Assembly: GCA_037974965.1 (NCBI GenBank)
Contig: JBBPFI010000003.1
Coordinates: 1,674,001 to 1,738,000 of the forward strand
Direction: 5' to 3'
Length of the DNA stretch: 64,000 nt
Origin: Dacryopinax spathularia
Taxonomy: Eukaryota > Basidiomycota > Dacrymycetes > Dacrymycetales > Dacrymycetaceae
Position numbers and translations under genes: made by a program
The notes under the pieces: model-generated
Told to the model about the DNA's origin: nothing
Database searches by the model: none
What the model saw: only the letters and a program-made list of their open reading frames with translations
In this document: positions 1 through 64,000 of the stretch, piece after piece
How the letters are laid out: each line of letters starts with the position of its first letter
Numbering within the stretch: position 1 is the first letter of the stretch

Positions 1-1035
1 ACCCAATCACCCATCGCAGGTCTCAGCTCGGCCGCCCTCCTCCGCGCGGCGCACCCTGTCCCTTCCCTCGCGCAATCGGAACCCAAAGGGCAATCCCCCC
101 TCAAATCCCTGAGCATGCGTCTTTATTTGCCTCCGGAGCCGAGTCGGCCGTACGGTGTGGGTTGCGTCAAAGACGTCAGGATTTGGTCAGGCACCCTGAC
201 GTGCACCCCTTGCACCCCTGCTTGGGTCAACGCCTCCAGCCAGGTAAGTAGGTCGATGGAGAATTTGTTTGCCCTTTGACATGACGGGCGCCCTAGCGGC
301 CGAACGCAGATTATTGGATGACTTTCCGTAGGCATCTGCGAGCGATCTGCGTCGACGCAGATTGCGGCATGACAGCATGCCGAGCTTACTAAGTCAAATT
401 TCGTGCTCCGAAGCACTCCTAGATTTTTGATCTGTGGGAGGGTCGACCCCCTCTCCCAAACCGGGAACAAAAACGCAGATTAAAAAACCATACAAATAGC
501 CATGTTATGTCAACAAGGGACCCTTATGTCCCACATGCTCTTCCTGAAGACGCGCAATATGATTGGCTTAACGGGATTCTGCGCATCTATGTATTTTCCC
601 CCTTACGGTTTGCGTCCACTTACCTAGATTTAGGAAAACTTCCGTGAAGCTTAAGGATCTAGGGATTTGGGACCACGGAAAGTCATCCATTATCAGCGAC
701 TAGCGTCCCCTAGCGAGCGCAAGACGAAGGATGAGCAAAAGCAAAAATCTGCCTGATCGCGATGCGCACGCTGACCTAACCCCGCTTATGTCAACCAACG
801 TGCCACACCCTCATCCCTCCTCATCCCCTCTTCCCGCGGCGCGCCCGCCCGCCAAGCGCGCCGAGAGGCTCTCCTCATCTTGGCCTTCGCCTCCGCCCAC
901 TGGCAATGAAGCGGCCTGATCCGCCTCGCTCGTAGCAAAGCGGAGAAAAAGTTGGAAATTCGGAGCCCGCTCTTGTTCCCCGTCTCCTCCGTCTTTCTTA
1001 CAGCCGCGGTATGCCTAGGCAAGAGAGCAAGAAGC

Positions 1036-1066
1036 AGCCAAGGAGCCAAGGAGCCAAGGAGCCAAG
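1036..1066. repeat. 8-bp tandem repeat
   Basis: The unit AGCCAAGG is repeated almost four times without interruption. It lies in non-coding DNA and looks like ordinary simple-sequence expansion. Confidence 0.85.
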
Positions 1067-2233
1067 CCCGCTTCCCCGTTTTTTTCTCCGAACGTGTCTC
1101 GCAGAAGTTGAGCCTTCTCGCCTTGGCCTCGCCTTCGCTACACACTTATGGGGACGGAGATGAGAGCCGCCTAAGCCCGGTCAAGCCCAAGCCAGCCAAG
1201 CCCAGCCCTCTTCCTCTCTGAATCTTGTCGTTCTAGAACTGGGAGAGGATATCGTTGTTGTACTACTGTCTCTTTTGTTGGGAAGGGAGATAGACCACGC
1301 TCAGCTTGGCTTGGCTCGGGCTTGGCTCCTTGGCTATTGGCGCGCCGTTTCCGGCTATCCTCTTCCTCTCCCTTTTCCTCGGACAAACCCCACGTTAAGC
1401 TGCGCATACATCCTGCCCAACAACAAAGGCCGCGCACGTTCGCCCCCTCCCCGCCTTCCACAAGAGCAAGAGAGCCAGAAAGGCGGGGAAGGAGCCACGC
1501 ATCGGGCACGAAGGCGGACCTTCTGGAGACTTCTGAATTTGGGAATCTCTGCCCGGCTCTTCCTCCCCCTTCCCTTCCTCCGCCTGCCACCTGGCCCCGG
1601 TCCAGAGCCCCGGTCCCCATATATGAGAACTGAAATGAAAAGAGAAGCACAGCCTCTTCCTTCCTTCTCTTGATTCTTTTCTTCGCTGGGATTCTTGTGT
1701 TCTCACGCGTCAGGAGGATTCTGAGCCATTCCCGTCCTTTGGAAGAAGGTCCATGCGGTGCGGCTTGGACGGGACGGAGGGATGCTTAGGTGCGGTGTAC
1801 TGTACGTAAGGATTTGTAGGAAGGGGGTAATAGGGCTCGTACGACTCGCTCGACTTGCTGGCACGGTCTTCTGCTGGTGGAGGTACAGTACTGCTGTAGC
1901 ACAACGTCTCTCCGGCCTTCGCCTTCTCCCTTCATTGACAATGACAGTGCAAGATGACAATACGCTATCGATGATAAGCCGTCACCGTCATCCACACCAC
2001 CACACCGCCCGCATCTCATCTCATCTCTGCTGGCACTGATGGAACCATGGGTCCGTCTTTCCCCCCTGGTGGAGGCGCAAGATCCGCCCCACCCCGGGCC
2101 AAAAATACCTCACTCCCAGTCTTACACTCAGGAGAAGAGCCCGGTGTGGCGTCATACGCTCTTCCCACCCCTGCCCATTCAGAACCCATCAGACGAACCT
2201 GATGGGCTGATGCAGACAACGGCGCGTGCCAAG

Positions 2234-2269
2234 CATATATAAGGCTCGTGTGACATATATAAGGCTCGT
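2234..2269. repeat. 20-bp direct duplication with TATA-like core
   Basis: CATATATAAGGCTCGT occurs at 2234-2249 and again at 2254-2269, an exact 16-bp match with a 20-bp period. Each copy holds a TATATAA core that could act as a TATA box. No gene is recognised downstream on the plus strand, so a promoter role is only a possibility. Confidence 0.7.
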
Positions 2270-2392
2270 CTGCCCGGCCGCTTGAGGGTGGAACGGGGCG
2301 TGATTGTTCGCTTGCTTGCTTGCTTCGCTATATATGTGCTGCTTCGCTGCTGGCGCGTTTGGCGGGATGGGTTATTAATGTGCTGGCTGTTA

Positions 2393-2437
2393 CTGGCTGC
2401 TGGCTGCTGGCTGCTGGCTGCTGACTGCTGGCTGCTG
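2393..2437. repeat. Imperfect CTGGCTG microsatellite
   Basis: A run of CTGGCTG-like units with one interruption (CTGACTG). It lies in non-coding DNA shortly after a short GCTT repeat. Confidence 0.8.
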
Positions 2438-3371
2438 ATGGGTTGATCTCGCGCTCGTCATTATATTTGGCTACTCCAGTTGCGATTGGTCACCCGGCTT
2501 ATGGCTCTCCAGCTGCCCCGGTCTTCTGCTGCTTCTGCTTCATCTGTGATCGCCCTGCGCTTGAGGAGTATGCTCTTTTCCTGCGGGGAAAGGCGCATGC
2601 CGACTGGCTGGAGCTGTCTGACGTGCGGGAAAAGGGCATCGCGATGCTCGGCCGCCGCCCTTGCCTGCTTCATTCTGATGGAGGAGAAAGGGTGGACGAT
2701 CGGTCCGAGCAAATTTTCCGTCTTTCTTCTCCAATTTCGCGTCTGCGTTCTACGCGGTCTATTCTGCAAGGCGGGTTCGATGTTCTAGCAAGTCCTGCTG
2801 CGTCCAGGATCTGGCAGCCCGCGAACACAGGAAGACGAAAACGCGGATGCCTCACGACCGCCACGAACCTGTGAGGCATGAGGCACAAGATAGGCAACGA
2901 GCCGCTCTATTCTTAGGGGTGCAGAAGAAGTGGATAGTCTCGTCTGCCATCTTCTCTCAGTTCTGTCTTCTTGCCGCTATCTTCTTGGATGGGGGTGTGG
3001 CGTTCGGCCGTCTTTATCCGATGACGACCAAACTGCAAACTGCCGGCCGCAGGAGTTGTGGCGCATGGACGAGCAAGGAGACTGTTCATGTTCGTGTTTG
3101 TAATTTGTGCGATTGTCTTTCTTCTTGCGTCTCATCGCGCCATCGGGTCCTGCCGCCTGCGGGGCTGCTGCTCGGATGGCGTCGGTCTCACCGTTCACTG
3201 CTGTTGCATGCCGAAACGAATTGGAAGGCGGGGCGCGGGGCGCGGCGAATAGGACAGGACAGGCAAGGAAGAAGATTGATCGTAAATTGTCATACTTTGC
3301 ATTGATCAACCGAGACATGAATTGTCCATCGTGACCAAAGTCCATAGCACCAAAAGGTCCCCGGGCCCCGC

Positions 3372-4863
3372 TCAGAAGCTCAGCACCCCCGCCAACCCAA
3401 CAGCCGCCAGCACACCCACCACCCCCATCCCCGCCCATTTCCCCACTTGACGGGCAGGCAGAGCCCCACTAGCCGTACTAACCACAAAGCTCTCATTGCT
3501 CATCCCGACCTGTGGCACGCCCGTACTGTCGTTCCCCGTAAACACGTAGCTCTGCGCGCCCGGGGAGGGCTGCGTGTAGCTGCTGCATTCTATGCTCACG
3601 CTCTGGACGTAGGCGACGAAGGAGTCGTTGGAGGATGTGTAGTCCGGGTCGTTCCAGTTGATCAGCCCGCCGCCCCATTGGATGGTCCCTTCGGCGGAGG
3701 AGGCGATGCCTGCTGGCCAGATGCTAGCGGGGGTGCGTTAGCGCGCGCGCTCTGATTAAAACCTCACTTTTTCCTCGCGAGGGAGTGATCGCGAGGGAGC
3801 TAGAGGGAGGGAGGGCAGCGACTCACGAGATCTGGACCCGACTCGGCGTGGAAGGATACTCATACCGCGTCCCCTGAGAATCCGTCTTGAGCGTATCACT
3901 CTTATTGACAGTCCGGACAACACTCCCATCCACAAGCCACTGGAGCGTATTCGGCTGCCAGTCAATCTGCCATCCAGTATCCGGGTCAACAAAGCATGCT
4001 CGAACACAGAGGGAGGAGGGTGGCGTACGGTGAAGTTATGGAAGTTCTCGTATGTGTCTGTAAGGCCGCTTGTTGTCTGGCCGTTCGTGGCCGAGTAGTT
4101 CGCTACGCCCAGCCTGGTTGTTCGCACGTCAGCTCGTCAGGTCTATTTCGCGCTTTGCGAGCACGAAAGCCAACACTCACCAATAATAGTTCGTCTGTCC
4201 CTGGGTCGTCGTCGCCCCCGGAAACTCCCAATCAATCTCATCCTTCACATCGCTCATCGTAATAAACGCCGTCACGACTCCCCCCCACCGGCCCGTCTTC
4301 AGCCGGGCAGTAATAGTCCCATAATCCACATAACGCGTCGTGCTCAGCCGCGTCCCGCCATTCGTCTCGGTCAGGATCATCCCCAGGCCCTGAGGACTCC
4401 AGGCGATGTTGCCCTTATCGAGCGTCCACGCGTAGGCGGTGGCGTTGTTGTCGAAGTTTGTGCTGTTGCCCAGGACGAGCGAGGGAGCGGAGGGGGAGGT
4501 GAAGTCGTATGTCGCCGATTGGCAGATGGGCTCAGGCTCGCACGAGGTGAGGGTGTGAGACCAGAGGGCGTTGCACCCGCCGCGGCAGTACTGTTCGTTC
4601 AGGCAGATCAGCAATGGTACTTATGTTGTGAGGGAGGAGAAGGAGGGCGTACGGTGCTGCCTGACCCGCAGAAGCCGTATTCGGAGCAGCAGGGCGTGCT
4701 GGCTGGACACTGGCTGCCTGGTCCACTGTATTGCATCCATAGCCGTCAGTCCTGGCTCATGTCACTGTCGAGCAGATGAGAGGACGTACCAGCCTTGCGC
4801 TGCACCCCTCCCGGCGAGAGCGAGCAGCACACCAGCCGAAGCCAAGAGAGTAGCGGGTATCAT
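3372..4863 (-). CDS. GH16 Crh-type chitin-glucan transglycosylase, GPI-anchored
   Basis: Six exons on the minus strand: 4863-4790, 4725-4653, 4590-4181, 4113-4029, 3966-3827 and 3723-3372. They give 377 residues with phase closing throughout. Residues 1-21 are a signal peptide. Then comes a Cys-rich CBM18-like segment (CGPGSQCPASTPCCSEYGFC...), then the GH16 core with the catalytic motif DEIDWE, where the first Glu is the nucleophile and the last the acid/base. Typical Crh signatures follow (IDWQPNTLQWLVDG, IWPAGIASSAEGTIQWGGG). The C-terminus is a short hydrophobic tail (VVGVLAAVGLAGVLSF) expected for GPI attachment. Enzymes of this family cross-link chitin to beta-1,6- and beta-1,3-glucan at the cell wall. 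Choosing the CAG acceptors at 4591 and 3967 restores the family consensus; the nearer AGs break the frame. It diverges from MIP1 across 1.4 kb. Confidence 0.93.
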
Positions 4864-6295
4864 CTTGCTCTTGCTCTTTTATTTGGTACTCAGTGACGAG
4901 AGGAAGGGAGGTGAGAGGTAGAGAGTGGTCGTGGTCGTTATGTCGTGAGCAATAAAGAGGCCAACAACCAGCAGAGCAGAGGTCGACAGCGAAACGTTTC
5001 GTGAAGATCAAGGTCGCACGACTCCAGCGAGTAAAGTGTAAGAAGATGAACAATCAGGCGATCAAGCAGCAGACAATAAGACAGCGAAGAGTGTTAACGG
5101 TATAAAAGATGATGCCCCACAGCACAGCGGCGGCGATGTTGATCCAGCAGAATGCAGTGCACAGCGTGTTGCCAACGATGAGGACCGGACGGAACGGAGG
5201 TGCGGAGAAAGCGGGGCTAAGCGCATTCATGAACACGCGCTTGGTTTTCAACACGCGTTGGTCGCGTGACGTAAGTATAAACGAGGACAAGCGGGACGAG
5301 GACACCAGCTCTTGTTATTGGCGTTCTCGCTCTACAATCCCCTGCAGATGGTCACAATTTCTTTTCATTTGTTCAACGAGCAGAACATTGGCAAGGACGA
5401 CGACGTAACATAGACCGTGTAGTTCTCGCTATTACGTGGCTTGACGCGGATAGGCGGATGGTGGTGCCCTGCTGCGTGCCCTGCTGGCGACAGGCCGGCT
5501 TGCATGCTCGTCTTGCTGGCTGCACACAGCAGCGTTGCTGTCGACCATTGATTGCACCAAGCTGCCGACCAAGCGTGCTATAGCCATAAGTGCTGTACTC
5601 GAGAATCGTATCATGCCACCACACCCAACATTGACCTCCTTGGCCCCCTCGGCCGACGTGAGGGACCTCCGTTCTGCCAGCTGCTACAAGATGGCCTCAT
5701 GCCTTTCAAAACGTGCAGCAAATGCATTCCAACTAGCCTTTGTGATGTGAACTCCTTCGTTGTGCACTCATGAACAACTAATCCCAAGCGTAATCTGCCC
5801 AGATTCAGGGACTGATCATTCACCTGGATTTGCTTGAAAGGCCAGGTTTCCTGGCGTGGCTCAGTGGCTTGCTCAGCAAAATAAGTACATATGAGTGACT
5901 TCGACCTTCGTTTGAGATAAAGTCGACCAGCTCGAAAAGGATTCAGATGCGAAAAGGCGACATTGTCCAGGCCGCTCATCAGCAAGTCATGCCTCAAGAG
6001 TTCAACTACACGTCGACAAGCTCCCAGCCCTCAATCAGTGGCAGTGCAGACCCCTACCCTCACCGTTCTTCTCAAGTCTTCGATCCCAACCCTATCGATC
6101 GCCACTTTGGGTTTTTGCTCGTCTGCGCCCTGAACAGACAGACAGGAAGGGGCAGGCTAGTCATCGTCCATCCCTTCCTCCTCGCCAACCGCCCATATCT
6201 TCCTTCTTCCACCCTCTCGCTCTATTATATCTATCTATAAGTGGCAGGGCTTGATCTCAAGAGCTCGACAAAGAAGAGATAGAGAGGGAAAAGGG
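4864..6295. other. Intergenic, divergent Crh/MIP1 upstream region
   Basis: About 1.4 kb between two divergent genes. I see no coding exon. An A/T-rich element (TATTATATCTATCTATAAG, near 6221-6241) lies about 55-75 bases before the MIP1 start and could hold its core promoter. Both promoters must lie here, but no specific operator is recognised. Confidence 0.5.
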
Positions 6296-9200
6296 ATGAT
6301 AGCCCGGTTCAGGCCCAGAAAGCCCGCAAGGATCGTCGATGCCGTATGGAGGCACTCATGCTCTCTTGAGCGGGCTTGCGAGCCCCGTCCGCATCGACAG
6401 CAAAAACACCAACGGCGAACAGCTAGTACCGCTGCCCAAACCAGCTCCCCACAACCCGGTATGTCTCTCTCTCCGCTGTGCTATGGCACTACTCACACCC
6501 CTCGCAGAGTTGAGGAGTTTGAACGACCCACCCCAACCCGAGCCCCAACCACCCCGCAACGCCGTGGGCGTCCAACTCCTCTCCCCCTCCCTCCGCGCCC
6601 AGCTCTTCCCGCCCACATCACCCCCCTTCCCGCCCCCTCCCCCACACGCGGTCAAACGCTCCCTCCAGCACCTAACGCAACACGGACTAGACACCTCCGC
6701 CGCCTCCACCCTCCCGCCCATCTCCTTCCCCCTCCCAAAGCTCCAAGGCCGAACTCTGGACGAGCATTTTCACCGGCTCGGCCGAGCCTCGGCCGAGCCC
6801 AGTCTCTCACTCGCCAAGTCCTTCGCCCAGGCCAGCCTCCCACCAGTCCCCGACAACTGGGCTTTACAGTCAGGATGGACCCGATACGCCCCCGATGGGT
6901 CGTGCGAGCCTGTCCCCTTCCCGGCGCCTGAGGAGAGGGCGCTCGTGTTTGACGTGGAGAGTATGCCACACTACAGTAATTTTGCTATTATGGCGTGTGC
7001 TGCGTCGGAGAGGGCTTGGTATTGTTGGTTGAGTCCGTGGATTATGGGCGAGACGGACGATGCGGCGCAGCTTATCCCTCTCGGGCCTGCCTCCAGCTCT
7101 ACCTCCGTCGGCGGACAAGGCGCCGAGCAAGCGCAAGAGGCAGGAAGAGGAAAACAAGACGACCCGACCCGGATTGTTGTGGGACATAATGTGAGCTACG
7201 ACCGCGCCCGCGTCCAGGAAGAATACTCCCTCCTCCCCACGTCCAACAAATGGGTCGACACGATGTCCCTGCACGTAGCGACGCACGGGATCTCTTCCCA
7301 CCAACGACCAGCATGGAACAAATATAAAGCAGGGCGGAAGCAGGCGCGGGCGAGGGCTACGGAGAGTCTGGAGGCGGTTAGGGGGCTGGTGGAGGCGTAT
7401 GAGCGGGAGTTGGGGGAGTTGGAGGAGAGGGCTGCTGTACTTTCTTCGGGGGTGGCTGAGGGTGCTGAGGGCGCGGAGGGTGCGGAGAAGGAGAGGAAGG
7501 AGCTGGAGAAACGGAGGGCTGAGCTGGAGAGAACAATCGCCGACCTCCAAGCGGGCGTAATGGGCTTCACCTCCCCCGAAGGCCTCTCCACCCTAGACGA
7601 AGAACTCGACTCCCTCACCAGCCCGGACGACGCCGACGGTACCACTGCCGGCAGCAACGGCTCCGCCGCCTCCAAGCGGTGGGAAATAATGACCTCCGGC
7701 AACTCCCTGGTCGACGTGGCCAAACTCCACTGCGGGATAAACATCGAAAAAGACGCGCGGGACGAGCTGCTCACTTTTTCCCGCGAGAGCGTGATGGCCG
7801 ACCTGGAAAAATACATCAACTACTGCGCCTCGGACGTCTCGACCACGCACTCCGTCTTCCGCGTGGTGCTGCCCTCGTTTTTGCAGACCTGTCCGAGCCC
7901 CGTTACTTGGGCGGGGATCATGTGTATGGGAAGCGCGTTCCTCCCCGTTGACCAGGAATGGGAGAAGTATATAGAGAGAGCAGAAGGGAAGTATAGGGAG
8001 CTGGAGAGCGGTGTGAAGCGGAATCTGGAGACGCTTGCTGAGAGGGCTAGGCAGGGAGGGTGGGAAAAGGCGAGGGAGGACGAGTGGCTAGCCCAGCTCG
8101 ATTGGACGGAGAAGAAGCCTAAGCGGCCGAGGGGGGGAGGGGGTGGGAAGCCGTTGAGGGCGGCTGCGGTGCCTACGGGAAAGGCGGGGAACGGGAAGGG
8201 CAAGGGCGCTGCGCTTGACGCTTCTTCCTCTTCTTCTTCTGCTACTGCAGCGGGGGTGGAAGGGGAAGTGGTAGAAGGTGTACCGGCTTGGTACTGGGAG
8301 TTCACGGAGCGTGCCCCGCTACACGAGCACAACGTCCGCCGCTTTCTGCCGCTCATACTCCGGCTCGGAGTGGACGGGAGGCCGCTCGTGCGAAGTGATA
8401 CGTTGGGCTGGCTCTGCTCAGCGCCATATACGGATCCGCCTATCCCTGTTCCTGGCTCTGGTTCTGGCTCCCTTTCCCCCGCTGGGGAGGGGGAGGAAGA
8501 AGGAGTGGGGAGCGAGTCGACGTTGTTCAAGTTGGGCAAGGCTACGGCGCATAAAGTGGTTGCGAAACGGTTCAGGAACTTGGAGAGTCCGTACAAGAAC
8601 TTATGGATGCGGTTGGCGGACGGGGAGAAGGGGCCGGAGGTGGAGAAGGAAGTTATGGCCCTTGCTGAGAAGCTGAAGGACGAGGGCATGCGCCTCGGTT
8701 TCGGGGACGAGTCGGCAGCTAAGAAGGGCAAGGGGAAGCAGCGAGATGCGGACGCCTGGGAAAAACAGCTCGACTGGACACTCGTTACCCCCAGGCCGGA
8801 GAATACTGCTAAGCCGGGGGAGACCTGGCCGAAGTGGTATTGGGACTTGCATGCTGCTGCTTCTTCTGGCGAGATGCCGAGGTTGGACGTCACGGCTCGT
8901 TCTAGGGCTGCGCCGCTCTTGCTTAGGCTGAGGTGGCAAGGCTTTCCATTGTTCTACTCGCGCCAACATGGGTGGATGTATCGCGTTCCTCCTGAGTCTG
9001 CCAAGTCGCACCAGACGCGGCAGACAGCTCAAGCGTTCAGCCACGAAGATGACGCTCACCTCGTACAGGATGTCGACAAAGGATACGTATTCTACAAGCT
9101 CCCACACAAGGCTGGAGAAGAGATGAACGTCGGTAACCCGCTTGCGAAGACGTTTGTCAAGTATGCCAGCGATGGGATCCTGACTGCCGACACGGAGCAG

Positions 9201-10790
9201 AGCGAGGAAGCGCAGCGCTGTGCTGCCGACGCGTTGGACATGAACGCGCAGTGCTCGTATTGGATCAGCGCGAGGGATCGGGTGATGAACCAGCTCGTGA
9301 TCTGGCAGAACTCGCAGGCGGGGCGGGATTTGGGTTTCGCCCCGGAGGGGAAGGAAGACGTGAAGCGCGGGATTATCCTCCCGCATGTCGTTACGATGGG
9401 CACTGTCACTCGGCGAGCGATCGAGAACACTTGGCTGACGGCTTCGAACGCCAAGAAGAACCGCGTTGGTTCGGAACTGAAGGCTATGGTCCGGGCTCCG
9501 GACGGGTACAGCATCGTCGGTGCTGATGTGGACTCCGAGGAGCTGTGGATCTCCAGTGTCATGGGTGACGCACAGTTCGGCATGCACGGCGCGACCGCTA
9601 TTGGGTGGATGACGCTCGAGGGAACCAAAGCGAATGGCACAGACTTGCACTCGAAGACGGCTAGTATCCTGGGGATCTCGCGTGATGAAGCCAAGGTCTT
9701 CAACTATTCGCGTATTTATGGAGCTGGCTTGAAGCATGCCGAACTGCTCATGCTACAGAGTAATCCGAAGCTCCTGCTTGAAGACGCGAGGGCGCTCGTC
9801 AAAGAGCTGTATGCGCGCACAAAGGGCCAGACTACACGTACCGACCGTTTCTTCAACCGCAAGTTCTGGTTTGGCGGCACCGAGAGTTTCCTCTTCAACA
9901 AGCTGGAAGAGATCGCTCTGAGCGATAAGCCGCTCACGCCCGCTCTCGGCTGTGGCGTTACAAGAGCGCTCACGAAGGAGTACCTCGGAGCATCCGAGTA
10001 CCTGCCATCCCGTATCAACTGGGTCGTCCAGAGTTCCGGCGTTGACTACCTGCATCTGCTGATCGTCGGCATGCAGTACCTCATCGAGAAGTACAACATC
10101 TCCGCTAGGTACCTCATTTCCGTACACGACGAGCTGCGATATCTTGTCAAGGACGAAGATCGATATCGTGCTGCCTTGGCGTTGCAGATTGCAAACCTCT
10201 GGACACGTAGTCTTTTCGCCTTCAAGCTGGGGATGGACGATCTTCCACAAGGAGTGGCCTTCTTCTCTGCGGTGGATGTGGACAAGTACCTACGCAAGGA
10301 GACGGACATGACGTGCGTTACACCTTCTCAGACCGAGCCGCTACCGCCTGGTCAGAGTCTGGACATCGAAAAGGTCCTAACGGCTACAAACGGAGGCTCC
10401 CTTGTGCCTGAGGGCAGGACTACCGACGACGGAGCCCTAATAGGAGATCTGGAGGGTTATGTCGAGCCCGACTGTATGGTTCATCGTTCACGTTCGCCGG
10501 CCTGGCTTCGGGCTCAGGCTACGAACGAGCTCAGCGAGATCCGTATGCTGTGGAAGGCCGAGGAAGAGAAAGCCGGTGCCACAAGCCCTGCAACATCTGA
10601 AGGCAACAACCTGAAGACGAAGACCAGCAAACTTGGGTTGAAAGACAAGCCAAAAGCGAAGCGCAATACCTATAAGAGGGGATCCACCTCCCCAGTCATT
10701 CACGTGGCGGCGGCTCCGATCTCTCTGGAATTGTGGGCTGAACAACAGGCCAACAGTGTCTTAGAGCGATCGTCTCCATCACGCTATTAA
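6296..10790 (+). CDS. MIP1: Mitochondrial DNA polymerase gamma catalytic subunit
   Basis: Two exons, 6296-6458 and 6508-10790, give 1481 residues. The family-A polymerase core is unmistakable. Exonuclease motif I is FDVES at about residue 202. Polymerase motif A is VGADVDSEELW near 1057, motif B KVFNYSRIYG near 1112, and motif C VHDEL near 1259. It replicates mitochondrial DNA in the matrix. The 49-nt intron (GTATGT...CGCAG) matters. Reading through it from an ATG at 6339 gives a long ORF without a targeting peptide. Splicing joins an upstream frame starting MIARFRPRKPARIVDAVWRH, which is Arg-rich with few acidic residues and a plausible mitochondrial presequence. The protein is longer than yeast Mip1 (about 1254). 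The excess is in Gly/Ser/Lys-rich and Glu-rich linkers near residues 330-390 and 610-680. It ends 208 bases from the convergent UNC80-like gene. Confidence 0.95.
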
Positions 10791-10998
10791 GTATATCAAT
10801 ACGTCGTTATACCCGTGTACTCTGGAACATGGTCTTCATCGTACGCTCATTATAATCTTGATCTTGTTGTAATACTATAATTGCGTGGGTGAACTCCAGT
10901 GGCCCTATGGATGCGCGGCCACCTATTACAGATCGGGAAGCAGCAAGGACATGGTACACCTATCAAACAGTGGTATAATGATGAAAGGAATACTGAGT

Positions 10999-13900
10999 CT
11001 ACTTTTCCTGGTTGATTGGCGAATGTGCCGGATGAGAGAAGCTGTCGGAGCGTAGGGGCGCCTGCGCCAGCAGTTCGGAGCGGAATTCCCAATCGATGAA
11101 AACACTTGTTTCTTCTATAACGCGGGCTAGCGCCGAGGCCCGTGTCCAAGGTATAAAGTTGATTTGGAGGGTATTATAACGATCCGTGGGGACCTCCAGC
11201 GTAGCGTATCCCATGGTGAGGCGGACAGCTTGCATGGCCCTGACGGTAGCAGTGGCAAGGGAGTCCGAAGAAAGCCGGTGAGCACCGATCCCTGTGCCTC
11301 CCTGCTCTTCGCTGTTGGCTGGAAGGTTTACTGGGCCCAGATGGACGATACGTGTTCCATGGGTTCGAAGAGGTGATGGGGTCGTGGCTTCCACGGAGAA
11401 GTAGCTGTTGGTCATGACTTTGGATGGAGAAGGGGAAGGAGTGGATGTTGGAGACCACTTGAGCATGGATTGTCTGGGTTGCGGCGACGCGTTCAGGTCG
11501 GGTGAACCATTCAATTTCGGACGCAAGAAAACGGAGGCGCGTTTCGGGGACCTTGACATTCGGTGATCGATCCTTGAAATGACCTGATTCGTCTGCTTGA
11601 TCTTCTCTTGGACGAATACACGCATCTGGTGCATAAGAGGCGTAGCGTGGGATGTCACAAGTTCCAAGATAGTCCAAAGCAGATAATCGATAGCGCGAGG
11701 AGGCCTTGATTGTGAAGGATGGGACTCGCCCATCGGAGAAACGGGAGAGCGCTGTCCATCGTTGGGCCGCAGCAGGACATTGTCGGAAGTATGGGCGGCC
11801 TCTCCAGGTGTAACGGGCCGCGAGGGTGAAGGTGAAGGTGAGCCTTCGTTCGCGCGAATAAGGAAATCGGCATTGCCCTCCTCAAGCAAATCCCGTAGGC
11901 CGGCACCAATGAATGTCCAGACGCGTGTCGGCGCGTCCTGCAGATCTTCCGAAGCCCTAAGAAGGACTATCTTCAATATTTGAAAGGCAAATACAGCCGA
12001 AGCCAGCCGTTGTCGAGTGTTCTCCCTTGAGTGGTGACTAGTACGATCTTCACCCCGGCTCGGAGAGGCTTTCCGCAGCCTCCTGCGGATATTCGTTGTC
12101 GGAGCCGATTTGAGCAAGCGACATGCAGCGAGAACATACGAGACGATCCGCAGCCATTGAGCACAGCGCTGCTCTTGATGTACTGCGCGGCTATGGGCTT
12201 GATCTCGAGTGGTGGGCATGCTGACAGCCAGAGGGAGCAGCAGGCCTCCCAATAAAGATGGAGTCGGCTGCCTCACCTCCAGGAGAGTGAAGAGCTCTAG
12301 ATTACCGTTGGCAATCACGGCGCACATAAGACTGACCACTGCCTTCCGAAGAGGAAGATCCCAGAGGCGATGTTCACTTGCTGCAGCCTCACAAATGAGC
12401 AGGGCCGGCCGACACCATTCTCCCACCACAAGGTCAGCGAATGCCGGATCTGAGGTGGTGGTGTTGGACGACAGAAGTGTTTCCACCACTTTCAGAACCC
12501 GCGAACAATCGACTGTATCGCCATACATCTGAAACAGCTGGGAGAAGTCCTTAAGTATTGAACGCACATCTCTTGAGCTGAGTAGGCCTGGTTTCAAGCA
12601 GGCAGCTGCGTAGTGTCCTAGAAAATCCGCGAGTTCCCCTGGGTACGCATGCGATGAATCCTTGAGAATGGTTCGAAGCAGAGCCAAAGTCCTTCCAGTA
12701 GAAGTTGCTGTAGGCACTCCGCCAGCCGATGTGTATTCCGTCAGCAGATGTAAGTACTCCCGACGAAAGGCCAGCAGTTGTGACGTTTCTGCCGCGCTCG
12801 GAAGTATAGGCTTTTCCACGTCGGGATGCAGTGCATTGACCTCCACGAGTCCTAAGCGTGTTGCTAGGTTCTTCGCAAGAATGCCACCAAGAGCGTCCAC
12901 ACCGTCGCGTAGGAGATCACGGGCAGAGGGTGAGTGTTGATATAGCTTTCTGGAGAGAACCCGGAGGACGCGGAGAAATCGGGGCGCCCGTGCTGAAGCG
13001 GGGTCATGAGCTATGATGGTCAGACAAAGTCGAATCAGATTCTCCATCGGAAAGCCATCATTCGTGCGTTTGCTCGGCAAGGCAATCGGGATCTTGGGTG
13101 GTACATTTTCGGTTGATCGACCTGATCCTTTCGACCGGTTTGACTTCTCCGCAGATGATGAGATAGGGGGGTCCAGGATACTTGCAAACGCATCCTGCAG
13201 ACCCGCAATATCGCCGGACTTCGCACTCGACATGTCTAAGCACTTGAAAAGGCCGTAGAGTATCGGTCCGCTGTTTTCTGTTTCATTGGCTTCCGCGCCA
13301 AGCACGCTTGCTAGACAGTCGATAGCCTGGAAGACGAAGGTTTCACCATGCACAGCATGGAAAAACTTGAAGGCATGTTGCACAGCAATACGCACACTGC
13401 TGTGCGAGTTTCTTTCCTTGTAAACAAGCCAGATGGTTGGGATGAGCAACGAAAACCCGTTCGTGTTTGCCACAAGTCGGCGAAATCGCATGATTGCGGT
13501 GCCGTACGCTGCAGGCGGTTTATTAGCAGGCCGTGGGGCACTGAAAGAGTACACATACCCAGCATACTGTGCGTAACGATTCCAAGATCACCTGGAAACG
13601 CCAATAGTGTCGCATTGACCCCTTCTAGCATGTTCGACAGCTTTGCGCGGTCGTTGAGATTTGTGCTTAACGACCTGAATAGCTGCCGCGCAACAAGAAG
13701 ATATGTCGCCCCCAGTGTCGTCCAGGCCGACCACGACGTTCCCATAGGTCGGCTGGACCTGCGATCTGGTGAGCCTGCCGTACCAGACGTTGAGGGCAGC
13801 ACAGGAAGGGCCGTCTTTTCAAACGTATACACATCCTTCGGTTCTTTAACGAGTAGCTAGGACGAATGAGCAAAGGTCGATCTCTCAAGATCATAACGCA

Positions 13901-16900
13901 CTTGAAGAACAAAGAGGTTCTGAGTCGCCCGTATGCTCAACATTTCCAACTCGTCCAGGGGGACAGAGTCTATCTTCTCCGAGAAGACCGGAAGAGATCG
14001 AGGAAACATTGGACCGGGCGGGGAATTTGCCGGAAACCAGAGTGAGCCGGTTGGGAGCAGGATCACCTCCACCTTGTTGCGTCGGAGATCCCGCAAAGAC
14101 ACGTCAGGCACGTGAGTTGCAATCCTGGCGAGAACAGGCAGCGTCGTGGCAAGCAGATGGTATGAGTCTAGACGGCGGGTATCCCTCGAAAGTGCTTTGA
14201 GGAAACCGACAAGGTGGTTGAACAAGTGATGAGCTACAGAGTGCGGGACGGCAGATTGCGCGAAGAACAGGAGCCGAAGATTCCGTATAGCGCTTTCGAC
14301 TCCCGGTCCTTGACCGGAGAGGATTTCCATAGTGGGCCGGCCGACCAAGGCAACATCGTCCCGCACGGCTGAGGAGATAATCTCTTGCGCAAAGCCAGAG
14401 ATCCACGGATTCGTGTCTGATGCCACGGCGCCCAAGTACTGCAAGGAGGCGGACACGGAAGATACAAAGACAATCCGTCGTTTTACTCCAACGTAGTAGT
14501 TGGAGCCGCTTGACTTGCGGCGTAGGAGAGGTCGTTGCGGATCATTGCTCTCGCCAGCGCCTTTCTCGATCGAAGATGTCGCGTGAGAACCAGCCATCGA
14601 GCCCAGGCGGTTCAACAGCGTTGATGGGAGCAGTGCTAGTGAAGTGCGCTCTGCCGCAGCTTCATCGCTGTCCTCGTTCTCATCTTCAACCCAACCGATC
14701 TCAAGCAACTTCTTCTTCACCTCCCTCGCTACGCCACCCGTCACGTCGAAGCTATCATCCTCTTCCGCCGATGCGACAAAGTTACTCGATCCGATATCGG
14801 TTGCAACGAAAGATATAGGAGGGCGAATGCCTTTGAACGGTCTTCTGTGGTTGCGGTCCGTTATATGGAACTGGGATAGTATCTGGTTTCGACGGCTGAT
14901 GAGATGCGAAAGGCGGCGGAGAGCCCGCCGGGTCAAATTCTCATCCCGACTAATCATGGGTCTCAGCCCATAGACATTGAGCAGTTGCACGCATCCATAC
15001 CTCAAGAGGTCAGTGCGGATGAGAGTAGTCGCCTCTTCGGGAAGCCTTTCAGCAAACTGCATAAACAGAAAAGCAGACTACGCAAAACAATGTTAGTAAA
15101 TCCTACAATACAGGGAAAATCTGGCGTACTGCCAAAATTAGCGCGTGATCATTGTTATCAAGATATCTGTTCCAGATCACTCTGCCAAGCAATGCGTAGT
15201 CTTCTTGTTGCAATAGACCATTTACGGCTACCAGCAATGAAAGACTGGCAACTGCCGGGTGAGTGGATATGCCTTCCAAGGTCGCTACTTTGCTTGAGGT
15301 CAGCGTATCCCAATGATTTTTGTCGGTAGTCCGTTCCACAACCGACCGATCAGAGGTCGGTACAATGGGTGAGAGCAGTGACATGGACCGAGCACCCTAT
15401 TTCGCGGGTAAAACAACCACAAAAGTAGGAGGGCGGAGGAACACATACTTTGGTTGATTTACCGGAGCTCTTAGAAGCTGTATACATCTCGTTGATCCGA
15501 GCAAACGTAGTTTCGACTTCTGCAAGGGTATCCTGTGTTACCACGACAGAGATAGCAGACGAGTCCACCCGGTCGGCTGCTTCTGCGGGAGTCGGCGTGG
15601 CACTGTGCGCTATAGCACCATCATAGCTCTCACAACACCAAGCCATTAAGCGCGACATCCAAGCAGCTCTTTCCTGAGGTCAGTCATGCCTAGAGACGGG
15701 AGGTCATTGCTTACGACTTGAGTGACCTGTTCACTTTACGCAGATATAGAAGTACGGTAGCCAACAGGATTCGCTGCGAAAAGGGTAACAAAACAGCTTG
15801 CTCCTGAAAGGAATATGAGAATGGCCCCGCATAGCTTGCATCCTGCTTACTTTTGCGTCAATCAAAATGGCCATACGATTCTCGAGCTCAACAGAGAAGC
15901 GCGTGACGTGCGCGGACGGACGGTCGTCACCCTTAAGGCACTTGAGCACACGCCTTCACCATTGATTTTCACTTACTCGAATGCCAGGGAGGTCACCACA
16001 GATTCTTCGCAATTCGTGGATTACTTCCAACGTCACCACGCATTGTCCGGGCCGTGTTCTTCCCCACTTCATGCCACTACCCTCTTTACCCTTTCCTTTA
16101 CCAACCCCCGAGCCCACGTCACCCAATAAGGCGACCGTAATCATCTCAGAGTTTGAGACCCAGAAGTTCGGAGTGACACGCGACACCGCCGTCAGGATCG
16201 ACAGCTGCGCGGCGATGACGTCGTCCTTGACTGACGCAGCACAAGTGAAAAGTGGCTTATAGAAATGCTGGGGATACTTTTGGCCCAACATGGTTGTGAG
16301 GGCGGCCAACGAAGGATTAGGTTCAGGGAGGGTGGCAACGAGATGCTGACCTAGTAATCAGACCAATTCCTCCACAACATTGCGGATGCGTACCTCAAAC
16401 AGAAGAGGGATAATGCGGGACATGAGTTCGCTCCAGTCGTGCGAACTACGGGCAAAGCTTCCATAGAGCGTCAGGAGCCCGCCGTGGTCCAGTTTCGGGA
16501 TCTATGCGATGAGTAAGAATAGGTGACAACGCGATATGTTTAGCCGACCTCTCTACGAAGTTCGGTGAGAAGGGCTTCTCTGCCAGTTTCGCCGCTCCGC
16601 CACAACTCCTGCGTAAGATCCAATACGGCTATCTGCGCGGTCTCTTCACACGTAAATAGGAGTCCAAGCAGGTAGGCTGCGACTGCTGAGCAGAGGTTGG
16701 GAGGCTGCCACCCTTGTTGTCGTAGAAATGGCAGAATGCGATCATTGAACAGACTGACAGTAGGGGATGACTGCTGATACTGTTTCGAATCTCGTCTCTG
16801 AGCAGTACCGGCGAACATACAGAAGAAAACCGCCGCTTGGGCATGTACCTTCGCTTGCATATCGGTATAGGATGAAGACGGAAGTGGCCAATTTGCCTAT

Positions 16901-18634
16901 CGAGCGACGTTAGATCGCACTACAAGGCGGAAGCTGTGAGCTCACCTGTAGTAGAGCAATACAGTGCTGTCTCCGGGCACGATCTTCCGTGTCGAGCATG
17001 CGAGCCAGCACTTCCGCGCCGATGAATGGGAGAACCGCACTGGAGTCCGTCTGCGCAAACTTGGCCGGGGCGAATTCCTCCTCGAAGGTTTCGGCATCTG
17101 CGACGATCCATTTTCCCAGTAGTATATTGGAGACCAGTGAGGAGAGGTCGTGTTGCTGCGATCTTGCGATTTGCAGACTGAACAGGGCGTGGAAGCAAGC
17201 CTTCAAAGCGGTCGGCGGAACTGGTTGTGGCGAGCCGGATGGAACGGTCATGGTTCGTATCATGGTCAGGAGCCTGTTCATGAGTGCCCCTTGAGCACGA
17301 CTTGCGGCTTCGCAGCACCATATTAGGCGATCGAGCACATCCTGGAGCCGTTGTCAGTGAGCCTGGATCCAATTATCGGGGGGAAGGCCACGACGTACCT
17401 CGAATTCCTGAGCTGGCCAAGTTCGCAACATGATGTCGAAGCAATCGAGTGCGATCCGCTGCTCTTCTAGAGCGCTACCTTGATATAGGGCGACGAAGGG
17501 CATAGCAAGGACTGCTAGCACTTCGTTTTCTGCCGGTAAACGCGAAAGCCATGTTAGACCAGGTGCTTGATATGCGATCTGCGTATAGCGGGAGATGACG
17601 TCGAACAAGGGTTGAAGGTGCACGGCGGTGGGAGTCGTAGCAGTAGTCGGAGACTGCGGCTGCACGGTAGCCTTCCGCCTTCCAGCCAAGCCAGTCGTCG
17701 GCGTCTCTGTCCCTGAGAGTGGCAGACTGACATTCGACGCCGATGCGCTACCGGAGACGAACGGAAGGTGCATTGAGGAAGCGGAGAACGAAGGCGCGTT
17801 GAAGTAGTTGCCCGACTCAGCTCCGTTGTCGACACTCCACTTCTGTCGGGCATGACCATTCCGTGCATATCTGCTCGCCCAGCACGCCTCCCTCACATCC
17901 GCCTCAAATCGCCTCGCCTCCTGCGCCTCCGCTCCTCGTACCGGTTGTGGCAGATCTCTTGAGCCGAATCTGGTCCCCAAACGAGATCGTTTTGGTATTG
18001 CGACCTTGGGCCGGGGAGGTGCGAAAGACCGGTCGGAGGGTGCTGGGGAGCCGATTCGACGAATAGGGAAGGATCGATCGGAGGGTGCTGGAGACGCTAG
18101 GCGGGAGATTTGTCCGTTCTTGACTGCTTGACGTAGTGCAGACCATTGCGTCGAGGCAGAGGATGATGGACCAGGAGAGGCAGCTCTCGCTCGAGCCATG
18201 CCAAGCTGCAGGGTGCGGAACGCTTTGCCGGGTGATGATACCTGCTCGGGAAGCGGTCTTTCCGGTGCCATTGACATCGGAGAGGCCATCATCACCGGTT
18301 TGGGCGACAGAACGAACGGAGTCGGGGAGTTTCGACCACTGCTGTTGCCTTGCGTAGTCGCCATCATGCGAGGGGAGGTCAACGGGGATTCCACCAGCGG
18401 TGCTGGTGTGATCGGCGTCTCTGCAGTCGGAACAAGGATGGCAGCATCTCTTAGCTCGCTACCCTTGCCTCCCAGAGCCTGGACATCCGCAACACTGAGA
18501 GGGAATGTTGGGGCATCTTCAGAGCTTTTGGGCTCATGCCTTCGTAGGAACATGCCATGACTGCGTTTCTTGGGTATGGGTCGAGCGCCAGCCGGTCTGC
18601 GTCCTGGCGAATCGCCCTCTTGCGACCCGCTCAT
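10999..18634 (-). CDS. UNC80-like giant alpha-solenoid protein
   Basis: Twelve exons close in phase: 18634-17399, 17341-16946, 16896-16549, 16501-16394, 16345-15977, 15940-15851, 15803-15735, 15673-15449, 15396-15130, 15077-13902, 13856-13559 and 13508-10999. They give 2363 residues. The first 230 residues are Ser/Pro-rich and disordered. The rest is helical, HEAT-like, with no membrane span. From about residue 1543 the order and spacing of motifs follow the C-terminal region of animal UNC80. LLIPTIWLVYKERN matches a human stretch reading ILPTMLQVYSDYES. Near residue 1684, IRLCLTIIAHDPASAR matches IKLCVTVVAYAPESFR. In animals UNC80 pairs with UNC79 and scaffolds the NALCN cation-leak channel. 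By inference the fungal protein may serve the NALCN relative Cch1. The main alternative is another large HEAT scaffold such as Furry/Mor2. Exon calls are firm, and the homology is from recalled sequence. Confidence 0.8.
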
Positions 18635-19222
18635 CGTTCGATAGCGTTGCCAGGGGTATAAATTCGCAGTCTTATTGTAGCGAAAGCATGTTCAAGTACT
18701 TCAGATGTATGTTGTCCGGGTCATCAGTATACGGAGGTTAGCGTTGTGTTACAGCTCGACGCGACCCTAAGTTGGCGATGACAACGCGTCAATCACTGAT
18801 TGCCTAATATGGAAGTCCGACAGCGGCACCCGCTGCGGTCCGCTATCATTGGCGACCCGCTCAGGCTGTACCATATCGACCATGATGGATCCATCCATTG
18901 GGCTAAGGAGTGCCGAAAGGAATGGGCTTGAGCCTACTTATCTGGATCGGGGTAACTGCTATGGACCGACATCGCGTAGCGAACCTCATGCCGCTCGGCG
19001 GTCAGCACACGTTCTTCACTGGAAGGATCTCTCTTGAGATCTGGTCTGCTCAACAATGCATAAGTATCCTCAGCCGCTCTGCGATCAGGATCGGATGAAA
19101 GACAAAGCTCTCCAGCTTTGCACGCCGTCCTTTCCTACTCGCTGCAATTGTCACAACTTCTGCTGTACAGACTTGCTTAACAACCCACGAACGCGTACTG
19201 ACTGGAACGACTTCATTCCGAC
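18635..19222. promoter_or_regulatory. Divergent promoter region, UNC80-like gene and transporter
   Basis: 588 bases separate the start codons of the UNC80-like gene (-) and the DHA1 transporter (+). No coding exon is supported. No specific factor site is recognised. Confidence 0.45.
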
Positions 19223-20977
19223 ATGGACGCACCTGCCTTCATCCATACTCAATCAGGTGGATCATCTCGTAGCTCCGTAACACTAGACGTTACTTCGAGC
19301 GGGTCCCGTGCTGGCTTTCCGGAGAAACGCATCGATCTCGAGAAAGGAGGTCAGGCTATCTGCCTTCACTGCGAAGAAAAGCACAACCTTCGGTCTTCGG
19401 TCGAAGAAGCCAGATCGCCGAAAGCAGAAAGTTGTGGGATCGAGGTACGATTGGAGATCCAGGAAGGTGCGTCTACAACTCCCATGTCATTATGAGTGCT
19501 CACACAACGTCAGACCCGCTCAATTGGAGCATTTGGCACAAATGGCTCATCGTATTCGTGGTTTGTATGGGCGGCTTCTGCGTCACATGTACCAGCTCGA
19601 TGGGAAGTTCAACATACGAAGGCCTCGAGAGCAACTTCGGCGTTAGCACCGAAGTTGCCATCTTGACCGTCTCGCTCTATATAGAAGGACTCGGTGTTGG
19701 CCCACTACTACTCGGACCACGTAAGTCTCGTCCGCATTCTCTCATTTCTCTTCGGAAAGGTCTAACAGAAAGCCTAGTATCTGAGTTCTTTGGGAGGAAC
19801 AACGTCTACCTCGCCTCTTTCTTGCTTTTCCTACTGTTCAACCTCCCCGTCGCATTTGCCGACTCCGCACCCTTACACCTGATATTCCGGTTCATAACTG
19901 GCTTTTCCGGCGCTGCATTCATGTCCGTCGCTGGTGGGACCGTCAGCGACCTGTTTGACCAGAGAGAAGTCGGCAATCCCATGGCGGTGTATACGGCGAG
20001 CCCGTTCTTGGGTCCCGTCGTGGGACCGATCGTTGCTGGTTTTATCAACGAGTATACAGACTGGAGGTGGACTTACTATGTGGTCCTTATCTGGTCGGCA
20101 GTGCAGATCGTCATGCTCCTCACCGTAAGTTTGCTCCATCTCAGATTCTGGAATGATAGCACTCACACTCTATCAGATACCCGAAACATACAAACCCATA
20201 CTCCTCAAGCGCAAAGCACATCTGCTCCGAAAACAAACAGGCGACAACCGCTATTACGCACCCATAGAAAGAAGCACCCATACCATCGCTGCAAGTATCG
20301 CCCTATCATGCTATACCCCCTTCCGCATTCTAGTACACGAACCCATGGCGCTTCTACTCAACATCTGGACCTCCCTCCTGCTCGGCATCCTTTACCTCTT
20401 CTTCAACGCATTCCCGATCATCTTCCGCGACGGGCATGGATTCACGCTCTCCCAGTCGGGGCTTACGTTTATCGGCTTGGGGATCGGCATCGTCCTCGGC
20501 CCAATCACGCAATTCCTCATCTGGGATCCACTAGATAAACGCCAATGGTCATCGCACGGAGGCCCACCACTGCCCGAAACCCACCTCATCATGGGCATGG
20601 CCGGCGCCTTCCTCGTCCCTGCCAGCCTGTTCTGGTTCGCATTCACCACCAACCCAAGCACGCACTGGGTCATCCCTATCATCGCGAGCGTCCCCTTCGC
20701 ACTGGGGATGATCTGGGTCTTCATTTCCGTATTCACGTTCCTCGTCGTCTCGTACCGACCCGTCGCGGCGAGCGCACTGGCGAGCAATACCTGCCTGAGA
20801 TGCACGTTCGCCGCTGTTTTCCCACTGTTTTCGGACTATATGTATGCGCGGCTGGGGACCGTAGGGGCGAGTGCGCTGTTGGCGGGGTTGACGCTGGCGA
20901 TGACTCCGCTGCCTTTTGTCTTTTATTGGGTTGGACCGAGGTTGAGAGAGCGCAGCAAGTTCTCTTCGTGGTCTTAA
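19223..20977 (+). CDS. MFS transporter, DHA1 drug/polyamine family (copy 1)
   Basis: Four exons, 19223-19466, 19514-19720, 19778-20124 and 20177-20977, give 532 residues. A hydrophilic cytosolic N-terminus of about 80 residues leads into DPLNW at the first membrane segment. The pattern fits a twelve-helix proton antiporter. The DHA1 motif C (ASPFLGPVVGPIVAGF) lies at the end of helix 5, and RFITGFSGAAFMSV precedes it. Related fungal proteins (Tpo1-4, Flr1) export polyamines and drugs at the plasma membrane. The exact substrate cannot be read from sequence. A close paralog lies at 51834-53658. Exons 2 and 3 have identical lengths in both (207 and 347 nt) and intron phases are the same, so they arose by gene duplication. 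Confidence 0.93.
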
Positions 20978-22917
20978 ACTTGCGAAGAACTATCGGACGG
21001 TTTGGCATAGATACCATACGACTTGCATTATATACCGAATTCAATTGTACGCAGATGAACACCTGAAGAAACAACGTCGCACTCCTACAGAAGAACGTTC
21101 CCGCCACGGAGTGCGAAACCTCTACATCTGACAAGCTCATGCCGTGTCCGGTCACCAGACGAGGAAGTAGAACACCAGCCAGAACCATGATTCCGCAATC
21201 ACTCTCTCGCATTCCAAGCGCGAGGCAGCAGGGAGCCAGACGAGCACTGCCAGCCTGGGGGAGGAAAAGACGACATGTAAGCCAAGAGGCGCTCAGTCAT
21301 GAAGCCAACGCATACCATAAAGCCCGATGGGTCACAGGTGACTCTCTCTCACACACCTTCAAGAGGCCATATGATCTCGCCGTGTGGGAAGATATCACCT
21401 GTAACCCTCAGCAAATGGAGTGATAGCACCAGCCTTCAAAGTACGACGAATGGGGGAGTGACCTAGAGCTGAAAGACAAGACAAGGCTCCACCAAGTGCC
21501 GGAGGCATAGCTTTTCACCAGGGCTACCCCAATGCACCCATTTTGCTCTTATAAGGCAACTCACGACAGGAATTGCGTGGAGGCAGGGGGCCCGAGGGAA
21601 ACAGCGCATGCCTGGGATGGTCGGGAGTAGGAGATATCGAGATGAGACGTCCTACAGCGAACACCGTTGTCGAGAAGGAAAGAACGTCCAGTTACAGGAG
21701 GAGCAGCGAGACCCGAGAACCAGGAACACGGAGCAAAAGAGAGCAGCAACCCCATCCGTTCACACCTCGCCAATATGCCGGAGACACAACCCCGATCCGC
21801 GCAGCTGCCGACAGTGAACAAGGTGTAAGCCAACAAAGTGCAGGAGCGCGAGAATGCAGCTGCGTAACTCGGAGCAACCAGAGCTAGCCAGCACACGGGC
21901 GAAGACTTGCAGGACATCAGGAGTCCGATCTTTGGAGCGACGTTGCTGGCTGTTCTCCTACTCCATATTCCAGGCGAGATGGACGGTCACGCGAGGGAGA
22001 CCATCAAGCGCCAGAGCGAAGCGAGAGAAGAGAACAGGGAGCAACTCGGAACGAAGAGAACATGAGCACCGAGCGCCCGCAGAGGGTGGACAAGACCAGC
22101 CCCAGCCGCGGACGAGGAACCGCATACAGCTGCCAGGCACGCATGCGGGTGCTGCCCCGCCGGTGTGAGATGAGAGGCAGGAGGAATGGAGGGAAGCAGA
22201 GACGGAGTCATGCACAGTACCAACCCATTCCCTGCGAGTTGACACGAGGGACAACGCTGCGAGGGTGGTAGTGTGGTAGTGCGACATCTCGCCATTCACG
22301 AGGGGAAGAGAGGGAAGCAAGGCCGGTTCGGAGTATGGGACGCCAGAGCAGAGGTTTATATGCCCTGCACGAACGGCACGAGGCGTGCCGTGTGATCGAG
22401 TTGAGGCTTCCTGGGATGATGTGAATTCGGGTCAGAACAGATCGGCCTAGGAAGCGTGCTCGTCCATCGCAGGCTCACGTTCGCTCGGAAGTGCTAGCGT
22501 ACCTCTTCTTGTGGGGATCTTCGTGTTCTCCCTCTTGACCGAGCCATTTAGGGCTTAAAGAGCAGCTCTTGCAGACGGCGCGGACCCGCGTGGCCTCCTT
22601 CGGATGAGGATGGAGCAGCACTTCATGTTCTGCTGACGGACCAAACAAAAAGGGCAGCGTGACATCCATTTGCGATTGGAGACGGCCCTCGGGCTATTGC
22701 AGTCGCTGTCAATTTTCAAACGACCATCATCAAAAGAACACAGGAACAGGGATCGTTCCGTTCGTGCCACTAGCGACTACTCCATGGGAGAGGAGGAAAC
22801 TTGTCATCGCTCAAACGGGTGCCATACGCTGGCATGTTGGATGCACACATGCAGGCATGACATTGGGCCAGGCAAGTGCGAGTATGTAGAGCGAACAAGT
22901 TGTCTAATGTGGGATGT

Positions 22918-22934
22918 AGTCCCCTCAGGGGACT
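22918..22934. other. Perfect short inverted repeat
   Basis: The arms AGTCCCCT and AGGGGACT pair perfectly around one central C. It lies in non-coding DNA about 100 bases from a second hairpin. It could be a dimeric factor site or chance. Confidence 0.6.
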
Positions 22935-23015
22935 TCGTCCGACACTGGACACTGTACAACTGCAGCTCATCAAACAGCACAAGTCCGAGCGAGTCAGGAG
23001 GTCGAGTTATCCAAG

Positions 23016-23032
23016 ACGGGACGGAGTCCCGT
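23016..23032. other. Perfect short hairpin
   Basis: The arms ACGGGAC and GTCCCGT are separated by GGA. Its GC-rich stem resembles the neighbouring inverted repeat at 22918-22934 in composition. Confidence 0.55.
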
Positions 23033-24353
23033 GACGTACGCGACGTCGTCCCACAATGGACACTTACTTGGAGATCATGCTGTTCTGTCCTTTTTGGAGA
23101 TACATATGGGAGATCAGTGCTGCTCAGTATTCGGGGTTCGGTTATGCGAGGGGTGTTTGGCTGGGGGTGGAGTTGTATAGACAGGGTCGAGGTATTCTGA
23201 GTGACTCGTAGGACCAGTTCTTGCATAGATAGGACGTCCATAGCGTGAAGATGATCCACAAGGGCTAACAAAACTCAGACAGCACAACGATCCTGCTCGG
23301 CCTGCGCTCCAACGCGTCAACCCGGCCTCACCCGACCCCAATAGCTCCCGCCTATGGAGGGCACAGCCACACCCGATCCCGCCTTGTTTTGGGCGCTTGT
23401 GCGGGAAGTATCAGGAAGGGAGGGGCAAGCCGCCGCTTCTTTTCAGTCCGTTGTGTTCTCTTCTTTTCTTCCCCCTGACGTCAGTAAGTAAATGTTGTCT
23501 TTTGCGTTGGGGTCGGGGGTGAGCCGGTGGTCCGGAGCTCTGTGGGTGGTCTCTTGTGAATACAGCTTGTGCTCGGGACTGCGGAGGAGGGAGGAGGAGG
23601 GATCCGCAGTTTGTGGGCTAAATGAGAGGAGATCGGGGATGCTAAAATATGGTCCTGTACTATTTTTGATGCCTACATTTGTGTGTGAAAGTCTGCTATC
23701 CTTGGCTGTGGAGCGCAGCATGTGTGCCAAAGAAATTATTCATGGGTACGGATAATTTGAGCCCTAGCAACGCGGTGGAATTACGGCGAAAACGGAGTTC
23801 TCGGTGAAGCGGAAGTGACAGGTTCTAGAGGGCCAAGCGCGTTCATCCGCCGGAGCATATACGCACTCCCTACGCACCGGTACCGCAGCAAGCATCATCC
23901 CCCGCTTCAGCATTTTCAACTCTTCACACCGCATCACCGTATCACACCATCATAACCAATCGAATCACACCACCGGACGTCATCCCCCCTCCCATCTCCC
24001 ATCGGCAGAATCCTCGGGAACCTCACACCATCGCGGCACATCGGCAACCCGACCCTTGACCCTTGATCCCTTACCCTATCTTCTCAATTGAATTTCCCTT
24101 ATCCGACATCTTCTTCGCCGCCGGCCTTGAATTCTGCAGACTCCAAACCCCGTTTTGAGCGCGCGCTGGTTCGCGTCACTTCATCGGCCCACCTCAGCTC
24201 ATCGTCTGCGCGTCGAGGTGACGATCACAAGGCGGTGGAAGAGTCTTCTCCCCGCGCAAGCCCGCTGACGGCAGACGAGCCACCTTCTTACGTACATTCA
24301 GACGCGCATATACGACACTTCACACCGCTCTCACCGTCTGCATCTCACGACAC

Positions 24354-24374
24354 AAGGAAGGAAGGAAGGAAGGG
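24354..24374. repeat. AAGG microsatellite in the leader of the Prm10-type gene
   Basis: Five AAGG units lie 65-85 bases before the start codon at 24439, probably in the 5' untranslated leader. Confidence 0.8.
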
Positions 24375-24438
24375 ATACACGATACGATAACACGACAAAT
24401 CACGCTCATTACCACATCCCGCCGCGCATACACGCACG

Positions 24439-27400
24439 ATGCCTCCAGCGGAAGATGAAGCAGGCCCATCCATACCTCGCCTTCCGTCCTCCTCCTCAGC
24501 CTCACCATCACCTTCGCCGTCTCCATCAGCACAACTCCAATCACCACCACCAACAGCAGCAGAACGATCACCTAACAGAGACAGCAACCTCCCGCCCGCA
24601 CCGCAGCTCGCACCCTCCCACCCCGTCTCGCGCAAGAAACTGCCCACCTCCTCTCACCCCGACGGCACCCACTCCGCGCCTCTAGCAAGTATATTCCACA
24701 CGCCCGACCGGTCAGCCAATAGCTCAGGCACTCTTTCCCCAACTCCCGACTCTCAACAATTCCAAACTATGCCCCACGGCTCCCACCCCAACCCTCATCC
24801 ACCTCACTCCGGCAGTCGCGGCCCAGGAGCTCCAGGCCAGGGAGGAGAAGGCGGTGAGGGAGGAGGAGGGGAGAAACCGAAAAGACGTGTCCAGTGGGCT
24901 AGAGCGCCGAATGGTCCGGGATCGGGAGGGGACAGGGATCACGCCCTCGAGGAAGGACCCGATGCGCAGGAACACAAGGAGAGCCGGGCGAGGAGGAAGA
25001 GGGAGGAGAGGGATGAGCGGGAGAGGCTGGAGAGGGAGCTGGATGAGAGGGGGTTGAATGTGCGTCACACTTTCTCTTCTCCCTTCTCTATGCCTCTTAT
25101 GCGTTGTGTTCGGGATGGTTGTGGTTGTTTTGGAAGTTTGAAGTGGGATGTATGCTGACCCCCTCTCTAGAAAGACGCATTCCTAGCCCTCCGCTCCGCA
25201 CTCCAAACGCACCAACGTTCCCAGCTCCTGTCCTCCGCTGCTCCCACCCGGACCAGCAACGCCGCTGGCAGGCTCAACGAGGCAGACGACCCTCTCTCCC
25301 CGTCCGCGATTCAGAACCAACTCGACGTGTACGTCCCCTCAGATCAGACATTCGGCCTCCCTGCACCCGAACCACCGAGCACAGGTGGGGAGCGGGATCC
25401 TGAAAAGGCCGGCGGTGCAGACGACCCCGGAGGAGGGAGAGGAGCAGGCGGGCGTTGGGCCTTCTTGCGTACAGCTCACAAACTGGTGCACCGTCCCCAC
25501 CTCCACTCACACCAACCGCACCCCTCAAACCCAACTCCAACCGACGGACGCCCCGAACCAAAACCCCTCCAACCCCCGCCCCCCAGCTCCTCAGAAGAAC
25601 CAAGCCCCCTAAAGCCCTCCACAACATTCTCCTCCCTTCAATCAGGACCACAGGGTCTGAACCTCCAGGGCAGGGGGGTACTGGCGAGCTTGTTAGCGAT
25701 GTACGATCATCCGGACGAGTCGCGCTCTGGCAGTCTCTCGAGTGGGGGCAGTAGCGGGCTGAGTAGTGGGGTTAGTAGCGTGGGGAGTTCGCCGGAGGGG
25801 AGCGAGGATGAGCGGGAGTTCGTTGCGCGCGAAAAGAGGGATGCGAAGAGTGAGCAGAGAGAGGATAAGAGGGAGATGAGGAACGGGGTAGTGGGAGAGA
25901 AACGGAGGAGCAGGCTGAGGGAGGAGCAGAGTGGTGAGGAAGACGGCCAGGAGGAAGATGATGAGAAAGCCGCCCTCAAGCGGGAAGAAAAACACGCCAG
26001 AGAAGAGAGACAGGCAGAAAGTGGGGAATGGACACACGTCGAGCGTGCTCGTACCCTCAGCGGCTCGACCACATCACTCCCAGCCCAACCTCCGCCCAAA
26101 CCGCAACACGCCTCCTCCGACCCCTCCCTTCCCCCTTCCTCCAACAACGACCCTCAGCCCAAACCCCGCACGCGCAAAACATCCCGCACGTCCGACTCCT
26201 TCTCCCGGTTCATCTCCGCTCTCTCCCCCGGCCCTGGCACCCCACCCGCTGCCAAGTCCGGCGGAGGCGTCCTAGGTAGCCTTATTGCCACCACGGGGAA
26301 CCTTTCGGGCGCTGCTGCGCCTGTTCCTAGTAGTTTGGCGCCTCAGGTGGGGAGGAGCGGATTCCATGTGGCGCGGTACGATATGCAGTGGCCCCCTCCT
26401 GGCTTGCGCGAGCGGCAGCAACCCGGAGAGGGCGGAGACGAGGGTCTGGAGGGTGGAGTCGAGTGGGGAGGAGCGTGGGAAGGGATGGACGTGGATGAAG
26501 AGAGGAGGAGGATGAAGGAGGAACGTAGGCGGAGCTGGACAGGTCTGGGGTGGGGGATCGGAGATGGTACTGGTTGGGCGGGGAGTCGGCCTTCTAGTCG
26601 AGCGGGCAGCAGGGGAGCGAGTAGGCGAGGGAGTATGGAAGATCTGCGCGAGTCCGAGGGGGAGGTCATCGGGGAAAAGACCCGTGGGGAGTTCGTTTCC
26701 TCTCCTCGACCTATGCAAGAGGATCTGGCGCTCTCGAGAGCATCGACCATCCAGCCTTCTGGCCCGCAGAGGGAAGACCTCTCCCGCGCTACGACCGCCA
26801 GCTCGGACACGCCCGCCGCCAAGGAGAGAGAACTAAAGCGCGCCCAATGGCCGGGGATGCTTTCCCTTCCCAAGCTGACTATGTCCCGTATCTCCTCGCG
26901 CGAGTCCATCCCAGACGAGTACGGCAAACAGCCCCACAAGCGCAGCTCGTCATACTTCTCTTTCAAGCATAAACCGTCTACTCCGGAAGAAGAGGAGAAA
27001 CTGGAGCTTGAGCGGCGGAAGGAAGCTGAACGTCGGAGGAGGAAGAAGCAGAAGAAACGGCGTATGGAGAAGGAGATCTTTATTACCATGCACGTTGCTG
27101 CCGTCCTCCAGCGACAAGAGTTCCTGCTCAAGCTCGCAAGGGCGCTGATGATGTTCGGTGCTCCGACCCATCGGCTGGAAGCGCTCATCCAGGCTACGGG
27201 CCGGGTACTGGACATGAACGTCAGCTGTGTCCATCTGCCGTCGCTCATGCTGCTTTCGTTTAATGACGACACGACCCGGACGAGCGAGACCAAGTTCCTG
27301 AAGCAGCCTCAAGCTCTGGACCTCGAGCGGCTGCAGGACGTGCACGCGGTGTACGATGCGGTCATACACGATCGGACAGGCGTGAAAGAGGCGAGCGACA

Positions 27401-28549
27401 GGCTAGACGAGATCATGCGTGCCAAGAGCCGGTACAGGAACCTCGTGGCCATCTTGATCGGAGGGTTGTGCAGCGCATTCATCACTCCCATCTCGTTCTC
27501 GGGTTCCTTCCTGGACGCGATCCTTGCGTTCCCGCTCGGGTGCTTGTTGGTCCTCATACAGCAAATCGCGAGCAAGAACGAGCTCTTCACCCATGTGTTC
27601 GAGATCGTCGTCGCTCTCTTGCTGAGCTTCATCTCCGCCGCTCTGGCAGCGACGAACCGGGTGTGTTATGCGGCAGTAGCGAGCGGCAGCATCGTCCTTA
27701 TCCTACCCGGGTTTATCGTCCTCACGGGGGCACTCGAGCTCGCAAGCAGGAACATAATCAGCGGGAGCGTGCGGCTCATGTACTCTGTCATCTACTCCCT
27801 TTTCCTTGGATTCGGGCTCGCAATCGGCGGCGAGTTCTATACCGCCATCACGGGGCAGCAGGTCATCGGTCTTGGGTTGGCCAATGGTGTCACGTGCCCC
27901 GTGCACGATCCCAACGGGCCTTGGTGGCAGAAACACGCCAGTGCTTGGTGGGCTTTCCTCTGCGTGCCGGGCTTCTCCCTCGCTCTCAGTCTGAGGAATC
28001 AAGCGCCCTGGAATAGACGAGAATTCGTAAGTGCCCCCACTCTTAATCCCGCGGGCCAGCCGGCCGTAACGCATCCCGTACTGACCGGTCTTGCACAGCT
28101 CGTCATGATCCTCATCTCCTGTGCAGGATGGACAACGAACCACTTTTCAGGCCTCAAGTTCGTCAACCGGACCGACATCGTCGCGACCCTCGGTGCATTC
28201 GTCGTAGGCGTATGCGGCAACGTCTACGGGCGCTTCTTCGCGTCGGGCATGTCGTTCGTCGTGATGGTCACCGGCATTCTGTTCCAGGTCCCGTCCTCGA
28301 TCAACGGCCTGCTCTCTTTTGCCTCTCTTGCCAACTCGGGCGGAGACTCGTATTCTGCCGGGTTCAGTATCGCCGAGCAGCTCATCGAGGTCTCGATTGG
28401 TACGTACCCGCCGAGAGGCGTCATCGTGCTGCTTTTCCGCCGCTGACACGCGTTGTGGCGCAGGTCTCACCGTCGGTCTTTTCCTCGCCGCGGTCATCAC
28501 CCATCCTTTCGAGAGTCGCAGGCGCGGATACGGCCTGTTCAGTTTCTAA
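24439..28549 (+). CDS. Prm10/ThrE-type multi-pass membrane protein with long N-terminal extension
   Basis: Four exons, 24439-25059, 25171-28026, 28099-28399 and 28464-28549, give 1287 residues. Residues 1 to about 845 are hydrophilic, rich in Ser, Pro, Glu and Arg, ending in a highly basic stretch. From about 846 the DUF1212/ThrE module begins (QRQEFLLKLARALMMFGAPT). It is followed by about ten membrane segments in two blocks, the arrangement of bacterial ThrE threonine/serine exporters and yeast pheromone-regulated Prm10. An exporter role is inferred from the family; the fungal substrate is unknown. The 72-nt intron 2 (28027-28098) has no stop and keeps frame. I call it an intron because of its GTAAGT donor and because splicing restores a continuous family match (RREFLVMILISCAGW). 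The long N-terminal extension far exceeds that of yeast Prm10 and is probably regulatory. Confidence 0.88.
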
Positions 28550-29760
28550 TCCTGTCAGCCGAGATGCGCCCCTATCGTACACTCCCTTGCCGACGCACAT
28601 GTATTTCCATATACCACCACGCATTATCACCATCACCACCAACTCCAACGCGCAATGTTCCGCACGCTGGCGTCTCCTGCTCCATCGGCATCGCTGGAGG
28701 AAGCATGTACAAAACATAGATCATTGGGAGAAGAAAATGGAAACGTACTTTCTTTGGACTATTCTCGTTGCCTCCGAATTCCATCTCTTGCAATTGCAGT
28801 ATCGCATCCTACTCGGCTCCTCTTATCCTCGAAGGCAATCGTAGCCAGATAATGACCCATTGGGCATCGAGTCATACCCCATGCAGTATCAGCGAGTCAG
28901 GCCGCGGTAGTCCAACGTCGCCAACCTGCCTCGTTTTGGAAGTTTGGGAGGAAAGTGGCAGCTACGCTTTCAGCTTCTTGGAGTAGAAAGCGCCACAACA
29001 CTGTCGACTGCGCGTACACGGTGGCCCCTGGTGGCCCCTCATTCACTTGGCTGGCTACCTTCCTCGTTTCTTCTGACTGAGAGCGATGCATATGGTTCAC
29101 CGTGTTGCCTTCTGCGGCTGGTTCTTCTGTTCTTCTCCAGGGTCTAGCCATGCAACCGATATCTGCTGACATGAATATGGTCACCAGCTACAGTCAGCAG
29201 GCAGTCTGTCCTTGATGCTGGCAACCGCGGCTTCAGGATCATCAGGCCGGCGGCGAAACAGGACAGCACCGTTATCCGTGGGCGACTCGCATGGGGACCA
29301 TTTCGCTCGAGTAATCGCCGATCGTGAGGCGTTCAAGAACAATTACGACACCCATCTCGGCACTTTGGTACCTGCTTATCCACAGCCAGAAACAGCTAGT
29401 GGAGTGTGCGTCCATGGACTCGGTCCCAAAGTGCGAGAACACGCCTGCTATCTCGACGACAAGTATTGCCAACCACAGTGCCATAGGGGTGGCCATCGCG
29501 AAGTCCGCCCGATTTGGGCAAAATAGAATTCGGTGTAGCCGCGGTCTCCGGGCTGGGCCATTACAGCATACTAGCTTCCTCTTCTCCAACTGCTCAACGA
29601 CACCGTATGTATAGCTTCTGGTCGACCGGTCTCTTTGCCCACCGGCACACATCCTAGCATTGAATCGTGAGCTCTCTGTGATTGTCGGCACGCACTTCAG
29701 CCGAGAAAGACGCCGAACCGAGGTCCGCGAATATCAGGCGGACAATGGCGCCACACTTCC
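28550..29760. other. Unresolved stretch, may hold first exons of the next gene
   Basis: No complete exon chain could be drawn. Open frames on the plus strand at 29175-29330 and 29281-29526 have protein-like composition. They could be early exons of the gene that ends at 31350, but donor and acceptor choice is ambiguous. Confidence 0.35.
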
Positions 29761-31350
29761 CATCTTGGCAGCGCAGGGAACGATGGTTATGAGCGCTCTC
29801 CGGAGTTTGCCAGCCTGCAGTGGTGGGAACGCGGATGCAACGATGTACCACCAAATACCGGCATCATCAGCACTCTGCCTACATGTCATGTCCAGATCCG
29901 CCATTCCCGTCCGTACTCCTGGCTCTGGTTTGCACATGACAGGGACCAGAACCTACACGAAAATGGCGACCTGCACCACATGAAAGGCTCGCACGGCGGC
30001 CGGGCACGGAACTTGGGGGTAAGGACCAGGGTCATACCGGAGTCCCAACACCATCTTTCCTCTTTCGGTCCACGGTGCTCTCCACCGATGCACTTCCGTT
30101 CGAACATCTCTTGCTTTGGAAAGACTTTGCGCCTTATGTTGTGGCCTCGACCTCACCCGGGGTACGTGTGGAAGAAGTTCGAAATATGAGCCCTAGGAAC
30201 AATGACCCGTTGTTCGTGACCGTATGTTATTCCGCGCCATTGCGTCATGGCTTGCGTGCCGAGCTCTATGATCACGGATGACACTCAAAGAACGACAGCT
30301 CTCTGACCGGGAGTCCACATTCATCAGCATGTTGGAAGACAAGTTATGGCCGCCTGAACCATGCAGACCATTATCGTTCGTGTACCCTGTAACTCCCAAG
30401 AAGCTGGCTCATCAGGTCAATCACAAGTAACGCAACTATGGGACAACGGTCTCTCCCCTCTACAGGAACTGCACAGAATCGAGACTGTTTGGCCATATAG
30501 AACTGTCTGCGGAAGTGACCTGCTGGGCCTTGTTCCCGTCGCTCTCCCGACTTTGCTGTAATTGCATCTTTAAGGTTGACCGCTGGAGAATGGCGCATGG
30601 ATTGGCCGACAATCCCCGGGAACGGCACAGTGTATACTTGAAGATCCTGATAAGGGGCGCAGAGAACCGACCATAGAAGATGTGCGGTTTCCCGAAGATA
30701 CCAATTACGACAGAGGCGTGGCACGGCTTCTCTTCTTCGGCACCGCTGGCAAAGACCCTGTCAGCTATGAAAGACAGCAACTTAAACGTGAGATTCGTTC
30801 ATACTCCCACCATCTGGCCAATGGCCCACGCCCTGATGTGTCTCATATGGCAATTACCACAAAGGGCAAGGGCGACCCCAAGAGGTGGATAATTAGCTGT
30901 CACGCCATTCGTTCAGAAGAAGGCTGCAACATCTCACCGTTTCAGGCAACGGTGCCTTCCCTTCCTACCATGGTTTGAGAATGCACACCCTGTCGACCGG
31001 AGAATGCGACCGTTAGCATGGGCTGATTTGATTACCTTAGCACCGCGGGTAAAGGACGAGCTGTCTCTCGTTCGGTGTCTTCGGTAAAGCGCTCGTAGGG
31101 CTTCCCGATCAAATAGATTATCAACGCACAGTCGCGCATCACGGGAGCAGTTCATCGATCTTCTTTTCCCGCTCTTCACATTGAGCGGGGGTTGTCTCCG
31201 TACCACCACAATGGCTACTTGCTCTCCCATTGCTGTGGCTCGCAGCTGCAGCCACAGCTGACTGGTATTCGCTCGAGCTCCGAAAATGGCACCCGGCCGT
31301 TTGGCATGGAAGGGCAAACCGACCAACTTAATGGAGTTTCCGTCCATTAA
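29761..31350 (+). CDS. Unrecognised intron-rich gene, 3' part modelled
   Basis: No long ORF marks this gene, but a phase-consistent exon chain leads to a stop at 31350. The exons are 29943-30221, 30299-30415, 30466-30531 (donor uncertain), 30589-30787, 30897-31048 and 31117-31350. A likely earlier exon covers about 29761-29844. Most donors fit GTRNGN, for instance GTATGT at 30222 and GTGAGA at 30788. Example segments are LPFEHLLLWKDFAPYVVAST, ESTFISMLEDKLWPPEPCRP, VARLLFFGTAGKDPVSYERQ and LPWFENAHPVDRRMRPLAWA. No membrane span or signal peptide is seen in the modelled part. I do not recognise the family. The start is not located and lies upstream of 29761. Confidence 0.5.
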
Positions 31351-31971
31351 TCTGGTACACGATGACTCGCTTCAATCACCTAAACCCTCTTCCCTTGCGG
31401 TTTTATGAGGGCACCGAGGAGCCACGAGCTTTGTTTCTGGCTGGATCGAGCCAGTTGTTTCACCGTGTTGAGGCATAAGAATTGAGAAGAATTGCGATGG
31501 CTACGGAACACACGCGAAGAGCATGTACTGAAGGGAAGATCATCCGGTGTGTTACTCGCTCAGTCCGCAACCTATGCGAACGTTCTCCTTGGAGCTCCCT
31601 CCTCGCGTTAAGCTGACCGATCAAGAGGGCCGGGAAATTGCGTTGTAGCTCCAGATCTGCCTCTTTCCGCTGTGCTCTCGGAACTGAAGAGAACATTATT
31701 GGGAGTGAGCGCCTTTCTCACCTCGGGATATACTGGAGACCGTTCACTGGTTGAACACACGGCGCGTACGTCGCCCAGGTGTTCGGCGTCATCGGCTTCT
31801 CTTGCCCTGATAGGCACCTTGTGGAAATGTCCCGCTTGCGGTTATGGCGACGTTGGAACTAATGCATACATTTCCGTGTATGTAGTGAGAACTGCGTGTG
31901 CTATGGTAGAGGAGCTGGAACCTGCTATCGATACAAGGACTGTCCAATGATTGACTGTATGAGTTGCTTTG
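31351..31971. other. Intergenic between convergent genes
   Basis: About 620 bases between the stop of the plus-strand gene and the stop of the minus-strand gene. Short open frames occur on both strands, but none chains into a gene. Confidence 0.4.
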
Positions 31972-32861
31972 TTATGCTGGCGTGGGTCCATTCTCGCCAG
32001 TACTCGGCACCTTCTCACCAGCTTTGCGCCGCCTAGCCGCATAATGGAAGATGAGCGTCCATCATTGTCCGAGGCGTCCACACCCCACTCACAACTTCTG
32101 GACAAGCAAGCTTTGAGCTGCCCGCCGAGCGCTTTGATTGGGCGGGGGAGGTAGTAGACCGATGAACAGAGGCTGTTGTCTGTCACCTTGGTCGGAGGGC
32201 GGACGCGGACGTCTTTCTGTAGGGCGCTGGGTGAGCCCACCAGCGCGTGCATGACGTTGAATCGGCGTGGAGTGCGGTGCTGGTGCTGAGTGGTGGATTG
32301 GAGGGCTTCCACTGTCGCTGGGTGCTGATGACCAGGAAGAGGTTGGGCTACCGATCGCAGAGCAGGTGCCTGTGTCTGCACCTGCGAAGTAGGCTCGTTC
32401 GGCGTATCGCAGACGGTGACGCATGTCGTTGTCGATACTAGCGGTCGTAGCAGGAGATGGGTATCGCGTGTGAACCGGGCTGGGCGGGGGAGATACAGAA
32501 TACTGGCTCTCGGCCCCATCTACATCTTCCTTGCAGTTAGTATCGTCCCTACGGAATTACGGACCGCTTACCCATATGATCTACCGAAGAAGTATCGCTC
32601 ATCCGCTCGTGCGGACTCTGTGGCGTGATAGGAAATCCGTATGCGAGCTTCGGCGGCTGTGACTTCGCGGTTGGGATAGGCGGAAGTGTAGAGGGAAGTC
32701 CAAGGGATGACCTAGGGCTAGATGAGAGGCGGTTAAGCGCTTGAAGGAACAACATACAGAGACGGTAGCCTGCTCTCCCCTCCTTCTAGGCCACGAGGCT
32801 TGTTCGACATTGCAGAGAGAGGTGGAAGGCGGACCGGTGCACCAACGGAAGGACGTTCCAT
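31972..32861 (-). CDS. Uncharacterised 247-residue disordered protein
   Basis: Four exons, 32861-32758, 32717-32572, 32525-32093 and 32032-31972, close in phase from ATG to TAA. The introns are 40, 46 and 60 nt with good donors (GTATGT, GTAAGC, GTGAGT). The protein is rich in Ser and Pro with few hydrophobic residues. It includes VRLPPLSAMSNKPRG near the start, SQYSVSPPPSPVHTRYPSP in the middle and the basic C-terminus LLVQKLRRKAGEKVPS. Composition suggests a nuclear regulator, but no DNA-binding domain is visible, so no function is assigned. An extra intron inside exon 3 (donor near 32377) would also keep a frame open, so the C-terminal half is less certain. Confidence 0.6.
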
Positions 32862-33401
32862 GCTGAGGGGCAGTTGAACAAGGACCAGAGGGGCTGAGAC
32901 TCGCGGTATCCGTTATTTATGGGGTTTAGGACAGCGGATCATTGTGGCTGCATTCAAGTCTGATGATTGGGCGCCACTGCTACTATTCACGGTAAGCCAT
33001 ACACGCAGGATAGAAAGCCCTCATGTGCCCGGATAGAGTGCAGATCGGAAGGGTTCCATCGTCCCAATCATTCTGCTCTTCTTTCCAAGATCCATATACA
33101 TTAGCGGGCGTGTGGAGCTGTCCGTCGTTGATGCCCGACGGGGAAGATCGGCGACATGGCTCGAAGAGCCAGGCACCATGCGAGATGCCTGATGAAGGGT
33201 TCCTTGCGTCGACCAATGCCGAGTGCTAGCGTAAGATTCTGGCGCCCCGGAAGCAAGCCTGCCGCGGAGAACCCTGATCCGTAAACACGGCACGCAGCGG
33301 GACCGACCGAATCAGGGTGCCACATTCTACCCGTCATCGGGCACGCTATCACCTCTTCTGCCTCCAGCAAAAAGATGGCCGAATCAGGAAAAGAGGAGCC
33401 G
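32862..33401. other. Intergenic, probable promoter of the 247-residue protein gene
   Basis: 540 bases between two minus-strand genes: the CofD-like stop at 33402 and the next start at 32861. No coding exon is supported. Confidence 0.45.
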
Positions 33402-35507
33402 TCAAGCCCTCTCAGGTTGCAATTCTCGAAGAACCTTCGCTAATTGGTTTGCTTCATAGAGCTTTCCGGGTACTCTCACAGAGGCAACCCCAAGATTCTG
33501 ATCGTGCGAGCTGATCAGCTGATGCGGCGAACGCAAGGGCAAACAGGCTTGCGTACCGTTATAGCTTCAGAGTCCACCACGACTTCTCCTTGCTCAAGAT
33601 AAAACAGGTGCGTCACGTAGGCCGATACCGGATAGCTGGATTGCGTTTCCCGACGCCGAGGAGGATGTAAAGGTCGCGATCGCCGGCCGCCGAGATCTGC
33701 CCTGTTCAGCGAGCGAACAATGGCGCTGTTCATGGAACTTAGACCAATCTTCTATCCGCTTCTGGTATCGGCACTTACCGGATGTAGTCGCTGGCTTTGT
33801 AGCCATGTGTCTCACGGTCGTTCTTGGCGTTTACTAGGAATCTAAGAATTCGGCATGGTAATTGCGCCGGCATAGGACTTACATAGTAATATCTTGGCTT
33901 CCAAAGTGGGTGACGTGGCGATGGCTGTTGCAACTCCTCGTAGAGCTATGCATGGGATGATGCTAAGATAGTTATGAGAGGTTGGTTTCCCTGTACCAAG
34001 AGATACGCTCACGATGTCCAGAGCGAGCCACAGGAATAAATGAGCATCCGCTTCTGGGAAAGACTCTCTAGGTACTCTGGGTTAGGCGAAGGGAAAATCT
34101 CCTGGTGGTTCACATTCAGCAAGGCCAGCCCAACGGTGAAGGGTGGAGACTTACCTGCCCATAAGAATTCAAGTAGAGTAGTCCTGCCAGATATGAACAT
34201 AAAGCCTCCGAGTGAAGAAGGTGCTTACGGTTGATTGGTGCTGGAAGTTGCTGTTCTTCTCTCTCGCCTTCCTCCTTGGTGAAAGTGATGTTCGCTATAG
34301 GATCGTCAAAGATGTCCTGGGTCGGGAATCTCCAAGCAACGCGTACCGGCTGAAGTCGCTGGATCGACTCCGTCCATTGCATCGTCGTCTTCGAAAACTG
34401 TGGAGCGAGTGCTGTTGGAGCGCTGTACACGCGGCCGGGACGATGGGACAGGATGGGAAATGTCACATTGGCCAATTATAGTATCTCCATTCATCTAGAA
34501 GAGGCAGCTGTTAGACCACTGTAGAAGAGCACAGAATGGGGGCGCTCGCGTACCAGCTCGGCACTGATGGTGACGGTATGGTTCGTGACGATAACTGGCA
34601 ATATACGCGCATTGGCCTGGCCAAACCACAGTCAGGGAAGCAAGGGGCTGCCACGCAGTTTTACTGTACCTGGGTACCCGTGATAGATCCGAATAAGAAG
34701 ATGGCAGACGGCAGCGACCGGAGGAACAGTTGCATGGCAGCCAGTAAGAAGTTGCCAACGCTACCATTTCGAAAAGCGAAGTTCTTGTGCGCGTGCCGTA
34801 AGAGTTCTGCTTCGAAGTACACCAAGAAACCTGATGACGACATCGTTGTCAGCTGACAGCTCGGGCTGTGGGACAGCGGATGGTCCACCTCGAATCGTCT
34901 CCTTCCTGTCCGCCGGTATGCCCTTCCAGAGCTCGCTGCGCCCCTCCACGATCTCGCGCCATTCGTCCCGGGTATCGTGTTCCGACTTCTCCAGGGAGAA
35001 CCGATGAGAGAGAAGAGTTCGGATAGCTTCTGTTGCAGTTTGGTCACGAGAGGATCCCGGTTGCGACGGGATTAGGCGGATGAGGCGTGATCGCAGATCT
35101 CCGATAGACGGTCCCCCTATCTCGGCTTTAAGGGAGGGTACGAACAAGAAAAGTCGGCGAGCTTACCGAGCACGCGTATGATCTGCTGGCATGTTAGTGG
35201 GATAGTCGCAAGGGAAAATGCTTGCTGTGCGCACCTCGCTGGAGCTTCCCCCATTATCGGACACTGGCAGCACATACACCACATCGCTCTTGGCGAACGT
35301 CCCGACCAGGGCGTTCCCTCCCGTTCCACCAGATATGACAACGAAGGACATGTCCTCTAGCTCATCCCTCAGAGACGTTGTGCTGCTCTCGAAGATCCGT
35401 ATTCGCGAATCCGCAGCATTCCTTGGTGTCCATGAGGACTGTTCTCCGACAGGCAGGTCAAACACCGAAGATCCGGGGCTAGTTGACTGATCTGGCGGAT
35501 TCAACAT
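33402..35507 (-). CDS. CofD/YvcK-like (UPF0052) family protein
   Basis: Thirteen exons close in phase: 35507-35235, 35182-35167, 35116-34889, 34830-34670, 34616-34554, 34494-34347, 34294-34229, 34183-34155, 34101-34013, 33962-33883, 33833-33779, 33737-33557 and 33497-33402. They give 494 residues. Exon 2 is only 16 nt and exon 8 only 29 nt. Family signatures appear in order: VVISGGTGGNALV, SDNGGSSSE, LGGPSIGDLRSRL, NGSVGNFLL, ILPVIVTNHTVTISAEL, MLIYSCGSLWTSIIPCIAL and NAKNDRETHGY. In archaea and bacteria the fold binds nucleotide-linked substrates: CofD transfers phospholactate in F420 synthesis, and YvcK binds UDP-sugars and regulates metabolism. The role of the fungal protein is unknown. 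The 60-residue N-terminal extension before the GGTGGN loop is not conserved in what I recall of the family; a later ATG at MSFVVISGG is an alternative start. Confidence 0.9.
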
Positions 35508-36389
35508 TATCAGAGCCTCTCAGTTCCACGTTGACAGTATCGTCGAGAGCAATCCAAAGGGGATAAGGAAGTCTCTATGAAGACGCTGTGGAAAAGGAGA
35601 TTGTTGGTATTTCTGCCATCCACGTCATGCGTTGGCGAACCAGAGACGCGTCGCGTTTGAGTAAGGGTCGCGTGAATACGGAGAAACGGGCCGGCCGAAA
35701 AAGGTGAACACATACAATTGGCGGAACATCGACATCGTGAACATCGCTTGAACTTGTACCAGTACCTCTATCAGTCTTGGATCCTGTTAATGAACGATGG
35801 TCTTGCTCGATCTAAACTAGAAGCGAACTTGACAGAACTTGTGGCTCGCTAGCCACCACCCAACGATCGCTGCCTGGATGGCCGAATATGGATCTTTCGC
35901 TCAACCCTCTTGCCTTCCACTGCCACGGACACGAACGACTACTATTGCCGATGCCCTCGTAGAGTCTGCATCTCGATGCTGGACATGCCTGCTTGAGCGA
36001 CATCCAACAAGCCGCGACCTAGTTCTCCCGGTGGCTGCATTCCGCTTTGGCGGCTCAACCCTGTCTGACGGAAGTTCGGAACCGGGCAACATTAGACCAA
36101 GGATGGGGAAGTGGTCTGACATCCACTTTGCCAGTCATTGCTACCTTGGAGCACTCGACGAACGTTTATCGTCAATTGTGGGACTATATCTATCTTGCGG
36201 CTCGCTCAGAACTCGACTGTGATTGAATCGGATGATGCTGTATCGGCACTGCATGGGAAAAGTATGCTTCAGCGGAAGGGGACCTCCGTTCTCTCGGTCA
36301 AACATGCTCGCTTCACCACTGCCAGTTGGGCACATCATCCATCTATCGATCTATCTCCATCTAAATCTCGCTCGCAACGCTCGGTTCTC
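35508..36389. other. Unresolved stretch, possible upstream exons
   Basis: Plus-strand frames with protein-like composition occur, for instance at 36023-36223 (VIATLEHSTNVYRQLWDYIY) and 36138-36410. I could not connect them with consistent splice phase. Part of this stretch must hold the CofD-like promoter. Confidence 0.3.
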
Positions 36390-36812
36390 GATCAAATATT
36401 TTCCTGCTGTTTCTGGGCGATCGGACCGAGCAACAGAGGGCAAAAAGCAGACCATCTCATCCCAACTATCCTCCCTACGCGCGTGCTTACGCTTCGGTCA
36501 ATGGACTACCCGGTACTTCAGTCTATCAGACACCGCTGGTTCAACTACACTCGCACCTGGTCAAAACCTGACGCCGTAGACGGCAATTCCTGCTCTTGTT
36601 TCTATATCGAAAGCTCTTGGCAACACTACCGCGGAAGATTTCTCTTCGCTTCGCACAGTTGATGGAGTACAAGGTCGGTCCACTCGTCGATTCCATGCGG
36701 ACAATCTCTACTGAAACTCATACCGCCATTTGGACGCATATATACGATCCCCGTAGTTCGTCGTTTCATCTATGCCGCGGTTCCGGAATGGATTGATCAG
36801 GTGTATGCATAG
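36390..36812 (+). CDS. Unrecognised intron-rich gene, 3' end only
   Basis: The last three exons form a phase-consistent chain: about 36390-36496, 36580-36673 and 36757-36812. The introns are both 83 nt (GTCAAT...CCGTAG and GTCGGT...CCGTAG). They encode PNYPPYARAYAS, then TAIPALVSISKALGNTTAED, then VRRFIYAAVPEWIDQVYA before a TAG. The donors are weak (GTC), so this is a proposal. The upstream part is not resolved and no family is recognised. Confidence 0.35.
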
Positions 36813-37752
36813 CGGCCTCAACCCATATCGCGATCCCGGAAAACTCTCTCCCATTATACTCAGCACTTTTGCGACTGCCATGATCCCGTCCGCTCTGTAG
36901 CTCCTTGAAGCCAGTGCAACAGCTCAAGTCAAAGCACATCGCCGGATTGGTGCACGCTAGAATCCAAGGCGGTACAAGGCACCACAGGGTGGCTGTGCTC
37001 GGATATCACGGGAATGCGCGCGACTCCCCGCTCCTGACGCGTCCTTGTGATAAAGATGCGGAGGCGAACGAAGGTGGGGTTGTTATGGCGATGCGACAGC
37101 GGAGGGACTATCATATCAATCGTCAACCATTGTAGGTGACACACCAAAATAATCACCCTTGTTCGAGCTATATTGCAAGCAGTGTATGCGCTAGTTGCAC
37201 TGACAATTGCGAATTGTCAGTCTAGTGAAGATTGTCGGTCTTCAGCGTGAAAGAAAACGTCAAGAAAGGGGTCAGCGTAGCGTTGTCTTGCCCAGGTCCA
37301 GAACCCCACGAATAATTTGGAGCAAGGCTGTGTGAGCGGTTTGACGGCAGGACGCAGCCGGCGCTCGATTCAGGGCTCACCGGCACGTGTACGGAAGCTA
37401 TAACGACACGCTCTCGCCCTCTTTTGGTGTGCGGGCCTGGAACTGGCTACTCGCTGTGTTGCGGTCAAGCCCGCCTTGGCCGGCCGGTGCGCGCTCCTGT
37501 TCACACCTTGTCTACCGACCATCTCGACCTGTCTACCAGCGACGACCACGACGACCACGACAGCATATACGACCCCACCAGCATACCTGCCAGAAGTGCA
37601 GCCGCGTTATCGAGACCGCGTTGGGTGCAACATCACCCTGACGTCAACACCATATACGGCTATCTATTCACCAAGCACACTGCGCACGTCCTCGAGGCAT
37701 ACACACCTGCCGGACTCGTCGTGTCATCTCCCTGCTTTGGTAACCAGCGAGA
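36813..37752. other. Intergenic, promoter region of the F-box-like gene
   Basis: 940 bases without a supported gene. The stretch before 37753 contains C-rich tracts and CACGAC repeats (37543-37562). Confidence 0.45.
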
Positions 37753-40700
37753 ATGCTCAAGTTTCTGCAACGGAAAAGGTCAATCCCGGAGGATCCCTAC
37801 GCGCCATATTCCCCCGAGCGCTCGCTTTCGCCGCAGTCCAACGGTTCTTTACCATACGGTTCCTCCTTTCCTACATCGGGCGTACAGAACGGCTACAACC
37901 CATCCCTGCGCTCATCGCCATCTCCATCTCGACCGACAGATTCCCCATCTTCATCACGCGGGGATCTCCCGCTACCCACGCCGTTATACGCGCGTTTCGC
38001 CCGGTCGGCGAGCGGGACCGACCTCCGCCTCGACTTTCTCGACGAAGACCCCACGATGGGTCGGAGCGTAAGGAGCGCTGCGGATTCGTACGCGCAGTCC
38101 TGGCATCGAGGGCGTAGTGGGCTAGGAAAGCAGCTGCAGACAGACGAGGATGAGCGAAGTTCTGGGGCTGGACCCGTACAATCGCCCATCAAGGGCAAGG
38201 AGAGTAGAAGAAGCAAGGATCTACCTCCGCCGCCAGCGATGTCGCCTACCTCTCCTTCATCTCCTTCGGCCACTGTGCGAGGCTTGGCTGGGCCCAGCAG
38301 TTATAATCCTCTCCAACCGAGTCGCAGCAGCACGGACGGAAGTGAACGTCGACCAAGCTTGACACGATCACTCAGCGACCAATACAAAACTGAAGAGTTC
38401 GTTCATCCTGCTCCGAGCAACGCTGCTAGGCAACATCGACCGAGCCGAACTGGCCAACCTACGAATCACGAAACCGCTCCAGTAGAACAGAACCTCGTAT
38501 CACCAGCATCACAAGAAGCTGAATATATGCGCACCCCTGAGCGCCGGTCTTCTCGGGAGCCGAACCCTCCCAAAAGCAAGCTCACGAAACCGTCACCCCG
38601 GTCCGATAGCCTGCAACGGTTCGGCAGTCCGAAGGACGTATATGCGCCGTCTTTCGGCAAAACTACCCAGGAAAAGGTCGGGGCGGGGGAAGATAGGGAT
38701 GGGAGGAATGGACAAAGTAGAGGACCTGGGAGACAGATGGAGGGACTGGATAATTCGCCGCCGAGGAGCACACTGCGGTCCGCGTCGAGTCAGTTCCAGC
38801 GACCAAGCCACGAGCAGGGACTATCGCAAACCTCGTCACCTGCCAGGGAAGGGCAAGTGCGGCCCGCCCAAATGCACGTCGACCTATCCCAACCGGCAGC
38901 TCAGCAACCTGCGGACTATCCTGGGAGGCCAGCTCCTGCAGGGTGGATGGCGCAACCGGTCGCGGAGGCGCAGCAGCCAATACCTTACCCAACTCAACCA
39001 CGATCGCCTGTGGAAGGTGGCTACCCCGTACGACCTCGGCAGAAAGTCTACCAGGCGCAGAGGCCGCTAGCCCCTGAGACAACTCCTCAGCCCATGCAGG
39101 CACCGTCCAGCGTGCCCCCAACCCCGCTTACGCCACCACATTCTCCAACCGAGCAGCGGCGCTCATTCCTGTTCGTCTCCGGTGGCAAAGTCGAACCCAT
39201 GTATCGAGGAAATGTTCCCGTCTCTCCGCCTTCTGGTCCGCCTTCTGGCAGCCCGACTACTCCGCTCAGTCCCGCAAGCAGCACTGCGCAAACAAGTGGG
39301 CCCAAGAAGCTCCTGAAGAAGCGCGGCAGCTCTCGTGCTGGAAGTGCCGACTTCCCTGCCATTGACACTGCCGCCCTGCGTCCACTGGAGGGCGCTGCTG
39401 TCTCACCGTCGCTTACGAGCAAACGGTCATTTGCTCCAGGTTCATTCCGTGGACCTGCCCCCACTTCCTCAGCACCTCCTCCGTCAAAAGGTGTTCTAGG
39501 CTTCGTCCGGCGACTGAGCGAGTCCCGATCTTCCCAAGCTGGCGGCGCCACAGTCTCTGCGGCGGCTCAAGAGGCTCAAGTGCGCATCCGTGAAGGAAGA
39601 CGCAAGAGCCAAGTTGAGGCCTCAGATGTGGATGAGCTGCGCCGCATGCTCGAGCGTGACGCAGCCGCTAGCATGACCGGAGTTGGTGCTGGGCGACGCA
39701 GCCTCGATGCTTACGGTCATTCGCGTACCCCATATAACGCGGGACCGTACAGCCCTCAAGCTAGCGGCAGCACTGCCCATGTTAATCGACTGGGCGAGTC
39801 TGTGCCTGGTCGCGGTACTACCGACCGAGGCAAGGGTGGTCCTCCGCCCCAGGCCTTTGGTATGTACGGCCAAGGCCGCCGGGCTGCGAGCGAAGTCGAT
39901 CTCCGGCACGTGCCTTCCGAGCCTGCGCCTGCAGTCCCCCTGGCACGTGAAAATATGACGTTGTCTTCGTCCGAATTCCCGCTTAAAAGCAAACGTGGGT
40001 TCCCCTCGGTATCCTCCCACTTCGTTGCATCTCCTGTAGAAGACGACCCTCAATTCTCTGGAGAACATACACCAACTTCTGCGCATGCGTTACGGCAGGC
40101 AGGTACCAGCGCAGCGGGAATTGGGCGCACTGCCTCGCCTGCTACTCGGTACCCTCCCGGCAGCAAATCCTCAGGAACGCTAGACGTGCCCTCGGGACGA
40201 GGATCGCCCTCTCCTTCGGGGAGCTCGCGCTCCGATGTTAGACGGAGCATAGCAGATAGTACAAGGCTAGGCGCGTCGAGTGCTGCTTCTGTCTATTCTC
40301 AGGAATCGCTTGATAAGGAGCGGCGTACAGACGGAGGCAACATCAATCCCCATCTGACAGGTCTTCCCGTCGATGTCGTCAGCCTCGAGGCGACTTCTGC
40401 GAGAGAAGCGATCGGCCGCAAGGCTAACGGAAGTACGCAGGCGAGGGAGTCTCTCTATAAGAGCCCTTATCTCCCCTCAGAGCTCTCCGCCAGCGAGTAC
40501 GGTGACGCCCTCGAGGACGAAAAGGAAGACAAGGAGCTCACGCCCACCCGTACGATCGCAAGCACGAGCGCCGTTCCGCCGCTGAACGACACAAACAGGC
40601 CACTCGGGTCTAGCCCAAGCACTCTACGTCGTACGCCTGCGAGAAGACAGAGCACTTCGAGTAGCACCGAGGATCTCACCTTGCGGTCTAGCGCGCGAGG

Positions 40701-42258
40701 ACCCCGAGATATCAATAGGCCAGAACGCGACACCAAAGCTGCAGCTATGCCCACTGCCACTCGCACACAACTCTCGTCTCCCGCACCTGCCGTGGCTTCG
40801 ACAGATAGCTTCAACGGCTCGGAAATTCACGGCAATGGCGCATCGAAGGGTGCCGCGATCTCGAAGGCATCCTCCAGTGCCTCATCCTACATTGCCTCGT
40901 CCGAGACGGGTCCTGCGACCAGCAGCACGACGAATCTATCTTCGCCACCTACGTCACGGCATAGGGTTGATGCGGGTGCTCAGAAGCCAACCATGATACC
41001 CTTCCCGAAATCTCCTGATCGGCAGAATGGCCATACGCGCAGGCCAAGCGATCCGCGATACAAGCTTCCTCCGCCTAGGACGGTTCCCCCGCCTGTTATC
41101 ACAGCTCATACGCCAGAGGAGCGTGGGCCGCAGAAGCTCTTCCTACCAGATATCCTCGCCGAACCTGGTATCCTGCGCCAACTGTTGGTGTACCTGTCCT
41201 TCCGTGATTTTTTGGTCACGGAACATGTGAATCGCACGACGCGTGCGATGTTGGGCGATACTCGCAACCTTCGGGAGATCATACTCGAGCGTTATCTGGA
41301 TCTTGTTGGTTATCGCCGGTGGCCGCGACACTTGAAGCGCGACGAACCGATCACGCTTTCCCTCAAGGACTTGAACGCTTACCTGATGGGCGTGTCGGTG
41401 GCGACATACCAGTATGCGAACGCGGCGGAGACCTACCTGCAATCTCAAACACGTGATCCTGCGGTTCTCAGCATGTGCAGGAGCTTCACCGCTGCGACTC
41501 GGTCGTATACCCGCGTAGTATTGCGACTGAGGGCGCAAGCTGAAGCGGGATGGGATACCGACGAGCTCCGGTCCCCACTGTTCAGGCTCGGGCATGCGCC
41601 TTTGTTGCGTGTATTTGTGCCTAGTCCAAACGGAGGTTGGCTTAGCGACGAAAGCGTTGTAGAATGCGAGAAGGAGCTTCGCCGAGCTGGCGTCATGAAG
41701 CTTGTTCGCCGCGGAGATGTTGTTTGGGATTCGGCAGTATCAGACGAAGGCAACATCGGCCGCCTTATTTGGGACGGAAACTACCTTCTGGATCTGGAAT
41801 ACGATTACTCCGCTTCTGGCCAGCTTCCTCACTACTTCAACTCCCTCGCACATCCACCCTCCTACTGGCACAAGGTCATTCGCACCACAGCGAATCCGAT
41901 CGCCTTCATCGATCTCCGACCTTACGGCAAGGAGATCATGCAGAACGTGCAACTGGTGCAAGACCGGGTCCAGGCCGAGACCCCGCAGGGCGGGTTTCAC
42001 ACGATCGTCCGGTATTCGCATCGCTCGGTTGCCAGAGTTTTGCGCGGCGTCCCTATTCCCGATACCAAGGAGGTGGTAGACGGTGCTTGGGATGGTCGGA
42101 TCGTTGTCGAAGCTGAAGGAACCAATGAAGGATTAGCGGATCTCCAGGCACGTTGCAGCCCGCAGGGAGGAAAGGGGGTGTACCGCATCCTGAGAGAGAA
42201 GAGCAGGCCGGGCGAAGTCTGGATACGTTGCGTCCGGCCTGAAGAAAAAATAATGTAA
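37753..42258 (+). CDS. Large disordered protein with C-terminal F-box-like domain
   Basis: A single exon of 1501 residues. Residues 1 to about 1120 are low complexity, rich in Ser, Pro, Arg and Gln, with many SP/TP sites typical of kinase targets, and no recognisable fold. From about 1124 an ordered region starts with LFLPDILAEPGILRQLLVYL and SFRDFLVTEHVNRTTRAML, which matches the leucine-rich pattern of an F-box. It is followed by about 340 residues of mixed helix and strand ending at the stop. If the F-box is functional, the protein would recruit an SCF ubiquitin ligase. An adaptor at sites of polarised growth is another possibility, but neither is shown. The lack of introns over 4.5 kb contrasts with the intron-dense block just upstream. 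Confidence 0.8.
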   Translation: MLKFLQRKRSIPEDPYAPYSPERSLSPQSNGSLPYGSSFPTSGVQNGYNPSLRSSPSPSRPTDSPSSSRGDLPLPTPLYARFARSASGTDLRLDFLDEDPTMGRSVRSAADSYAQSWHRGRSGLGKQLQTDEDERSSGAGPVQSPIKGKESRRSKDLPPPPAMSPTSPSSPSATVRGLAGPSSYNPLQPSRSSTDGSERRPSLTRSLSDQYKTEEFVHPAPSNAARQHRPSRTGQPTNHETAPVEQNLVSPASQEAEYMRTPERRSSREPNPPKSKLTKPSPRSDSLQRFGSPKDVYAPSFGKTTQEKVGAGEDRDGRNGQSRGPGRQMEGLDNSPPRSTLRSASSQFQRPSHEQGLSQTSSPAREGQVRPAQMHVDLSQPAAQQPADYPGRPAPAGWMAQPVAEAQQPIPYPTQPRSPVEGGYPVRPRQKVYQAQRPLAPETTPQPMQAPSSVPPTPLTPPHSPTEQRRSFLFVSGGKVEPMYRGNVPVSPPSGPPSGSPTTPLSPASSTAQTSGPKKLLKKRGSSRAGSADFPAIDTAALRPLEGAAVSPSLTSKRSFAPGSFRGPAPTSSAPPPSKGVLGFVRRLSESRSSQAGGATVSAAAQEAQVRIREGRRKSQVEASDVDELRRMLERDAAASMTGVGAGRRSLDAYGHSRTPYNAGPYSPQASGSTAHVNRLGESVPGRGTTDRGKGGPPPQAFGMYGQGRRAASEVDLRHVPSEPAPAVPLARENMTLSSSEFPLKSKRGFPSVSSHFVASPVEDDPQFSGEHTPTSAHALRQAGTSAAGIGRTASPATRYPPGSKSSGTLDVPSGRGSPSPSGSSRSDVRRSIADSTRLGASSAASVYSQESLDKERRTDGGNINPHLTGLPVDVVSLEATSAREAIGRKANGSTQARESLYKSPYLPSELSASEYGDALEDEKEDKELTPTRTIASTSAVPPLNDTNRPLGSSPSTLRRTPARRQSTSSSTEDLTLRSSARGPRDINRPERDTKAAAMPTATRTQLSSPAPAVASTDSFNGSEIHGNGASKGAAISKASSSASSYIASSETGPATSSTTNLSSPPTSRHRVDAGAQKPTMIPFPKSPDRQNGHTRRPSDPRYKLPPPRTVPPPVITAHTPEERGPQKLFLPDILAEPGILRQLLVYLSFRDFLVTEHVNRTTRAMLGDTRNLREIILERYLDLVGYRRWPRHLKRDEPITLSLKDLNAYLMGVSVATYQYANAAETYLQSQTRDPAVLSMCRSFTAATRSYTRVVLRLRAQAEAGWDTDELRSPLFRLGHAPLLRVFVPSPNGGWLSDESVVECEKELRRAGVMKLVRRGDVVWDSAVSDEGNIGRLIWDGNYLLDLEYDYSASGQLPHYFNSLAHPPSYWHKVIRTTANPIAFIDLRPYGKEIMQNVQLVQDRVQAETPQGGFHTIVRYSHRSVARVLRGVPIPDTKEVVDGAWDGRIVVEAEGTNEGLADLQARCSPQGGKGVYRILREKSRPGEVWIRCVRPEEKIM

Positions 42259-42625
42259 GCACCATAGGCGTGGCGAAGTTGCGGAAGGTGTGTGTTTGTG
42301 AATATTCCCCTGGGGTTGTGCATTTCATTCTGGTCGAGCTGGGACATTTTTGACTGGCTTATCCGTCTGTGATATACCTCAGTATGTGTGATACACGGAC
42401 TTCATCCATGTAGATACCATTATGTTACAGCATTTACGACTGTATAAGCAACAACTGTAGTTACCAGTTGTATCGTTGATTAGTAGCATTGTTGGCAAAC
42501 ACGATCGATTTCATCAATGACGCTGATCAAAGTGGCTGTGTCTCCTGTTGCAGCATTCGTAGTAGGGACGTGTGCCCTTCTACTACCACCACCGCACGCC
42601 GTACGGCACCACTCTACGGAGCGGC
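42259..42625. other. Short intergenic stretch between tandem genes
   Basis: 367 bases between the F-box-like stop and the Trs85 start; no coding exon. An upstream in-frame ATG-less extension to 42572 exists but has no support. Confidence 0.5.
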
Positions 42626-45119
42626 ATGGCTTTCCAACCACCAATAGCCATCGCCTGCTCACCTTTACTACCTGAATTTCTGGCTGACAATGGCTGTCCA
42701 CCAATATCAACTGTCCTGCAGGCTCACTCCCGATTAAAGAACGTCCAGACGCTCACCACCTCCTTGCAACCAGTGGTCCACTCGGCATTTGGGCTACGGT
42801 TCGTACCTCTAGAAGAAGGAGCACTGGAGGATGGAGGCAAGGGGAAACAGAAGTGGGTAGACTGGATTGGAGATCGGGTAGCAGAGGTTAGCAGTAGAAG
42901 CGATTGGGACGGGAAGGAAGGCGGTGAGGATAGGGTGTGGCTCGAGGTGCAGAGGTGTCTGGAGGCTACCGCTGGGATTGATGGTGCTGTTGCTGGTGAG
43001 CACGCGTCTACTGGTCGTGGTCAGAACATAGTTGTAATGACTTGTCAACAGTGCTCCTCATTGCAAGTACTGCGGACCCATCACCGATAGCTGCCCTGCA
43101 AGCACTGCACGCCCAAGCAAAGCCATTCGCCGATGCCAAAGCCCTCCTCATCTTTTACCTAATCATTACCATCTCTCCTGCCGATCCGTATGTGCCTATA
43201 TTTATGGCTAGATTACGCTCTGACGTGTGTTTGCAGAACTCTCCTTCCGTCACTACAGCGTACCTTCGGCCCGCATTGTGCCGTACTCTCCCTTCCCGCC
43301 CCTTTACCTACCGATACTCAAATCGCCGTCCCACCACCCCTACCCTCCCCACCACCGCTCCGAACCCCTCTGCCTCCAACGCCCGCATTACCACAAACGA
43401 CTCCGACCACGGCGATACCTGTATCAGCCGTACCGTCAGATGAGGCCGAGGAAGGCTCGACCACGCCAGTGCCGGAAGAGCCTTCGGATCCCCTAACTGC
43501 AAGCCTGAACGGGACGATGGACCAAAATGGCTCGGCCGAGCTGGAGGAAGAGAAGAAGGTAACGGAAGTCAAGACGATCTCGAGCAGTGTGAGTCAGGCA
43601 TGGCATCGATTTCTGAGAGAATTTGTCACGCAGAGTCTCGTGCCTTTCATGGAGCGACAGGTTCTCGCTCTTCACGAATCGGTATGTATCATCAGCTTCT
43701 CCTATGATTACTCCCCTGAATGTTTCTCAGTATACCTCCCGGCGTGCACTGCCGAATCGCATCCTCTCCCTGACATCAAGACGATTCTTCGGCTCCTCAT
43801 CCGCACCAGCATCAACCTCGACATCCCCCAAACCGTCTCTAAGCAGCTCCACCTCTCTGCTAGGCACACCAGAAGGCGATCGACGACTGGTAGAATGGAG
43901 CGCCATGCTAGGCGACCAAAAAGAAGTCCAAGCTGTCGGGGATCCCATTCGGCGAGAAGGCCGAGGGGCCAATGTCGAAGATATCCTTCTACTGCATGCG
44001 TTACACCACCCTCCACCACCGCCTCCGGCTGCTCAAGCTGTCCCGAGTCTTACACCGTTGGCTGCTGCATGTCTCAAACCCCCACCAACAAGTAGTGCGG
44101 AGAGCTTGCTGGCGCGGGCACTGGTCCTTGCCCGTGCTGACTACATGCTCAATGTCCGATCGAAGAACGGCATTGCTAGCATGTCAACAGAGCGACGAAA
44201 CGAAGTCGCGCGCTGGTTTGCCCTCGCAGCCAGTGGAGCAGAAGATCCCCCCCTTTCTGCATTACTTCTCGCCCGAGCCGGAACATGGGAAACAGGCCGA
44301 CGACGAAAAGCGCTCTGGTACGCCCTCGCCGGAGTCCTAATGGAACGAGCCGGAATCAACCAGCTCGCCCTGCTCTACCTGCGCAAAGCGTACGACCTCT
44401 ATTCCCAGCCTGTCCAGCCGAAAGTCGGCGAGCTCGGAGAGGAGGACTACGCTGCGGACCAGTGGCTGAAGAAAGAGAAGCGGAAACGGGACGGGTTCCC
44501 GATGCCGCGTCATATACCCACTATCTTGCGGGAGCTGGGTGATACCACAGTCGAGATACCCGAAGTCGAGGAGGAAGAGCCTGTAGCCCCAGCGGAGGGG
44601 AAGAAGAAGCTTCCAAAGGAGCCTGTCCAGTCACCGATATTCTCTGAGAGCCCGGTGCAGGAGAAGGAAGGCCTGACAGGAGCGGGGATCGCCGGATTCT
44701 GGTCGAGAGAACCCAAGGAAGTTGATCCTGTTGTTGTTGAAGTCGCTGTCGACGAGGGCAAGGAGGTGACGCATGACTTCGGGAAAGGCTCGCCCATCCC
44801 AAAACCGTGCAGGCTGCACATCACCTTTACTCTGCGCAACACCTCCCCCTCTCAATCAGTAGACTTCACCCTTCGTCTCCCAAGTGCAATCGCCGCCGCC
44901 ACCGCCGCAGTCCCACCCCTCCTCCCACCACAGTGGGTCGGCGCACTCGTCCACAGAGGCTCCATCCCACCGCAAGAATCAAAACAATGTAAGGCCAAGA
45001 TATCCGTCTCGAGGTCAGGCCAGTACTCGCTCGCTGGGTGGTGGCTCGATATCCGCGCTGGGGAAGGCAGGTTCTTCCAGGTTGGGAGGGAGGGCGCGGT
45101 GGGTGTGGTGCAGGCTTGA
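42626..45119 (+). CDS. TRS85: TRAPP III subunit Trs85/TRAPPC8
   Basis: Four exons, 42626-42995, 43052-43187, 43237-43681 and 43731-45119, give 779 residues. The N-terminus MAFQPPIAIACSPLLPEFLA fits the Trs85 start (a short strand, then CSP...). VLLIASTADPSPIAALQAL and FVTQSLVPFMERQVLALHES are family landmarks. RRALPNRILSLTSRRFFGSS matches the region that in TRAPPC8 reads RRFFG. The subunit defines TRAPP III, the Rab1/Ypt1 exchange factor acting in autophagosome formation and early Golgi traffic. Family members are only moderately conserved, and the C-terminal 350 residues show little I recognise. A Pro-rich insert lies around residues 200-245. Confidence 0.8.
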
Positions 45120-45973
45120 TGTGGGGGGGTGCGGGATGTATAGATATGATGTAAGTTACTTATAAGATATCGTTTAATGCTTACGGCACGGTTGTGCTCG
45201 GCCTCATTGTCAGGGCCTCGGCCCCGAGGTCGCAAAGTTCACGCATCTTCAGGATCAACGCCCATGGTCATGAATATTAAGGGAGCAGGCCTATGCGGCC
45301 GTAGGCTCCCTTGGCGGAGTTGGTGGTGAGCAGGACAGAAAACGCCAAAAAAAATTGCATTGCATAGAACGGGACATGCACGTACCAAAGGGTGGGCGCA
45401 TCAGCATCAGACGCGGGCGGTAGAGGACACTCTTAGCGCCGAACAATCCTCGCACGACCGACTGAGCATATAATATCCGTTCTCTCCCAAAATTGTTCTC
45501 CCCTTAGGCTACCCTCGAACGTCTATAATCAATCTCTGCTCGCTGCTCATCGTCGCTGCCGACTGCAATCTTCGTGTGAGCCAAATCCGCCGGGCCCGAC
45601 GCCACGACCTCCACCACCGGCGATAACGCACCCAACCTTCCCCACCGAGCGTTCCCCAGCCCTTCAGGGACCTCCTCAACGGCTCCGCACGTGCAGAAGC
45701 AACTCGAGCGGCACCAATTTCGAATCTGTCGTGCCCCAGGGGTTTATTCAGTGCGTCGCTATTGGACGGTCTGCCCCACTACTCTTGCGATTTGCACTTT
45801 TGCCCAACGGGTCACGCCCAACGCCCGACACAGGTCGAGCGAACGGTTCAGATAACAAAAAGGTGAGCGAGCAAGCTGAGCGTTGTTGTAGCTTACCACT
45901 CACCACCCAACGCTCAGGCTTACCAAGTCCACACGACCCCTAGTCTACCCCACCACCCCACACACACGACACA
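45120..45973. other. Intergenic, Yhm2 promoter and leader
   Basis: About 850 bases. The last 300 are C-rich with CACC and CCACC runs, as in many fungal leaders. One strong hairpin at 45281-45310 is listed separately. Confidence 0.5.
45281..45310. terminator. Hairpin between Trs85 and Yhm2
   Basis: GCCTA (45289-45293) pairs with TAGGC (45302-45306) around an 8-base loop, and GGGA (45281-45284) pairs with TCCC (45307-45310) with a bulge on the 5' side. It lies 160 bases after the Trs85 stop. A role in 3' end formation is conceivable, but fungal mRNAs do not use such terminators, so it may be incidental. Confidence 0.3.
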
Positions 45974-47218
45974 ATGGCACCAGTGCGAGAACCAGGCCAG
46001 AAAGGCATCAACTGGTCTAACATTGCCGTCGGTACGTACTGACGCGCATATACCCTGCTACCCAAGCTAATCCAACCTCGTAGGAGCGATCATGAACATG
46101 TTCGAGGTATGCGCACCTCCACTTGGGTGCATATATCCACCAAACGCGAGATTCTCACACGCTTTCCTAGGTCACGACCCTCGGCCAGCCATTAGAGGTC
46201 ATGAAGACCCAGATGGCTGCAAACCGGGAACAGACGATGCTTCAGGCCGTCCGGACGATCTGGAGTCGAGGTGGTTTCCTCGGGTTCTACCAGGGTCTTA
46301 TCCCATGGGTGCGTTGCCTCCTTACACGATCGATCAAGAGAGGCTGATGTCTGGATAGGCATGGATTGAGGCATCGACAAAGGGCGCTGTGCTGCTTTTC
46401 ACCGCGGCGGAGATCGAGAACCGCAGTATCGCCGCTGGGCTCGCACCGGGCTGGGCAGGTCTGCTCGGTGGGATGGGAGGCGGTATCGCCCAGGCATACG
46501 CAACGATGGGTGCGCGGCATCTCTACCTTCTTCATCGATTCCTTCGCTCACTCAACCGCACCCAGGCTTCTGCACATGTATGAAGACGGCCGAGATCACA
46601 CGGCATAAGCAGGCTGCTTCGGGCATCAAGCCTCCTAGTACTTGGGCCGTGTTTATGGATATTTACAGGAGAGAGGGTATTGCCGGAATCAACAAGGGTG
46701 TGAATGCCGTCGCCGTTCGGCAATGCACGAACTGGGGTTCTCGGTGCGTTCAACCCCTTTATCCTCATTCAACTACCTTGCTGATTCTGTGCGTGCGCGC
46801 AGGATGGGTTTCGCACGTCTGGCAGAGGACACCATCCGGAGCATGCGCGGCAAGACCGGCGACGAGAAGCTCGGTCCAATGGACAAGATCCTCTCCTCCT
46901 CAATCGGCGGTGCGCTGGCCACATGGAACCAGCCCATCGAGGTCGTCCGCGTAGAAATGCAGAGCATGAGCAAGAAGCCCGGAACCGAGAAGCTCGGCGT
47001 GTTCGGCACGCTCAAGTATGTCTATCGGGAGAACGGGATCAAGGGCTTGTATAGGGGCGTAACGCCCCGGATTGGACTGGGGATCTGGCAGACAATCTGT
47101 ATGGTCTCGTTTGCTGATTATGTGAAGGCTTGGTACGCCCCTTTCCTTCCTCCTTTGGCTTCACGAGCTGACTCTGTACGACAGGGTCAACCCGGCAAAG
47201 GAGATCAAGAAGTTCTAG
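45974..47218 (+). CDS. YHM2: Mitochondrial citrate/2-oxoglutarate carrier Yhm2
   Basis: Seven exons, 45974-46031, 46084-46106, 46171-46308, 46359-46509, 46566-46743, 46803-47132 and 47185-47218, close in phase to 303 residues, close to yeast Yhm2 (314). Exon 2 is a 23-nt microexon (AIMNMFE). It is a mitochondrial carrier with signature motifs [10 protein letters not shown] in repeat 1 and [10 protein letters not shown] in repeat 3. The diagnostic Yhm2 block is [20 protein letters not shown] followed by [18 protein letters not shown]. It exchanges citrate for oxoglutarate across the inner membrane and supplies cytosolic NADPH. In yeast it is also found with mitochondrial nucleoids, an incidental link to MIP1 in the same window. 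Confidence 0.96.
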
Positions 47219-48019
47219 AACGCTTGAACGCATGAACTTCTCTCAAGTACTCTGAGTATCTTTCCCCTAGCACGGCACATAATCGCATAAACCCCTTCCT
47301 TTTCTCTTGCAAGTCCGAAAACTCTTGCAATCTGCTAGTTATCTAGTTGTCTTTCATCGGTCTTGTCGCCCTATCCTTTACGTTACCTGGTTAGTCTGTT
47401 GAATGCATTGATAGAGACGTCGACTCTAGAGCACCTGCGTGATGCTCGTGTTTCCTTCAACGGTCATCTGTGGCAGGATGTGCAGAGGGTAACGGAATGC
47501 ACTCCGATGAACTCGTCGACGCGTACATGGCGGTGTTTTTTTCCGTACAAGGTGATGCGTTCGTTCCCAAGACAACTCGAGGCCAGCTTCCCGGGCATTG
47601 GCAGGAATATGAGCTATGAACGAGCTGCCTTGCATTACTGATTTCCTATCCCCGCCCTCCCCTCCCCACACAGGAAGGGCGGATAAAAACGAGTGCGACA
47701 GAACAAACGAGCGTGCTATGTATCAAGGACCGACAACGTGCGATGCACAAAAACGGACAATGGAAGATGAAAACTGGAAAATCAAAGCAAGGTGCTTGCT
47801 TGGGGAATGGGGAGTGGGCAAATCAAAGAAGAATGTGTGACTGTGTAAGAATGTGAAGAAGTGGATGTGAGAAGGGTATCCGCTATGGCTGTCAAAAAGT
47901 GTAAGAAAGTGTATAAAAAGTGTAAAGAAGTATGAACGTCCGGTGTCCGGTAAAAATAAAACAAAACAAAGGAGAATCGTCGAGACCATATCACGCCGCA
48001 GCAAATGGGAGGAAGGGCG
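47219..48019. other. Intergenic between convergent genes, with GTGTAAGAA-like repeats
   Basis: About 800 bases. At 47839-47935 imperfect copies of GTGTAAGAA / GTGTAAAGAA recur, interspersed with ATGTGAAGAA. No coding exon is supported. Confidence 0.5.
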
Positions 48020-50420
48020 CTAGCTAGCAGGGACGACCACCTCCGGCAGCGGTCCTCCCACCACCCCAACGGACCCCGAGGTCGCAGTAACAGCACTCAT
48101 CCTGACCATACCCATGCCCACGACACTCTCGTCCCTAGGCGGCGGCCTCGGTTTCCTAATCTTGCGGCCTTCCCTCTGGCTCTCCCTCTCCCTTTCCCGC
48201 GGACTAGCGGCAGACGGCCGACGGTGATGCTGTTCAGGCTGACGAGGCGTCCCATCTGGGCTCGGGCTGGGGAGAGTAGAGCGGGTTGGAGAGTCGGGCG
48301 TGGGTGTTATGTCGAGCTCTTCTTCTTCCGTTCTCGGTTGCTCTTCGTCCCTTCTTGCTTGTGGCTGCTCTTGCTGTTGCTCTTGCTCTTGCTGCCTCGT
48401 ATTGCTGGTCGGATGGGCTGGCTGGCTGAGCTCGCCCGGGCCCGGGTGGTGGGAGGTTGGCCAGTGGTCAACGGGGGAAGGGTCTTCCACCGGACTCTGA
48501 GGCACGCTCTCCAGCACCCCGCCTCCTCCTCCTCTTTCTCTTTCCCTCTCCCTGCTAGGGGTACCTCTCGCACTCCCACTACTCGGCGTAGGAGCCGACC
48601 CATGTGTGGACGCCGACGTCGGCGAATACACAGGCGTCAGTCCCGGAGAAGAGCGGGGCGACCCAGCCCCCGATCCTTGCGGGGCGTACGGGTGGGGGAC
48701 GGAGCTTGCGCGATATCGTCTCACTACACACCCCAGAAAGGGGAAAAGTCAGCTATATGCGCCTTTTTCTTCTCTAGGAAAAATGAAGGAGAGGAAAGAG
48801 AAGAGAGAGGAGAGAGGAGAGAGGGAAGGAGAGGAGAGGAGAGGGAGAGAAAGCGGAGAGAGGAGAGAGGAGAGAAAGGGAGAGAGGAGGCGTACCATTC
48901 TCTTCCCACCCCTGCCCCCCGCCCGCACCCACATACACGCTCCTCCTCCCCTCCTCCACCCCCCCTACCCCTCCTCCTCCTCCCCCCAACCCAAACCCAG
49001 GTGGAGAGGGGTAGAACGCACTCACCCTCCCCTGTCCCAAACCAAACCGATCCGCCTGAGCCTGCGGAAACAACCCCGGCGCCAACGGCTCAGGGAGGAC
49101 AAGCTCGACTCTTCCCCTCATATGGGGCGCGTGGGGCGCTCCTCTCCACCCTGTGCTCGCTGCTGCTGCTGCGCCGGAGGGGAGCGGAGGGTGCAGTGAG
49201 GAGGAGTGGATGGAGGCGCGTGTGTGGACGGAGGCGCGTGTGTGATGCGAGTGGTGCGAGTGGTGGGAGTGGTACGAGTGGTGCGAGTGGTGGGAATGGT
49301 GCGAGTGGTGCGAGGAGGCGATCGAGGGTGCGTAGGCGTGTTTGCCTGGTCCGATACGGGGGGAGGAGCGGGCTGGGCGGGGGGTCGCGTATATGCTTGG
49401 TCCTCCTGGTCCTCCTGCTGAGGGGCCAGAGTTGGCTGAACCTGAGCCTGAGGCACTAGCAGAAGCGGATGTGCTGGAAGAGGAGTTGACGCTCGTTCTT
49501 GACGGTCTGGAAGAAAGAGCAGCGGCAGCTTTCTCCCTCTCCCTCGCTTTTTCCAGATCTGCGTCACCAGCAAGCGTGGCTGTTATCCCCGCTTGTGCCG
49601 CGTATGCCCCCTCCCCGCCCAGGAGGGGATCAGGAGAATTAGGCACACTCTCACTCTCCACTCCATATTTCTCCTCCCCCGGTGCAGCCGGAGTAGGCAC
49701 CACCACACCCTGCTCGCCCAGCTCAAGCTCGCTCACGCTCTCCTCTGCCCCGCTCACCGCAGTCGGGGTCCAGCTGCCCCTCTTTTGCTCTTGGGCGCGC
49801 GAGCTCCAGCTTCCGTTCGCGCTGTATTGTCTTCTGACTCCTCCTCCTCCTCCTGCGGCGGGAGGGACGGCCCCCGCTACGAGGGAGGCGAACGAGCCGG
49901 ATTCGTAGAACGACTTCCGCTCGTGGTCGTTCGCGAATAACTGGCTAGGCGGGTGTAGGGAATGGGAATAAGAGCCATACGGCGCGTAGGGCGGTGGGTA
50001 AGCCGGCGGAGGTGGGAGAGGTGGTGGCGGGGGGGTGGTACCGCGTCGACGGGTGAAGAACCTGTACCCGCGCCAGATGACGAGGATGAGGAGAAGGAAG
50101 GCGAGGGCGGAGAGGACGCCTATTACTGGTGTTGAGATTGGTAGCTTTGGGGAGGCGAGGCCGGAGGAGGGGAGGGCTGTTGTTGAGGGTTGGGCGGAGG
50201 AGGTGAGGGAGTGGGAGGTGGTTGAGGAGGTGGTTGAGTGGGACGTGGTGGACGTGGAGGAGGACGTTGAAGAGGATGTCGTGGAGCTCGACGGACGGGA
50301 AGAGGTTGTCGACTGCTGACTCGTCGTGGGTGGTGTGCTAGCTGCGCTCGTCGTGGCTTGCACCGACGGCGTACTCGTAGTGGCTGCCGGTACAGAAGCA
50401 GCCGGAGTAGTCGTAGCCAT
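48020..50420 (-). CDS. Single-pass membrane protein with Ser/Thr-rich ectodomain and His-Ser repeat
   Basis: Two exons, 50420-48896 and 48723-48020, give 742 residues. The intron (48895-48724) is a long pyrimidine tract on the coding strand. Residues 1-92 are nearly all Ser, Thr, Pro and Ala with no cleavable signal peptide. A membrane span follows at about 98-116 (VIGVLSALAFLLLILVIW), then a basic stop-transfer (RGYRFFTRRRG). The remaining 620 residues are low complexity: Pro-rich just after the membrane, Gly-rich, and with an HHS repeat (nt about 49238-49313). The layout (glycosylatable Ser/Thr stalk, one span, disordered cytosolic tail) resembles cell-wall stress sensors of the Mid2/Wsc type, but no Wsc domain or NPxY is seen, so that is only an analogy. 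Confidence 0.75.
48786..48890. repeat. GA-rich low-complexity tract inside an intron
   Basis: An almost pure GAGAGG/GGAGA run on the plus strand. It fills most of the intron of the minus-strand membrane-protein gene, so the transcript reads CUCUCC. It could form a triplex or H-DNA. Confidence 0.85.
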
Positions 50421-51833
50421 CCTCCTTCTTCTCTTTCAACCTTTTCAGGCCGATCGTCCAACCGGAAGGAGAGAGGAGCTGAGCAAGCAAGGAGGAGGAT
50501 ACAGTCAGAGAGTAGTAGACCACAGAGTCGTGTTGTTTTGCAAGATATTAGAGAGGGATGATTATAGCTGTGCCATCCGTATTCGTATAGCGATACCGTG
50601 AGCGTAAAACGAGTGTGACGATCTTGAGGTGCGGTGAGGTGGGACGATGACGATGCCGTCGATGCCGGTCAGCGCTGTCGATGACTGAATGTGCGATGAG
50701 CGATGAGCGATGAGGGCGAACGTGTGATGGGGGCGGGGACGGGTAAAATGAACGGGCAGAATACGGTGGTGACGGGGTAAGGGTAGGCAGGGCAGGGGGA
50801 GGCGAAGAGGGGGAGATGACGGAAGTACGGCCCCGGTCACGGAGGGGGAGAGAAAGAAGCGACAGCGAGCAACGAGGGAAGGGGAGCGAAGAGAAGGAAG
50901 GCGAGCAAGTGAGCAGAGAAAGAAAAGGAAGACCACAGAATTCCCTGCGGTCAGCGATGGGCTCGCGGAGAGATCAGCGAGCAGCGAGCAGCGCAGACCC
51001 ACAAAGTGAGCGAGCATACAACGCCGATCCTCGGCACGCTTTCCCACAGGCCACTCCCAGCTCGTCCTGGTCTCTCAGTGAGCCTTGCCCGCGCTCGAAA
51101 AGGGGAGGAAAATAGAGCGCGTCAGCTTCCGTTCCATTTTTGGTGAGGCGTGTGAGGCCGGACGCGTCGGACGAGGACGAGAGTTATGACGTTTTCCTCT
51201 TGTTCCTCTTTTCGCACCTGAGCCGTCCCTTGCGCGTGAGGGGAGCGATTTATGCCGTCCATCCGTTTGCCACCAGAGCAACATTTGCCTAACGTTCCAA
51301 AACCAGAGTTGATCGCATTATGTTACTGTATTATAACTCACCTTCATCTTCAACTGCATAAGTAGTCCATACCAAAGGCGGACTGGTTATTGATGACGAT
51401 CCTCCCAACCCTCATCAACCTCACCAGCCTCATCAACCGCCCGCTCGGCATCTCCCGGCGGTAAGGGTCGCCCAAGCAACAAGCGCCGCCTTCCTTCCAT
51501 ATAGAACGCCCACCGGTCCCTTTAGCCAAGACAAGCTTTTGACAAAAAACACACAACGGTGCCGTCTTCATCAATTGTCTTTTCGGTTCGGGTTCTTGAG
51601 GGTTGCGAGGGTCGTTCGGCTCCACTACGTAGTTAACGGACAAGACATGGCGGTTGGAGAGTACTCTGAGGAGATTTGGTTAACGATTAATAATTACTTT
51701 TTGAGTTGTAGGTTGGACTAGGGTACAGTTGTCGTGAGGGTATCCGATACAGGCTCTATCTCCAATCTATCTATTCCTCCTCGTTATTTCAATCCGTCCA
51801 TCCGTCCGTCCATCCGCCTTGCCCATAGTCAGC
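50421..51833. other. Intergenic, promoter of the membrane-protein gene
   Basis: 1.4 kb between two minus-strand genes. An open frame on the minus strand (50562-51047) is hydrophobic but matches nothing and lacks a coding look. A TCCGTCCA-type simple repeat sits near 51792-51818. Confidence 0.5.
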
Positions 51834-53658
51834 TCAAGGCGTATTCGAGAACCGACTCCTCTTCCTCAACATCGGTCCCCACTTAAAGAACACAAACGGC
51901 AGCGGAGCCATAACCAGCGTCAACCCCGCCAAAAGCGCACTAGCGCCCACCGTCCCCAATCTCGCATACATATAATTCGAGAAAAGCGGGAAGACAGCCG
52001 CAAACGCGCTCCGCATAAAACTGTTGCTTGCCATCGCGCTCGCCGCTACGGGTCTGTAAGTAGTGACGAGAAAGGTGAATACGCTCGTGAAGACCCAGAT
52101 CGTGCCGCAGCCGAAGGGGATGCTCCCGAGGATAGGGACGATCCAGTGCACACTGGGGTAGGTCGTGAATGCGAACCAGAAGAGGCCGATGGGGACGGTT
52201 ATGGCGCCTGCCATGCCTATGTACAGCCTGGACTCTGGCGGAGGGGGGCCACCGTAGCGCGCCCACTCGCGTTGGTCGAGAGGACCCCAGATGAAGAACT
52301 GCGTCGCGGTCCCGAAGACGATCCCGATGCCCATGCCGATAAAGGCGAGCCCGTTCTGCTCGAGCGAGAAGCCGTGTCCGTCCCGGAAGACAATGGGGAA
52401 CGCGTTGAAGAAGAGGTAGAGGATCCCCAGGAGGAGAGAGGTCCACGTGTTGAGAAGGAGCGCCATCGGCTCGAACAGGATGATCTCGAAGGGCTTGTAG
52501 CACGAGAAGAAGATGGTGTGCAGGATGGACTTGTTCGACTTCTCGATAGGGGCGTAGTATCGCTTCTCGCCGGTCTCTTTCCGCAGCTTGATCGCTTTCC
52601 GTTTCAGCAGCACGGGGCGGTAGGTCTCAGGCACGAACTGCATGAGTCGTTAGGAACCACATTCTCGCCTCCTGCTGTGGAGCGAGGACTCACCAAGAGG
52701 ATCAGGACGATCTCCACAAACGTCCAGATCAGGATCACGTAGTACGTCCACCTCCAATCCGCATTCTGGTTAATAAACCCCGCCACCAACGGCCCAACTA
52801 CGGGGCCCAAGAACGGGCTAGCAGTGTACACGGCCATAGGATGTCCCACATGCTGGTGCGTGAACAGATCGCTCACTGTGCCCCCCGCAACGGACATGAA
52901 TGCCGCACCGGAGAAGCCGGTTATGAACCTGAACACTAGGTGGAGAGGGGCGGAGTTGGCGAACGCGACGGGGAGGTTGAGCAGGAGGAAACAGACGAAG
53001 GAGATGAGGTAGATGTTGTTCCTCCCGAAGAACTCGGATACTACCGTCCCAAATCAGCACACTATGCTCCCTGACAGTGGCAAGGCGAGGAGGGACTTAC
53101 ATGGTCCGAGAAGGAGGGGACCGATACCGAGGCCTTCGACATATAGCGACACCGTGAGGATGGCAACTTCCTGGCTGATGCCGAACGAGTTCTCGAGCCC
53201 CTGGTACGTCGAGGTAGCCAGCGAAGAAGCGCATGTCACGCATAGCGCAGCGCTGCATATGAGCATGACGATCCTCCATTTCTTCGCCAGGCTCCAGTTC
53301 AGTGGGTCTACAGGCAAGGAAGGATCGTCAGTCCTGCCCCCTGCAGCTGAGCGCGTGACAAGGACGTACCTTCCTCTCCTTCTAACGTTACCTCAATCTC
53401 GCCCTCCTTCCCCTCCTTATTCCCTCCAGCACCGGAAGGCCCAATCTCCCCATCAGTAGACTCCTCATTCCTCGGCGTCCTCTCCCCATCCTGGGCCTGC
53501 TCCAGCCCGCGCTGTCTCTCCGCCTTCTCCAGATCGATCTCTCCCGCCGCTGCCCGAGTGGGAAGCGTCTCCGAGGAAGGCATGCGCAGCGTCGTCGAGC
53601 TGCGGGAAGCGATTGGCTGGTCGTATGGTGTTCCTGTTGGTCGGGAGGCGGTCTCCAT
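51834..53658 (-). CDS. MFS transporter, DHA1 drug/polyamine family (copy 2)
   Basis: Four exons, 53658-53370, 53307-53101, 53040-52694 and 52637-51834, give 548 residues. It has the same fold and motifs as the transporter at 19223-20977: DPLNW before helix 1, QEVAILTVSLYVEGLGIGPL, motif C ASPFLGPVVGPLVAGF and WRWTYYV. Exon 2 (207 nt), exon 3 (347 nt) and all intron phases equal those of copy 1. The N-terminal 95 residues differ almost completely and are acidic, rich in Glu and Gly, which suggests separate regulation. Plasma-membrane proton-coupled export of polyamines or drugs is inferred from the family. Confidence 0.94.
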
Positions 53659-54924
53659 AGACAGTAAGTCCGGTTGACTTCGAGATGAATTCGAGATGAC
53701 TTCGAGATTTGGAATTCAGTAGGTGGAGTGCCAGGTAAGCGGCGTATATGCAGTTCAGGCGCGAGGATATTACTCCGAGCGAAGTAGGCGGTATATCACT
53801 CTAGCTGCAAGTGCTGGCAGACGTTGAGGAACGTTTACTGCTCCAAAGGCCGAGGCAGGAGAGGGCGGGGAATGTTGCTTGCTTTGCTGGCCAACTTGCT
53901 GCTCATCGCCGTAGGCTATATATAACACCCGATGCTGATCTTGCGTCGGTGGGGAAGCATTCGGGGCGCATAGGCGGCGGGAAGCACGTCGGCTGGAGCC
54001 TATGTCGAAAAAGACCGCGGCTTACGTCCGACCGCGCTTCCAAACCGCATCAGAACCTCAACCTCAACCGCCGACGCCGAAACGTCCCATCACCTCGCCC
54101 ACCCAAACTTCTTCCCCCTCAGGCTCAAGCTCAAAACCTGGCTGACTCTGACGTTTGAAAAAGCGGAGCCCCGATTGGGTTTACGCCGAATTGGGGGCAA
54201 ACTTTGGTCAGCAGGGCCCAACTTCGGTGGCGGTGTGAGAACAAAAACGGGCTTAAAGCCGATGACGTCAGGGTGGATTTCCACCGCTTCTTCGGCGAGT
54301 GGGCGCGTTGGTGGGGAGCGTCCATCTGTTTTGAGGCTTGAATGGGTATGGGAGGGGGTTATTAATGAATTGACTGCTTTGTCGGATTATGTGAGATGCG
54401 GCATTTTTGGTTGTGTGAGATGCATGATAGGTCCGAAGGAGTGGTGGCCCGATTGGCTTCCCTCCTACTGTATCGGGGATTTGCTTACAAGAGCGACATG
54501 CGTTCCTATTAGCAGCTTAGATGAGCGCGTCCTAGTAGGGAGGGGTTCTGGGAGAATGGGGAAGGTGAAACGGCTGGTCCCTCCCGCACGGGCGCGGCTG
54601 GTCTAGCCCTTACCGCAGGAAGTTTGGGGTATAGGCCGCTGATGGGCGGCTTATGTGAGGCGTGCGTTGTTTGTTCATCAGTGATTTGGGGACTTCGCCG
54701 AGGAGAAACCGGATTGCGTAGGATGCTGCGATGTCGGGCGACATGGTTCATATGTGCCATGGGACAGTCTACGTAGTTGTCGTATGTCGAGTCACCGGCA
54801 AATCAGCTGAAGTTAGGACATGCTTATTTCATTGCAACTACTCGAATATACATTATGCCTCTTACTCAGCTTCTCGTTTTAGATACATTGCACTCATGCA
54901 CCCCCTCCTCACTCAGCGCAGCGC
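53659..54924. other. Intergenic, promoter of transporter copy 2
   Basis: About 1.27 kb between two minus-strand genes. A 143-residue plus-strand frame (54175-54606) matches nothing I know and is not called. Confidence 0.45.
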
Positions 54925-56005
54925 CTACTTCGTCCTCCTCCTCTTCGGCTTAAACTCCGAATCATACGTCCTAAAGAAATCCATCGGCAACTGCGGGTCC
55001 TGCCCCGTCAAGCTCGCAAAAGCGATCGTCGACACATAGTTCGTCTTCCCCTCTCTCACGAGGGAATAATAGTCGAGCAGATACTCTTTTTCGGATTCGT
55101 CTAGGTCTGTGTCGCTGTCGAGCAGGGACTTGGCTTCCTCTGGTGAGATGTCTTCGAATTGGAGCTTGAGGTTGAGCGCTTCGTTCGCGGCGGTGGCGAG
55201 TTCTTCGCCGGCGGTGAGCCTGGATCATCATTAGTCCGCCTCTACAAGCCGTAGATGGAGAGCGGGGACTTACATAGTGCCGGTGAGGACGATAAGCTGA
55301 CCACGATGCCGGTCGCTCAGCCCGTGCGGACCTTCGCCGACCAGCACGTGAGCTGCGCAGAGGGCAATATCACCCAGCGCAATAGGGGCAAACTTGTGCA
55401 TCGTGCCGATGGGCAGGCGAATCTTGCCCGTCGTCGCTGCGTCCTTGTTATACAGCAGCAAGTTCTCCGCATAGAAGCCGGCGCTACGGGAAGCAAGGTG
55501 TCAGTAGCCAGTTGAGCTGGGGGAGAATGTAGGGTGCGCACCGGATAATGCAAGGCGAATGCCCCGCCTCCGTCTTCGTATCCCCCTTATTCCACATAAA
55601 CTTGGCCTCCATATCGATAAACTCCCTCAGCCTCGGCTGCTTATCCCTCTCCGCCAGGTCCGCCCCGGCCGAACTAAGCAGCACGGTGCTCTGAATCCCC
55701 GCTTTTCTAGTGATGTCCATCATAATGTCCGTCAGCTTCATCTTGTCCTTATGCGCAGGGGGGATGAGCATTATTCGATCCGCTCCCGAGTTCTTCAGCG
55801 CTTCGAGGAGCGAGTCCGGGTCGGACGGTTCCATCGGGACAACGAGCGCACCGAGCGACTCGAGGTCGTCGCATTTTGCGGGGTCGAGAGCGACGAGTGT
55901 GAGGGATGAGATCTTGGACTTGAAGTTCTCGTCCGTGAGGAGGAGCTCGGCGATGAGGTGGCCGGTCTGGCCGTCGGCGGAGGTGAGGCAGATATTGACG
56001 GGCAT
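54925..56005 (-). CDS. NmrA-like NAD(P)-binding Rossmann protein
   Basis: Three exons, 56005-55542, 55483-55274 and 55219-54925, give 322 residues. The N-terminal strand-loop ICLTSADGQTGHLIAELLL is an atypical SDR nucleotide loop of the NmrA type. RIMLIPPAHKDKM and VLLSSAGADLAERD follow, the latter being the strand that in SDRs carries active-site residues, here without a clear YxxxK. AGFYAENLLLYNKD fits the NmrA substrate-side pattern. Members act as NAD(P)-sensing regulators or as quinone/azo reductases, and sequence cannot separate these. The C-terminus is basic (FKPKRRRTK), a possible nuclear signal. Confidence 0.85.
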
Positions 56006-56773
56006 GCTGATTTTTGCTCAGTGGGGAGGGGGGTTGGGTGGGAAACGGAGGGCCGAGGTCGAAGGGAGGCAGTCCTTAAATGCCTGTGTGCGAACGGTTC
56101 GACACGGTACTGGGCATGCGGTCACAGGAGGCGCACTTCGACCCAACTTGACGTCAACCTCGTCTCACACCCACCCAGAGAACTCAGAATCACCAAGCCG
56201 CTCCTCTGCTACTCGCTTCCCCAAAGTCGGGGAACAGTGACGTACCCCATAACCACCCAAATCTCGCTCAGATGTGGGGATCGAGCCGCAGTCGCCGATC
56301 AAAGCGGTCTGTCCTGAAGCTTCTGAGAGATGGGAGGCTTCGTTAAGCGATTGGCCGCGCTTTTCGCTCGAGGCTGGGGTCTTACGGCCTCCAGATCGGG
56401 GTCGAGGCGCCCTGCGAAGAGGCTTCAGGTCCTGGAGGTTGGGTATGGCATGACGACACTTGGAGTGTCATGAGTCCCTGCTCGCCAGACCTACCGGGCT
56501 GGAGCAGCACGCGAGAGCGTAGAGACCGGGTTCGATCTGCGATTGGACCAAGCGAGCAGGAGAGTCCAAAGGCGGCTAGAGCTACCCCACAAATGTATGC
56601 GGCTTCTGCATAGCCACTGGCATAAGCTAAAGAGGGCATGACGTCGTCTTGCGGTTCTTTACCGTGTTTCTGGACGGGTTGCCAAGCAGTCTGATCTTCC
56701 ACGTCCAACAAGTGATACAAGATCAAGATCAGTTAACAAAGGACGGAGTTGTTGATGCAGAATGGTGATGGTA
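56006..56773. other. Intergenic, NmrA-like promoter side
   Basis: About 770 bases between two minus-strand genes, with no coding exon. A GATCGAGCC-containing segment near 56278 recalls a tRNA T-arm but does not fold into a tRNA. Confidence 0.5.
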
Positions 56774-57872
56774 TTATGCATGCATCTTCTCAAATACTGC
56801 TACTCCTTCGCGACCCAGCGCCGTGGCACACTCGACGATCCTGGCTCCTGCTCGTTGCATCCTCCTAACGCCAGCAGCATCGCTCACGCCCCCCACTCCG
56901 ATGACAGCAATCTTCTGCATGGCAGGTGAAGGGTGTTCTGCCAAAAGAGTCGAAAACCGATGCACATTCCTGTGATGGACGTTGAGCTCGGTTCTGGGTG
57001 GCCAGCTATCAAAGGATGACGGTGCTCACCCCAGCGACAACGCGTGCAACGCACTCCCCGCCATTCCCCCATAGCCCCCGGGCAGCGCCCATCCTTCTCC
57101 CTCCAGCCCCGCTTCCTCCGCACCGGATATACATCCCCCAAGCGTATTCGTACACGTAAGGAAAGAGATCGGGTTCCTCTCCTCTCCCTCCCCTTCCAGC
57201 AAATGGATGACATCCAATATCCCCGTAAACTGGGCCGGGATGACATAAGGCGGCAACTTCAGCCCTACCGTAAGCGTCGGATCTTGACTCGCGGCGCGTG
57301 CTAGCACCTGCAGGAGGGGGAAAAGAGCCGGAGGGTCGTAGGACGGTGGAGGCTTGGAGGGGATGTTAGGGCAGGAAGTGTTCAGCTCGATGCCGATTCG
57401 ACTTGTGGTGCGTTGGTGGCCACCTAGCTCTAGGCGGAGGGTTTGGATCGCTTGGATCATTGATCCCAGCTCGTCGGGTTCGGAGGAGGTGATTGAGATA
57501 ACTATTGGCTTATGGGAGCTGGTGGAGGAGAGGAGATCACGAATCCAGGTGATATACTGCGCCAGTGGGAAAGGGGAGTAGCCATAGCTGTTGAGCGAAG
57601 CGATCGGGGTAAAGGCATGCTACATCGACCCATGGTTTTGAGTCTATGCTGATCAACATCGAGCAGTGAGTGGGTCTGACCTGGTGGATGGAGGGATCTT
57701 CGGCGAAGCCGTTCATCGTTGCCGTACGGGTCGTTACACCGCCTGTGTAGGGACTGTCGTATAACGCTTTCAGGTCTTTCTCGTCCGACGCCCAGGGGCA
57801 GGCGGAGTTCAGGACGGGGCCTGTGAAGGCGAGTGTATGGATAGTACCGTAGACGTCGTTGGTCGGTGCCAT
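56774..57872 (-). CDS. URA1: Class 1A dihydroorotate dehydrogenase (fumarate-type, Ura1-like)
   Basis: Three exons, 57872-57681, 57619-57030 and 56969-56774, give 325 residues, close to yeast Ura1 (314). Signatures are NSACPWASDEKDLKALYDS, TRTATMNGFAEDP, the loop NTSCPNIPSKPP carrying the catalytic-base Cys of class 1 enzymes, GGYGGMAGSALHALSL, and the flavin-binding end VIGVGGVSDAAG. The enzyme oxidises dihydroorotate to orotate with fumarate as acceptor in the cytosol, without the respiratory chain. There is no presequence. Most fungi rely on the mitochondrial class 2 enzyme, so this may be a second, transferred or paralogous enzyme. A related dihydropyrimidine or dihydrouracil oxidoreductase is the main alternative. 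It diverges from the UNC79-like gene by 245 bases. Confidence 0.85.
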
Positions 57873-58117
57873 CTCCGAGATTCAGACAGAGCCGGCTGGC
57901 GCAAGGTGGTGTGTAGGAGTGGCTCGCGCCGTTTGTGCTGGCTGGATTTACATCGTGGTCGGAGGAGGAATGATAAGAAACAGAAGCTCATTGTTAGCAC
58001 AGCCCCTTACACGAGTGATGCGCTCCTAAACAGGAAACCGACGATCCCTAAACTGCCGCAACACCCAAACCAAAACCTCGCCCATGTACCAATAACTCCA
58101 CAAGAGAATAAAGAGGG
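57873..58117. promoter_or_regulatory. Compact bidirectional promoter, DHODH and UNC79-like gene
   Basis: Only 245 bases separate the two start codons, so the genes must share a promoter region. No TATA box or known factor site stands out. Confidence 0.55.
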
Positions 58118-61100
58118 ATGAGCTACAAAGACCCCTCTCCGTTCCTTACCGTATCTTCCCCCACCGAGGACACCAACCTCCTGCGGGTCGACACGTCCTT
58201 CACAACCCTCTCACCATCCGACCTCGACACGCCCTCGCCGTCCAAATCACCCTCGACTGGCCGAGCCCGGGCTCTCTCGCTCGCAATACCCTCCCTGCTC
58301 ACTTCGTCCAGCTCAAAGGACTCTCCCGTGCCTGTTACTCCCGTTCAGGAAGTGGATAATAGGAACGTCAACGCTCCTCTCTCCCGACTCCGCGTAGAAT
58401 ATCGCAAGCTCCTGCGTCATGTCCTCCAAAGACTACAAGAACGTCCTAAACCCAGCGGGCTATTCACCTCACCGAGGAACTCGTCCAGCGGCCTTCCTAG
58501 AGCTTCGAGCGAGGGTTCCGGACTGGGAGGGTTCGTGAGTATCTCTACTGGTCTTGGGGGTGGAGTGGGGTTCGAGAGTGAGAGTGAGGATGAGCCTGGA
58601 GGACCTGCTGGGAAGGGCGCTGCTAGGAAGGTGGACGATACGGAGGAGACGTGTGACCGGATGTTCGAGTTGAGGGAGGTGCTGTTGGGTGCTGAGCTGA
58701 AGGGACTGCATATCCTCAGGTCCGCATAGCCCGCACTCTCGCTCGAATACGCCTGACGTAACTCTAGTTCTGGCGTGAACGATGAGGATCCTACCGCTCA
58801 TCGCAGTTCTGGCCTTCCGTTTGGGAGAAGACGGAGAAGTACCCTGGGGAACTCCGATAAACCCCGACCAGGATTTCCCGGCAAAGAGAAGGCGGACGAA
58901 GGTCTCCAGCTCTTCCATCAATGCATCGCCCTCCTCGCTGAACTGATATCCAACGACTGTCGCTTCACGATCACCCATTTCCGACCCGAGCGACCCCCCA
59001 ACACACTCCAATCCCTCTGCATCGACGTCGCCCAATGTCTCCTCGTCTCCCAAAAGGGAGAAGCGAGGGCGAAAGGAGCGTACGAAGTGGGACTGGCGAT
59101 GATTCCCGCGTTTGAGAGTTTTCCGGGGTCGATGCGGGGACGGTTGTGTGGGTTTTTTGAGGGCGTTCTGAGGGGGTGTCTGAGCGATTTGAAGCTTGTG
59201 CTTGCGGGACGGAAGAAGGAGGTGGACGGGGATCCGTTTGAGGATCGCACGTTTGCCTTTAACGCTCCTCAGATCTCAATCCAGGTCGACGATACAACTG
59301 CGAACCCGGGCGGCGATTCGCCAGATGGCACCGGGAACCAGCTATGGTCGACGGAAGATACGGTCAAGAAGAGCATCGTCAGCAGTTACGCGCCTGATCA
59401 ACCTCTTGCCGTGTACTACCTCTCGTCGCTTACCGCTCCCCTTTTGGCGTCGATCTTGGAGAACATCGACATGACATCCCCCTCGTCAGACGACGACAGT
59501 TTCTGGGTCCACCGCCTGTTCCGCACAGTGGTCGAACTGAAGCCCGACACTTATCAAGACGTCCTCGAAATCGTCGCCTACGGAACTTCCCGCGCACGCA
59601 GCGCGGCCCTCTCCGTCCTCGCCACCTTCTGGCCAAAGGCACTGGGGCACAACGTCGTCTGCCTCCCCATCCCTCCCTGGAAATCACCCGAAGAGTCCGC
59701 AAGCGACATCCTTCGCGGCATCCAAGAACCCTCCCAACATCCGTATGCCCACGAGTTCTTGCCATGGAGATTCCCCCCTCCTCCGCGGAGGAACACAGGA
59801 GCAAGCATGACAAGCCTGGACGAATTCGCCCGCCAGGCAACTCAGCGCCTAGCCCAAACCCCTTGTCGAGCATGCACGAGACCAGTGCACGACTTCGGCC
59901 TGCTTTGTCCATTCTGCAATTCCGCGGTTCACTTCACGTGCTACGACCCGCCCGAAGGAAGCACAATTGCGGAATATACGACTTCGACCGGTGTTCAGAA
60001 ACTGGCTATAACGCGGTTCTCGCATATCTTGCCTTCGCAGAGGCTTCATCCGCCCGAACCGCTCAAAGTTGCTGGTCATACCTTCAGATGGGTCAACCTC
60101 TTCACGCTGAGCTTGTGTTTCGTATGCCACGAGCCAATCTGGGGCATCGCGAAGCAAGGCGTCATGTGCGGCAGCTGTCGCTGTTGCGCGCACTACGACT
60201 GTGCCTCTTCCCTTCCACCCGGAAACAGCTCCAAATGCCGCTTCCAGACATTGTCAGAGACGGCATACTCCGTCGAGTGGTCCGTCCTGCGCCGCACGTT
60301 CGTCACGCACTACCAGCCGATCGTACTCACGGAAAGGGAACTGCATAACCATTCACACGAAACGGTCTCTGTCATCTATTGCCTGCTCTGGCTCCAGCTG
60401 CAGTTGCTGAATAATGGCGTTGCTGCTGGGTCGCTTATCATCAAGCAGGCGGACCCTACCACGCGCTCGGCTCGGGCGAATGGAGTGGACGAGTTTGAGC
60501 TGCAGTACTTGACTCGGCTGTGCGATGCGGTGTTGCAGAGCGACAGGCTCACGAAGTCCGACTTGCTGCAGGAGTACAGACGGTCTCAGGACATCTCTCT
60601 CCCGTCCCATGCTTTGCTGTTCGACCCGTCGTTCCTCGCCTATATCACCAGTTTGGTCAAGTCACGCCGAGAGAAACAGGACATCGACCTCTCCGGAAGT
60701 TATCTTCGACCCGAGATGCTCACTCCCAGCTCGCCGGAAGAGGAACGGCAGCCTTACGAAATTACCGAGATAGCGCATGTGCATGACGTGCTCTCTCGAG
60801 AACTGCTCGTTGACGTAGACTTCACGGCAAAGCAGATGCTCAGCTACCTTCAACGTCTGGGTTTGCTGGAGCGCGTGGATCGCAACGACAACCTCTTGGA
60901 CGGATCGTCGCCGGCTCGGCAGCTTTGCATGTTTCCGCTTCCGCTTGCTCTAGACTTCTCGAGTAACGTGGAGACGCTGTTCACGGCCATTGAAGCGTGT
61001 CTAAGCGACGTCGATCTCGCCGTCAACGAGGCGGGATTCGCGCTCCTCAGGCGCTGCTGGCCGAACGGGCTCTCGTCCGCCTACGCAGTCGAAAGGCTCG

Positions 61101-64000
61101 TACGAGTCGTTCTCGAGTGGATCATGCGAGAAGAACGTAATCTTCTAACCATAGCTCGTGACTACCTTTCCCGCCAACGGCTTGCACCTGGAATTCGCTC
61201 CGCTCTGGAAACGCAGCCATGGCCAACCGCTACTGCAGTCAAATCTCCTGCCGTCGCGCAAGGCGGTACCATGGCAGGCGGCAATGATTACATGGCCTTC
61301 AGACGAGCGTTACTGGACAAGTATGCCATCCCCTGGTTGTTGAAGGCGCATAACTTGGATACAGCTGCTTACTCAAGGACGTTGCACGAACACTGTCTGT
61401 CCTCAGCAGCGGAGGAAACGGAGGCATCGCGAATGATGAATGAGTTATTCCCTGCGAAAGATGAGGCAGAAGCTCAACCTAAAGCCAGTGTTCCACTCTT
61501 GTCGTCGTGATCACTTACTGATCTTGCTAGCAGATTGATGTCGCCTTTGCCGACGCTACACTACGAGCTTTCCTGAAGCTATGTCAAGTCTCGGTTGTAT
61601 TTACTGCATTCGATGAGCTGTTCATGTTCTGGCTGGATGAGATCTCCAATCATGGTTCCGACTCGGTAAGGTCAAGCCATGCCGCGCTTGGTGATGTTAA
61701 CGCCAACACGCCAATAGCCAATGGTTGTCCGAACTTTACCACGTATCTTTCAAGCAGAATCCGATACTGCAAGGCGTTCAACACTTGCAGGCGACATCGC
61801 TGTCGAACAAGACATAAATCTGAGCGACCTCATCGACCCCTGGAGGTCGGTCACATCCGTGGCTTCCGAGGGTGTTGAGGGAGTCGGCCGGTCTTTACGA
61901 TGGGTCCTCGTCTTGGCCCAATCAGGCGTAAATATCCCGGAAATGACTTTCCGACAAATAGCCGGCTACGCGAGGGACTTTCAGGCGCCACTTGAGGTTC
62001 AATTCCTCCTCGTCCATGCCATCTTTGCTAGTATATGGGTCCGTTCATTGGGCCGTCAAGATTTGGCTACGCTCGTCGAGATCCTATTGGAACGCAACGA
62101 AGAGTCCCTGCTCCGTCTGCTCCGCCAAACTTCTCCAGCCCGCCATGCGTACGTCGCGCATCCCTTTTTGGCATGGTTGCTGATATCTCCGTGTAGAGAG
62201 TTGTTCATGAGATTCAGCCTTGCTGGTCTATTGGCTTTGTACGGCGTAGATAGGGAGAAGATAGTCAACAGTGGTCTGATCCGTAGTGAAGAGCATGATG
62301 CGCTCACATCTCGGTGAGTGCGATTCAATTCAAAGAGTGAACCACTTGCTGAGCATACCGTAGTCGGCGAATAGGCGGTAGGCTATTCGGAGCCACCGAG
62401 CGTATGCCTGTGTCGGAAACGTTTGTCGCTATGTTGCTTCGCTTATCGCGAAGTGGAACGGAAGCTACCATGTCATACGCCATGAACTTCCTTGCCCTAC
62501 TCCTGGCGGATGCTACCCTCGTTTCTGACGGAGACCTGGACTTATTTATTGTTGCGAATAATGAGCCGATATGCAGAATGTAAGTATCGATCGCGATCCA
62601 CGACCGTCGGTTTTGACATCCTGTTGACATTCTGAAGGGTCTGGCACTCCTACGCATGGTCTTCTTCACAACTCGCCGATCTACGTATCAAATGCCTGCT
62701 AAAGGCGCTCTCTGTGCAGGGCGCTTTCTTCGCATCCCTCCTGGATGAAGCGTTCGATCCAAACCAGCCGTGGAATAGTCGGTCAGCAGAATGGTCCTGG
62801 CCACAGGATCTCTCTAACTGTGTCTCAGGCTTGACAGTGTTGGAATACTGTTTTCCCTCATTCTGGAGCTGAATAACCGCGACCCGGAGCTACTCACTTC
62901 AATGCATCGTCATCATCTATCTAAGCTATACAGTCGATTTTTCGAGCTGGTTTGGGCAGACGAGCAGGTAGATCTCCAGAAATTTTGCCTCTACATGAAT
63001 ACTGAGATGCCATGCTTTAGGAGCTCGTACGGTCGGCAGTGGAGACGATGTCTGAGACGTTGCTCCCCTCTCATCGGTACTTCATCCAGAGCTGTTGGGA
63101 TAGTCACTTCGAAAGCAGTCCACCGGAGGATAAAGCACATTTTGCCAGGTTCCTCCTACGCCTGCACCCTTACTTTCCAACTTGGTCTCGTTCGTCTATT
63201 TGGCCCGGGCCCATCGTGCACCGCTGATTGTTTTCCAAAGTGATTTCGATACGTACTATCGCTGACATGCTTGGCAATGATCGCACGATGTATGAAGATC
63301 CCACCAGCATCTACGACAACATTATCGACTCCCCGGATTTGTCTGGCGACGAGTTGGACCTAAACCTGCAGGCAATGCTGGTATCGTTGACGTTGTCGTT
63401 TGTGGCGCATGGCATCGCTATCGAACCAGTCGACATGCTAAAGATGAAAGTATTTCTTGCTCGAGTAATAGGCTTCGAACGATCCTTCTTGCGTATTGCA
63501 GCTGATGGCACGTGCCATGTCGTTTTTGGGGAGCTGTCTATGCCGGATCCGGCCGAGCGTGGGCTTTTCTGCCTTAATGCGGTCAAGCGGGTTCTCGACT
63601 CACCGGCCAAGGCGAACATCTCCCCTTCCATGCTGGCGATTATCGTCACACCCGACACCGCGGCTCCCTGTCTCATCGGCACATTACTGGTGGACCTCAT
63701 CTTCGCAACTTTTCGCGAGACCGCGGAGCTTTCCTCGCTACCACATCTCGTCTTAAGATGTTGGCTTGAGAGCTTGATTATCCTCATTCTCAAGGTAAGG
63801 GCTCAAATCATGTGCCGATGAACCTCTGACAACAACTGTCCTGTAGCACGACATGCGATCTGCTGTGCTTAAGCACCTGGATGCGGACCTGCGCTCCACA
63901 GTTCTCCGAACCACCGAGATATTCTTGATGGATACTCCTTACGATAACCGGCAGCTGGCCCTGACTGTGAACCGATGCTATCTGAAGAAGTTCTCTTCGG
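58118..64000 (+). CDS. UNC79-like giant alpha-solenoid protein, 3' end beyond window
   Basis: Exons: 58118-58719, 58768 to about 61500, 61534-61665, 61718-62313, 62382-62579, 62638-62781, 62829-62967, 63021 to about 63117, about 63229-63794, and 63847 past 64000. Over 1700 residues are visible. Residues 1-110 are disordered. LEIVAYGTSRARSAALSVL, then TFWP, near residue 480 parallels human UNC79 (LYVIAYGPSQVKPPAVQML, then HYWP). In both proteins a Cys/His-rich region follows: here CRACTRPV, CPFC, HFTC near 567-590 and CFVC, CGSC, CCAHYDC near 651-680, likely zinc-binding. The rest is helical repeats. UNC79 partners UNC80 in the NALCN channel complex. Two junctions are unresolved: the exon 2 end near 61.49 kb (no GT donor gives the right phase) and the intron around 63.12-63.23 kb. 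The C1/RING-like region alone would also fit other scaffolds. Confidence 0.78.

Follow-up and report, generated by a model that had tools for sequence, protein, structure and literature searches.

UNC80-like and UNC79-like genes linked in one window of a Dacryopinax spathularia genome, with a C1-type zinc domain predicted in the UNC79-like protein

Layout of the two genes and the surrounding window

The window analysed here (i.e. the whole 64,000-nucleotide stretch from contig JBBPFI010000003.1) contains two giant genes in divergent orientation, with 39,483 bases between their start codons (Table 1). This agrees with the first-pass annotation, which had placed two giant genes about 40 kb apart, one on the minus and one on the plus strand. 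Its further statement that the genome keeps the scaffold pair linked holds for this window, where the two genes are indeed linked, but no sign was seen of selection for keeping them so. The gene models were obtained using a splice-aware predictor written for this analysis, which joins open frames into exons. Seven ORFs of the window served to train its codon table and, as parts of the UNC80-like and the UNC79-like genes are among these ORFs, the gene models are not independent of the two genes. The models contain 19 introns, ranging from 45-134 nt in the UNC80-like gene and from 47-68 nt in the UNC79-like gene; 18 of them start with GT and one with GC, and all 19 end with AG. The exons adjoining two long introns (134 and 112 nt) of the UNC80-like model are its least certain parts. 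Within the genes there are open frames of 862 codons (the last exon of the UNC80-like gene) and 917 codons (UNC79-like gene), and these two ORFs had zero relatives among viral contigs. The motifs LLIPTIWLVYKE, IRLCLTIIAHDPASAR and LEIVAYGTSRARSAALSVL each occur once in the six-frame translation of the window.

Table 1. Positions of the two genes, their profile matches and motifs in the window
Feature	Positions	Strand	Description
UNC80-like gene	10999..18634	-	11 predicted exons, 2329 aa, start and stop present
IRLCLTIIAHDPASAR motif	12988..13035	-	within second piece aligned to UNC80 chain 7w7g_B 2409-2442
Best UNC80_C stretch of last-exon ORF	13279..13497	-	profile 395-466, 40.7 bits; contains LLIPTIWLVYKE
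LLIPTIWLVYKE motif	13414-13449	-	six-frame translation
Upstream UNC80_C stretch	14079..14402	-	profile 49-154, 23.4 bits (cutoff 22.1)
UNC79-like gene	58118..64000	+	10 predicted exons, at least 1802 aa, runs past window end
UNC-79 profile match	59486..59638	+	residues 441-491 (51 residues), profile 120-169; contains LEIVAYGTSRARSAALSVL
LEIVAYGTSRARSAALSVL motif	59564-59620	+	six-frame translation
First zinc-finger-like half (PHD/C1-like)	59864..59941	+	residues 567-592, CX2CX10CX2CX4HX2C
C1 domain	60077..60238	+	residues 638-691, HX12CX2CX13CX2CX4HX2CX11C

The window holds 39 ORFs of at least 200 aa, many of them antisense or overlapping, and the Pfam scans, which covered part of the frames and intergenic bases, took in 10 + 10 ORFs, the two spliced models and eight neighbouring models or ORFs. 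No Cch1-like channel or Mid1 family member was found by Pfam among the ORFs and models scanned. Four stop-to-stop ORFs of at least 100 aa have at least three hydrophobic segments; all four lie within two MFS genes and a ThrE gene. The predicted models at 37753-50319 and 51834-57872 each fuse several genes, whose pieces were separated by eye before the Pfam scan. A polymerase gene is also present in the neighbourhood of the UNC79/UNC80-like genes, and no RNA families or tRNAs were found in the window.

The minus-strand gene is a relative of UNC80

The spliced model of the minus-strand gene matches the Pfam profile UNC80_C in three stretches, with a score of 67.8 bits (cutoff 22.1, E 6.4e-19), and the two ORFs that match this profile individually do so in gene order corresponding to the profile order. 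The mammalian proteins were represented by the UNC79/UNC80 reference structures PDB 7sx3, 7sx4, 7wji and 7w7g. When the 862-aa last-exon ORF was compared with the PDB using phmmer, all three of the distinct sequences found at E <=1 were UNC80, with E values against mammalian UNC80 of 4.8e-4 to 1.2e-3 over whole sequences and of 0.015 to 0.083 when counting the best single stretch only. The second aligned piece, which carries IRLCLTIIAHDPASAR, follows the first in both proteins, and on its own it is not significant (3.4 bits in phmmer). A similar phmmer search using the full UNC80-like model gave zero PDB matches at E <=10. A profile of the UNC80 central region gave a sub-threshold match (10.2 bits against a cutoff of 22.7, E 0.26), located upstream of UNC80_C as expected. 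A single-sequence fold model of 316 aa of this protein is all helical and poor (pLDDT 56); in a search of 350,542 structures with this weak model, UNC80 chains rank 2, 3, 4 and 7, with probabilities of 0.92-0.99, non-significant E values of 0.03-0.1 and TM-scores of 0.34-0.37. The minus-strand gene can firmly be assigned to the UNC80 family, and the earlier reading of paired motifs in the order of the UNC80 C-terminal region is borne out. The order of the UNC80_C stretches is as in the mammalian protein; however, the predicted fungal protein is shorter (2329 aa) than mammalian 7wji_A (3258).

The plus-strand gene as a probable relative of UNC79, and other readings of the two genes

For the plus-strand gene, the whole model matches the Pfam profile UNC-79 at 27.3 bits (cutoff 27, E 1.6e-6), and shorter queries score 28.5 bits (the ORF) and 32.2 bits (a 146-aa fragment, E 5.4e-8). 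The matched part of the profile falls inside positions 110-352, which are covered by the human UNC79 segment (249 aa) used for comparison, and the match spans the region in which human UNC79 has the motif. Local alignment of this segment with the fungal motif region gave a score of 96, which none of 300 whole-protein shuffles reached (maximum 79). As a control, the UNC80-like protein aligned with the same human segment at noise level (90 of 300 shuffles). We place the plus-strand gene in the UNC79 family more weakly than its partner in the UNC80 family; the earlier call of a UNC79 relative holds at this lower strength, with a Pfam score barely above its cutoff and an alignment that beats whole-protein shuffles.

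It could be argued that only the UNC80 call is right and that the plus-strand gene encodes an unrelated helical-repeat protein with C1/PHD domains, in which a short UNC79 motif has arisen by chance. The UNC-79 match of 51 aa lies 0.3 bits above the cutoff, with C1_1 scoring about equally, and in a phmmer search of the PDB with the 917-aa ORF, UNC79 chains account for none of the 31 sequences at E <=1, all of which are C1 or PHD/UHRF proteins apart from one bacterioferritin (E 0.91). Further, the first 343 aa of this ORF have zero PDB matches at E <=10, and when fungal residues 420-760 alone were shuffled, one of 300 shuffles, scoring 98, exceeded the observed score. However, the Pfam E values given above for the whole model and the fragment speak against a chance motif, as does the alignment with the first 75 human UNC79 residues only, whose score was reached by none of 1000 whole-protein shuffles; Cys/His clusters also follow the motif in both the fungal and human proteins. 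In the fold search, UNC79 chain 7w7g_A ranks first of 350,542, although non-significantly (probability 0.54, E 0.13, TM-score 0.18, from a poor single-sequence model of pLDDT 37); the searches with both fold models gave no match at E 0.001, and designed helical proteins rank among the UNC chains. In addition, BLAST with animal queries is reported to miss fungal UNC79 (PMC12412391). We regard an unrelated plus-strand protein as unlikely.

That both genes are relatives of UNC79 and UNC80, but decayed or misassembled, appears more unlikely still: the window ends before the UNC79-like gene does, one predicted intron has a GC start and the models come from prediction alone, but the two long open frames and the short introns with GT/GC-AG ends argue for intact genes. 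The least probable reading, to which we give hardly any weight, is membership of either gene in the Furry/Mor2 scaffold family, which has the same general architecture of giant helical repeats and which the first-pass annotation had named as a competing assignment. Pfam scans of both genes gave no match to Furry or MOR2-PAG1 at E <=1 for the ORFs or at E <=5 for the spliced models, and due to this a Furry/Mor2 identity was dropped.

A predicted C1 domain in the UNC79-like protein

The UNC79 motif in the fungal protein is followed by a zinc-binding-type module in two parts. The first half scores 24.4 bits with Pfam PHD as a 200-aa fragment (cutoff 24) and a sub-cutoff 16.5 bits in the whole model, whereas the second part matches C1_1 at 27.9 bits in the whole model (cutoff 26.5) and 33.9 bits as a 200-aa fragment. 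The C1 consensus has eight metal ligands, of which the last follows 7 residues on, and its lipid-binding residues are P11, G23 and Q27. In the fungal domain the first seven ligands are at consensus spacing, which none of 20000 shuffles reproduced, and the eighth is at 11 instead of 7 residues; of the lipid-binding positions, G23 and Q27 are kept and P11 is replaced by L. PKC delta and theta are on top of the PDB matches of this ORF in phmmer. In comparison with PKC C1 domains, W22, G23, Q27 and G28 are common with PKC delta and 14 of 42 residues are identical, whereas position 11 is L rather than P and position 20 is P rather than L.

The first-pass annotation had described this module as occurring after the UNC79 motif as in animals. 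Cys/His clusters do follow the motif in both fungal and human proteins, but their type differs, the fungal ones being a C1 domain and a PHD/C1-like half; the alignment of the fungal with the human Cys/His stretches is not convincing, and the 249-aa human segment matched neither C1 nor PHD in Pfam at E <=1. Both mammalian UNC79 and UNC80 are described in PMC9098444 as having C3H-type zinc fingers. A putative C1 (diacylglycerol-type) zinc domain in a fungal UNC79, with no C1 match in the human segment, is modestly new; we found no report in the literature of a fungal UNC79 carrying one.

Proposed role and relation to the published fungal complex

In animals, UNC79 and UNC80 are giant proteins which hold the sodium-leak channel of nerve cells together. 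The anatomy of the two fungal genes and their family membership are read from the DNA itself, and the two are very probably the fungal UNC80 and UNC79, which by homology would form the paired scaffold under Cch1 with Mid1. For the pairing, the binding to Cch1/Mid1 and the effect on the channel, we draw upon published work on animals and Cryptococcus. By this homology, UNC80 and UNC79 would pair as an antiparallel helical-repeat scaffold beneath the pore of Cch1, a relative of NALCN, with Mid1, a relative of FAM155, placed on the outside. Such a scaffold would therefore set the amount of active channel at the plasma membrane, and hence Ca2+ entry.

All four parts of the channelosome do occur in fungi, as the first-pass annotation had proposed, and this is already in print: Cch1, Mid1, UNC79 and UNC80 are described from Agaricomycotina and Mucoromycota in PMC12412391 (2025), which dates the first reports of fungal UNC79/UNC80 to 2024-2025 and cites biochemical evidence of an interaction or complex in C. 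neoformans. As the fungal pair was published in 2025, the main point made here is confirmed and not new. The expectation of matching gain and loss of all four proteins across fungi does not hold strictly, since in many fungal lineages Cch1 and Mid1 are present without UNC79 and UNC80, and loss of UNC79/UNC80 is reported in basidiomycetes other than Agaricomycotina (PMC12412391). The gene pair in a basidiomycete from beyond Agaricomycotina would run against these reported losses. Apart from this paper, broader literature searches listed none on fungal UNC79. The present genes resemble the published ones in that both subunits occur in one fungus, are giant helical-repeat proteins and are far diverged from those of animals. 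The main text of PMC12412391 makes no mention of synteny, a C1 domain or zinc, and uses "linked" once in an unrelated sense; the 39.5 kb linkage of UNC79 and UNC80 is modestly new.

These results provide independent support for the presence in one fungal genome of both cytoplasmic scaffold subunits known from the NALCN-type channel, and the linkage offers a handle on whether the UNC79/UNC80 pair moves together in basidiomycetes. We suggest, with low confidence, that the C1 domain of UNC79 may touch the membrane or sense diacylglycerol. It is a doubtful but specific proposal that the C1 domain is functional in the UNC79 scaffold of this fungal lineage, which would couple the Cch1 calcium channel directly to the diacylglycerol that phospholipase C produces. 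If true, this would be a lipid-sensing channelosome with a sensor not shown by the matching human UNC79 segment, and the C1 domain thus presents a concrete, testable idea for the coupling of fungal Cch1 to lipid signalling.

Gene models and neighbouring genes

All three motifs quoted in the first-pass annotation, two of the UNC80 type and one of the UNC79 type, are present in the window, each exactly once. Models of the two genes carrying them were obtained with a purpose-written predictor, which links open frames on the basis of codon usage and splice sites; because its codon table was derived from seven window ORFs, including parts of the UNC79-like and UNC80-like genes, the predictor provides no independent proof of these genes. 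All 19 predicted introns in the two genes end with AG, and they start with GT in 18 cases and with GC in one; the exons next to two long predicted introns of the UNC80-like gene (134 and 112 nt) are the least certain. Introns are short, and the GC content is 53-61% per 4-kb block, both of which point to a probable basidiomycete. The two genes diverge, their start codons being separated by 39,483 bases, and this linkage within 40 kb is a single, uncontrolled observation from one contig.

The plus-strand transporter begins about 0.6 kb from the UNC80-like start codon and is identical to its inverted paralog at 354 of 507 aligned residues; MFS_1 was matched in the plus-strand copy, the only one scanned. 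The MIP1-type polymerase gene, predicted to be intronless, adjoins the intron-rich UNC genes, the TRAPPC8/Trs85 and mitochondrial carrier genes were merged into one model by the predictor, and the 1501-codon frame matched no Pfam profile at E≤1 (for 37744-42255) or, in a second scan, at E≤0.01.

Features in the window, with nucleotide positions unless residues are indicated
Feature	Position	Strand	Remark
GH16 enzyme	3372-4380	-	
Mitochondrial DNA polymerase gamma (MIP1-type)	6339-10790	+	1483 aa, no predicted intron
UNC80-like gene	10999-18634	-	predicted 11 exons, 2329 aa
UNC80-type motif	12988-13035	-	
UNC80-type motif	13414-13449	-	
Transporter	19223-20977	+	
ThrE-type exporter	24439-28549	+	
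CofD-like protein	34761-35507	-	
1501-codon open frame	37753-42258	+	Ser/Pro-rich by eye
TRAPPC8/Trs85 gene	~42600-45300	+	
Mitochondrial carrier gene	45974-47148	+	
Transporter paralog	51834 to ~53700	-	
NAD(P)-binding protein	~54850-56005	-	
Dihydroorotate dehydrogenase	~56570-57872	-	
UNC79-like gene	58118 to window edge	+	predicted 10 exons, at least 1802 aa
UNC79-type motif	59564-59620	+	
First half-module	residues 567-592 of UNC79-like protein, after motif	+	CX2CX10CX2CX4HX2C
C1 domain	residues 638-691 of UNC79-like protein	+	ligands HX12CX2CX13CX2CX4HX2CX11C

Family membership of the two proteins

The minus-strand gene had been assigned to UNC80, and the profile searches agree with this assignment. 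The Pfam UNC80_C profile scored above its cutoff in two unspliced ORFs in the correct order (profile 49-154, then 395-466), and on the spliced model it matched three stretches with 67.8 bits (E 6.4e-19); a sub-threshold match to the UNC80 central-region profile (E 0.26) lies upstream of these, as expected. In phmmer searches of PDB sequences, all 3 distinct matches of the 862-aa last-exon ORF at E≤1 were UNC80 (full-sequence E-values 4.8e-4 to 1.2e-3, best-stretch E-values 0.015 to 0.083), and this support depends on the last-exon fragment, since the whole 2329-aa model gave no match at E≤10. For a 316-aa part, AlphaFold2 run on the single sequence gave an all-helical but weak model (pLDDT 56, pTM 0.54); with this model, Foldseek placed UNC80 chains at ranks 2, 3, 4 and 7 of 350,542 (probability 0.92-0.99, E 0.03-0.1, TM-scores 0.34-0.37), rank 1 being a different helical protein, b-iTHR-110.

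The UNC79 assignment of the plus-strand gene is also upheld, though more weakly, with a match of the Pfam UNC-79 profile to residues 441-491 of the spliced model at 27.3 bits against a cutoff of 27 (E 1.6e-6); the ORF by itself scored 28.5 bits, and a 146-aa fragment 32.2 bits. The reference for the position of this match was a 249-aa stretch of human UNC79 (249/249 residues identical to PDB chains), and because this stretch spans 110-352 of the profile, the fungal match (profile 120-169) falls inside it, at human VIAYGPSQ. The Smith-Waterman score of this stretch against the fungal protein was 96 (shuffle mean 52, maximum 79), which was reached by none of 300 shuffles of the full fungal protein nor, with the human sequence cut to its first 75 residues, by any of 1000; when fungal residues 420-760 only were shuffled, 1 of 300 exceeded it, at 98. 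The UNC80-like protein, as a control in this test, gave z 0.4. By phmmer against PDB, no UNC79 was found among the 31 sequences matching the 917-aa ORF at E≤1, and its first 343 aa had no match at E≤10. The quality of the UNC79-like fold model is very low (pLDDT 37), and the first rank among 350,542 of the UNC79 chain 7w7g_A in a search with this model (probability 0.54, E 0.13, TM-score 0.18) is suggestive, not proof. Neither protein matched a profile of Furry/Mor2, named beforehand as an example of a scaffold family whose better score would speak against either call, in the Pfam scans. The first reading of the sequence was correct and careful, as confirmed by these tools.

The zinc module of the UNC79-like protein

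A Cys/His-rich module had been described as following the UNC79 motif as in animals; this holds for its position, where the human stretch also has Cys/His clusters, but not for its type. The fungal module contains a C1 domain (C1_1, 27.9 bits on the whole model against a cutoff of 26.5; 33.9 on a 200-aa fragment), and the spacing of its first seven ligands was obtained in 0 of 20,000 shuffles. The top PDB matches of the ORF are the C1 domains of PKC delta and theta. The fungal domain shares 14 of 42 residues with that of PKC delta, including W22, G23, Q27 and G28, whereas its position 11 has L instead of P; position 20 has P. The eighth ligand is displaced relative to the C1 consensus. As the human stretch matched neither C1 nor PHD at E≤1 and its alignment with the fungal one is unconvincing, the two Cys/His-rich stretches differ in type. 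C3H-type zinc fingers are described in UNC79 and UNC80 in the text of a mammalian structure paper (PMC9098444).

Relation to known fungal complexes and possible function

The proposal that fungi possess the whole four-part channelosome is in line with Senatore et al. 2025 (PMC12412391), whose text reports UNC79 and UNC80 in agaricomycetes, tremellomycetes, glomeromycetes and mucoromycetes, together with Cch1 and Mid1 in the same clades, and cites a 2024 preprint for a complex, both physical and genetic, in Cryptococcus neoformans; the channelosome is therefore already known, and the present observation is ordinary in view of that work. The terms 'synteny', 'C1 domain' and 'zinc' are absent from its main text. 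Literature searches, with most subscription papers and bioRxiv outside their coverage and hence weak as evidence of absence, found nothing on UNC79 with a C1 domain and only PMC12412391 on UNC79 in Basidiomycota. Viral contigs, the only collection scanned for relatives of the two proteins, yielded none.

What is directly established is gene anatomy and, as judged from sequence only, family membership. Mammalian UNC79 and UNC80 form a head-to-tail superhelical scaffold, according to the text of PMC8986805, and by homology the fungal proteins would pair in the same manner, with the scaffold probably sitting beneath the Cch1 pore and Mid1 on the outer side. The C1 domain is the one detail of the UNC79-like protein that deserves follow-up; our guess, for which there is some residue-level support, is that it would couple the channel complex to diacylglycerol or the membrane surface.
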